In this document: one piece after another, positions 1-36,439 of the stretch
How positions within the stretch are numbered: position 1 is the first letter of the stretch
Layout: the number at the start of each line of letters is the position of its first letter
Assembly: GCA_947650005.1 (NCBI GenBank)
Contig: CANSTU010000033.1
Span: 1-36,439 of the forward strand
From: an uncultured Lachnospiraceae bacterium
GTDB lineage: Bacteria > Bacillota > Clostridia > Lachnospirales > Lachnospiraceae
DNA length: 36,439 bases
Reading direction: 5' to 3'
Notes under the pieces: generated by a model
The model's input: only the letters and a program-made list of their open reading frames with translations
What the model was told of the DNA's origin: nothing
Database searches by the model: none
Position numbers and translations under genes: made by a program

Positions 1-222
1 GCATTTCGTGCCATGCAGATGAGACCTGCTTCCCTGGAGAGCCATTGCTCGACAGGGAAGCGTCCAGGGCTCATCGGAATGTTTGGCGCGATGGCACTTA
101 AAAACATGGCATGGCCATCATGCTTCGTCCCAGGGCGCGCTAATTGGACGGGAAGCCTGGCGAGGTGTGGGAAGCAACGATGAGCCAAGCCGTTCTTACG
201 TCCGCGCCACCTTTCATTTCAG
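1..222. other. Gene-free stretch with nested inverted repeats
   Basis: I see no coding frame here. The stretch lies after the spoIVB stop, where spo0A would normally follow further left. It holds several well-paired inverted repeats: GCTTCCCTG at 28-36 with CAGGGAAGC at 53-61, with an inner GAGC/GCTC stem; GGCTCATCG at 68-76 with CGATGAGCC at 178-186; inside that pair GATGGC at 90-95 with GCCATC at 114-119; and GCTTCGTCC at 122-130 with GGAC and GAAGC at 146-156, with a two-base bulge. Together these could fold as a multibranched RNA on either strand. I recognise no known riboswitch or ncRNA signature. Confidence 0.5.
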
Positions 223-1530
223 TTAGTCAGGCAGCATGTTTTCAATGAATATTCCGTATCCCCTGGCAGGATCATTGACCAGTACATGGGTGACCGCGCC
301 GATAAACTTTCCATCCTGAAGAATCGGGGCCCCGCTCATACCCTGGACGATACCTCCAGTGGCCTCCAGTAGGTCTTCATCCGTTACTTTGATCTCGATT
401 CCCCGGTTGATATTATCGTGATCTAAGTGGATCGCGGTAATCTCGATATCATACAGGCAGGGAGCCCCACCCAGGCTGCAGAGGATCTGGGCCGCGCCCT
501 GCTTTACTTCCTGCTTCAAACCGATGGGCATGCTTTCCGTCGAAATTTGTTTTGCCGCGTCACGGTCCAGACTTCCGAAGATACCTTCCAACGTATTGGC
601 CGCAATAGTGCCGATACGGTTACTTTCTTTATAGTCGATCACACCAGTCAATTCCCCTGGCGTCCCGTTTTCACCTCTCGTTATGGACACGATCTCGGTT
701 TTGTACAGGCTTCCCTTTTCCAGGCTCATCAGCGTTGCCGTATCCATATCATTGATCCCATGTCCCAACGCGCCGAAGCCGTTTTCCTCATCCAGCCAGG
801 TTAAGGTTCCTACGCCCTGGGCATTATCGCGGATCCAGATTCCCAGTTTGTATTCCCCATTTCGATTCTGTTCTGGCTGTACTTTAATATCGAACTCCTG
901 GTCATCCCGCAGAATGGAGAGAACCATTTCATTGCCTTCAGAAGAAGCGATTTTGTCCATAAAAGCGGCCTTTCCCGTCACTTCCTCTCCGTCCGCCCTC
1001 AGAATATAGTCTCCGACCTCCAGAAGCCGGCCTGCTGGCTCTTTCATCTGTCCGTCGATTCCTTCAAAATCCCCTGTTGCAATCACAAGAATCCCTTCGG
1101 TCTTCACGTAGATGCCGATGGGAATTCCCGCAGGCACGAGCGTACGGTCGTTGATGACCTGGATGTCCACCGTCTTAAAGGGAATCAGGCCGAACAGCTT
1201 TAGATCCATCGTATAGCTGTCGATCTTTTCCGCATAGAGAGTTAGATGCTCCCCCAGGTCAACCGGGATGCTCTCCTGCTGGGACGGCTGTGCCACTACC
1301 CGTCCTGTGACGGGAATGGCAGATTCCACATTGTCTTCCTTTCGTTCCGCCTTATAGACCATTCCCGACATGGGGACGTCTAAATCCAGGTCTTGCTGGA
1401 CTCCGGCGCGAATATGGATGGTTGCAGGGACTTTTTCCCAGAGCAGAAAAAGCCAGCATATGAAAAGCGCTGTCACGGAGCAGATTAACAGCACATATAA
1501 AAATAATCTGAACTTCATTCTCCTTTCCAT
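223..1530 (-). CDS. spoIVB: SpoIVB forespore signalling serine peptidase (family S55)
   Basis: SpoIVB is secreted from the forespore into the intermembrane space, where it cleaves SpoIVFA and so triggers pro-sigma-K processing. The 435-residue protein matches the family length. It has an N-terminal membrane anchor (about residues 8-31), a PDZ domain (about 135-220) and a C-terminal S55 peptidase domain. The likely catalytic His is H257 in GALGHGIND and the nucleophile is S399 in GMSGAP, where GMSGSP is more usual. The start chosen has AAGGATG eight bases upstream; an ATG four codons later is possible. It follows recN with a 92-bp gap, the usual order recN-spoIVB. I saw no convincing sigma-G promoter directly upstream. 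Confidence 0.95.
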   Translation of the reverse strand: MERRMKFRLFLYVLLICSVTALFICWLFLLWEKVPATIHIRAGVQQDLDLDVPMSGMVYKAERKEDNVESAIPVTGRVVAQPSQQESIPVDLGEHLTLYAEKIDSYTMDLKLFGLIPFKTVDIQVINDRTLVPAGIPIGIYVKTEGILVIATGDFEGIDGQMKEPAGRLLEVGDYILRADGEEVTGKAAFMDKIASSEGNEMVLSILRDDQEFDIKVQPEQNRNGEYKLGIWIRDNAQGVGTLTWLDEENGFGALGHGINDMDTATLMSLEKGSLYKTEIVSITRGENGTPGELTGVIDYKESNRIGTIAANTLEGIFGSLDRDAAKQISTESMPIGLKQEVKQGAAQILCSLGGAPCLYDIEITAIHLDHDNINRGIEIKVTDEDLLEATGGIVQGMSGAPILQDGKFIGAVTHVLVNDPARGYGIFIENMLPD

Positions 1531-1622
1531 TTGTCACATCCTTTCTGTACCTCAGGGCCCGTTTGGAAAGAATTTTCTTTCGTTACAGTTCCCGCACACT
1601 TCTAGTATGTGACAATGGAATT

Positions 1623-3317
1623 TCAGTTAATCTGGTATTGTTTTGTATTTGCTGCCATATCTTTCAATTCTTTTGCGTTTGCTATGGCGCTTTGCGTAAT
1701 CATATCGCCTCCCAGCATACGGGCGAGCTCGTGCAGCGTCTCATCACCTTCGATTTGCGTGATGGAAGTGGAGGTGGATTCATCCGTGGAATTTTTTTCA
1801 ATGATGAAATGATGATCCGCCATGGCCGCAATCTGGGGAAGGTGGGTGATGCAGATCACCTGACGGCTGCCGCCCAGCAGGGCAAGCTTACAAGAAACTT
1901 TCCAGGCAGTTTTTCCACTGATACCAGTATCAATTTCATCAAAAATGAAAGTATCCTTGTCCTCCTGCCCAGCCGTCACCGTTTTGAGCGCCAGCATGAT
2001 ACGGGAAAGTTCACCGCCGCTGGCCACGCTGGCCAACGGTCTTCTGGGCTCCCCTGGATTGGTGGAAATAGAAAAGGAAACCTCATCTCTGCCGTCAGGG
2101 CCAGGTTTTTCCTTAGGCAAAATATCCACCCCGAAATCCACCTGATTGAAATTCAGATCAGACAATGCGTCTATGAGAAGGACGCGAAGCCTTTCGCCTG
2201 CCTTTTCCCTGAGTTTTGTAGCTTTTTTACAAAGTTTTTCCAGCTCCTTTTCTTCCTTTTCCAATTGGGAGAGGATCTGTTCCCTATAGGCATCTGCGTC
2301 CGTGAGCCGTTCAATCTCTCTTAGCTTTTCTTCCCTATAGCGCAGTATTTCCCGGATTGACCTTCCATATTTATCCTTCAGTCGATTGATCAGGTTTAAC
2401 CGTTCTTCCACCTGGTCGAAATCTTCCTGATCGAATTCCAAATCTTCCATATAATCGGAAACGGTTCTATTAAAATCGTTTAACAGGGCATCCACATCGG
2501 AAAGCATGGAGACCATCTCCGAAAGCGTGTCATCATAATCTGCTACGCTGCCCAATTCGCGAACGGCCCTGCCTATGGCATCCCCGGCTGCACCCTCCGC
2601 TTCATATCCGGTCATGGCGTGCACCGCACCCAAAGCCTGCGCTATTCTTTGGCTGTTGCTCATCCTGCGGTAGCTGTTTTCCAGGTCCTCATCCTCTCCT
2701 TCACGCAGCTTTGCGTTCGCGATTTCTTCCTCTTCAAACCTGGCCAGGGACAGCGCACGTTCCTTTTCCCGTTCGTCCAGGGTATTTTCATGGGCCTGGA
2801 CGCGAAGGCGCTTACTAGATTCATATTTCTCTTTCAGCTTCCTCTTGATACCAGCCATCTCTTCCCCGGCAAAATCATCCAAAATTTCCAAATGCTTCTT
2901 GGTCTGTAAAAGCTGTTGGGAATCGTGCTGGCCGTGAATATCGATCAGGACGCCGGAAAGTTCCTTTAAAAGCCTGGCGTTCACGGTCTCTCCGTTCACC
3001 CGGCTGATGCTCCTTGTCGGCATAATGCGGCGCTGAAGAACCACCTGTCCGTCCTCTTCCATTGGAATATCCAACGCCTTCACCCGCTCTATCTGGCCCG
3101 GCTTATCCAGCTGGAAAACCAGTTCGATCAGGGCATAATCCGCGCCGTTGCGAATCAAGTCCCGATCCGCCCTTCCCCCCAGGGCCAGCCCCACAGAGCC
3201 GATAATAATCGATTTCCCCGCGCCGGTTTCTCCCGTCATGATGTTTAAATGAGGGCCAAAAAAGACCTCCGTTTCCTGGATCAGCGCCAGATTCTTCACA
3301 TGTAAACTGATTAACAT
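1623..3317 (-). CDS. recN: DNA repair ATPase RecN
   Basis: RecN is an SMC-like ATPase recruited to DNA double-strand breaks, where it supports recombination repair. The 564-residue product has a Walker A motif GETGAGKS (29-36), a long coiled-coil middle rich in Glu, Lys and Arg (about 160-370), an ABC signature SGGELS (about 433-438) and a Walker B motif TFIFDE just after it. The start at base 3317 begins MLISLHVKNLAL, the typical RecN N-terminus. A longer in-frame ATG at 3329 lies inside the GATGGGAG motif of an intergenic repeat and was rejected. It sits between argR and spoIVB, the standard Firmicutes order. Confidence 0.97.
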   Translation of the reverse strand: MLISLHVKNLALIQETEVFFGPHLNIMTGETGAGKSIIIGSVGLALGGRADRDLIRNGADYALIELVFQLDKPGQIERVKALDIPMEEDGQVVLQRRIMPTRSISRVNGETVNARLLKELSGVLIDIHGQHDSQQLLQTKKHLEILDDFAGEEMAGIKRKLKEKYESSKRLRVQAHENTLDEREKERALSLARFEEEEIANAKLREGEDEDLENSYRRMSNSQRIAQALGAVHAMTGYEAEGAAGDAIGRAVRELGSVADYDDTLSEMVSMLSDVDALLNDFNRTVSDYMEDLEFDQEDFDQVEERLNLINRLKDKYGRSIREILRYREEKLREIERLTDADAYREQILSQLEKEEKELEKLCKKATKLREKAGERLRVLLIDALSDLNFNQVDFGVDILPKEKPGPDGRDEVSFSISTNPGEPRRPLASVASGGELSRIMLALKTVTAGQEDKDTFIFDEIDTGISGKTAWKVSCKLALLGGSRQVICITHLPQIAAMADHHFIIEKNSTDESTSTSITQIEGDETLHELARMLGGDMITQSAIANAKELKDMAANTKQYQIN

Positions 3318-3322
3318 CCTAA

Positions 3323-3362
3323 CTCCCATCTATCCGCCTCTCAGCGGGCACTTAAATCAGGC
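3323..3362 (-). repeat. Two-hairpin intergenic repeat, degenerate copy before recN
   Basis: On the coding strand this reads CCTGATTTAAG, then a short GC stem (CCGC/GCGG), then ATAGATGGGAG, which serves as the recN Shine-Dalgarno sequence. An upstream TTCCC tract can pair with GGGAG. It is the most diverged copy of the family but keeps the order of elements. Confidence 0.6.
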
Positions 3363-3432
3363 TAAGGGAACTCTCGTTTCTTGTGAAATCGAAGATGTTC
3401 ACGTTAACTTCCAGATCGCATCGCACAGCAGA

Positions 3433-3455
3433 CCGGCAGAATCCCTCCCTGCCGG
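3433..3455 (-). other. Hairpin after argR
   Basis: A perfect 7-bp stem CCGGCAG/CTGCCGG with a 9-base loop lies about 20 bases after the argR stop. No T-run follows on the coding strand, so it is not a clear terminator. It may stabilise the argR 3' end or form part of the recN leader. Confidence 0.4.
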
Positions 3456-3474
3456 AAATATTTTAAAATCCGTA

Positions 3475-3930
3475 TCAGGCGCGCTCCAGTATTTCCCATA
3501 TTTTATCCATCACGATGCGTGTATCCTCCACGCTCCGAACCGCCATCATGATCGTATCATCACCGGCTATACTCCCCACGATTTCCTGAAACCGCATGGC
3601 GTCCACGGCGGCTGCCACAGCCATTGCCATTCCGGATACCGTTTTGATCACCAAAATATTCTGGGCCATATCCATAGAAACAAAGCCGTCCTTGAGAACC
3701 CTGACATACTTATCCCATAGCCTGCCGTCATCCTGCCGCAGTATAGCATACTTCTGCCTTCCGTTTGACGCGGGTACCTTGGAAAGATGAAGCTGTCTGA
3801 TATCCCTGGAAACGGTGGCCTGGGTCACCGCAAACCCTGCTTCTTTCAGACGTTCCGCCAGTTCTTCCTGTGTTTCGATTTCGTCCGCCTCTATCAGTTC
3901 CACAATCTTCTCATGTCTGCTTTGTTTCAT
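3475..3930 (-). CDS. argR: Arginine repressor ArgR
   Basis: ArgR is a hexameric arginine-sensing regulator of arginine synthesis and catabolism. The 151-residue product has the N-terminal winged helix (about 1-70, including TQATVSRDIRQLHL) and the C-terminal oligomerisation and arginine-binding domain, with the hallmark GSIAGDDTIMMAV. The start ATG at 3930 gives MKQSRHEKI, with GATGGGAG nine bases upstream. A GTG seven codons earlier lies inside the intergenic repeat and was rejected. It lies between nadK and recN. In this neighbourhood it is often called ahrC. Confidence 0.95.
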   Translation of the reverse strand: MKQSRHEKIVELIEADEIETQEELAERLKEAGFAVTQATVSRDIRQLHLSKVPASNGRQKYAILRQDDGRLWDKYVRVLKDGFVSMDMAQNILVIKTVSGMAMAVAAAVDAMRFQEIVGSIAGDDTIMMAVRSVEDTRIVMDKIWEILERA

Positions 3931-3935
3931 GCCTG

Positions 3936-3983
3936 GCTCCCATCTGCGCACTGTTATACGCCTAAAATCAGAGGAAAGCTTTC
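3936..3983 (-). repeat. Two-hairpin intergenic repeat before argR
   Basis: On the coding strand: a small palindrome GAAAGCTTTC, then CTCTGATTTTAG, a stem GCGTA/TGCGC with loop TAACAG, and CAGATGGGAGCC, which provides the argR Shine-Dalgarno sequence. The TTTCC tract next to the palindrome can pair with GGGAG, with G-T pairs. Confidence 0.65.
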
Positions 3984-4043
3984 GTTCTCCTTCTTTCGCA
4001 AGCGGCTTTTCCCTTAAGGGACGCTTTACGAATGAAAATCCGT

Positions 4044-4913
4044 TTAACCGCTCATCTTTCTATGTAAACGTTCCACAAAGCTCATCTGGCTTAACTTCAA
4101 AATAGAGGTGGTTTTGGAACTGCGCATCACGCGGAGCCGGTCTTTGCTGCATAGAACCATCTGTCGGCCGCCATCGAAGTTCACTTCCACTTCCTGTTTT
4201 AATCCGGACTGTTTCTCCCCGATCTCCACTTCCACCACATCATCCCCGCGCAGCACGATGCTCCTCGTATTCAGCGTATGGGGACAGATGGGCGTTAACA
4301 GGATCAGATTAGCCCCGGGTTCTACGATCGGCCCGCCCGCGGAAAGGTTATAGCCTGTGGAACCGGTGGGAGTTGCAATCACGATTCCGTCCGCTTCATA
4401 GCTGTTGAGCGCCTGCCCGTTCACCCAGATGCGGAAACGGATAATCTGCAGGGATCCCTTTCTGGTAATGGTCACATCGTTGAGGGCGTGCATTCGGGCG
4501 TCTTTCCCATTCCCGTTTCCATCTATAACTTCTCCGGAAAGCATCATGCGCTCTTCGATCAGATATTTTTCCTGTAAAAGCCGGTTTAATGCCCCGTCCA
4601 GCGCCGAAGGATCTACTTCAGCCAAATATCCCATCGTCCCCAGATTCACGCCCAGCAGAGGAATTCCGCTCGCTGCCGTTTCCTTTGCTGCCTTGAGCAT
4701 GGTTCCGTCTCCTCCCAGAACGATCATACAGGAAACCTTCTCTTCCCCTTCTTTGGGGAAGCGTATCTGATCCGCTCCCTCATTATCCGCGAAAACGGTA
4801 CAGGAAGCTCCGTTTCCCTCCAGATACGTCCGAATTCTTTCGGTCACTTCCAGTCCCGGATCCTTGGGCCTGTTTGTCATGATGATATATCTTTTTTTGT
4901 TTTCCGTCTCCAT
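4044..4913 (-). CDS. nadK: NAD kinase
   Basis: NAD kinase phosphorylates NAD to NADP using ATP or polyphosphate. The 289-residue protein has the family hallmarks: the GGDG motif at 67-70 (in VLGGDGTML), the NLGTMGYLAEV segment, and DGIVIATPTGSTGY at about 175-188, where the second glycine-rich element more often reads GSTAY. It is slightly longer than many Firmicutes homologues but complete. It sits 43 bases after tlyA and before argR in the probable long operon. The Shine-Dalgarno sequence is weak (GGGGTTGGG directly before ATG). Confidence 0.95.
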   Translation of the reverse strand: METENKKRYIIMTNRPKDPGLEVTERIRTYLEGNGASCTVFADNEGADQIRFPKEGEEKVSCMIVLGGDGTMLKAAKETAASGIPLLGVNLGTMGYLAEVDPSALDGALNRLLQEKYLIEERMMLSGEVIDGNGNGKDARMHALNDVTITRKGSLQIIRFRIWVNGQALNSYEADGIVIATPTGSTGYNLSAGGPIVEPGANLILLTPICPHTLNTRSIVLRGDDVVEVEIGEKQSGLKQEVEVNFDGGRQMVLCSKDRLRVMRSSKTTSILKLSQMSFVERLHRKMSG

Positions 4914-4956
4914 CCCAACCCCTGTTCTTTATTTGCCAGCCGAATAGAATACACCA

Positions 4957-5847
4957 TCAGAAATCCCCTTGGGCATCCAATTCGTTATGGGCCTGCTCAA
5001 CCAGTCCGGCAATCTGCTTCCATTCCTCTAAAGCAGCCGAAAGCGTTCTTCCTGCCATGAGGCGCTCCAGTTCCCGTTCCGCTTCCTGCTCCTCCCATTC
5101 CCTTGCAGCTTCCGTTCCCTTTCGCAGATGAATCAGATATTCGATATTTCCCTCCGGTCCTTTCACCGGCGAAAAGGTAAGTCCCAGGATCTCGTACTCC
5201 AACAGAGCGGCGTAATCCGCTATCTTGGAGACTACTTCCTTATGAACCGTTGCGTCCCGTACCACGCCCTTCTTTCCCACTTTTTCCCGGCCGGCCTCAA
5301 ATTGGGGTTTGATCAGGCAGACCATTTCTCCTCCCGATTTTAAAAGCTTGCGGGCTGGTATCAATATCTTGGTTAAAGAGATAAAGGAGACGTCCACCGA
5401 GGCGAAGTCCAAGTCGTCTTCAATCTCCTCTCGACACAGATAGCGGAAATTGGTTCTCTCCATGCAGACCACTCGTTCGTCATTTCGCAGCTTCCATGCC
5501 AGCTGGCCGTGTCCCACATCCACTGAATAGACCTTTTTTGCCCCATTTTGCAGCATACAATCGGTAAAACCGCCCGTTGATGCTCCAATATCCATGCAGA
5601 CCTGATCCCTTAAATCAATGGGAAATTCCTTCAGAGCCTTTTCCAGCTTCAACCCTCCCCTGCTGACGTATTTCAAGGGATTTTCCTTTACCCGGATGAC
5701 TGCCGTCTGCGCATCGAACAGAGAACCCGCTTTATCTTCCCTTTGTCCGTTCACAAACACATTTCCGGACATGATCACAGCCTTGGCCTTTTCCCGCGAA
5801 GCCGCATAGCCCTGCTTTACCAGCAGGATATCCAATCGTTCTTTCAC
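4957..5847 (-). CDS. tlyA: TlyA-family rRNA 2'-O-methyltransferase / S4-domain protein
   Basis: TlyA proteins combine an S4 RNA-binding domain with an FtsJ-like methyltransferase fold; the mycobacterial member 2'-O-methylates 16S and 23S rRNA. The 296-residue product starts with the typical KERLDILLVKQG. The S4 domain spans about 1-62 and the SAM-binding motif I is MDIGASTGGFTD (about 85-96). I chose the GTG start at 5847, preceded by AGGGG at good spacing; the frame stays open to 5895 but that extension is not family sequence. In Bacillus the homologue is yqxC, in the same dxs-tlyA-argR order. Whether this protein methylates rRNA or acts as a haemolysin is not known from sequence. Confidence 0.92.
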   Translation of the reverse strand: MKERLDILLVKQGYAASREKAKAVIMSGNVFVNGQREDKAGSLFDAQTAVIRVKENPLKYVSRGGLKLEKALKEFPIDLRDQVCMDIGASTGGFTDCMLQNGAKKVYSVDVGHGQLAWKLRNDERVVCMERTNFRYLCREEIEDDLDFASVDVSFISLTKILIPARKLLKSGGEMVCLIKPQFEAGREKVGKKGVVRDATVHKEVVSKIADYAALLEYEILGLTFSPVKGPEGNIEYLIHLRKGTEAAREWEEQEAERELERLMAGRTLSAALEEWKQIAGLVEQAHNELDAQGDF

Positions 5848-5926
5848 TCTTATACCCCTGCATATCGCAAGCGGAGCCTGCGATACTGCCACCAATAGAA
5901 AGTTTGGAATTTACTTCCGAACTTAT

Positions 5927-5980
5927 CGTCTGCGTGCAAAGCACGCACATAAATTCAGAAAGTTGAAACGAAGTTTCAAG
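5927..5980 (-). repeat. Two-hairpin intergenic repeat before tlyA (downstream copy)
   Basis: Coding strand: hairpin TTGAAAC-TTC-GTTTCAA, then CTGAATTTATG, then hairpin GCGTGC-TTT-GCACGC, then AGACG. This copy lacks a good GGGAG end, and tlyA uses a separate Shine-Dalgarno sequence about 80 bases downstream. It is the second of two tandem copies. Confidence 0.75.
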
Positions 5981-6043
5981 CTTTTACCCATCTGCGTGCA
6001 AGGCACGCGCTCAAATCAAGAGGGTAAAACGAAGTTTCAAGCT
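5981..6043 (-). repeat. Two-hairpin intergenic repeat after dxs (upstream copy)
   Basis: This copy overlaps the dxs stop codon. Coding strand: CTTGAAACTTCGTTTTA, TTTTACCC, TCTTGATTTGAGC, hairpin GCGTGC-CTT-GCACGC, AGAT, GGGTAAAA. The arms TTTTACCC (6022-6029) and GGGTAAAA (5982-5989) are a perfect 8-bp match around the GC hairpin. This is the clearest example of the outer stem that encloses the GGG end. Confidence 0.8.
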
Positions 6044-7899
6044 TTGTTCCACACTTCCTTAATCCGCCTCAGAATGGATGTCTCATCGATCCCGATTTCC
6101 TGTTTCAACAGTTCTACATTCCCATGCTCCACATATTCGTCCGGAATGGCGATGGGCAATACCTGTAAAGAAAGTCCCGCATCCTCTACATAATCCCGAA
6201 CCCGCTCTCCGAAGCCTCCGCTAGCCACATTCTCTTCCATGGTTACAAGGAGTTTATGGCCGTCTTCCAGACGTCGGATCATCTCCTCATCCACTGGTTT
6301 TATAAAACGAGCATTTACTAAACTGCAAGGGATTCCTTCCTTTTTCAGGCCATCCCGTACCTCTTCCGCGGTTTTTACCATGCTTCCCGCGGCGAATAGG
6401 GTAATTCCCTCTTCCTCATAGATCATTTCCGCTTTGCCGAATTCCACCGGCGCCCGCCAGGCAGCCAGCCCATCATAGGCTTCTCCCCGCGGGTAACGGA
6501 TGGCAATGGGGCCTTCAAACCCTTCCGCAAACTTCATCATATCGGAAAGCTCCCATTTATTCTTCGGAGCCAGGATGTGCATGTTCGGAATGGAGGACAG
6601 ATAGGAAAGGTCAAAAATACCCTGATGGGTTTCCCCGTCGCTGCCCACCAGGCCGGCCCTGTCGATGGCAAAGATCACAGGCAGGTTCTGGATACATACG
6701 TCGTGTAGAATCTGATCATAGGCCCTCTGTAAGAAGGAAGAGTATACGGCCACCACAGGCTTCAACCCTCCCGCAGCCAGCCCTGCGGCAAAGGTTACCG
6801 CATGTTGTTCCGCAATCCCCACATCAAAAAAACGTTCTGGATAGGCATGGCTGAATCGCTTTAGCCCCGTCCCGTCCGGCATCGCGGCGGTGACCGCCAC
6901 AATTTTGTCGTTTCTCTGGCCCATCTTGATCATGATTGTGGAGAAAACATCGGTATAGTTGGCCTTCATCTTCTTTTTTTTCGGCACGCCCGTCTTCACG
7001 TCGAAGGGCTCCGCCCCGTGAAATCTGGCCGGATGCTTTTCCGCCGGAGCATATCCCTTGCCCTTCTTCGTGATTACATGAATCATCACCGCATTTTTTC
7101 TACGCTTCGCTTCCCCGATCACCCGGATCAGTGCATTGGTATCGTGGCCATCCACTGGCCCCAGATAGGTGATCCCCATATCTTCAAACATCATCCCCGG
7201 AATCACCAGCTGCTTCAGGCTGTTTTTGGCCCGACGGATTCCCGCCACCACGGGCTGTCCATATTTCGTGTTTCGGATGGCATAGTAAATCCCGTCCTTC
7301 ACATCCAGATAGGCATTGGAGGTTCGAATATTGTTCAGATAGGTGGATACACCGCCCACGTTTCCGGAGATAGACATGTTATTATCATTGAGAATGATGA
7401 TGAAATTGGTTTCCAACAGGGCGGCGTTGTTCAACGCTTCATAAGCCATGCCTCCCGTTAAGGAACCGTCGCCGATGACGGATACCACCGTATAATCGTC
7501 GTCTTGGATATCCCTGGCATGAACCATACCCAGTCCTGCTGAAATGGATGTGGAACTGTGCCCTGTGTCAAAACAGTCACAGTCGCTCTCTTTCCTTTTG
7601 GGGAATCCGCTCATTCCCCCATATTTTCTGAGCGTTTCAAAACCGTCCCGCCGCCCGGTGAGCAGTTTATGAGTATAGGACTGATGGCCCACATCCCAGA
7701 TAATCTTATCCTCCGGCAGATTTAGGGCCAAATGAAGCGCCATAGTCAGTTCCACGGCCCCGAGATTGGAACCCAGATGTCCGCCCGTCACACTGATTTT
7801 GTTCACCAAAAATTCCCTGATTTCCGCAGCCAAGGCAACGTAATCTTTCGGACTTATATTCTTGATATCGTTTGTCTTTTTTATCTGATCCAGAAGCAT
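6037..7899 (-). CDS. dxs: 1-deoxy-D-xylulose-5-phosphate synthase
   Basis: DXS condenses pyruvate and glyceraldehyde 3-phosphate to DXP, the first step of the MEP isoprenoid route, using thiamine diphosphate. The 620-residue protein is full length. It shows the conserved H41 (TGGHLGSNLG), DVGHQSYTHKLLTGR (69-83), the TPP-binding GDGSLTGG (143-150) and, in the transketolase pyrimidine domain, DRAGLVGSDGETHQG. It starts 12 bases after ispA, with AAGGGGG before the ATG. Placement beside ispA makes a prenyl-precursor pair. Its stop codon lies inside a structured intergenic repeat. Confidence 0.98.
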   Translation of the reverse strand: MLLDQIKKTNDIKNISPKDYVALAAEIREFLVNKISVTGGHLGSNLGAVELTMALHLALNLPEDKIIWDVGHQSYTHKLLTGRRDGFETLRKYGGMSGFPKRKESDCDCFDTGHSSTSISAGLGMVHARDIQDDDYTVVSVIGDGSLTGGMAYEALNNAALLETNFIIILNDNNMSISGNVGGVSTYLNNIRTSNAYLDVKDGIYYAIRNTKYGQPVVAGIRRAKNSLKQLVIPGMMFEDMGITYLGPVDGHDTNALIRVIGEAKRRKNAVMIHVITKKGKGYAPAEKHPARFHGAEPFDVKTGVPKKKKMKANYTDVFSTIMIKMGQRNDKIVAVTAAMPDGTGLKRFSHAYPERFFDVGIAEQHAVTFAAGLAAGGLKPVVAVYSSFLQRAYDQILHDVCIQNLPVIFAIDRAGLVGSDGETHQGIFDLSYLSSIPNMHILAPKNKWELSDMMKFAEGFEGPIAIRYPRGEAYDGLAAWRAPVEFGKAEMIYEEEGITLFAAGSMVKTAEEVRDGLKKEGIPCSLVNARFIKPVDEEMIRRLEDGHKLLVTMEENVASGGFGERVRDYVEDAGLSLQVLPIAIPDEYVEHGNVELLKQEIGIDETSILRRIKEVWNKA

Positions 7900-7911
7900 G
7901 GAACGCCCCCT

Positions 7912-8844
7912 TTACTTTTTTCTCGTGATCAGGTCTTCCACCAGCATTTCCAGAAAAACATTATTTCCAAGGGCTTTTAGAGAGGAAAGCGCTTCCTTTG
8001 ACAGCCTGCGCACCTCCTTGACAGAATTTTCTATGCCGTTCAAAGATACGTAGGTCACCTTATGGTTTTTCAGGTCGCTTCCGGTCTGCTTTCCCAATTC
8101 CTCCAGGCTGCTGGTCAAATCCAGGATGTCATCCTGAATCTGGAAGGCCAGGCCGATTTTGGATCCGATCTTTTCCAGGCAGCGCACATCTTCTTCCCCG
8201 CATCCCGCCAGGATTCCGCCGATCATCATGGCGCTTTCGATCATCGCCGCCGTTTTGTTTTCATGAATGTAGAGAAGAAGCTCCTGGGAAATGCGTTCTT
8301 CGGGAAAATCCTCCGCCTGAGTGTCCGCGCACTGGCCGCCGATCATCCCTCCGATTCCTGCCTTTCCGGCCAGGATGCCAAAAGCCTTTGCGCAGCGATA
8401 CATCCATTCCCCATTTCCGGCCACCCTAGCCCCGTCAAAGGCCTGGGTGGCCGTCTCAAAGGCCAAATTCAGGAGTGCATCCCCTGCCAGCACAGCCATT
8501 CCCTCCCCATATACAGCATGGGTGGTTTTGCGTCCTCTTCGGTATTCATCATTATCCATACAGGGAAGATCGTCATGCACCAGGGAATAGGTATGAATGA
8601 ATTCAATCGCTGCCATAAAAGGCTCTAATAGGCACCGAGCCTTATCCTCCCGAACATCTTCCTGTGTAAAAAGACGGAAACATTCCCGCATAAGCATGGG
8701 GCGAAGTCGTTTTCCTCCTGCTAATACGCTATAAGAGACAGCCTGGGAGACGGTAGCGGCATAACCCTCTTCTTTGGGAAGGTATCTTTTCAAGATTTCC
8801 TCTATGGCCTCCGTCTCTTCCTTTCTCCTTGGTTCAAAATTCAT
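7912..8844 (-). CDS. ispA: Polyprenyl synthetase (farnesyl/geranylgeranyl diphosphate synthase type)
   Basis: This trans-isoprenyl diphosphate synthase elongates DMAPP with IPP, probably to FPP, for undecaprenyl and quinone precursors. The 310-residue protein carries the GGKRLRP motif (43-49), the first Asp-rich motif DDLPCMDND (91-99) and the second, QIQDDILDL (about 231-239). The two residues between the paired Asp groups of the first motif suit short-chain bacterial FPP synthases, but chain length cannot be settled from sequence. The ATG overlaps the end of xseB by 11 bases, so translation is probably coupled. Confidence 0.94.
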   Translation of the reverse strand: MNFEPRRKEETEAIEEILKRYLPKEEGYAATVSQAVSYSVLAGGKRLRPMLMRECFRLFTQEDVREDKARCLLEPFMAAIEFIHTYSLVHDDLPCMDNDEYRRGRKTTHAVYGEGMAVLAGDALLNLAFETATQAFDGARVAGNGEWMYRCAKAFGILAGKAGIGGMIGGQCADTQAEDFPEERISQELLLYIHENKTAAMIESAMMIGGILAGCGEEDVRCLEKIGSKIGLAFQIQDDILDLTSSLEELGKQTGSDLKNHKVTYVSLNGIENSVKEVRRLSKEALSSLKALGNNVFLEMLVEDLITRKK

Positions 8845-9037
8845 CCAGTTCTCCTTCCCCGTTCAGTACCAACACCTTTTTCTCCACTCTGTCGATCCTG
8901 TCGCTGCATAGCTTCAGCAGATCCATCCCCTTTTTATATGCCATAAAGGATTCCTCCAGAGAAATATCCTCTTTCTCCAGGGAATCCGTAATTTCATCCA
9001 ATACATGAAAGGCCTCTTCCAAGGACATTTCTTCCAT
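8834..9037 (-). CDS. xseB: Exodeoxyribonuclease VII small subunit
   Basis: XseB is the small helical subunit that coats XseA in exonuclease VII, a single-strand DNA exonuclease. The 67-residue product has the family pattern SLEEAFHVLDEITDSLE, then EDISLEESFMAYKKGMDLLK. It lies between xseA and ispA. It follows xseA by 110 bases that hold two structured repeats, the second providing the ribosome-binding site GATGGGAGC six bases before the ATG. It overlaps ispA by 11 bases. Confidence 0.95.
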   Translation of the reverse strand: MEEMSLEEAFHVLDEITDSLEKEDISLEESFMAYKKGMDLLKLCSDRIDRVEKKVLVLNGEGELDEF

Positions 9038-9042
9038 TTTTT

Positions 9043-9085
9043 GCTCCCATCTGCGCGCTTTTGCGCGCGTACAAATCAGGGTAAT
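9043..9085 (-). repeat. Two-hairpin intergenic repeat before xseB (downstream copy)
   Basis: Coding strand: ACCCTGATTTGTAC, hairpin GCGCGC-AAAA-GCGCGC, AGATGGGAGC, which is the xseB Shine-Dalgarno sequence. The stem differs from GCGTGC/GCACGC elsewhere by paired changes on both arms. CCC can pair with GGG. Confidence 0.8.
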
Positions 9086-9144
9086 CCCATCTGTGTGCAG
9101 GGCATGCGCTCAAATCAGGAGATTGAAAAATTCAACTTTCAATC
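9086..9144 (-). repeat. Two-hairpin intergenic repeat after xseA (upstream copy)
   Basis: Coding strand: AT-rich hairpin GATTGAAA/TTTCAATC (9121-9144), CTCCTGATTTGAGC, a weaker GC element (TGC-CCT-GCA) and ACAGATGGG. It is in tandem with the next copy. It begins four bases after the xseA stop. Confidence 0.75.
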
Positions 9145-9147
9145 TTT

Positions 9148-10371
9148 TTACCACACGCCGTCTTCTCTTTCCACCGATTCCACCCGGGCGCAGATTCGTC
9201 CGTTTTTCACATGAACCGTAAGCAGGTCCCCTGTCTGAACCTGTCCCACATCCGATATAGTCCTTCCCCTTGCATCTGACACATGGGAAAATCCTTGGTT
9301 TAGCTTTTCGAGAGGCGAAAGCCCCTTCATCTTCTCCATATATAATTCCAAACGATGCCTGCCCGATACAAGCCTTTTCGCCATGGCCGCCCGCATTCGC
9401 TCTTCCAGATGCATGGCCTGCATACGCCGCTCCCTAATCTGGCCAGCCGGACTGAGATAGAAAAGCCGCTCCTGCATCCGCTCATATCGGAGCCTGGCGA
9501 ATGCCAGCCTGGTTTCCATTCGACGGTTCAGTTCCTGCCGATACCCCTCCAATTGGGCAAATAGCTGCTTTACGTCGCAAATTGCCAGCTCTGCCGCCGC
9601 AGAGGGCGTGGGGGCGCGCAAATCCGCCACATAATCGATGATCGTGGTGTCCGTTTCATGTCCCACCGCAGAAAGGATCGGCACTCTGCAGTCAAAAACA
9701 GCCTGCGCGACAACTTCCTCATTAAAGGCCCACAGATCTTCGATGGAACCGCCTCCGCGCCCAACGATCATGGCGTCCACTCCCAACCGTTCTAGGGCGC
9801 GAATTCCCTGAATGATACTCTCCGCCGCCTGATCCCCCTGGACAATGGCGGGATACAGGATGATCTGCACATAAGGATTACGTCGATGAGAAATGGTAAT
9901 AATATCCCGCACCGCAGCGCCGGTGGGCGCGGTTACCACCCCCAGGGAGCGAATATATCGGGGAATCGGCTGCTTGTACTCCTGAGCGAATAGCCCCCGT
10001 TCCTCAAGGTCGCGTTTTAGCCGTTCGTATTTCTCATATAGATAGCCCGCTCCGTCTGGAAAGATTTCCCTGGCATAAAGCTGATATTTTCCATCCCGCT
10101 CGTATACGCCGACCGTACCTGCGGCCACGATCTGCATTCCCTCCTCCAGACGGAATTTCAGCCCCTTCCTCTGACCCGCAAACATGACACAAGCAATGGC
10201 ACCCTTCCCGTCCTTCATGGTAAAATAGATATGGCCTGAAGAGTGATATTTGCAATTGCTCACTTCACCTTTAATATAGATATTTTGCAACATGAAATCC
10301 TGGGAAAACATATTTCCAATATAGGAATTCACCTGCGATACCGTATATACATTTCTTGTTTTTGCATCCAT
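9148..10371 (-). CDS. xseA: Exodeoxyribonuclease VII large subunit
   Basis: XseA is the catalytic subunit of exonuclease VII, which degrades single-stranded DNA to short oligonucleotides. The 407-residue protein has the N-terminal OB fold (VYTVSQVNSYIGNMF through about residue 105), the catalytic domain with TAPTGAAVRDI and GRGGGSIEDLWAFNEE (about 190-205), VGHETDTTI, and a coiled-coil C-terminus. It pairs with xseB downstream. The ATG is preceded by AAAGG with a spacing of about seven bases. Confidence 0.97.
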   Translation of the reverse strand: MDAKTRNVYTVSQVNSYIGNMFSQDFMLQNIYIKGEVSNCKYHSSGHIYFTMKDGKGAIACVMFAGQRKGLKFRLEEGMQIVAAGTVGVYERDGKYQLYAREIFPDGAGYLYEKYERLKRDLEERGLFAQEYKQPIPRYIRSLGVVTAPTGAAVRDIITISHRRNPYVQIILYPAIVQGDQAAESIIQGIRALERLGVDAMIVGRGGGSIEDLWAFNEEVVAQAVFDCRVPILSAVGHETDTTIIDYVADLRAPTPSAAAELAICDVKQLFAQLEGYRQELNRRMETRLAFARLRYERMQERLFYLSPAGQIRERRMQAMHLEERMRAAMAKRLVSGRHRLELYMEKMKGLSPLEKLNQGFSHVSDARGRTISDVGQVQTGDLLTVHVKNGRICARVESVEREDGVW

Positions 10372-10440
10372 GCCGCGCCTTTACCAGTTGAAAACAGCCG
10401 GACAAGCATTTCCCAACTCGGAAAATACAGCCCCCTTCTT

Positions 10441-10857
10441 TTACATGAATCGTGCGAGCACACCGTTCACAAATCCCGCAGATTCGTCCCTGCCGAATTT
10501 CTTCGCCAATTCCACTGCCTCATTGATGGCCACGCTGCCTGGAACTTCTTCATCAAAACGAATCTCATAGACGGCAAGACGTATGATGGCCAGTTCCACT
10601 TTTCCCATCCGGCCGATGGTCCAGCCCTGAGCCGTATTGCTGATCAACCCGTCAATCTCCGGCAGCTTCTCCAGGATCTTGTCCACCTTCTGATGGATAT
10701 AGTCCCTGCTTTTTGGGGAAGAAGCGTTTTCTTCATCCTCAAAAAAAAGCATACACTGCTCCGGCATTTCCTCTATCGAATTAAATTCCACACGGAACAG
10801 CAGTTTAAAAATCTGTTCCCTTAGTTCTCTTCTGCCCATCCCTCTCATCCCACTCAT
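10441..10857 (-). CDS. nusB: Transcription antitermination factor NusB
   Basis: NusB binds boxA RNA with S10/NusE to support rRNA antitermination. The 138-residue all-helical protein has the usual RRELREQIFKLLFRVEF start and the ending DESAGFVNGVL, close to the family's F-VNGVLD-. Three ATGs (residues 1, 4 and 7) lie in frame and none has a strong Shine-Dalgarno sequence; MGRREL, the third, fits the family best. It is preceded by a strongly paired 87-bp gap after asp23 and followed by xseA. Confidence 0.95.
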   Translation of the reverse strand: MSGMRGMGRRELREQIFKLLFRVEFNSIEEMPEQCMLFFEDEENASSPKSRDYIHQKVDKILEKLPEIDGLISNTAQGWTIGRMGKVELAIIRLAVYEIRFDEEVPGSVAINEAVELAKKFGRDESAGFVNGVLARFM

Positions 10858-10873
10858 ACTCTTAGTATTCTGC

Positions 10874-10938
10874 CCTTTGGCAGCGCCGGCCGAATATCGG
10901 AAGTGCCTTTCGTATTCCGAAAGGCACTCTTGGCCGGC
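10874..10938 (-). other. Strong hairpins between asp23 and nusB
   Basis: Nearly the whole gap is paired. An outer GCCGGCC/GGCCGGC stem encloses a perfect 11-bp AGTGCCTTTCG/CGAAAGGCACT stem with a five-base loop. A second small CTGCC/GGCAG hairpin follows closer to nusB. No T-run follows, so it is not a standard terminator. It could protect the downstream mRNA or hold back nusB translation. Confidence 0.6.
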
Positions 10939-10944
10939 CCGTCC

Positions 10945-11334
10945 CTATGATCTTCCGGGCTCCATGCTCACATTCACAATACGGATGTTCACATCCGTCA
11001 CCTTTAGGCCAGTCATATTCTCGATGGCGTTTTTCACCTTTTCCTGTACCTTACTGCTGGTTCCCGGAATATTATAGCCATACTCCAGGGAAAGGGAAAG
11101 ATCAACCCTCACATTGTTGCCTGTTACCTGTACCTTCACGCCTTTAGTCAGGCTCTTGACACCCACCTTACTGATGAGTTCGTTGGTGATGTTTCCTGCC
11201 ATAGAGGAAACCCCTTCCACCTCCGTGGCCGCCAGGGAAGCGATCATCGCCACCACCTCATCCGCGATCTGGACGGAACCGATGCTCTCGTCCTCCTGCA
11301 GTACATACGTATTCCTGCTTATCTCTTTCTCCAT
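10945..11334 (-). CDS. Asp23/Gls24 family protein (YqhY-like)
   Basis: Asp23-family proteins are small envelope-associated or acyl-CoA-carboxylase-linked proteins; the Bacillus relative YqhY sits upstream of nusB, as here. The 129-residue protein shows the family core: IADEVVAMIASLAATEVEGV, then KGVKVQVTGNNVRVDLSLSLEYG, then a C-terminal VNIRIVNV strand. No membrane segment is present. It has its own sigma-A-type promoter and the Shine-Dalgarno sequence AAAGGAGG, so it probably leads the long downstream operon. Exact function is not known; the YqhY link to fatty-acid synthesis is from Bacillus work. Confidence 0.9.
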   Translation of the reverse strand: MEKEISRNTYVLQEDESIGSVQIADEVVAMIASLAATEVEGVSSMAGNITNELISKVGVKSLTKGVKVQVTGNNVRVDLSLSLEYGYNIPGTSSKVQEKVKNAIENMTGLKVTDVNIRIVNVSMEPGRS

Positions 11335-11365
11335 AGGGCTGCCTCCTTTAATTCCTATAATAGTG

Positions 11366-11393
11366 ATTATAACAAAATACCGTCCCTTTGCAA
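11366..11393 (-). promoter_or_regulatory. Sigma-A-type promoter for asp23 operon
   Basis: TTGCAA (11388-11393), a 16-base spacer and a perfect TATAAT (11366-11371) lie 31 bases before the asp23 ATG. Confidence 0.75.
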
Positions 11394-11453
11394 AGCTTTT
11401 CTTTCAAAAGGAGGGGGATGTGAGATATAAAGAGGGACGCCGTGAGGCAGGAA

Positions 11454-11494
11454 GGGGGATTTCGGACGGACGCCCAGTCCGCCCGAAATCCCCC
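11454..11494 (-). terminator. Long hairpin after transglutaminase gene
   Basis: An 18-bp stem (GGGGGATTTCGG arm, loop TGGGC) starts five bases after the stop codon. It is followed by CTTCCTG rather than a T-run, so termination may be weak or Rho-assisted. It separates this gene from the asp23 promoter. Confidence 0.55.
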
Positions 11495-11499
11495 TACGC

Positions 11500-12729
11500 C
11501 TACAGCCAAAATCCCAAGCTCAGTTGATCACGAGAATCGATATAGGCCACAGACATATGATTCCCCTTTAGGTATTGGAATATTTCCTGGTCATCCAACA
11601 GTTTTTTCCGAATCAGCTCATAGATTTCGCCGTCTGCACATTTCAGTGTGACCATTTCCTCCCCCTGCTCATAGGCGGCTTGGAAGAGCCTGGCTATTTT
11701 TTCATCGTCCGCCTCCGTAAAGTAGGCATCCCTGCGCACATAGTAGTTGTCCTTCATGCTGGTGCATTCCGGCAGCGCAAAAAGAGGGCTGATCTTGTGG
11801 GTGCGGGTGATCATCTGTGTGGTCACGAGAAAATAATCATAGTTTACTTCCGGCAGTTTTCCGGACTTCCAGGCGGGGTCTGAGTCCGACATCCGGTAGC
11901 GGGCGTCTCCCCAGGTTGGATCCACGTAATACCAGTCTCCGTCCGCACATACCAGGTTCCAGGCATGGCCCTCTCCGCCCGTCACCGTACCGGTGACCAG
12001 AACCGACGGGATTCCAGCTTCCATACACAGAAGTTGGAATGCCTTTGCGTATCCCTGGCAGACGCTTCTTTTGTACAGGAAGACGGAGCAGATGGTCTGA
12101 TTCTCCGGCGCCTTCAGATCATACTCTGTATTTTCGATCACATATTCGTAGAGATATTTCAGCTTTTCGTATTCATCCATGGCATCTTCCATTCCGGCCA
12201 GGATCTCTTGAACACGGGTATCGATCAGCGCTTTTCTTTCTTCCACCTGGCTTTGGCTCAGCGTATACCTGGCGGAAAAGGTAACTTTCACAACCTTATC
12301 GCCCAGCGTATGGGTGGTAGCGTTGTAGCCGTCCACATAAAATATCTCCGGGTGGTCTGCCATGACACATTCCATCACGTCGCCGATGGCCGATGAGTTC
12401 TGGGAAGAGAGTTCTGCATCCTTAGAAAAACTGGTGATCGCATCCAGGATTTCCCGATAGAGGCGCTTTTGATCCTCCGTGAGGCAGCTGTAAGCGTATT
12501 CCGTCCGGTTCAGAGTGCCCTGCACCGCCTCCTGAAGCGGCAGGGCCGCCAGGCTTTCCGCCATCCGCACATGGTCCGTACTGACGCTTTCCAAAGGGAT
12601 TGTCTCTTCTTCCGCCGTCTCCTGCATCGGAATCTTCCTCTCTATAGCCCATAGGGAGGCGGGAAGGGCGATCATGGCTGTAGCGGCAAACAAAAGCAGT
12701 CCTGTTTTTCTTTTCGCTCTTCTTCTCAT
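11500..12729 (-). CDS. Secreted transglutaminase-like domain protein
   Basis: The 409-residue protein has a basic N-terminus and one hydrophobic segment (about 10-28, ending PASLWA), so it is exported or membrane anchored; there is no lipobox Cys. A transglutaminase-like core follows at about 190-290, with the full catalytic set C224 (SVCQGYA), H255 (GHAWN) and D270 (YYVDPTWG). In bacteria such domains act as peptidases or crosslinkers at the envelope; which applies here is unknown. It starts 25 bases after prfC with a good Shine-Dalgarno sequence (AAAGGAG). Its C-terminal 120 residues are not recognised. Confidence 0.85.
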   Translation of the reverse strand: MRRRAKRKTGLLLFAATAMIALPASLWAIERKIPMQETAEEETIPLESVSTDHVRMAESLAALPLQEAVQGTLNRTEYAYSCLTEDQKRLYREILDAITSFSKDAELSSQNSSAIGDVMECVMADHPEIFYVDGYNATTHTLGDKVVKVTFSARYTLSQSQVEERKALIDTRVQEILAGMEDAMDEYEKLKYLYEYVIENTEYDLKAPENQTICSVFLYKRSVCQGYAKAFQLLCMEAGIPSVLVTGTVTGGEGHAWNLVCADGDWYYVDPTWGDARYRMSDSDPAWKSGKLPEVNYDYFLVTTQMITRTHKISPLFALPECTSMKDNYYVRRDAYFTEADDEKIARLFQAAYEQGEEMVTLKCADGEIYELIRKKLLDDQEIFQYLKGNHMSVAYIDSRDQLSLGFWL

Positions 12730-12754
12730 GCCTGGCTCCTTTCCTCAATTCGGA

Positions 12755-14350
12755 TCAATTTCTGCTAAATTCTGTCAACACAAGCCCAGGATTCCGATCC
12801 AAAGTCATTCCCACACTCCATTCGTTTACAAATAAAAGCAGGGGGTTTCCTTTCATATCTTTTACCTTCTTCATGTCGGAAGTACCCGTCAGCCTATCCA
12901 TATCCAGGCCTTCCCAGTCCTCGATCCATCGGATATATTCATAGGGAAGGGGCTCTAAACGGATATCCACGTTGTATTCGTTCTCCAGCCTATAACGGAG
13001 TACATCGAACTGAAGGACACCCACCACTCCTACGATGATTTCCTCCATACCCGTATTGTATTCCTGAAAAATCTGTATGGCGCCTTCCTGGGCAATCTGC
13101 GTGATTCCTTTGACAAACTGTTTTCTTTTCATGGTATCCATCTGCCTCACCCGGGCAAAGTGTTCCGGCGCAAAGGTAGGGATCCCCTCATAGGAAAAAG
13201 TTTCCTTCGGGCTGCAGATGGTATCTCCGATGGAAAACACACCGGGATCAAAGACTCCTATGATGTCCCCCGCATAGGCTTCCTCCAGAATCTTCCTTTC
13301 GCTGGCCATGATCTGCTGGGGCTGGGACAGGCGCATGGCTCTGCCTCCCTGCACATGCTTTACTTCCATGCTGGCCTCAAATTTGCCGGAGCAGATTCGC
13401 ATGAAGGCGATACGATCCCGGTGGGCTTTGTTCATATTGGCCTGTATTTTAAACACAAATGCGGAAAAGTCCTTTTCCACCGGATCCACCACGCCGCAGT
13501 CCGCCGTCCTCGGCAGCGGCGTAGTCGTCATCTGCAGGAAGTGCTGCAGAAAAATTTCCACGCCGAAATTGGTGAGGGCAGACCCGAAAAAGACGGGCGT
13601 TAAGTCCCCGCTGCGTACCTCGTCCAAATCAAATTCGGCGCTGGCCCCGTCCAGCAGCTCTATTTCCTCCAAAAGTTTCATCATGGCCTCGCTTCCGATG
13701 GCCTCTTCCACCCTCTGTTTCTCTTCGATCGGAATCCGAGTGGCCTCCCCCTCTTTTGTGCCCTTTTCCGTATCGGAATAGATGACCACGCAGCGCTTGT
13801 CCCTGTCATAGATGCCCTTAAAACCTTTGCCCGAACCGATGGGCCAGTTTTTCGGGCACGTGGCGATTCCCAGCTCCTTTTCGATTTCATCCAGAAGGTC
13901 AAAGGTCTCATTGGCATCCCTGTCCATCTTGTTGATAAAGGTGAAAATCGGTATTTTGCGCATCACGCAGACCTTGAACAGCTTCCTGGTCTGGGCCTCC
14001 ACGCCTTTAGAACCGTCGATCACCATAACCGCCGAATCCGCGGCCATGAGCGTGCGATAAGTATCCTCCGAAAAGTCCTGGTGCCCGGGGGTATCCAGAA
14101 TGTTGATGCAGTATCCGCCATACTCAAACTGCAGGACCGAGGAGGTTACGGAAATTCCCCTCTCTTTTTCGATCTCCATCCAGTCCGAAACAGCATGTCT
14201 GGCCGTGGCCTTTCCCTTTACGCTTCCGGCCAGGTTGATGGCGCCTCCATATAAGAGAAACTTTTCCGTCAGCGTTGTTTTTCCCGCATCTGGATGGGAT
14301 ATGATGGCAAACGTCCGTCTTCTGTTAATTTCTTGCTTCAGATTACTCAC
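12755..14350 (-). CDS. prfC: Peptide chain release factor 3
   Basis: RF3 is the GTPase that removes RF1/RF2 from the ribosome after peptide release. The 531-residue protein carries G1 HPDAGKTT (19-26), switch RGISVTSSVLQFEY, G3 DTPGHQDFSEDTYR and G4 NKMDRDANETFDLLDEIE, all intact, and the RF3-specific C-terminus. It starts at GTG (MSNLKQEINRRRTF), with the AGGAG of an intergenic repeat ten bases upstream, longer than ideal. It lies between deoB and the transglutaminase gene. Confidence 0.97.
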   Translation of the reverse strand: MSNLKQEINRRRTFAIISHPDAGKTTLTEKFLLYGGAINLAGSVKGKATARHAVSDWMEIEKERGISVTSSVLQFEYGGYCINILDTPGHQDFSEDTYRTLMAADSAVMVIDGSKGVEAQTRKLFKVCVMRKIPIFTFINKMDRDANETFDLLDEIEKELGIATCPKNWPIGSGKGFKGIYDRDKRCVVIYSDTEKGTKEGEATRIPIEEKQRVEEAIGSEAMMKLLEEIELLDGASAEFDLDEVRSGDLTPVFFGSALTNFGVEIFLQHFLQMTTTPLPRTADCGVVDPVEKDFSAFVFKIQANMNKAHRDRIAFMRICSGKFEASMEVKHVQGGRAMRLSQPQQIMASERKILEEAYAGDIIGVFDPGVFSIGDTICSPKETFSYEGIPTFAPEHFARVRQMDTMKRKQFVKGITQIAQEGAIQIFQEYNTGMEEIIVGVVGVLQFDVLRYRLENEYNVDIRLEPLPYEYIRWIEDWEGLDMDRLTGTSDMKKVKDMKGNPLLLFVNEWSVGMTLDRNPGLVLTEFSRN

Positions 14351-14359
14351 TTTTGTTAG

Positions 14360-14425
14360 GCTCCTATCTGCGCGCTTTAGCGCGTATCAATCAGGGGAGT
14401 GAAAGATTTTCTAAATCTTTCACTC
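14360..14425 (-). repeat. Two-hairpin intergenic repeat before prfC
   Basis: Coding strand: a perfect 13-bp AT-rich hairpin starting GAGTGAAAGATTT (14397-14425), then CCCTGATTGAT, GC hairpin GCGC-TAAA-GCGC, and CAGATAGGAGCC. CTCC of the first hairpin's foot can pair with GGAG, the prfC Shine-Dalgarno sequence. Confidence 0.8.
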
Positions 14426-14444
14426 TTGGCTCCAGGTCTTTTGA

Positions 14445-15626
14445 TTACGGTTTCGGCTGGGAAACCAGTATTTCAGGAAGCATGCTCTCTGCGCTGAATT
14501 TGGACTGTACCCCGAAATAATCCAAAACCGTTGCTCCGATATCAGCAAAGGTACGCCTCGTCCCCAGATTCACGGGACGGATTTTCTTCCCGTAGATCAC
14601 AAGGGGCGTGTATTCCCGGGAATGATCCGTAGATGCAAGATAACCCGGATCGCATCCATGATCCGCCGTAATCATCAGCAGATCATCTTCCCGCATCTTG
14701 GCCGTTAATTCAGGGAGCTTCTCGTCAAAATATGCCAGCGCTTTAGCATATCCTTCTATATCATTCCTATGCCCATAGAGCATATCATAATCCACCAGGT
14801 TAATAAAACAAAGACCTTCAAAATCCTTGTCCAAATATTCCAGCGTCCGATTGATTCCTTCCACATTGCCCTTCGTGTATACATGTTCGGTCAGGCCTTT
14901 TCCAGCGAAAATATCGTAGATCTTTCCCACGCCCGCCACATCGTATCCTTCCTCTTTTAACTGATCCAGCATATCCACAGACGGGGGTTCTATGGAAAAA
15001 TCGTGTCTGCCCGCGGTCCTGGTATAGTTTCCGCTCTGCCCGGTAAACGGGCGGGCGATTACTCGGCCAACGCCATGCCTGCCGCACAGAAGCCGCCGGG
15101 CAATACGGCAGTATTCATATAGCTCTTCCACAGGCACCACATCTTCATGGGCAGCAATCTGAAAAACGCTGTCAGCAGAGGTATATACGATCAGATCCCC
15201 TGATTCCATATGCCGATCGCCGTAATCCCTGATCACATCCGTCCCGGAATAGGGCCTGTTGCACAGCACGCCTCTTTGGGTTTTTTGGGAAAATTCATCC
15301 AAAAGCTCCTCAGGAAAGCCTTCCGGATAGACGGGAAGCGGGCTGCCGGAATAGATTCCTGCGATTTCCCAATGGCCTATTGTGGTATCCTTCCCCTTGG
15401 ACGCTTCCCGCATACGCGCCACCGCAGCCAAAGGCGACGGACAGGGAGCGTGCCAGTCCATTCCCTCTATATTAAAAAGGCCCATTTTTTCCATATTCGG
15501 CATACGGAAATGTGGGCTGGATGCGGCGCTCTTTAATGTATTCGTTCCCACATCCCCGTATAACTGCGCGTCTGGCGCAGCCCCGATTCCAACGCTGTCC
15601 AATACGATTAAAAAAATTCTTTTCAT
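14445..15626 (-). CDS. deoB: Phosphopentomutase
   Basis: DeoB interconverts ribose (or deoxyribose) 1- and 5-phosphate in nucleoside salvage. The 393-residue protein belongs to the alkaline-phosphatase fold: N-terminal metal site DSVGIGAAPDA, GKDTTIGHWEIAG, the cap domain, and the C-terminal metal ligands ITADHGCDP and STDHSREY. It has a strong GAGGAG Shine-Dalgarno sequence seven bases before ATG and a possible own promoter. No other nucleoside-salvage gene is next to it, so it looks like a stand-alone housekeeping gene placed between spoIIIAH and prfC. Confidence 0.97.
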   Translation of the reverse strand: MKRIFLIVLDSVGIGAAPDAQLYGDVGTNTLKSAASSPHFRMPNMEKMGLFNIEGMDWHAPCPSPLAAVARMREASKGKDTTIGHWEIAGIYSGSPLPVYPEGFPEELLDEFSQKTQRGVLCNRPYSGTDVIRDYGDRHMESGDLIVYTSADSVFQIAAHEDVVPVEELYEYCRIARRLLCGRHGVGRVIARPFTGQSGNYTRTAGRHDFSIEPPSVDMLDQLKEEGYDVAGVGKIYDIFAGKGLTEHVYTKGNVEGINRTLEYLDKDFEGLCFINLVDYDMLYGHRNDIEGYAKALAYFDEKLPELTAKMREDDLLMITADHGCDPGYLASTDHSREYTPLVIYGKKIRPVNLGTRRTFADIGATVLDYFGVQSKFSAESMLPEILVSQPKP

Positions 15627-15678
15627 ACCGTTTCTCCTCGCATTCTGCCGCAGGAAGCGGCTGATCCATTGGAAAACA

Positions 15679-15750
15679 GCCGGGGAACGGCAGGATTCCC
15701 CTTAGGCTTGGCAGATACATGCTCTAAGGGGGATTCTGGCGTTCCCTGGC
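15679..15750. repeat. Long imperfect inverted repeat upstream of deoB
   Basis: Two arms of about 27 bases (15679-15705 and 15723-15750) pair with only a few mismatches or G-T pairs, around an 18-base loop. The arms include GGGAACG...CTTAG and its complement. I see no coding content. It may be a relic of a small mobile palindromic element or a leader structure. Confidence 0.55.
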
Positions 15751-15765
15751 ATTTGAATCTAAAGT

Positions 15766-15801
15766 TTCGTAACAGTTCAGATAAATCCGAACTGTTACGA
15801 A
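15766..15801. repeat. Perfect palindrome CGTAACAGTTC in deoB leader
   Basis: TTCGTAACAGTTC and its exact complement form a 13-bp stem extended by three more pairs (one G-T), around a four-base loop. The 14-mer CGTAACAGTTCAGA recurs at 18987-19000 (minus strand) in another, shorter hairpin. Confidence 0.6.
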
Positions 15802-15858
15802 GTTTCTTCTCTCTTTGGCAAATGCGTCCTGGTGCATTCGACGCTGCCCTTTTCGGAC

Positions 15859-15867
15859 AGTATACCA
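15859..15867 (-). promoter_or_regulatory. Possible extended -10 promoter for deoB
   Basis: The coding strand has TGGTATACT, an extended -10 form (TGn plus TATACT at 15859-15864), about 230 bases before the deoB ATG. No good -35 is visible. If used, the leader would contain both inverted repeats. Confidence 0.4.
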
Positions 15868-15890
15868 TAATTATACGGTTTATGCACCTG

Positions 15891-16649
15891 TTAATTTCCA
15901 TTCACTGGGCTTATGATGATGTTTTCGGGAGCAATTCCGGTCTTTCTTGTCACGATATCTTCGATCTGGGCTCTCTGCGCATCCGTTAGGCTGCTGGCGT
16001 TAATTACTACGTCCACGGTACTTCCACTGATGCTCACCACTACATCCGAAAAGCCTTTTGCTTCCAGCAGAATTTCCGCCGCTGTTTCCTTTTCCGCCAT
16101 TTCAGTGAGGGCGATCATTCCATTGATTGCATCTTCCTTCTGTTCGTCGCTGATATTATTGTTGTTGATGATCCCGAGCAGGGTATCCTTATTTCTCGCT
16201 CTCGTCTGCTCCTTCTGCAGCTTCGCGCCAGCCAGGGAAGTGATTCCTGACGAACTGGTAAATACCGCTTCACCCGGTATCTCTCCATCCGATACGTCGG
16301 AATCCTCGTTTGCCAATTCTGCGCTTCCCTCATCCGGTCCGGCCGCAGATACGTCTACCTGTACCGTGGCCCCTTCCTGAATCAGGCCATCTACCGTCAT
16401 CGCAGAATCCAGATAGTCCGCTGCCGCTACGCCGTCTTGGTCCGTATCCATACTGTCGATATCGGACATGACATCTTCCTCCGAAAGATCCAGCAGGGCG
16501 GTCATGTCTTCTTCGGCCACCTGCGCGCTTGTGCTGGCAAACTGTTCTTCTCCTGCCTTGGTTCCGGCAAAATTCAGATATCCTGCTACGGCGATCATGA
16601 TCGCCAACGCCGTGATCATGATCTGGTTGCGTTTCAACACATTTTTCAC
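15891..16649 (-). CDS. spoIIIAH: SpoIIIAH, mother-cell channel protein
   Basis: SpoIIIAH sits in the mother-cell membrane and binds forespore SpoIIQ across the engulfment space, forming part of the feeding-tube channel. The 252-residue protein has one N-terminal membrane segment (about 11-28), a long acidic linker (about 35-130) and a C-terminal domain of the YscJ/FliF ring-building type (about 150-250, with SDVVVSISGSTVDVVINASSL). The acidic linker is long compared with Bacillus. It is last in the spoIIIA operon, 20 bases after spoIIIAG, with Shine-Dalgarno AGGAG. Confidence 0.92.
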   Translation of the reverse strand: MKNVLKRNQIMITALAIMIAVAGYLNFAGTKAGEEQFASTSAQVAEEDMTALLDLSEEDVMSDIDSMDTDQDGVAAADYLDSAMTVDGLIQEGATVQVDVSAAGPDEGSAELANEDSDVSDGEIPGEAVFTSSSGITSLAGAKLQKEQTRARNKDTLLGIINNNNISDEQKEDAINGMIALTEMAEKETAAEILLEAKGFSDVVVSISGSTVDVVINASSLTDAQRAQIEDIVTRKTGIAPENIIISPVNGN

Positions 16650-16669
16650 TCCTGATCCCTCTGCTTTCC

Positions 16670-17257
16670 CTATTTCATCTTAACTACTCTAATTTTATGT
16701 GCTTCTATATCAAATAATGCCTGAATCACCTCCGTAATATTTTTCTGTACAATCCCTTCGCCTCCCCCTTGGGCAACCACGGTCACCCCTTCCACCGCAG
16801 GCTCCAGGGTCATAACCACATAGGGTTGTCTTTCTCCGGCGGACGTCGTCGTATAGACGGTGCTTTCCTGCTGCTGGGAGCTTGCCGTTTCCCGCGATCC
16901 TCCTGCGCTGTCGCTCTCTTTCATGGTATCCATGCTCGAAGGGACATCCTTTTCCACCACTTGCTCCCGGGAGGAGCGCAGGGTTACCATCACCTTCACT
17001 TTCCCCACGCCTTCCATGGCGGAAAGCAGCTCCTCCAGCCGCTCTTCCATCTGTCTCGCATACTCTTCTTCCTGCGTTTCCTGCCTTTGTGGTTCTGCCG
17101 CCTCTCCGGCATCAGATGACATACGCTGTGTGTCCGTCTGTTTTTCCTTTTTTACAGGAAGGGCGATTACCATGAGCAAAAGACCCAAAAGCGCCATCAC
17201 AGCCATATTTTCCTTTGTCAGTCTTTTTTTCCAAAAGGCTTTACGCCCCTCAGCCAT
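16670..17257 (-). CDS. spoIIIAG: SpoIIIAG stage III sporulation protein
   Basis: SpoIIIAG forms a large ring in the engulfment membrane complex. The 195-residue protein has one N-terminal membrane segment (about 16-34), a Gln/Glu-rich linker, and the family core EERLEELLSAMEGVGKVKVMVTL (about 70-95). The C-terminal half has YVVMTLEPAVEGVTVVAQGG and the ring-building ITEVIQALFDIEAHKIRVVKM end. It overlaps spoIIIAF by eight bases and has Shine-Dalgarno GGAGGTGAT. Confidence 0.93.
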   Translation of the reverse strand: MAEGRKAFWKKRLTKENMAVMALLGLLLMVIALPVKKEKQTDTQRMSSDAGEAAEPQRQETQEEEYARQMEERLEELLSAMEGVGKVKVMVTLRSSREQVVEKDVPSSMDTMKESDSAGGSRETASSQQQESTVYTTTSAGERQPYVVMTLEPAVEGVTVVAQGGGEGIVQKNITEVIQALFDIEAHKIRVVKMK

Positions 17258-17846
17258 CCCAAATCACCTCCAATTTTTCCGTCCCCATCTGCAGGGTATC
17301 AGCAAAAAGGGTTCTCAGATTTTCCGCCTTTTCCGCCCTTTCCATATCTTCATCCTGTACTTTTGGGCTCTTTTCGTTCTCAGATGGAGTCACTTCAATC
17401 GGGTCGATTTGTATCGCTATCCGCCCGCTGGCCGTTTCCTCTCCCTGTTCGGTCACGATGATCGTCAGCCCGCCTTCCCCATCCGCCACGGCCTCCATTA
17501 TCCGCACGCCCTGTTCCTGGGCAGGGGATGCAAGCCTTTGCCGAACCGTTTCCGTAAGTGCATCATCCGCATAGTCTCCTTCCAGAAATTCCATGGATGA
17601 AACCTCTCCCCCGATCCGATCCATCTCCTGCTCATACTGCGTTAGAGCCTCGGAAAATAGCTCTTTCACTCCGGAATCCGCCAGGGAGAGGATGGGAAGC
17701 GCCAGCTGGGAAAGGAGCATAACCCCTAGGATCACTCGCGCATATTTCCTGTATTCCAATGTGGGAAGGAGGTGCACGAGCATCTGTCCTGCCAGCATAA
17801 ATATGGTTACCTCTTTCAGTATTTCCAGGAATCCATTTCCCATCAT
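17250..17846 (-). CDS. spoIIIAF: SpoIIIAF stage III sporulation protein
   Basis: SpoIIIAF is a membrane component of the SpoIIIA-SpoIIQ complex. The 198-residue protein begins with two membrane segments (about 12-29 and 37-56), followed by a soluble domain with the ring-building motif pattern (ALTETVRQRLASPAQEQGVRI, then a beta strand GGLTIIVTEQ). Two adjacent ATGs are possible starts; both follow GAGGAGGGG. It lies nine bases after spoIIIAE and overlaps spoIIIAG. Confidence 0.9.
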   Translation of the reverse strand: MMGNGFLEILKEVTIFMLAGQMLVHLLPTLEYRKYARVILGVMLLSQLALPILSLADSGVKELFSEALTQYEQEMDRIGGEVSSMEFLEGDYADDALTETVRQRLASPAQEQGVRIMEAVADGEGGLTIIVTEQGEETASGRIAIQIDPIEVTPSENEKSPKVQDEDMERAEKAENLRTLFADTLQMGTEKLEVIWDG

Positions 17847-17855
17847 CCCCTCCTC

Positions 17856-18917
17856 TCACCGGCCTGCCGTCCCCGCCAGACACGTAATAATGGCAAACAG
17901 AATCAAAAAGCAGGCCCCCGCCGTATAGGATATCCGCAGAAGTAGGAAGATCGCGTCCCCTGCTCCGCCCACACACCCTGTCAGACGCTTACCAGATGCG
18001 AGCCCCAGAAGGCCCGCGCACAGCCGAAGAATGCTTCCATAGAGCAGAAGCTTTACAAAAGGAACGATACAGAAAGCCAGCAGAAGCAATACGGCCGCCA
18101 CTCCAAGCCCATTTTTCACGAGGACAGCCGAGCCCAATAACATCTGAGCAGTCCCCTCCGCCAGCCCGCCCAACCCCGGAATGGCGGATAGCGCTTTACT
18201 TGCGGCGGTTAGCTTGAGTTGTTCCAATACCGGCGTGATCATGGATTGCAGAAGCCCTACGCCTGTCACGCATGCGAGCAGGAATTTCAAGGCGCCTTTG
18301 GCGCCCTTTTGTGTGAGCTCCAGCAAGGCATCCATACGTTTTTCTTCCCAGATACCATCCATCATTACGAGCATCATATAGACATGAATCACCGGCAGTC
18401 CGATGCTGACCAGAATCTGTTCCACACCATAAATCAGAAGCAGAATCAGTTCATAATATCCCACCGCCGTGGCCGTCCCTGCGGAAAGTCCCAATGCCAA
18501 CATAAAGGTGGGAATAAACAGGCGGACGAATAACAGCATCCTATCCAAAAGCTCCTTGGTAATCCCCGCCGCCTGCAGATAGGCGGCCAACACGACGGCC
18601 TGCATCATCAAGTAGGCGATAAAATGCGCCATATCCGCCAACTGTTGATTTTTAAAGGCCTTTGTAACCACCGTATATAGCGCCGAAAGCATTCCAATCA
18701 AAAGAAGGGTGATAAAAAGGTTTCTCATGCCGCCGACCTGTGCCTGAACGCTTGAACGCATAGACGCCATAAACGCCCCAAATGCCCCTGTCAGATCCCC
18801 CTGCAGGATGCGTGCAAAAAAGGTATGAAAATCGATCTCGAATTCTGGGAATAGCCTGTCCAGATTTTCGGATACCTCATTTATATTCAACGTCCGTTCT
18901 ATATAACCCGCATCCAT
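17856..18917 (-). CDS. spoIIIAE: SpoIIIAE stage III sporulation membrane protein
   Basis: SpoIIIAE is the large polytopic component of the spoIIIA complex. The 353-residue product has an N-terminal amphipathic region followed by about seven hydrophobic helices (NLFITLLLIGMLSALYTVV, FIPTFMLALGLSAG, ILLLIYGVEQILVSIGLPVI and others). I chose MDAGYIERTLN at 18917, preceded by GATGGGAGC at seven bases. The frame stays open 23 codons upstream, but that extension runs through a palindromic gap and is basic and atypical. A 132-bp gap separates it from spoIIIAD, unusual inside this compact operon. Confidence 0.93.
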   Translation of the reverse strand: MDAGYIERTLNINEVSENLDRLFPEFEIDFHTFFARILQGDLTGAFGAFMASMRSSVQAQVGGMRNLFITLLLIGMLSALYTVVTKAFKNQQLADMAHFIAYLMMQAVVLAAYLQAAGITKELLDRMLLFVRLFIPTFMLALGLSAGTATAVGYYELILLLIYGVEQILVSIGLPVIHVYMMLVMMDGIWEEKRMDALLELTQKGAKGALKFLLACVTGVGLLQSMITPVLEQLKLTAASKALSAIPGLGGLAEGTAQMLLGSAVLVKNGLGVAAVLLLLAFCIVPFVKLLLYGSILRLCAGLLGLASGKRLTGCVGGAGDAIFLLLRISYTAGACFLILFAIITCLAGTAGR

Positions 18918-18920
18918 GCC

Positions 18921-19000
18921 AGCTCCCATCCGCCCGCATCGGCAGGCCTTCCAAATAAATCTTACAAATCGTAACAACCAAGACACTCTGAACTGTTACG
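18921..19000 (-). repeat. Hairpins in the spoIIIAD-spoIIIAE gap
   Basis: Coding strand: CGTAACAGTTCAGA...TGTTACG hairpin (18970-19000), then further on a CCTGC/GCGGG stem followed by GGATGGGAGC, the spoIIIAE Shine-Dalgarno sequence. The layout resembles the two-hairpin repeats but lacks the TGATTTGAG box, so this is at best a distant member. Confidence 0.45.
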
Positions 19001-19049
19001 TATCCAGCCATGAAAACCGTCGTCAGGCGGGCCGGATGCATGTCAACCG

Positions 19050-19436
19050 TTATGCCATAAACCCTGAAATCGTCTCAATCAGGGATAGAAGCACCGGCAT
19101 TCCGGTTAAGAGAACCATGATTTTACCGAATAATTCTATCTGTGCGGCCACTGCCTGATACCCCGCATCTTTACAAATCCCCGATCCCAGCTCACATAGA
19201 TAGGTGATTCCGGTCACTTTCAGCAAAATTCCCAGATACCCTCCGCTTTGGCCCAGAAAGCTGCCCAGGGATTGAAGGGAATTTTTCATTTCCACCAGAT
19301 AACCTGTAATCTGAAGAAAAATCAAAAGGGACACACAGACACCGATATACAGGCCATATTCCGGCTTTCCATTTTTGAATTGAATCCCCAGCAGCGTTCC
19401 TGCCACTCCCAGCATTACAATCCGCACGATATCCAT
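19050..19436 (-). CDS. spoIIIAD: SpoIIIAD stage III sporulation membrane protein
   Basis: SpoIIIAD is a small polytopic membrane protein of the spoIIIA complex. The 128-residue protein has about four hydrophobic helices, with the conserved pieces DIVRIVMLGVAGTLLGIQFK, ISLL-type helix LLIFLQITGYL, and LLKVTGITYLCELGSGICKDAGYQAVAAQIE near the C-terminus. Shine-Dalgarno GGAGGAG precedes the ATG. It follows spoIIIAC by 12 bases. Confidence 0.94.
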   Translation of the reverse strand: MDIVRIVMLGVAGTLLGIQFKNGKPEYGLYIGVCVSLLIFLQITGYLVEMKNSLQSLGSFLGQSGGYLGILLKVTGITYLCELGSGICKDAGYQAVAAQIELFGKIMVLLTGMPVLLSLIETISGFMA

Positions 19437-19448
19437 GGCTCGCTCCTC

Positions 19449-19643
19449 CTATAATTGAAACAGATTCTGGATGGTAACGAACAAGTCATAAATATAGGGG
19501 ACGATCCAGGTGAGTACTAGGATCAGCCCGGCAAGAGAAACCAAAAAGGCCTGTTCCTCCCTGCCACTATGCTTCAATATCTGCCCAAGGAGCGTAACCA
19601 GGATTCCTACAGCCGCTATCTTAAATATCAGACTTACTTCCAT
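19449..19643 (-). CDS. spoIIIAC: SpoIIIAC stage III sporulation membrane protein
   Basis: SpoIIIAC is a very small two-helix membrane protein. The 64-residue product MEVSLIFKIAAVGILVTLL... matches the family in length and in the GQILKHSGREEQAFLVSLAG turn. A nine-codon upstream extension starts inside the intergenic repeat and was rejected; GATGGGGGC in that repeat provides the Shine-Dalgarno sequence. It lies between spoIIIAB and spoIIIAD. Confidence 0.95.
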   Translation of the reverse strand: MEVSLIFKIAAVGILVTLLGQILKHSGREEQAFLVSLAGLILVLTWIVPYIYDLFVTIQNLFQL

Positions 19644-19648
19644 CCGTG

Positions 19649-19706
19649 CCCCCATCTGCGTGCAAGGCACGCACTCAAATCAAGGAGATTAAAATTAATA
19701 TTTTAA
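19649..19706 (-). repeat. Two-hairpin intergenic repeat before spoIIIAC
   Basis: Coding strand: AT hairpin TTAAAAT-ATTA-ATTTTAA (19689-19706), CTCCTTGATTTGAGT, hairpin GCGTGC-CTT-GCACGC, AGATGGGGGC. The last part is the spoIIIAC Shine-Dalgarno sequence, and CTCC can pair with it. It is the only clear copy inside the spoIIIA operon. Confidence 0.8.
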
Positions 19707-19722
19707 ATTTTTCCTCACTCTT

Positions 19723-20253
19723 CTATAACAGCACAACCACCGCCAGGAAACCGCATGTCACGCTCAGGGAAAGCACCGCCTTTTTTCTGTTTTCGGCCTC
19801 CTGAACTGCCTTTTCTTCTGCACACTCCATTTCCCGGCCGAACTGTTTCAGATTCAAAAGCTGCATTTGGCCATCCAAAAACCCGGTATAATCCGGAAAG
19901 GAAAGCAGCATCTGCCTGTCCTTTTTCTTTAAACAGGTATCTTTGAGATAATCCAGGATCTCCTTCTGCCAGGTTTCCTCAAAGGTGGCACCTGAAAAAT
20001 CTTCCTGTCCGGCCCGTACGATACTTCCAATCCTCTGAAAGCAGGTTCCCAGGGAGCCTTCCAGTTTCCGTCCCACCCGTTCCATTCCCTCCGGCAGGGT
20101 GGCCATACTGCCTCCCACTTCCCGTTCCAGCATGGCAAAAGCCCTCACCAACGTATGGAGCTGACCGATTCTTCCATCCATTTCCATGCAGGCACACCAG
20201 CCAAAACCGGCACATCCTGCGATCAAAAAAAGCGCTCCCATCAGCTTCAGCAT
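19723..20253 (-). CDS. spoIIIAB: SpoIIIAB stage III sporulation protein
   Basis: SpoIIIAB resembles the GspF-type inner-membrane proteins of secretion systems. The 176-residue product has an N-terminal membrane helix (LKLMGALFLIAGCAGFGWCA), a helical cytosolic region with the family's LVRAFAMLEREVGGSMATLPE, and a C-terminal hydrophobic helix. The ATG at 20253 follows GGAAGGAAG and overlaps the spoIIIAA stop by seven bases. A 13-codon upstream extension was rejected because it lies inside spoIIIAA. Confidence 0.93.
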   Translation of the reverse strand: MLKLMGALFLIAGCAGFGWCACMEMDGRIGQLHTLVRAFAMLEREVGGSMATLPEGMERVGRKLEGSLGTCFQRIGSIVRAGQEDFSGATFEETWQKEILDYLKDTCLKKKDRQMLLSFPDYTGFLDGQMQLLNLKQFGREMECAEEKAVQEAENRKKAVLSLSVTCGFLAVVVLL

Positions 20254-21200
20254 AATCTTCCTTCCGTCGGCGCCCCGAATTTCCCATCCCAAACCGAGAG
20301 CACTCCATAGCTTTCTCCTTTTTTTCCCAGCATCACGTATCGATCAAAACTGGTTCCCTCGGCTCCATAACCGAGCCTTCCGACCGCCTCTTGTATGGAT
20401 CCTGCATGCATGGTGGCCAGTATCTTGCAACCGCATTGTAGCACATGGTGCAGCGCCCGGATTTCATCTTCCCCTCCCAATTCGTCAACGGCGATCACCC
20501 GCGGCGACATCGATCGAACCAGCAGCATCATTCCCTGCGCTTTTGGGCAGCCATCCAGTACATCCGTACGCACGCCCACATCGTTTCCGTGGATGCCCCG
20601 ATAGGTTCCCGCAATCTCCGATCGCTCGTCCACAATTCCCACCGTCATTCCTGGCGCACAGGGATTCCCATCAGAAATTTGCCTCACAATATCACGCAGC
20701 ATCGTGGTCTTCCCTCCACAGGGAGGGGAAACCAACAATGTATTCAGAAAAATGCCGTCCCGATAGAGCCAGGGCATCAGGGGGGTCGCCACGCCCTTTT
20801 TCTCATGGGCAATGCGGATGTTGATTCCGGAAATATGTTTGATCTTCCGGATACGCCCCGTTTCCTCCAGCACGGTTTCCCCCACCAGGCCCATTCTGTG
20901 TCCGCCCGGCAGAGTCAAGTATCCCTGCCGTATTTCTTCCTCATAGGCATACATGGAATTGTCACAGACATAGGAAATCAACTGCTCCATTTCTTTCCGG
21001 CCCACCTCGGCAGCCTGTCCTTCTTTCCTCGTCAGATTCCCATTCCGATCCATATACCATTCCGTCCCTTTTATGTATAAAAGAATGGGCTTTCCTGCCC
21101 GAAGCCTGATCTCCTGCAGCTCGCTCGCCCCGGCGGCATGCTTCCATTTCTGTCGCATTCCCTCTGGGAAAATACGAAGCAACATCCCTTCCTCAGCCAC
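20247..21200 (-). CDS. spoIIIAA: SpoIIIAA stage III sporulation ATPase
   Basis: SpoIIIAA is the RecA-fold ATPase proposed to energise the mother cell-to-forespore channel, related to secretion ATPases. The 317-residue protein has Walker A SPPCGGKTTMLRD (158-170), where the family usually reads SPPGCGKTT, so the Cys and Gly are swapped. A Walker B-like RVIAVDELGGEDE segment lies at about 235-247, followed by LATMHAGS. It starts with GTG after AGAGGTGAGAGG. It is first in the operon, 50 bases downstream of a sigma-E-like -10 and behind the pnp terminator. Confidence 0.94.
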   Translation of the reverse strand: MAEEGMLLRIFPEGMRQKWKHAAGASELQEIRLRAGKPILLYIKGTEWYMDRNGNLTRKEGQAAEVGRKEMEQLISYVCDNSMYAYEEEIRQGYLTLPGGHRMGLVGETVLEETGRIRKIKHISGINIRIAHEKKGVATPLMPWLYRDGIFLNTLLVSPPCGGKTTMLRDIVRQISDGNPCAPGMTVGIVDERSEIAGTYRGIHGNDVGVRTDVLDGCPKAQGMMLLVRSMSPRVIAVDELGGEDEIRALHHVLQCGCKILATMHAGSIQEAVGRLGYGAEGTSFDRYVMLGKKGESYGVLSVWDGKFGAPTEGRLC

Positions 21201-21252
21201 CCTCTCACCTCTTTCCAGGCAGCCAGCCTGTCTGATCGGTTCTGCCTACCTC

Positions 21253-21283
21253 AATATATGTCCCTCCCTTCGGGGATAGAACA
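21253..21283 (-). promoter_or_regulatory. Sigma-E-like promoter of the spoIIIA operon
   Basis: The -10 CATATATT (21253-21260) fits the sigma-E CATAnnnT form. A TTCTAT element about 15 bases upstream is a weak -35. The operon is under sigma-E in Bacillus, and the site lies about 50 bases before the spoIIIAA start, just after the pnp terminator. Confidence 0.5.
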
Positions 21284-21301
21284 GAGGCTTCCTCCACCGC
21301 G

Positions 21302-21333
21302 CAAAAAGGCCTGCCAGAATACTCTGACAGGCC
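21302..21333 (-). terminator. Rho-independent terminator of pnp
   Basis: An 11-bp GGCCTGTCAGA/TCTGGCAGGCC stem with a GTAT loop is followed by TTTTT on the coding strand. It closes the rpsO-pnp unit about 150 bases after the pnp stop. Confidence 0.9.
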
Positions 21334-21481
21334 TAAAGACTCCATGCTATTTTTTTCGTTGCCTCCGGGAAAGGGATTGCACATTTTATAACGGTATTCT
21401 AATACCCATGCCTTTTTGTAACCTGCGGATTTAGGCTGCAAAGGCATTTTTCAATCTATACCTACCCGCTAAAACCGTCGC

Positions 21482-23572
21482 TTAAACCTGGGCCACATCC
21501 TTCATAGAGAAACTTGTCCTGCCCATTTTGTCCTTTCCAAGGCAAACCACGGTCACTCTGTCGCCCAGAGTAAGCACGTCCTCCACCCGGTTGATCCGTT
21601 CGCGGGCAATCTTGGAGATATGGACCATTCCTTCTTTTCCAGGTGCAAATTCAACGAAAGCGCCGAATTCCTTGATGCTCACCACCGTTCCCTTGAAAAT
21701 CTGCCCTTCCTGGAATTCCGTGGTGATAATCTTCACCATTTCCACCGCTTTATCCATCATCTCTTTGTCCGTGCCGCATACGGATACCTTTCCGTCATCG
21801 GTAATATCGATCTTCACGCCAGTACGGGCGATAATCTCGTTAATGGTCTTGCCGCGCTGTCCGACCACATCTCCGATCTTCTCCGGGTCGATCTGGATGG
21901 AGATGATCTTCGGCGCATAAGAGCCAACCTCAGATCTAGGGGCAGCGATACAAGGAGCCATGATATCATTGAGGATATATTCCCTAGCCTCTTTGGTCCT
22001 GGCTATCGCCTCCTCCACGATGGGCCTGGTCAGGCCGTGGATCTTAATATCCATCTGAATGGCAGTAATACCCTCATGGGTTCCCGCCACCTTAAAGTCC
22101 ATATCCCCGAAGAAATCCTCCAGGCCCTGAATGTCTGTCAGAACGATATAGTCATCATCCGTATCCCCGGTCACCAACCCGCAAGAAATCCCTGCCACCG
22201 GCTTTTTAATCGGCACACCTGCCGCCATCAGAGACATGGTGGATGCGCAGATGGACGCCTGGGAAGTGGAGCCATTGGATTCAAAGGTTTCGGAAACGGT
22301 ACGGATGGCGTAAGGGAATTCGTCTTCGGAGGGCAGTACAGGGATCAATGCCCTTTCTGCCAGCGCGCCATGTCCGATTTCACGCCGTCCGGGTCCTCTG
22401 GAAGGTTTGGTCTCCCCTACGGAGTAGGACGGGAAATTGTAATGATGCATATACCTCTTATTCACTTCATTTTCATCCAATCCGTCGATCCGCTGCATCT
22501 CGGAAAGAGGAGCCAGCGTAGTAATGGTACAGATCTGAGTCTGCCCACGGGTGAACATGGCGGAACCATGCACTCTGGGAATAAGATCCACCTCTGCCGC
22601 CAGCGGACGGATCTGAGTGATTTCACGGCCGTCAGGACGCTTGTGATCCTTGAGGATCATCTTCCGCACCGTTTTCTTCTGATACTGATATACCGCTTCG
22701 GAAAGGAGCGCGAGCCACTCCTCATTGTCCGCAAAGGCCTCCTCCAGTTTCGCGGTGATCTGTCTGATATTCTCTTCTCTCTCCTGCTTTACATCGGTGA
22801 AAACCGCTTCCTCCATCTGTGCGGGAGTTACGATTTCCTTAATAGCTGCAAACAGCTCTTCTGGCACCGCACAGCTGGTATACTCGTGTTTGGTTTTCCC
22901 CACTTCGGCCACGATATTGTTGATGAATGCGATGATGGACTGGTTCACTTCATGGGCCAGATAGATCGCTTCGATCATCTTCTTTTCCGGCACCTCGTTT
23001 GCACCGGCTTCAATCATGATGACTTTCTGCGCAGTGGATGCCACCGTCAGATTCAGGTCTCCCTTCTTCCACTGCTCCTGGGAAGGGTTCAGGATGAATT
23101 CCCCGTCGATCATGCCCACCTGCGTCATTGCGCAGGGACCGTCAAAGGGAATATCGGAAATGCTGGCAGCGATGGCAGAGCCCAGCATAGCCACCAATTC
23201 AGGCCTGCAGGAGGGATCCACGGAAAGCACCAGATTATTTAAAGTCACATCATTCCTGTAATCCTTGGGGAACAGGGGACGCATGGGACGGTCGATCACA
23301 CGGCTGGTCAAAACCGAATTCTCACTGGCCTTTCCCTCCCGCTTATTAAATCCGCCGGGAATTTTCCCAACGGAATACAATTTCTCTTCAAACTCCACGC
23401 TCAAGGGAAAGAAATCAATCCCGTCCCTGGGCTTCTCACTCGCCGTGGCCGTGGATAAAACCGTCGTCTCCCCATACTGCATAAATGCAGCGCCATTCGC
23501 CTGTGCTGCCACTCTGCCGACATCCACGCGCAACGTGCGTCCGGCCAATTCCATAGAATACGTCTTGTACAT
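21482..23572 (-). CDS. pnp: Polyribonucleotide nucleotidyltransferase (PNPase)
   Basis: PNPase degrades RNA 3' to 5' by phosphorolysis. The 696-residue product has two RNase PH domains (first about 1-140, second about 310-530), a linking helical domain, a KH domain (GQRGKTINEI at about 568-577) and a C-terminal S1 domain (FKGTVVSIKEFGAFVEF at about 630). The start MYKTYSMELAGRTLRVD at 23572 has AAGGAGAG upstream. A 30-codon extension runs into a hairpin and was rejected. It follows rpsO, the classic arrangement. Confidence 0.98.
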   Translation of the reverse strand: MYKTYSMELAGRTLRVDVGRVAAQANGAAFMQYGETTVLSTATASEKPRDGIDFFPLSVEFEEKLYSVGKIPGGFNKREGKASENSVLTSRVIDRPMRPLFPKDYRNDVTLNNLVLSVDPSCRPELVAMLGSAIAASISDIPFDGPCAMTQVGMIDGEFILNPSQEQWKKGDLNLTVASTAQKVIMIEAGANEVPEKKMIEAIYLAHEVNQSIIAFINNIVAEVGKTKHEYTSCAVPEELFAAIKEIVTPAQMEEAVFTDVKQEREENIRQITAKLEEAFADNEEWLALLSEAVYQYQKKTVRKMILKDHKRPDGREITQIRPLAAEVDLIPRVHGSAMFTRGQTQICTITTLAPLSEMQRIDGLDENEVNKRYMHHYNFPSYSVGETKPSRGPGRREIGHGALAERALIPVLPSEDEFPYAIRTVSETFESNGSTSQASICASTMSLMAAGVPIKKPVAGISCGLVTGDTDDDYIVLTDIQGLEDFFGDMDFKVAGTHEGITAIQMDIKIHGLTRPIVEEAIARTKEAREYILNDIMAPCIAAPRSEVGSYAPKIISIQIDPEKIGDVVGQRGKTINEIIARTGVKIDITDDGKVSVCGTDKEMMDKAVEMVKIITTEFQEGQIFKGTVVSIKEFGAFVEFAPGKEGMVHISKIARERINRVEDVLTLGDRVTVVCLGKDKMGRTSFSMKDVAQV

Positions 23573-23630
23573 CTTCTCTCTCCTTTTCGACTCCATTTTC
23601 CTGCAGCCCGCCCAACTTAGGCAGAAGACG

Positions 23631-23684
23631 CCGAAACTACTGACAAACACATTTTCCGGCAAATATGCTTGTCAGTGGTCTCGG
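23631..23684 (-). promoter_or_regulatory. 24-bp stem-loop between rpsO and pnp
   Basis: On the transcript, CCGAGACCACTGACAAGC... pairs with its near-complement over 24 bp (one C-A mismatch, three G-T pairs) around a six-base loop. In E. coli an RNase III-cleaved stem at the same place controls PNPase autoregulation; a similar role here is inference. Confidence 0.65.
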
Positions 23685-23798
23685 AAGCACTCTTCCGCCC
23701 CTAATCGGGCACTCTGCAGCCGCCAGTTCCTTATCTGCGGAAATAAGGCGGAAGATCCCGGAAACGTCCGGAACCAACTCCGCCTTTTCATTTTCCTA

Positions 23799-24065
23799 TT
23801 ACTTTCTGATTCCAAGCCTTTCAATCAGGGAACGATATCTTTCGATATCTTTATTCTTCAGATAATCCAGAAGGCCTCTTCTCTGTCCGACCATCTTCAG
23901 AAGACCTCTTCTGGAATGATGATCCTTGGGATTCTCCTGTAAATGGGTGGTCAACTCCTTAATCCTCTCGGTGAGAATGGCAATCTGAACCTCCGGGGAA
24001 CCCGTATCGCCTTCGCTTCTCGCATACTCCTTGATAATCGCTGTTTTCTTTTCCTTGGCAATCAT
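23799..24065 (-). CDS. rpsO: 30S ribosomal protein S15
   Basis: S15 binds the 16S rRNA central domain early in 30S assembly. The 88-residue product has the whole family sequence: [39 protein letters not shown] and the C-terminal [13 protein letters not shown]. The start [10 protein letters not shown] at 24065 has Shine-Dalgarno AAAGGAG. A 27-codon extension upstream is leader sequence and was rejected. It has its own promoter and pairs with pnp downstream. Confidence 0.98.
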
Positions 24066-24079
24066 TTTCTTTCTCCTTT

Positions 24080-24130
24080 CTTGGATAACCGCCGGATGCT
24101 GGGACGGGGTCGGAGCTTCCTTCATCCAAG
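24080..24130 (-). promoter_or_regulatory. Probable rpsO leader stem
   Basis: CTTGGAT (24124-24130) pairs with ATCCAAG (24080-24086), closing a 37-base GC-rich loop just upstream of the AAAGGAG ribosome-binding site. S15 autoregulates through leader RNAs in several bacteria; this stem is a candidate binding site, not a recognised class. Confidence 0.45.
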
Positions 24131-24154
24131 CAACGGCTGAATTCATACTTGGTT

Positions 24155-24183
24155 AGTATATCACACCTCCTTCAGACTGTAAA
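24155..24183 (-). promoter_or_regulatory. Sigma-A promoter of rpsO-pnp
   Basis: TTTACA (24178-24183), a 17-base spacer and TATACT (24155-24160). The implied start near 24148 gives a leader of about 80 bases. Confidence 0.8.
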
Positions 24184-24322
24184 CAGTTTTCCTGGATTTT
24201 TCAGGCAAAGTGCGCGAAATCCTCAGGGATTTTTCAAAAAAAACTGCCGGCCAATACCTCCTGCTGCAGGCTGTGCGTCTACCTTCCTCCTGGAATCTGT
24301 CTTCTTAACTGCCCCTAGACGC

Positions 24323-24357
24323 CAAAAGCGGCGCACACCCCATCGGATGCGCACCGC
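24323..24357 (-). terminator. Terminator after CotF-like gene
   Basis: GCGGTGCGCA/TGTGCGCCGC stem (two wobble pairs) followed by TTTT on the coding strand, 15 bases past the stop codon. Confidence 0.8.
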
Positions 24358-24371
24358 CTCGCTTTCGTCTT

Positions 24372-24626
24372 TTACAGCGTTCCCGAAGTAAACAGACTCT
24401 TCACATGGGATACCGCCTCCTGGCTGGCCTTCTGGGCCGGAACGTAGTAGGATTTCTCCCTTGCGATTTCATAAAGCTGCTCCTGGGACTGCTCACAAGC
24501 ATTTCTCATCTGCCGCAGCGTGGTCTTCAATTCCTTGTTTTCCGTTTGGGCGATCATCTCACCGAAACGAGTCAGTTCTCCGTTAATGCCGGTCAGCGTA
24601 TCCGCTACCATCGTTTTTTCCTGCAT
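24372..24626 (-). CDS. CotF-like spore coat protein, C-terminal half type
   Basis: The 84-residue, all-helical protein has a helix-turn-helix hairpin (DTLTGINGELTRFGEMIAQ, then LKTTLRQMRNACEQSQEQLYEIA) and the KSYYVPAQKAS end typical of the CotF family of spore coat proteins. It lies 39 bases after a second small helical protein; together they cover roughly what one CotF-like domain covers. Start: ATG at 24626, a few bases after a moderate GGGATGAGGTGAC region; a second in-frame ATG follows at codon 6. Confidence 0.75.
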   Translation of the reverse strand: MQEKTMVADTLTGINGELTRFGEMIAQTENKELKTTLRQMRNACEQSQEQLYEIAREKSYYVPAQKASQEAVSHVKSLFTSGTL

Positions 24627-24665
24627 CTTGTCACCTCATCCCTTTCCGCCGATCTAACACGGCTT

Positions 24666-24851
24666 TTACTGCAAAAATTTCATCAGCTGCTGTTTGTTCT
24701 CCATCGCCGACTTGGCGCCCTGCTCAAAGAACTGCTTTACTTTACTGTCCTGTGCGCAGGCAGCGTACTCCTTCATCTTGCAGTGGGTGGTATCATAACC
24801 GCCAATCAGATGGCGCAAGTTCTGCAGGTCGAGTTCCGATAAATTTGCCAT
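24666..24851 (-). CDS. Small helical protein, probable CotF-like coat partner
   Basis: The 61-residue protein (MANLSELDLQNLRHLIGG...) is helical, with a DTTHCKMKEYAACAQDSKVKQ core seen in small coat-associated proteins of Clostridia, where the second residue stretch resembles ferritin-like CotF helices. It has a strong GGAGGAAGG Shine-Dalgarno sequence. It is followed by the CotF-like gene and the shared terminator, so the two are probably co-transcribed and may pack together. Identification rests on pattern and context only. Confidence 0.65.
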   Translation of the reverse strand: MANLSELDLQNLRHLIGGYDTTHCKMKEYAACAQDSKVKQFFEQGAKSAMENKQQLMKFLQ

Positions 24852-24864
24852 TTTCCTTCCTCCA

Positions 24865-24921
24865 TTCTTTTGACGCGTGTAAGCGATCTGCCTTTTACAC
24901 CTTTATTCTGCGTCAAAAGAA
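24865..24921 (-). other. Branched hairpin just upstream of coat gene Shine-Dalgarno sequence
   Basis: A perfect 12-bp TTCTTTTGACGC/GCGTCAAAAGAA stem encloses a perfect GTGTAA/TTACAC stem. It ends three bases before the GGAGG of the 61-residue coat-type gene. No T-run follows, so it is not a standard terminator of the lipoprotein gene. Confidence 0.6.
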
Positions 24922-24963
24922 ACCCGCCTATGCAGAAAAAAAATTCCATTTTTAGTTGAATGT

Positions 24964-25878
24964 CTATGCAATCCCCAGCTGTGCATAAGGGACGACGATT
25001 TCCGTAAAGCCTGCTGCATAGGGCGCTATCTCGTAGGGCTGCATATAAAACACGACGCCTTCCTTATTCAAATAGAAATTGGATGTGAAATTGTCTTTCT
25101 GAGCGAGTGTATCCGCTGCTTCCGGAAAAAATTTGTTCTCCTCATCGTTTTCCACCAACTCCAAGAACATACTGCGCATTTTGTCGTTGAGTTCCTGGGA
25201 AGACATACCGGTTAAATTTTCAAGCGTAATCTCCTTCCCCGTCTCCGGATCGAACATATGATTTTCACGGCCCGGCATCCCGTGAGCTCCTCCCGAGTAA
25301 GAATAGAAAGACTGATAGACCGATATTACTTCTGGGCGAATGGTCACGCTTTCCAGCATAAAAACCTCTTCACTGGCCGGGAAATCCGCATATTCCGGGT
25401 CATTCTTAAGTTGCAGGGCGGACTTTACGATGGATTCAGGGTCGTTTTCATATGCTTCCAGTTTATCGGACGCCCATTCTTCATAAAACGCATTCATCAT
25501 TTCTTCCGCTGTGGATGTTCCCTCAAATATGGGGTATGCAAGCTTTACAGTACAGGCAACCTCTCCTGCATCCGTCTCCCATTTTTTTTCCAGAGAGGCT
25601 TCATGGTAGGCAAGCGTTCCTGTCTCGCTTTGCGAAGTTGTTCCTTGTCCATTATCATTCTCCGAATTGTTTTCTAACGTCGCCTCTTCCTGGGGCTTTT
25701 CTTCCGTGGTCTGCGCAATCCCTTCCTCAGACGGCTTTGCATCCTCCTGCGTCTCCTCAGAAGAAGCGGACAACGTTTCCGAATCAATGTGTACCGGGGA
25801 TTCTTCCTCCGTCTTGCCGGAAGTACATCCCATCAGGCAAATCGCGGCAACTAGCGCAATAAAGATCTTTTTTTTCAT
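24964..25878 (-). CDS. Lipoprotein with DUF3298/RsiV-like domain
   Basis: The 304-residue product has a lipoprotein signal (basic KKK, hydrophobic run, lipobox LMGC) and a Glu/Ser-rich disordered linker (about 25-90). The C-terminal domain has the DUF3298 pattern SVYQSFYSYSGGAHGMPGR, then FDPETGKEITLENL and FYLNKEGVVFYMQPYEIAPYAAG. Such domains occur in RsiV and in PdaC-type proteins, which bind lysozyme or peptidoglycan; the function here is unknown. ATG at 25878 has GGGAGGAATT upstream. An upstream TTG four codons earlier is less likely. No sigma-factor gene is adjacent, which argues against a simple anti-sigma role. Confidence 0.8.
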   Translation of the reverse strand: MKKKIFIALVAAICLMGCTSGKTEEESPVHIDSETLSASSEETQEDAKPSEEGIAQTTEEKPQEEATLENNSENDNGQGTTSQSETGTLAYHEASLEKKWETDAGEVACTVKLAYPIFEGTSTAEEMMNAFYEEWASDKLEAYENDPESIVKSALQLKNDPEYADFPASEEVFMLESVTIRPEVISVYQSFYSYSGGAHGMPGRENHMFDPETGKEITLENLTGMSSQELNDKMRSMFLELVENDEENKFFPEAADTLAQKDNFTSNFYLNKEGVVFYMQPYEIAPYAAGFTEIVVPYAQLGIA

Positions 25879-25978
25879 AATTCCTCCCAAACCTTCTGCC
25901 CGCTTTTACGGGTATTTACGTACAGACTGTGAAGTAAATCTGATTCAACCAAAACATCGTAAAGATAGAGAAACGCCA

Positions 25979-26013
25979 ATACATCCGGCGCCCTATTGCT
26001 GCGCCGGATGTAT
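25979..26013 (-). terminator. Perfect hairpin after glgA
   Basis: A perfect 13-bp ATACATCCGGCGC/GCGCCGGATGTAT stem starts eight bases after the glgA stop. It is followed by TTGGCGTTTC, so the T-run is poor. Confidence 0.6.
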
Positions 26014-26021
26014 GTTGTGTC

Positions 26022-27467
26022 TTATCCAATGAGCCAATCGTACATCTCCTGGTATTTTCGTGCCGATACCTCCCATGAAAAGTCCACTTCCATTCCGCGG
26101 TCTACGATCTTGTTCCATTCCCGTTTCTTGTCATAGTAGATCCGCTCCGCATAGCGTATCGTGCCCAGCATCTCATGGGCATTGTAATTGGTGAAGCTAA
26201 AACCGGTGCCCGTGCTTTCAAATTCGTTATAAGGCTGGACGGTATCCTTCAGTCCTCCCGTTTCCCTCACGATAGGCACTGTCCCATAGCGCAGGGACAT
26301 GAGCTGGCTCAAACCGCAGGGTTCAAAAAGAGAAGGCATTAGGAAGGCATCACTGGACGCGTAGATCCTGTGGGACACCTGCTCGGAGTAATAGATTTGT
26401 GCGGATACCTTACCCTGATATTTCCAGGCGAAATGCCGGAACATATTCTCATAGCGTTCCTCTCCGGTTCCCAGCACGATGAGCTGTATGTTATCCTGGC
26501 AGAGATCATCCATCACATATGCAACCAGGTCAAAGCCTTTCTGGTCTGTGAGGCGGGAAACAACGCCCAAGAGCATGGCCTTATCATCCTGATTTAATCC
26601 GAAATCCGCCTGCAGAGACCGTTTATTCTTCACCTTTTCCTTTCGGAAATTGATCCGGTTATACGGATGGGTAATATAGCGATCCGTCTCCGGATTGAAT
26701 TCTTCATAATCAATTCCATTTACAATACCGCGCAGATCATTGCTGCGCGCGCGCATCAATCCGTCCAGGTTTTCTCCGTAGAAGGAAGTTTTTATCTCTT
26801 CCGCATAGGTATCGCTCACTGTCGTAATCGCATCCGCATATACCAGTCCGCCCTTCAGCAGATTGGCATCCTTATAGGCTTCCAATTTATCCGGGGTAAA
26901 GAATGAACCCGGAAGCCCTGTAATCTCCTGTACGCCCTTAATATCCCATTTCCCCTGGAATTTCAGGTTATGGATCGTCATCACGGTCTTAATGCCTCGG
27001 TAGAAATCGCTTCCCTGAAATCTCTCATGCAGATACACAGGTACAAGGCCGGTCTGCCAGTCATGGCAATGGATCAGATCAGGCCGGAAATCGATGACAG
27101 GAAGGATGGAAAGAGCCGCTTTTGAAAAGAATGCAAATTTTTCAATTTCAAATAGAGCATTATCACTGTAGATTTTAAAACCATTGAAATAGAACTCATT
27201 GTCGATGAAATAATATTTCACCCCGTCTACTTCCGCTTCCAGAATGCCAACATACTGATTCTGCCAATGGAAATCCATATAGAAATGAGTCTTATAGGTT
27301 AGTTTGTCCTTCATTTCCTGGGTCATGCATACATATTTTGGCAGAATCACCCGCACATCATAATACTCTTTATCAATACATTTCGGCAGGGAACCAACCA
27401 CATCCGCCAGGCCGCCCGTTTTAATGAACGGTACGCCTTCTGAAGCCACAAACAAAATATTTCTCAT
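26022..27467 (-). CDS. glgA: Glycogen synthase (ADP-glucose type)
   Basis: GlgA transfers glucose from ADP-glucose to the growing alpha-1,4-glucan. The 481-residue protein has the GT5 features: the N-terminal sugar-nucleotide motif KTGGLADV (16-23), HCHDWQTGLVP, GIVNGIDYEEFNP, and the C-terminal SLFEPCGLSQL and RETGGLKDTV motifs with the catalytic Glu. No other glycogen genes are in this window. It starts 88 bases after the Spo0A-like gene, with CGGGAGG before ATG. A TATAAT lies in the gap, but with no clear -35. Confidence 0.97.
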   Translation of the reverse strand: MRNILFVASEGVPFIKTGGLADVVGSLPKCIDKEYYDVRVILPKYVCMTQEMKDKLTYKTHFYMDFHWQNQYVGILEAEVDGVKYYFIDNEFYFNGFKIYSDNALFEIEKFAFFSKAALSILPVIDFRPDLIHCHDWQTGLVPVYLHERFQGSDFYRGIKTVMTIHNLKFQGKWDIKGVQEITGLPGSFFTPDKLEAYKDANLLKGGLVYADAITTVSDTYAEEIKTSFYGENLDGLMRARSNDLRGIVNGIDYEEFNPETDRYITHPYNRINFRKEKVKNKRSLQADFGLNQDDKAMLLGVVSRLTDQKGFDLVAYVMDDLCQDNIQLIVLGTGEERYENMFRHFAWKYQGKVSAQIYYSEQVSHRIYASSDAFLMPSLFEPCGLSQLMSLRYGTVPIVRETGGLKDTVQPYNEFESTGTGFSFTNYNAHEMLGTIRYAERIYYDKKREWNKIVDRGMEVDFSWEVSARKYQEMYDWLIG

Positions 27468-27555
27468 TTTGCCAACCTCCCGTAATCAATAATACCCTTA
27501 ACCTCACCTGTCGGGTTTATGGTTATTATACAACATTACGGCAGTTATTAAAAGG

Positions 27556-28080
27556 CTAATTTTTATACTGAAGCCTTATTTTATCCGCAATCAGTGCAAT
27601 AAATTCTGAATTTGTAGGTTTTCCCTTTCCTGTATTGATGGTGTAGCCGAACAGAGCATCCAGCGTCTCCATTCTTCCCCGGTTCCAGGCCACCTCAATC
27701 GCATGTCTGATGGCACGTTCCACACGGCTGGATGTGGTTTGGTACTTCTTCGCTATGGTCGGATAAAGGATCTTGGTAATGGAATTGAGCATTTCAATGT
27801 CTTCCACCGACATCATGATCGCCTCCCTCAGATACTGATAACCCTTAATATGCGCAGGGACGCCGATCTCATGTATCATATCCGTCACATCCTTTTCCAG
27901 ATTACGGGCCGTTCTCTCTTCCGGCTCCCGATCTTCCTCTGACGGATAGGCTGAAACCACGCTCTGGGATGCGGGGACAGTAATCATAATCTGAAATTCC
28001 TTATTCGTCTTCATCAGATCCGTCAGAATCTGGACCACTCTCTCATTGTCTTTTCCCGTATTCATGCGTACTTGTTCCAT
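27556..28080 (-). CDS. Spo0A-type DNA-binding protein lacking the receiver domain
   Basis: The 174-residue protein matches the Spo0A C-terminal effector domain from about residue 66 on: [33 protein letters not shown], the recognition-helix region [38 protein letters not shown] and the end [10 protein letters not shown]. The first 65 residues are far too short for a receiver and have none of its Asp/Lys pattern. The ATG has GGAGG at correct spacing and a full promoter upstream, so it is not a truncated frame. The classical spo0A lies elsewhere, probably next to spoIVB. It may act as a phosphorylation-independent or antagonistic paralogue; that is inference. Confidence 0.88.
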
Positions 28081-28158
28081 GATTCCTCCAATTCTGCCGC
28101 CGCGTGCGGCGTTAACTATTCAACAGAAATCCTTTTCTTTCTGTCTCTTACTCCAACA

Positions 28159-28186
28159 ATTATATAGGAATGACAAATTATGGCAA
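28159..28186 (-). promoter_or_regulatory. Sigma-A promoter of the Spo0A-like gene
   Basis: TTGCCA (28181-28186), a 16-base spacer and TATAAT (28159-28164), giving a leader of about 70 bases that contains a GCCGC/GCGGC palindrome. Confidence 0.7.
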
Positions 28187-28234
28187 TCTTATTTTGCCGC
28201 ATAAATAGCGCTATATCGTACATTTTCCCACACT

Positions 28235-28241
28235 TTCGACA
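28235..28241 (-). promoter_or_regulatory. 0A-box-like site
   Basis: TGTCGAA on the minus strand is the seven-base 0A-box core. It lies about 50 bases upstream of the -35. A single heptamer can occur by chance, so this is suggestive only. Confidence 0.4.
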
Positions 28242-28302
28242 TTCCAGGCTTCTACTCGGGGCGAAAAAGGGAGAAACTGCGCGATCGTTTCAAAAAATCC
28301 GC

Positions 28303-28336
28303 AAAAAAGGGAACTATCTCTTGGATAGTTCCCTTT
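28303..28336 (-). terminator. Rho-independent terminator of the 310-residue gene
   Basis: A perfect AAAGGGAACTATC/GATAGTTCCCTTT stem with a five-base loop runs into TTTTTT on the coding strand. Confidence 0.9.
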
Positions 28337-28362
28337 AAAAGCCATTTTAAATCCGCTTTCCT

Positions 28363-29295
28363 TTATTCCACTTTTATATCAACGCTCACCATCTGGCCGC
28401 CGGTATAGGAGTTCTTAGCATAAGCCGCCTGCGCCTTAGCTCTCCTCACCTTGCGCGCCTCCGGAGTGACCTCCGCCTCCATACGGCTCATTTCCCGCCG
28501 GGCAAGAATGGCTTCCGCCCTTTCCGTGCTATCAATATCCGGCTTGTTGACGGCGTGTCGGCTCAAAGAAGGCTCCAAACTCCCGGCCATTCCCCATTCT
28601 TCGGTCCCCATCCCGTTTTCTTCTGTGCCTTCCGCCTCTTCGGCAGCTTCCTCCACAGCCTTTTGGGCCGTTTCCTTGGCCGTATCGTCCATCGGATCCT
28701 CTATGCCCATTTCGGCCTTCTTCGCCTCTTCCATTTCCTTTTCAGCTTTCAGACGTTCCGCCTCCGTGGGAAGCCTCTTATATTCCCCGCTTTCCACATA
28801 TTTTCGTTCCGTATCGCCCAGAGCCTGGCTTCTTTGCAGTTCCTGCATCATCAGCTCCAGTTTCTTCCCCTTAGGAATATTGGGATTCGACTCGATTTCT
28901 TTTACAGAGGCCATGGCAGACGCCGCATGGGCCATTTTCACCCGCTGCACCTCTTCCTTGGTCTTACATTGTTTCAATTCCCTCTCATAGGCTTCCCGTT
29001 CCATCTCGATGGCCCTTGCCTTCTGATAGGTTTCCGGTGCATGCTCCTTCAGATATGCCATCTCCTCAGCAGAAAGCTTCTTGCCGCCCATCATCTTTGC
29101 CTGGATCGTCTGCATCATCTGGGAAGATGCACTATTTTGAGACTTCGCAGCATCCAGGGCGGACTCCTTCAACTGTTCCTCCGCTGTTTTGGTTCCCGAT
29201 GCATAATTTCCGGAGGCTTGTTTCTCCTTCCATTTCATCTGCATCTTCATGTTTGTCGTATAAGTATTCAAAGAACTGATCATCATTACATTCAT
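28363..29295 (-). CDS. Charged helical protein of unknown function
   Basis: I do not recognise this gene. The 310-residue product has no signal peptide or membrane segment. It is rich in Glu, Lys, Ala and Met, with long predicted helices: EEQLKESALDAAKSQ, then AEEMAYLKEHAPETYQKARAI, then EREAYERELKQCKTKEEVQRV. An acidic stretch follows (about 190-235, with EEAAEEAEGTEENGMGTEE), and it ends YTGGQMVSVDIKVE. The start has GGAGGGG at six bases. It follows leuS and is closed by its own terminator, so it is probably a single-gene unit. The neighbourhood gives no function. Confidence 0.75.
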   Translation of the reverse strand: MNVMMISSLNTYTTNMKMQMKWKEKQASGNYASGTKTAEEQLKESALDAAKSQNSASSQMMQTIQAKMMGGKKLSAEEMAYLKEHAPETYQKARAIEMEREAYERELKQCKTKEEVQRVKMAHAASAMASVKEIESNPNIPKGKKLELMMQELQRSQALGDTERKYVESGEYKRLPTEAERLKAEKEMEEAKKAEMGIEDPMDDTAKETAQKAVEEAAEEAEGTEENGMGTEEWGMAGSLEPSLSRHAVNKPDIDSTERAEAILARREMSRMEAEVTPEARKVRRAKAQAAYAKNSYTGGQMVSVDIKVE

Positions 29296-29386
29296 GCAAA
29301 TCCCCTCCCTCCGGCTTTGTTTCCCTTGATATATTATAATAAAATTATCGGCAGCAGGCGGGAAAACATAACCCTAAATATAGGAA

Positions 29387-29429
29387 ACGCAGCCAAAATC
29401 CGCCTGTTTCCGGCAGATTTTGGCTGCGT
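29387..29429 (-). terminator. Hairpin terminator of leuS
   Basis: An 18-bp stem (ACGCAGCCAAAATCTGCC arm, one wobble pair) with a seven-base loop is followed by TTTCC on the coding strand. A weaker outer repeat (CTAAATATAGG and its near-complement) reaches back over the leuS stop. Confidence 0.75.
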
Positions 29430-29467
29430 ATGCATGTTTGGCTTTCCTTACACAGGTATTTCTATAT

Positions 29468-31888
29468 TTAAGGCTTCACCACAATATTGATGATCTTTCC
29501 CGGCACATAGATTTCCTTCACAATATTTCCTGTGAGCCTGTCGGCCACCGCTTCCTTTCCGGCAGCAATGGCATCCTCCTTCGTCACATCCGCAGGCACC
29601 TTTACCGTGGCACGTACCTTTCCGTTTATCTGTACGGCCACCTCGATCACCGTCTCCACGGTCTTTGCCTCATCCCATACCGGCCATGCCGCCTGATACA
29701 GCCTGCCGCCATACCCCATCGTTTCCCACAGTTCTTCAGTCATGTGGGGAGCAACCGGATTCAGGAGAAGGAGAAGGGTTTTGAATTCGTCCTTTGTCAC
29801 CTGGCCCGCCCTGTAGAAATCATTGATCAGGGACATCAGCGCCGCAATTCCCGTATTGTATTTCAGGTTTTCATAGTCGCTGGAGACTTTTTTGATGGTC
29901 TGGTGCATCCGAGTTTCCAGCTGTTCGGAAAATCCCGTCTCTTCCGTTACCAGCTCCTGCAGCTTCCATACCCGCTCCAAGAACCTGCGGCAGCCCCGCA
30001 CGCCCTCCTGGCTCCATGCGGCGCTCAAGTCGAACGCGCCGATAAACATTTCATAGGTACGCAAGGTATCCGCGCCGAATTCCCCGACAATATCATCCGG
30101 ATTCACCACGTTTCCCCGGGATTTGCTCATCTTTTCCCCGTTCTCTCCCAGAATCATACCATGGGAAGTCCTCTTCTGATAAGGTTCCGGACAGGGGACG
30201 ATTCCCTCGTCATGCAGGAATCTATGCCAGAACCTGGAGTAGAGAAGATGCAGCGTAGTATGCTCCATACCGCCGTTGTACCAGTCCACCGGCATCCAGT
30301 AGCGCAGCGCTTCAGGGCTTGCCAAGGCATTTTCATTTTTAGGGTCGGTATAGCGCAGGAAATACCAAGACGAGCCTGCCCACTGGGGCATGGTATCCGT
30401 CTCCCGTTTTGCCGCACCCCCGCAGCAGGGACATGTCGTTTCTACCCACTCCCGCATGGCAGCCAGAGGGGATTCTCCGTTGTCCGTAGGCATATAGCTT
30501 TCCACATCAGGCAGTTCCAGAGGCAGTTCCTCTTCAGGAACAGGCACATAGCCGCATTTCGGGCAATGGATAATCGGGATCGGCTCGCCCCAATAACGCT
30601 GCCTGGAGAAGACCCAATCTCTCAGCTTATAGTTTTTCTTCGGCTTCCCGATTCCTTTCTCCTCCAAAAATCCCGTGATGGCTGCTTTGGCCTGCTCCAC
30701 TTCCATCCCGTTAAGGAAGCCGGAATTCACCAGTCTTCCGGTGGCAACATCCGTAAACGCCTCTTCGATCACATCCACGGCTCCCTGGCTGCTCTCCACA
30801 ACCTGGATGATGGGCATGTCAAATTTCTTGGCGAATTCCCAGTCCCTTTCGTCATGGGCGGGCACTGCCATGATGGCGCCCGTCCCATAGCTCATCAGCA
30901 CATAGTCGGAAACCCAAATCGGGATTTCCACTTCATTCACCGGGTTTATCGCCGCTAACCCCTGGATCTTTACACCCGTTTTTTCCTTTGCCAGCTCGGA
31001 ACGCTCAAAATCCGATTTTCTGGCTGCCTGCTCCTGATAAGACCGTATTTCATCCAGATTTGTGATCTGATCCGCAAATTTTTCGATATAGGGATGTTCC
31101 GGGGAAATGACCATATAGGTCACGCCGAACAGTGTATCCGGCCTCGTGGTATAAATGCGGAGCTTCTCTTCCTTTCCCTTGATGCCAAAATCCACTTCCG
31201 CGCCCTGGGAACGGCCGATCCAGTTTTTCTGAGATACCTTTACCCGCTCAATATAATCCACGTCCGCCAGCCCGTCGATCAGCTGGTCCGCATATTCTGT
31301 GATTTTGAGCATCCACTGACTCTTCACCTTCCGCACCACTTCGGAGCCGCAGCGCTCGCAGACGCCGTTTACCACTTCCTCGTTGGCCAGCCCCACCTTA
31401 CAGGAGGTGCACCAGTTGATGGGCATTTCCGATTTATACGCCAGCCCGGCCTTGAACAGCTTCAGGAAAATCCACTGTGTCCATTTATAATAGCCTGGAT
31501 CCGTTGTATTGACCTCCCGTTCCCAGTCAAAGGAGTATCCCAGGGATTGAAGCTGGTCTTTGAACCGCTGTACATTATTCTTTGTCACAATTCTGGGGTG
31601 AATGTGGTTTTTGATGGCATAGTTTTCCGTGGGAAGCCCAAAGGCATCCCAGCCCATGGGATAGAGTACATTATAGCCTTCCATCCTCCTTTTTCTGGCC
31701 ACGATATCCAGCGCGGTATAGGGTCTGGGATGCCCCACATGAAGGCCCTGGCCGGAAGGATAAGGGAATTCCACCAGCGCATAATATTTCGGTCTGGAAT
31801 AGTCGTCCGTTGCGGCGAATGCCTTTTCCTCTTCCCATATTTTCTGCCATTTTCTCTCGATTTCCCTGGGATTATATACTTTCTCCAT
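29468..31888 (-). CDS. leuS: Leucyl-tRNA synthetase
   Basis: LeuRS charges tRNA-Leu with leucine. The 806-residue bacterial-type enzyme has the class I HIGH motif as HVGH (50-53), the CP1 editing domain with [19 protein letters not shown], the CPKCGY zinc-type element, KMSKS at about 585 and the C-terminal domain ending KIINIVVKP. All key motifs are present. It has its own strong promoter with a leader of about 70 bases. I see no T-box, though leuS often has one in Firmicutes. Confidence 0.98.
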
Positions 31889-32155
31889 TTGATGACCTTT
31901 CCGGGCTGGATTTTCACACCGTTTCAGCCCATTTGATTTTCCTGAATGTACTTTGAAATATCTGCATTTTATCGTTACATGATTGTTTTGTCAAGCATCA
32001 GGGCATACACAGCAGTTTGGACATGTTCAAACTGCTGTGCACGCTATTATTCATACGTCAATCCGAAACCTGCCGCTTCATCCACAGCATGGGAAGAACC
32101 CTGCTGAAGAGATGCCATGGCCTTAAGATGATTGCATTTGGACCAGGGCAGCGGT
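31889..32155 (-). other. leuS upstream gap: hairpin, promoter and tiny open frame
   Basis: After the stop of the upstream membrane-protein gene there is a 23-codon open frame (32047-32118), MASLQQGSSHAVDEAAGFGL..., with no good Shine-Dalgarno sequence. Directly after it lies a perfect 12-bp CACAGCAGTTTG/CAAACTGCTGTG hairpin, extended outward with wobbles (32003-32044) and lacking a T-run, and then the leuS promoter. No T-box AGGGTGG motif was found. Confidence 0.45.
31966..31994 (-). promoter_or_regulatory. Sigma-A promoter of leuS
   Basis: A perfect TTGACA (31989-31994), a 17-base spacer and TAAAAT (31966-31971). Confidence 0.85.
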
Positions 32156-33808
32156 TCAGCCAGATGGACTATTATTATCCATAATCTCACGTACCGGATT
32201 CAATCCATAATTGTCTTCATAAGCCAGACTGATCCTGTCGCCTTCCCGATAACGGATAATCCGATATAATTCTTCCTCCGTCACATTCACATCAAAAATA
32301 TCCTCCTGTCCTTCCAGGCAGATGTAATAGTGGGTGCTTCCCTCCACCGTCACCGGAGCGATTCGTTCTATTACGCCGGAAACCGTGGGATAATCCTCCG
32401 TGTTCTTACTCACGATACCATTGGTGGCGAGCAACCCGTTATAGTTTTTCTCACATTCCCGGATCGTGTCTCCGATTGCTACCCACTGATATTTCTGCAC
32501 ATTGACCATAGCGTACTTTTTCACCAGCCCGGCCGCATCCTTGAGCGCCATAAAATAAGTGGGCTCGTCCGCAATGTTCAACAGCAGGGGAAAGGAAGCC
32601 CGATAGCCCAGATTCTGTACCTGGCCTTCTGCTGAAGACATGGCCGACATTTCAGTGGCTCCTTCTACTTTATAATACCTGGTTTCCATGGTCCTCTGGT
32701 TCATCAGCACAAACCCCACATTGGACTGATCCCCATTCACGGAGGTGATGCCGGTATATACCCACACATCGTCATCCAAAGCGATATAATTGTAGCCGTT
32801 GGTGGTGACCAGACAATCCCGCTGTCCCAGCACACTATTGAAAAACCCATGCTGATATAGGCCGTGGTAATCATATAGCTGCATCAAAAGCTCTGCAGAA
32901 TATACTTTATCGATCCACTGAGGCACCTCTGCCACATCATAATCTGTGCATTCTCCTGTAACGGCGTTTACCAGAACCACCCTTCCTACGGTTTCCCCTC
33001 CAAACAGGCCTATATTAAATTTTTTGACAGGACACACCCAATAGGGGACTCCTTCGTCATCAATTTCAAAGAAAAGCTGGTCGCTGAAAATATAGGTGGG
33101 ATAGTGAAAACGTAGATGGCGATATAGATTCCTGTTAAAATACTCTGATTTGGAATACCGGATTCCTTCCTCCAGCATCACGCATTCCGTGTCCTGAGTC
33201 GTCATATCAATACGGATATAGGCCGGAATTCCGTTTTTCTGATTGGTGAACCACTTAATCGGGCTCGCATATTCCAACGGGGTTACCCGTACTGGGACGC
33301 CATTATAGTTGAGCTGTGTATAGTCGTCCGCCACTTCAAACTGAGACACCATATCCACCAGGCTTCCCATCTTACGATCCCCCAGGAGAGCCGCCGAATC
33401 CTTATCCAAGAGCGGGATCGTCCGGTAATCCACTTCCCTGATGTCATCCGTAAAATTTCTGGTTTCCAAGGCCAGCAATTCCTGATACTTCCCCGCGTTT
33501 ATGATAGGAGAAGACAGGACTGAACCAATGGCATAGGCAGCGCCCAATACGATCAGTACAAATCCCATCCCCTTCAACGCTTTATACTCTTTTAAATGTT
33601 CAAAATGTATCCTTCCATCGGAAACCACCGGATCCTTTCCCACCTTTCGGATGAGATAGATCCCCATAGCAGCCACCACGATTACCATGAGAAAAAGCCA
33701 AAATCCGCTGGAATGGATGTTAATGGCAGGCAGTGTAATATAATAGTATACAAATGCCATGGCCAGGGCAGCCACCCCACAGATGGTATACCATATCCCT
33801 TTTTTCAT
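32156..33808 (-). CDS. Membrane protein with large soluble domain, function unknown
   Basis: I do not recognise this gene. The 550-residue protein has three hydrophobic segments at the N-terminus (about 5-28, 36-54 and 80-99, the last GFVLIVLGAAYAIGSVL), followed by about 450 residues without further membrane helices, which probably face outside. The soluble part has repeated beta-type stretches such as PVRVTPLEYASPIKWF, VGRVVLVNAVTGECTDYDV and NGYNYIALDDDVWVYTGIT, and a C-terminal small barrel-like region (ISGV-type PTVSGVIERIAPVTVEGSTH). It has GAAGGAGG twelve bases before ATG and lies behind the EF-G-like gene's terminator. Confidence 0.8.
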   Translation of the reverse strand: MKKGIWYTICGVAALAMAFVYYYITLPAINIHSSGFWLFLMVIVVAAMGIYLIRKVGKDPVVSDGRIHFEHLKEYKALKGMGFVLIVLGAAYAIGSVLSSPIINAGKYQELLALETRNFTDDIREVDYRTIPLLDKDSAALLGDRKMGSLVDMVSQFEVADDYTQLNYNGVPVRVTPLEYASPIKWFTNQKNGIPAYIRIDMTTQDTECVMLEEGIRYSKSEYFNRNLYRHLRFHYPTYIFSDQLFFEIDDEGVPYWVCPVKKFNIGLFGGETVGRVVLVNAVTGECTDYDVAEVPQWIDKVYSAELLMQLYDYHGLYQHGFFNSVLGQRDCLVTTNGYNYIALDDDVWVYTGITSVNGDQSNVGFVLMNQRTMETRYYKVEGATEMSAMSSAEGQVQNLGYRASFPLLLNIADEPTYFMALKDAAGLVKKYAMVNVQKYQWVAIGDTIRECEKNYNGLLATNGIVSKNTEDYPTVSGVIERIAPVTVEGSTHYYICLEGQEDIFDVNVTEEELYRIIRYREGDRISLAYEDNYGLNPVREIMDNNSPSG

Positions 33809-33972
33809 AATCCGTTATTTTCCTCCTTCATTGAAGCCTGTCCTTTTTTTCTCATTGTCGGATATACAGGCTGTTCTACGGGATATCTTACCACAGAATC
33901 CGCCCTGTTACCAGTGTTTGGGCAAAACTTGTCCGGATAGGATCGTCCCTGGAGGAACATGGCAGCCGTCCC

Positions 33973-34013
33973 CAAAAAAGAGCGCCGGCGCATCCCCCAA
34001 CGCACCGACGCTC
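33973..34013 (-). terminator. Rho-independent terminator of the EF-G-like gene
   Basis: A 14-bp GAGCGTCGGTGCGT arm pairs (with wobbles) with ATGCGCCGGCGCTC around a TGGGGG loop and is followed by TTTTTT on the coding strand. Confidence 0.9.
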
Positions 34014-34043
34014 CACCCCAATATACTTTTTCTAAAAAAGGTC

Positions 34044-36134
34044 TTACTCGTCGCTTCCTTCTGCAACTTTAGTCGCTCTTGCGGCAACTTCCTTCTCCTG
34101 AATATCCGAAGGCGCCTGCTCGTAACGGACGAATTCGTAGGAATATTCTCCTCTGCCGCCCGTCATGGAACGAAGATCCGTACAATAACCATACATCTCC
34201 ATCATCGGAACTTCCGCTTCCACCATCTGCTTGCCGCCAACCACAGGATTCATTCCCAGCACGCGGCCGCGGCGTTTGTTAAGATCGCCCATTACATCGC
34301 CGGTATACTGATCCGGTACGATTACCTTTACGGAAGCGATGGGCTCCAGCAACGCCGGACCTGCTTCCATAAATCCTTTTTTGAATGCCTGGCTTGCCGC
34401 CATCTTGAAGGCCATTTCAGAGGAATCCACCGGATGATAGGAACCGTCGTACAGGACAGCCTTCACGCCAACCACAGGATAAGCCGCCATAGGCCCCTTC
34501 AAAACGGATTCCTGAATCCCTTTTTCCACAGCAGGGAAATAGTTCTTCGGAATGGCTCCTCCAACCACCACCTGTTCAAATACATAGGGCTGTTCCAGAT
34601 CGCCGGAAGACTCAAAGCGCATCTTCACATGGCCGTACTGCCCATGGCCGCCGGTCTGTTTCTTATATTTATATTCCACATCGGATTTCTTCCGAATCGT
34701 TTCACGGAAAGCCACCTTCGGCTTACTCAGTTCCACTTCCACCTTATATTCATTGAGCAAGCGGCTGACGATGATATCAAGATGTTGGTCTCCCATGCCG
34801 TAGAGCAAGGTCTGACGGTTCTCGGAATCGTTCACCGCTTTCAGAGTCTGATCCTCATGCATCATCTTGGATAGGGACTGGGCTACTTTGTCAATATCCG
34901 CTTTATTCTTCGCCTTATATCTCTTATATGTATAAGGGGTAGAGATCTCCGTCTTGCCGTATTCCAACGGAACATTCTTAGTGGAAAGGGTGTTCCCAGT
35001 CCTGGCAGCCGTCAGCTTAGCCAAAGCCCCGATGTCCCCCGCGTGCAGCTCGGAAACTTCCAACGGTTTGCTGCCCTGCATCACATAGATCTTGCCAATC
35101 TTTTCCTCAATATCCTTATCATAATTGAGCATCAGATCATCCTGCTTCAGCACGCCAGAACATACCTTAATCAAGGAATATTTCCCAATAAAAGGATCTA
35201 CGATAGTTTTGAAAATATAGGCGCTCTTCGCCTTAGCAAAATCGTAATTTGCCTGGAAGACCTCCTTTGTCTTCATATTCACACCGGCAATTTCACGGTT
35301 TTCCGGGCTGGGCAGATATTTTACAATGTCATCCAGCAGCGTATAGATACCCTGACAGAGCACATTGGAACCCATGGACATGGGGACGATGCTTCCGTCG
35401 TTAATATTGGTTCTCATGGCCGCCCTGATCTCCGCCTCAGAGAAAGTCTCCCCGCCAAAATAGCGTTCCATGAATTCTTCACTGGTTTCCGCCACGGCTT
35501 CCATCAGCGTATCCCGGCACATCTGCAGGTTGGCCTGATTGTATTCCGGAATTTCGCACTCCACAACCTCTTTCCCCTGCCATCTGTGGCCCGTCTCAGA
35601 AATAACATTGATATATCCCACAAACTTCTCATTTTCACGGATCGGAAGATGGAACGGGGCAATCTTCTTCCCGTATAATTCCGTCATATCCGCCACCACC
35701 TGACGATAGGAGGCGTTATCAATATCCATATCCGTTACGAATACCATACGGGGAAGCTTATATTTATCACAAAGCTCCCAGGCCTTCTGTGTGCCAACTT
35801 CCACCCCGGCTTTACCGGATACCACGATGATCGCCGCATCAGCCGCGCCCACAGCTTCTTCCACCTCACCTACAAAATCAAAAAAACCGGGCGTGTCCAA
35901 TATATTGATCTTCACACCTTCCCACTCGATCGGGACAACAGATGTGCTGATTGAGAACTTCCTCTTCTGCTCTTCCTTTCCAAAATCGCTGACCGTGTTT
36001 CCATCAACCACTTTTCCCATTCTGGATGTAATGCCCGACAGATACGCCATTGCCTCGACAAGGCTCGTCTTGCCTGCTCCACCATGTCCCAAGAGGACAA
36101 CGTTGCGGATCTTGTCTGTTGTGTAAATATTCAT
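34044..36134 (-). CDS. EF-G paralogue with altered GTPase motifs
   Basis: The 696-residue protein has the five-domain EF-G layout, including domain IV with QTGGHGQYGHVKMRFE and the KRRGRVLGMNP segment of domain V. The P-loop is GHGGAGKTS (16-24) rather than AHIDAGKTT. Switch I reads KEEQKRKFSIS in place of ERGITI. G3 is DTPGFFDF (80-87), so the catalytic His is Phe, and G4 NKxD is TDMD (134-137). This fits the EF-G2/FusA2-like group rather than the canonical translocase. The start MNIYTTDKIRNV has GGAGGGA at six bases; an 18-codon upstream extension was rejected. It is a monocistronic unit with its own promoter and terminator. Confidence 0.92.
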   Translation of the reverse strand: MNIYTTDKIRNVVLLGHGGAGKTSLVEAMAYLSGITSRMGKVVDGNTVSDFGKEEQKRKFSISTSVVPIEWEGVKINILDTPGFFDFVGEVEEAVGAADAAIIVVSGKAGVEVGTQKAWELCDKYKLPRMVFVTDMDIDNASYRQVVADMTELYGKKIAPFHLPIRENEKFVGYINVISETGHRWQGKEVVECEIPEYNQANLQMCRDTLMEAVAETSEEFMERYFGGETFSEAEIRAAMRTNINDGSIVPMSMGSNVLCQGIYTLLDDIVKYLPSPENREIAGVNMKTKEVFQANYDFAKAKSAYIFKTIVDPFIGKYSLIKVCSGVLKQDDLMLNYDKDIEEKIGKIYVMQGSKPLEVSELHAGDIGALAKLTAARTGNTLSTKNVPLEYGKTEISTPYTYKRYKAKNKADIDKVAQSLSKMMHEDQTLKAVNDSENRQTLLYGMGDQHLDIIVSRLLNEYKVEVELSKPKVAFRETIRKKSDVEYKYKKQTGGHGQYGHVKMRFESSGDLEQPYVFEQVVVGGAIPKNYFPAVEKGIQESVLKGPMAAYPVVGVKAVLYDGSYHPVDSSEMAFKMAASQAFKKGFMEAGPALLEPIASVKVIVPDQYTGDVMGDLNKRRGRVLGMNPVVGGKQMVEAEVPMMEMYGYCTDLRSMTGGRGEYSYEFVRYEQAPSDIQEKEVAARATKVAEGSDE

Positions 36135-36439
36135 ACTGAGTCCCTCCGTTATGCGATTTCCGGGATTTCTGTCAAAGTCCCCAATCAATTACGCCGTTCT
36201 CTTACTCCTCCAGAACCCCATAAGGACATTTTACTAAAAGTCTGAAAATATAGCAAGTAAAATTCCACGAAATTGACAGATTATTTTAAGAATGAAGACG
36301 ATTTTCTCCGGCAGGCAATACAACAAAGGCAAAATCCGCACGATAGTTTTCTGTATTTCGGACAAATTTCGTATGTTGGGGATGCTTTTGCAGAACCCCG
36401 GAATGGAAACTCTCGCATCCCATACCCCGACGGATTCCC
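36135..36439. other. Upstream region of the EF-G-like gene
   Basis: The first 100 bases before the gene hold its promoter. Further right, two overlapping minus-strand frames stay open from the window edge to stops near 36290, but neither looks like a protein end I recognise. A GGGATGC/GCATCCC pair flanks about 30 bases near the edge. No gene is called. Confidence 0.4.
36228..36256 (-). promoter_or_regulatory. Sigma-A promoter of the EF-G-like gene
   Basis: TTGCTA (36251-36256), a 17-base spacer and TAAAAT (36228-36233), about 95 bases before the ATG. Confidence 0.75.

Follow-up and report, generated by a model that had tools for sequence, protein, structure and literature searches.

A dispersed hairpin repeat that supplies Shine-Dalgarno sequences in a Lachnospiraceae genome: a probable mobile element of translation initiation regions

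Repeat units between core genes

The window, a stretch of 36,439 nucleotides from an uncultured Lachnospiraceae bacterium, carries recN, argR, tlyA, xseB, prfC, deoB and spoIIIA genes, with a short structured repeat, F1, in the gaps between them. A first-pass annotation made from the sequence alone had listed eight copies of this repeat. The covariance model R1, applied to the window together with ten orthologous stretches, returned seven of the eight as strong matches and the second tlyA copy as a weak one, and a ninth, degenerate copy lies before spoIIIAE (Table 1). All seven strong copies are among the 36 from which R1 was made, so its matches in the window are not independent. An exact pattern, TGATTTNAG-N(6-20)-NCAGATGGG, served as an independent check and gave 40 matches in the 3.59 Mb genome, compared to 0 for the reversed control. 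Every copy in the window points towards the next gene, as had been proposed. The proposal that the last part of the repeat supplies or adjoins the Shine-Dalgarno sequence (SD) in six gaps holds for five of them; the SD of tlyA comes instead from a module of a second family, F2.

Table 1. Repeat units and associated features in the window
Feature	Position	Strand	Remarks
F1 core before recN	3318..3363	-	R1 E 1.1e-6; likely start ATG 3317
F1 core before argR	3932..3974	-	R1 E 1.1e-6; likely start ATG 3930
F2 module, source of tlyA SD	5849..5923	-	exact motif match 5849-5868; tlyA GTG 5847
Second F1 core before tlyA, degenerate	5927..5961	-	R1 E 0.3, weak
F1 core before tlyA, array-internal	5980..6022	-	R1 E 2.3e-8
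F1 core before xseB, terminal copy	9039..9082	-	R1 E 1.5e-10; xseB ATG 9037
F1 core before xseB, first of two-unit array	9086..9121	-	R1 E 5.4e-6
AT hairpin, first xseB unit	9120..9145	-	NTGAAA left arm, start-codon-like
F1 core before prfC	14356..14397	-	R1 E 3.3e-6; prfC GTG 14350
AT hairpin of prfC unit	14397..14425	-	
Orphan SD (GGAG) 5' of prfC unit	14430..14433	-	aligns with sister-species prfC SD
F5-type hairpin and SD before deoB (phosphopentomutase-like)	15627..15661	-	ATG 15626
F1-like hairpin with SD before spoIIIAE, degenerate (ninth copy)	18918..18954	-	R1 E 0.065, weak; ATG 18917
F1 core before spoIIIAC	19644..19686	-	R1 E 2.2e-9; ATG 19643
AT hairpin of spoIIIAC unit	19688..19708	-	
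Orphan SD (GAGGA) 5' of spoIIIAC unit	19712..19716	-	

The argR unit is shared with a sister species (L105, 16070-16112, E 2e-4). In the ortholog alignment the sister species has no such unit at xseB (terminal copy), prfC or spoIIIAC, and in the deoB gap it carries F1 units in place of the F5-type hairpin. By eye, the upstream part of the recN copy resembles a three-hairpin form found at the G002 loci L312, L316 and L326.

The first-pass annotation had recognised no named family, and a scan of the window with 4,227 Rfam models at gathering score likewise gave 0 matches; a permissive scan of positions 3300-20000 gave nine sub-threshold matches, none of them on any reported copy. Such a repeat was not found described in titles and abstract openings, a coverage outside which most subscription papers fall. 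Against the outcomes named beforehand as contrary (no further copies, random orientation, an element already described), the searches made returned further copies, one prevailing orientation and no described element.

Structure, copy number and spacing of the repeat

The repeat is a dispersed family, as predicted: a covariance-model search of the same genome gave at least 165 copies and, since only 22 of the 40 exact-pattern copies are among the 150 model matches listed, we estimate roughly 270 F1 copies. The copy counts from model searches are lower bounds, with 150, 104, 16 and 16 candidates scored for this genome in the successive searches. The expected architecture, an AT-rich hairpin, a CTCC-type tract, a TGATTTG box, a GC hairpin and GATGGGAG, holds in outline and not in every copy. 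A full unit consists of a left hairpin whose arm opens with NTGAAA, a YTCC tract, the TGATTTG box, the GC hairpin and a 3' SD with its spacer (for example GGGAGCAAA, GGGAGCCAAA or GGGAGTTAG), and measures about 40 or 63-67 nt; F1 ends vary between subfamilies. The second xseB unit has a short linker where the AT hairpin is expected, and genome-wide a hairpin lies directly 5' of 91/166 cores, compared to 10 in shuffled sequence (two of 168 copies, with too little upstream sequence, were left out). Both hairpins covary: in an alignment of 52 of the 66 listed units, from which the A2 consensus was taken, 60 cells were changed on both sides, compared to 20.6 in shuffles, and 0 of 500 shuffles scored as high. 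A three-frame stop was rejected as the purpose of the TGATTTGA box, being present in 33 of 136 distinct cores (4.85 expected from shuffles), which is above chance and yet a minority. The CTCC tract and the terminal GGAG form compatible pairs with zero compensatory changes, and predicted SD accessibility does not differ between repeat-bearing and other genes (median 0.42 vs 0.46, p 0.15); on these two grounds a regulatory switch by tract-SD pairing was rejected as well. Predicted start codons are slightly more open in repeat-bearing genes (median unpaired 0.53 vs 0.41, p 0.037).

The distance from the repeat to the start codon, which the annotation had singled out for checking, is nearly fixed. 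Of 93 sampled arrays of this genome, 62 have the GGG at exactly 7 or 8 nt from the start codon downstream of it, compared to 1/93 on the reverse strand (two of 95 arrays were too close to the locus end). The reverse-strand control also contained ten matches at 2 nt, probably TTG triplets within the repeat. A test free of the model's spacer columns gave 17/23 terminal strict copies, from 30 strict copies fetched. Among the matches listed for other genomes, 19/40 loci of G002 have a start at 7 or 8 nt and 13/20 loci of ten further genomes have one at exactly 7 nt; in a further set of 87 stretches, some of them from G002 itself, 80 yielded a total of 86 copies, and 34 of the 81 uncut ones have a start at 7 or 8 nt. 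In 128 copies positions -2 and -3 ahead of the start are A/G-rich and position -1 is unconstrained, which places the edge of the element about one base 5' of the start codon. Nineteen arrays have no start within 14 nt. By eye, about four of these (L010, L016, L059, L125) lie further upstream of genes that seemingly have their own SD, and behind one array (L116) all genes are on the opposite strand. Donation of the SD by the repeat is supported.

Start codons at these genes are easily annotated too far upstream, since in 46 of 95 arrays the GATGGG of the repeat contains an ATG that continues in frame into a long open reading frame 3' of it (168 of 179 rows used, overlapping duplicates dropped by hand); the recN reading frame as called begins at 3329, within the repeat.

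Gene starts compared between species

Orthologous starts were compared with the sister species (30 of 35 listed matches were taken on as loci). The comparison gave 31 pairs, of which L028/L166, paired via the repeat itself, was left out. The same repeat end is present at 10 of the 30 usable starts, and 20/30 have no such end near the start. The suggestion that the repeat had been adopted as a standard intercistronic module does not survive this count, nor is it favoured by the genes of the window operon, the only ones whose annotation was considered, which are functionally unrelated. A conserved host function of the repeat is not supported; judged from sequence comparison, the turnover of its places between species looks like that of mobile elements rather than of a kept function. 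The number of units per array differs between species as well.

In ten junction pairs chosen by eye, an SD that aligns with the SD of the other species precedes the unit, and the start codon lies 3' of the unit. The pairs were drawn from the 31 pairs, from 15 orthologue pairs of G002 (of its 40 loci, the 20 in which a start codon follows at 5-8 nt were queried) and from 18 operon gaps, and comprise L003/L165, L121/L157, L146/L159 and L015/L169, the G002 set L307/L342, L310/L346 and L311/L353, and the gaps before prfC, spoIIIAC and spoIIIAF. The other species has F5 at L310, and the spacer is not preserved at L311. Identity between paired gene starts is mostly 81-94%, so that none of these junctions is perfect to the base. 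Most remaining ortholog pairs are unreadable as filled versus empty, since some hairpin-SD module is present in both species, and for tlyA and xseB the ortholog pairs show no clear SD in the other species. An entry point directly 3' of GGAG was considered and dropped when the G002 ortholog pairs moved the entry to the boundary of SD and start codon. For prfC and L015 the unit ends 7-12 nt 5' of the start codon at its right junction, and entry there is nearer the SD than that boundary.

An orphan SD precedes 25 of 30 first-in-array units, compared to 7/30 and 9/30 control windows. At least 8 of these 25 are F2 module ends and several more resemble the ends of other modules, so that the orphan SDs indicate entry into initiation regions and not in every case the old SD of the gene.

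Origin, movement and meaning

From these observations we propose that F1 is probably a family of short mobile elements whose entry sites are the translation initiation regions of genes. A unit would enter between the SD with its spacer and the start codon, leaving the old SD upstream as an orphan that faces the NTGAAA arm of the unit, itself like a start codon followed by AAA. The unit's own SD and spacer would then serve the old start codon, mostly 7-8 nt after the GGG, and translation would be preserved. Each unit end would present a fresh initiation region that a further unit could enter, giving head-to-tail arrays. Movement might proceed via a folded single strand or via a junction circle that recombines with such regions; no mobilising enzyme was found. 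The position of the unit between SD and start, the SD left upstream and the other families of like design go beyond the first-pass annotation; the junctions were read from alignments by eye.

A possible, though rather doubtful, alternative concerns the mechanism of movement and not its target: ordinary recombination or template switching, without a transposase, between GGAG-N5-ATGAAA-like initiation regions, stretches that recur in one orientation genome-wide. It would fit the likeness of the left arm to gene starts, the varying number of units per array and the lack of a Y1 transposase match in the two genomes with the most counted copies. It would also fit an excess of AAA as second codon in repeat genes of this genome, 15/54 compared to 20/244 other first SD-preceded starts (p 2e-4); a looser baseline, since superseded, gave 15/54 vs 20/311 here and 4/20 vs 16/216 in G002. 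However, the excess in the sister species (7/19 vs 22/174, p 0.012) is gone among ATG starts (2/14 vs 15/121, p 0.69), and the shared stretches are only about 10-15 nt, which is short for homologous recombination. It seems unlikely that a Y1 HUH transposase moves the units as elements of the REP/RAYT or IS200/IS605 type, with the CTCC guiding the terminal GGAG. The hairpin at either end and the complementarity of the tract to the terminal SD would suit such elements, and Y1 genes occur in 10/16 copy-bearing genome handles (9/15 if G299 and G433 are one genome), including G299 and G380, whose copy counts are lower bounds. G299 and G433 do look like one genome. Yet no Y1 (PF01797) match was found at E up to 0.001 in the drafts G000 and G002, 97.7% and 96% complete, nor any in G384 (copy count a lower bound), G349, G123, G199, G335 or G437; the pairing of CTCC with GGAG lacks compensatory change; and in 46 Y1 loci of relatives (19 plus 27 of 30 returned loci) no R1 match was better than E 0.2, the best being 0.21. 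With no match in G000 or G002 and none of the 46 loci flanked, a Y1/RAYT transposase was rejected as a present requirement for mobilisation.

Three readings differ on what the unit does or where it lands. A selected cis-regulatory RNA, attenuator- or riboswitch-like and kept before particular genes, would account for covariation in both helices, the fixed place relative to the start and the slightly more open start codons; we consider it the least probable, given that 20 of the 30 usable orthologous starts differ, that the genes of the window operon are unrelated and that predicted SD accessibility is unchanged. Little more probable is a mobile leader-peptide cistron, in which the upstream SD would direct initiation at the NTGAAA arm as a genuine start codon, with translation of the gene following by coupling. 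An SD-like word precedes the arm in 44/56 units (a count without control that includes array-internal units), and in G123 the ATG frame of L419 and L420 runs to a stop adjoining or overlapping the gene start; the stop falls before the SD in 38/56, however, the same as in frame +2, and the peptides differ. A conserved leader peptide was rejected, as its frame is not conserved. Similarly improbable is insertion at random, with selection then retaining those copies that do not abolish gene expression: copies within genes would be lost anyway, and the few arrays further upstream of genes with their own SD, along with the one backed only by opposite-strand genes, agree with it, but it predicts neither the left SD at initiation spacing (25/30) nor the narrow peak at 7-8 nt and the scarcity of sense copies farther 5'.

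F1 does not stand alone in design. The 3' end motifs of F2 and F5 gave 65 and 173 matches, respectively, in one genome, and both families are built like F1. They may form a superfamily of mobile elements targeting the translation initiation region, each of which would part an SD from its start codon, set the old SD against a start-like arm and provide the gene with a new SD, with at least three families (F1, F5, F2) that would share a type of end and differ in their interiors, and one mobilising system may have rewritten the ribosome-binding sites of several hundred genes, a reading that we hold tentatively and at a little less than even confidence. Nearly all carriers belong to a single family, taken to be Lachnospiraceae, and Kineothrix alysoides and Parablautia intestinalis are among those named; a pattern search of viral contigs and a blastn search of plasmids and phages with one 76-nt unit each gave zero copies.

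Being dispersed, multi-copy, structured and differently placed in relatives, F1 belongs to the general kind of small interspersed repeats, such as BOX. Integron gene cassettes, with their attC hairpins, are likewise hairpin units that have a fixed kind of entry site and join transcription; unlike them, F1 units carry no gene. As for MITEs, the two ends of the unit, NTGAAA... and ...GGGAGCAA, do not look like inverted repeats of each other (A2 consensus read by eye, the ends not being exactly fixed). With regard to target-site duplication, an SD flanks the unit on each side, the right one belonging to the element, and divergence hides short duplications. In the accessible part of the source, REP/RAYT and IS200/IS605 ends resemble F1 in being short, intergenic and high-copy, with hairpins and a short tract 5' of the hairpin, and REP families have GTAG or GTGG 0-2 nt from it (PMC6006769). 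In F1, unlike REP, the YTCC lies about 10 nt from the hairpin and copies sit at the SD/start boundary; the A2 consensus has TCTCCCTGATTTGA before the GC hairpin, and GTAG/GTGG is absent at the hairpin foot. The accessible text of PMC3733652 makes no mention of Clostridi, Firmicutes, Lachnospir, ribosome, Shine or start codon. BOX, RUP and SPRITE of pneumococcus are also short, dispersed between genes and held to be parasitic, but the part of the source available describes no SD link for them and mentions start codons for frames inside BOX (PMC3049150). ERIC and Correia, as cited there, are short repeats in transcribed regions that alter mRNA; unlike F1, and compared by description only, they are described in that part via mRNA cleavage or promoters and not via SD donation (PMC3049150).

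For annotation, the consequence is that starts of repeat-bearing genes are easily called too far upstream. Mobile repeats are expected to be excluded from the short gap that separates a ribosome-binding site from its start codon. If the proposed explanation is true, the element aims at exactly that gap and repairs its own damage; by re-supplying what it displaces it would be tolerated inside core operons, which in some of the carriers could then fill with repeats. Ribosome-binding sites would turn over quickly, and an undescribed mobilising activity would be implied.

Repeat copies in the operon and across genomes

The minus strand of the window carries the operon spoIIIA - (deoB, prfC) - asp23 - nusB - xseA - xseB - ispA - dxs - tlyA - nadK - argR - recN, with gene names that we take to be correct from the first-pass annotation, ORF reading and known operon order. 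The same gene order was found in the sister species (G002) and in nine further congeners, in the latter as far as their stretches extend. Eight copies of a two-hairpin repeat, here called F1, had been proposed in the gaps; a covariance model (R1) matched seven strongly, while the second copy before tlyA was weak. Because F1's GATGGG can hold an in-frame ATG, automated gene prediction may place the start of recN, and of other genes, within F1.

Features of the operon and its gaps (empty cells, no coordinates reported)
Feature	Position	Strand	Remark
F1 copies before recN, argR, tlyA, xseB (two units), prfC, spoIIIAC		minus	R1 match
F1 copies before tlyA (second copy) and spoIIIAE		minus	R1, weak match
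ATG within GATGGG of F1	3329	minus	in recN's frame, 12 nt upstream of that gene's likely start
F2 module	5849-5923	minus	supplies SD of tlyA
Hairpin GTGCCTTTCGGAATACGAAAGGCAC	10840-10960	minus	between asp23 and nusB, also present in sister species
F5 module	15627-15661	minus	before deoB-like gene; in the sister species F1 units occupy this position
Long hairpin upstream of deoB	15674-15755	minus	sub-threshold Rfam match to an animal microRNA family, most likely chance

The repeat proved to be dispersed genome-wide. An exact-pattern search for the F1 core gave 40 matches in the own genome and none in the reversed control. R1, with 150 candidate regions scored and an E-value limit of 1, returned at least 165, and in the sister species, likewise capped, at least 104. 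Because 22 of the 40 exact-pattern copies recur among the 150 R1 matches listed, these counts suggest a rough total of about 270 copies in the own genome. Arrays comprise up to six head-to-tail units. The full-unit consensus, from 52 units, is GGGAGCAAGATTGAAA-N-TTTCAATCTCCCTGATTTGANTGCCCGCTAAAGCGGGCAGATGGGAGCAA. In these units 90.6% of hairpin cells were paired and changes on both sides of a pair numbered 60, compared to 20.6 in shuffles (0 of 500 as high); the covariation signal came from both hairpins, and slid controls scored far below the true pairing in pair counts. The left hairpin lay directly 5' of the core in 91 of 166 cases, compared to 10 of 166 when shuffled.

Matches to F1 were found in 9 of 61 relatives, namely the own genome, G002, 5 of 11 other congeners (1-10 matches each) and 2 of 24 further family genomes, and in none of 24 genomes of other families of the order. 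With 16 candidates scored per genome, a match was present in at least 19 members of a 397-genome sample of the family, own and sister genomes included. In a class-wide sample of 391, at least two had one: the own genome and a member of another family, whose F1 copy lies 7 nt before a start codon. Kineothrix alysoides, Parablautia intestinalis and Robinsoniella peoriensis are carriers among the matches listed, where record titles are mostly Lachnospiraceae, and we infer that this is the carrier family. Viral, plasmid and phage collections yielded no F1 with the queries used. F1 is by general kind a small interspersed repeat, like BOX, REP and ERIC, but differs from REP/RAYT elements in all three features tested. 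Its proposed target, the boundary between Shine-Dalgarno (SD) region and start codon, was not found for known repeats in passages of PMC6006769 and PMC3049150, and a term search of PMC3733652 gave no match.

Position relative to start codons

Among 93 arrays sampled from the own genome, a long-frame start codon followed the last GGG at exactly 7 nt in 47 and at 8 nt in 15, compared to 0 and 1 in the reverse-strand control (62/93 at 7 or 8 nt; control 1/93). Within 2-59 nt a start codon followed 81 arrays, compared to 25 in the control. Terminal exact-pattern copies, which are free of R1's spacer columns, showed 7 or 8 nt in 17 of 23 cases. The same distances were found at 19 of 40 loci in G002, and 7 nt at 13 of 20 loci in ten other genomes. 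Among 86 copies in 80 of the 87 stretches listed for carriers, which partly are G002 itself, 34 lay at 7 or 8 nt, 26 had no start within 59 nt, 5 were cut by the locus end and the remainder lay at other distances. Nineteen of the sampled arrays had no start within 14 nt; by eye, about ten of these run into a further hairpin module ahead of the gene, some four lie further upstream of a gene that apparently has its own SD, and one is followed by opposite-strand genes only. Across 128 copies, base -1 before the start codon was unconstrained (61 A, 21 C, 21 G, 25 T) and positions -2 and -3 were A/G-rich, suggesting that F1 stops about one base short of the start codon.

Related and chained modules

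Two further families, counted by short 3'-end motifs rather than entire modelled units, are F2 (GCGATATGCAGGGGTATAAG, up to 3 mismatches; 65 own-genome matches, control 0) and F5 (GCGGCRGAATGRGAGGAAR, up to 2 mismatches; 173 matches, control 1). In 19 fetched F5 matches a start codon followed after one base in 16, two in 2 and three in 1. Of 17 F2 matches, 8 had ATG or GTG one base (N) behind them and most others, by eye, led into the NTGAAA-like arm of a further unit; left of F2 there is usually an AT hairpin of the same kind. By eye, the F5 form CTGATTAAAATGCCGC...GCGGCGGAATGAGAGGAAA can be aligned with F1, and we infer from such likenesses that F1, F2 and F5 probably form a superfamily with common ends. 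Downstream of F1 at four loci (L147, L139, L134, L042) a GGACTTTG...CAAAGTTCC hairpin is chained, followed by an F5 end; chained types in G002 also include CGGATTTGGGCC...CCCAAAACGGG and ATGAATCGAAGATTCATG hairpins.

Junctions, proposed entry and the downstream gene

The species comparison comprised 31 pairs, one of which had been paired through F1 itself; in the remaining 30, an F1-type end lay within 30 nt of the orthologous G002 start in 10 and not in 20, some of the latter having no hairpin module and others, by eye, one of another family. Ten readable pairs were chosen by eye from 31 + 15 ortholog pairs and 18 operon gaps, and in these an SD stays left of the unit and the start codon right. 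At L003/L165 the empty site reads GAGGAGGAGTGAAAATG and the filled site GAGGAGGA, then a unit ending GATGGGAG, then TAAAAATG; at L307/L342 the empty site is GAGAGGAGATGGGAGCGGAA-ATGATC and the filled one GAGAGGAGAAGGGCAGG, then TTTGAAGC...GATGGGAGCAGGA, then ATGATC. Agreeing with this arrangement are L310/L346, where the other species carries F5, L311/L353, where the spacer is not conserved, L121/L157, L146/L159, spoIIIAC, and spoIIIAF, where G002 is filled. For prfC and L015 the right junction lay 7-12 nt before the start codon, and for tlyA and xseB no clear SD was found in the other species. Of 30 units that come first in their array and have a left hairpin, 25 showed an SD-like word within the 14 nt preceding the NTGAAA arm, compared to 7/30 and 9/30 in windows further upstream. 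F2 module ends account for at least 8 of these 25 words and several more resemble ends of other modules, so not every one is the gene's own old SD.

The best reading is that F1 is a mobile unit entering where SD-plus-spacer meets the start codon. It would bring its own SD and spacer, leaving the gene a complete initiation region, while its left arm would supply the old SD with a start-like NTGAAA partner. Since each unit would end in an initiation region, further units may enter there, which would explain the arrays, and sense orientation would follow from the orientation of the target itself, with selection unneeded. The main alternative is spread by recombination between initiation regions, in favor of which AAA is commoner as second codon in own genes with F1 (15/54 vs 20/244, p = 2e-4; the baseline being first SD-preceded starts rather than annotated genes). 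However, the corresponding excess in G002 (7/19 vs 22/174, p = 0.012) vanishes among ATG starts. As for a mobilizer, Y1 (HUH) transposase had no match in the two genomes with the highest copy counts (the own genome and G002) or in six other copy-bearing genome entries; it was present in 10 of 16 such entries, and no F1 copies lay beside the Y1 genes examined. Some carriers had many Y1 matches: 13 in G162, 17 in G036 and 9 in G435.

For the downstream gene, predicted SD accessibility was the same as for other genes (median 0.42 vs 0.46, p = 0.15) and the start codon was predicted to be slightly more open (0.53 vs 0.41, p = 0.037). No conserved peptide encoded by F1 was found. In a subfamily with 8-nt spacing (L253, L264, L250, L255, L127), a frame from the upstream SD (GTG AAA GAT ...) continues through the unit into the gene and could yield N-terminally extended proteins of the type VKDFSNLSLPLICMRAKARRWEPK. 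That the repeat donates its SD to the gene follows from the sequence.
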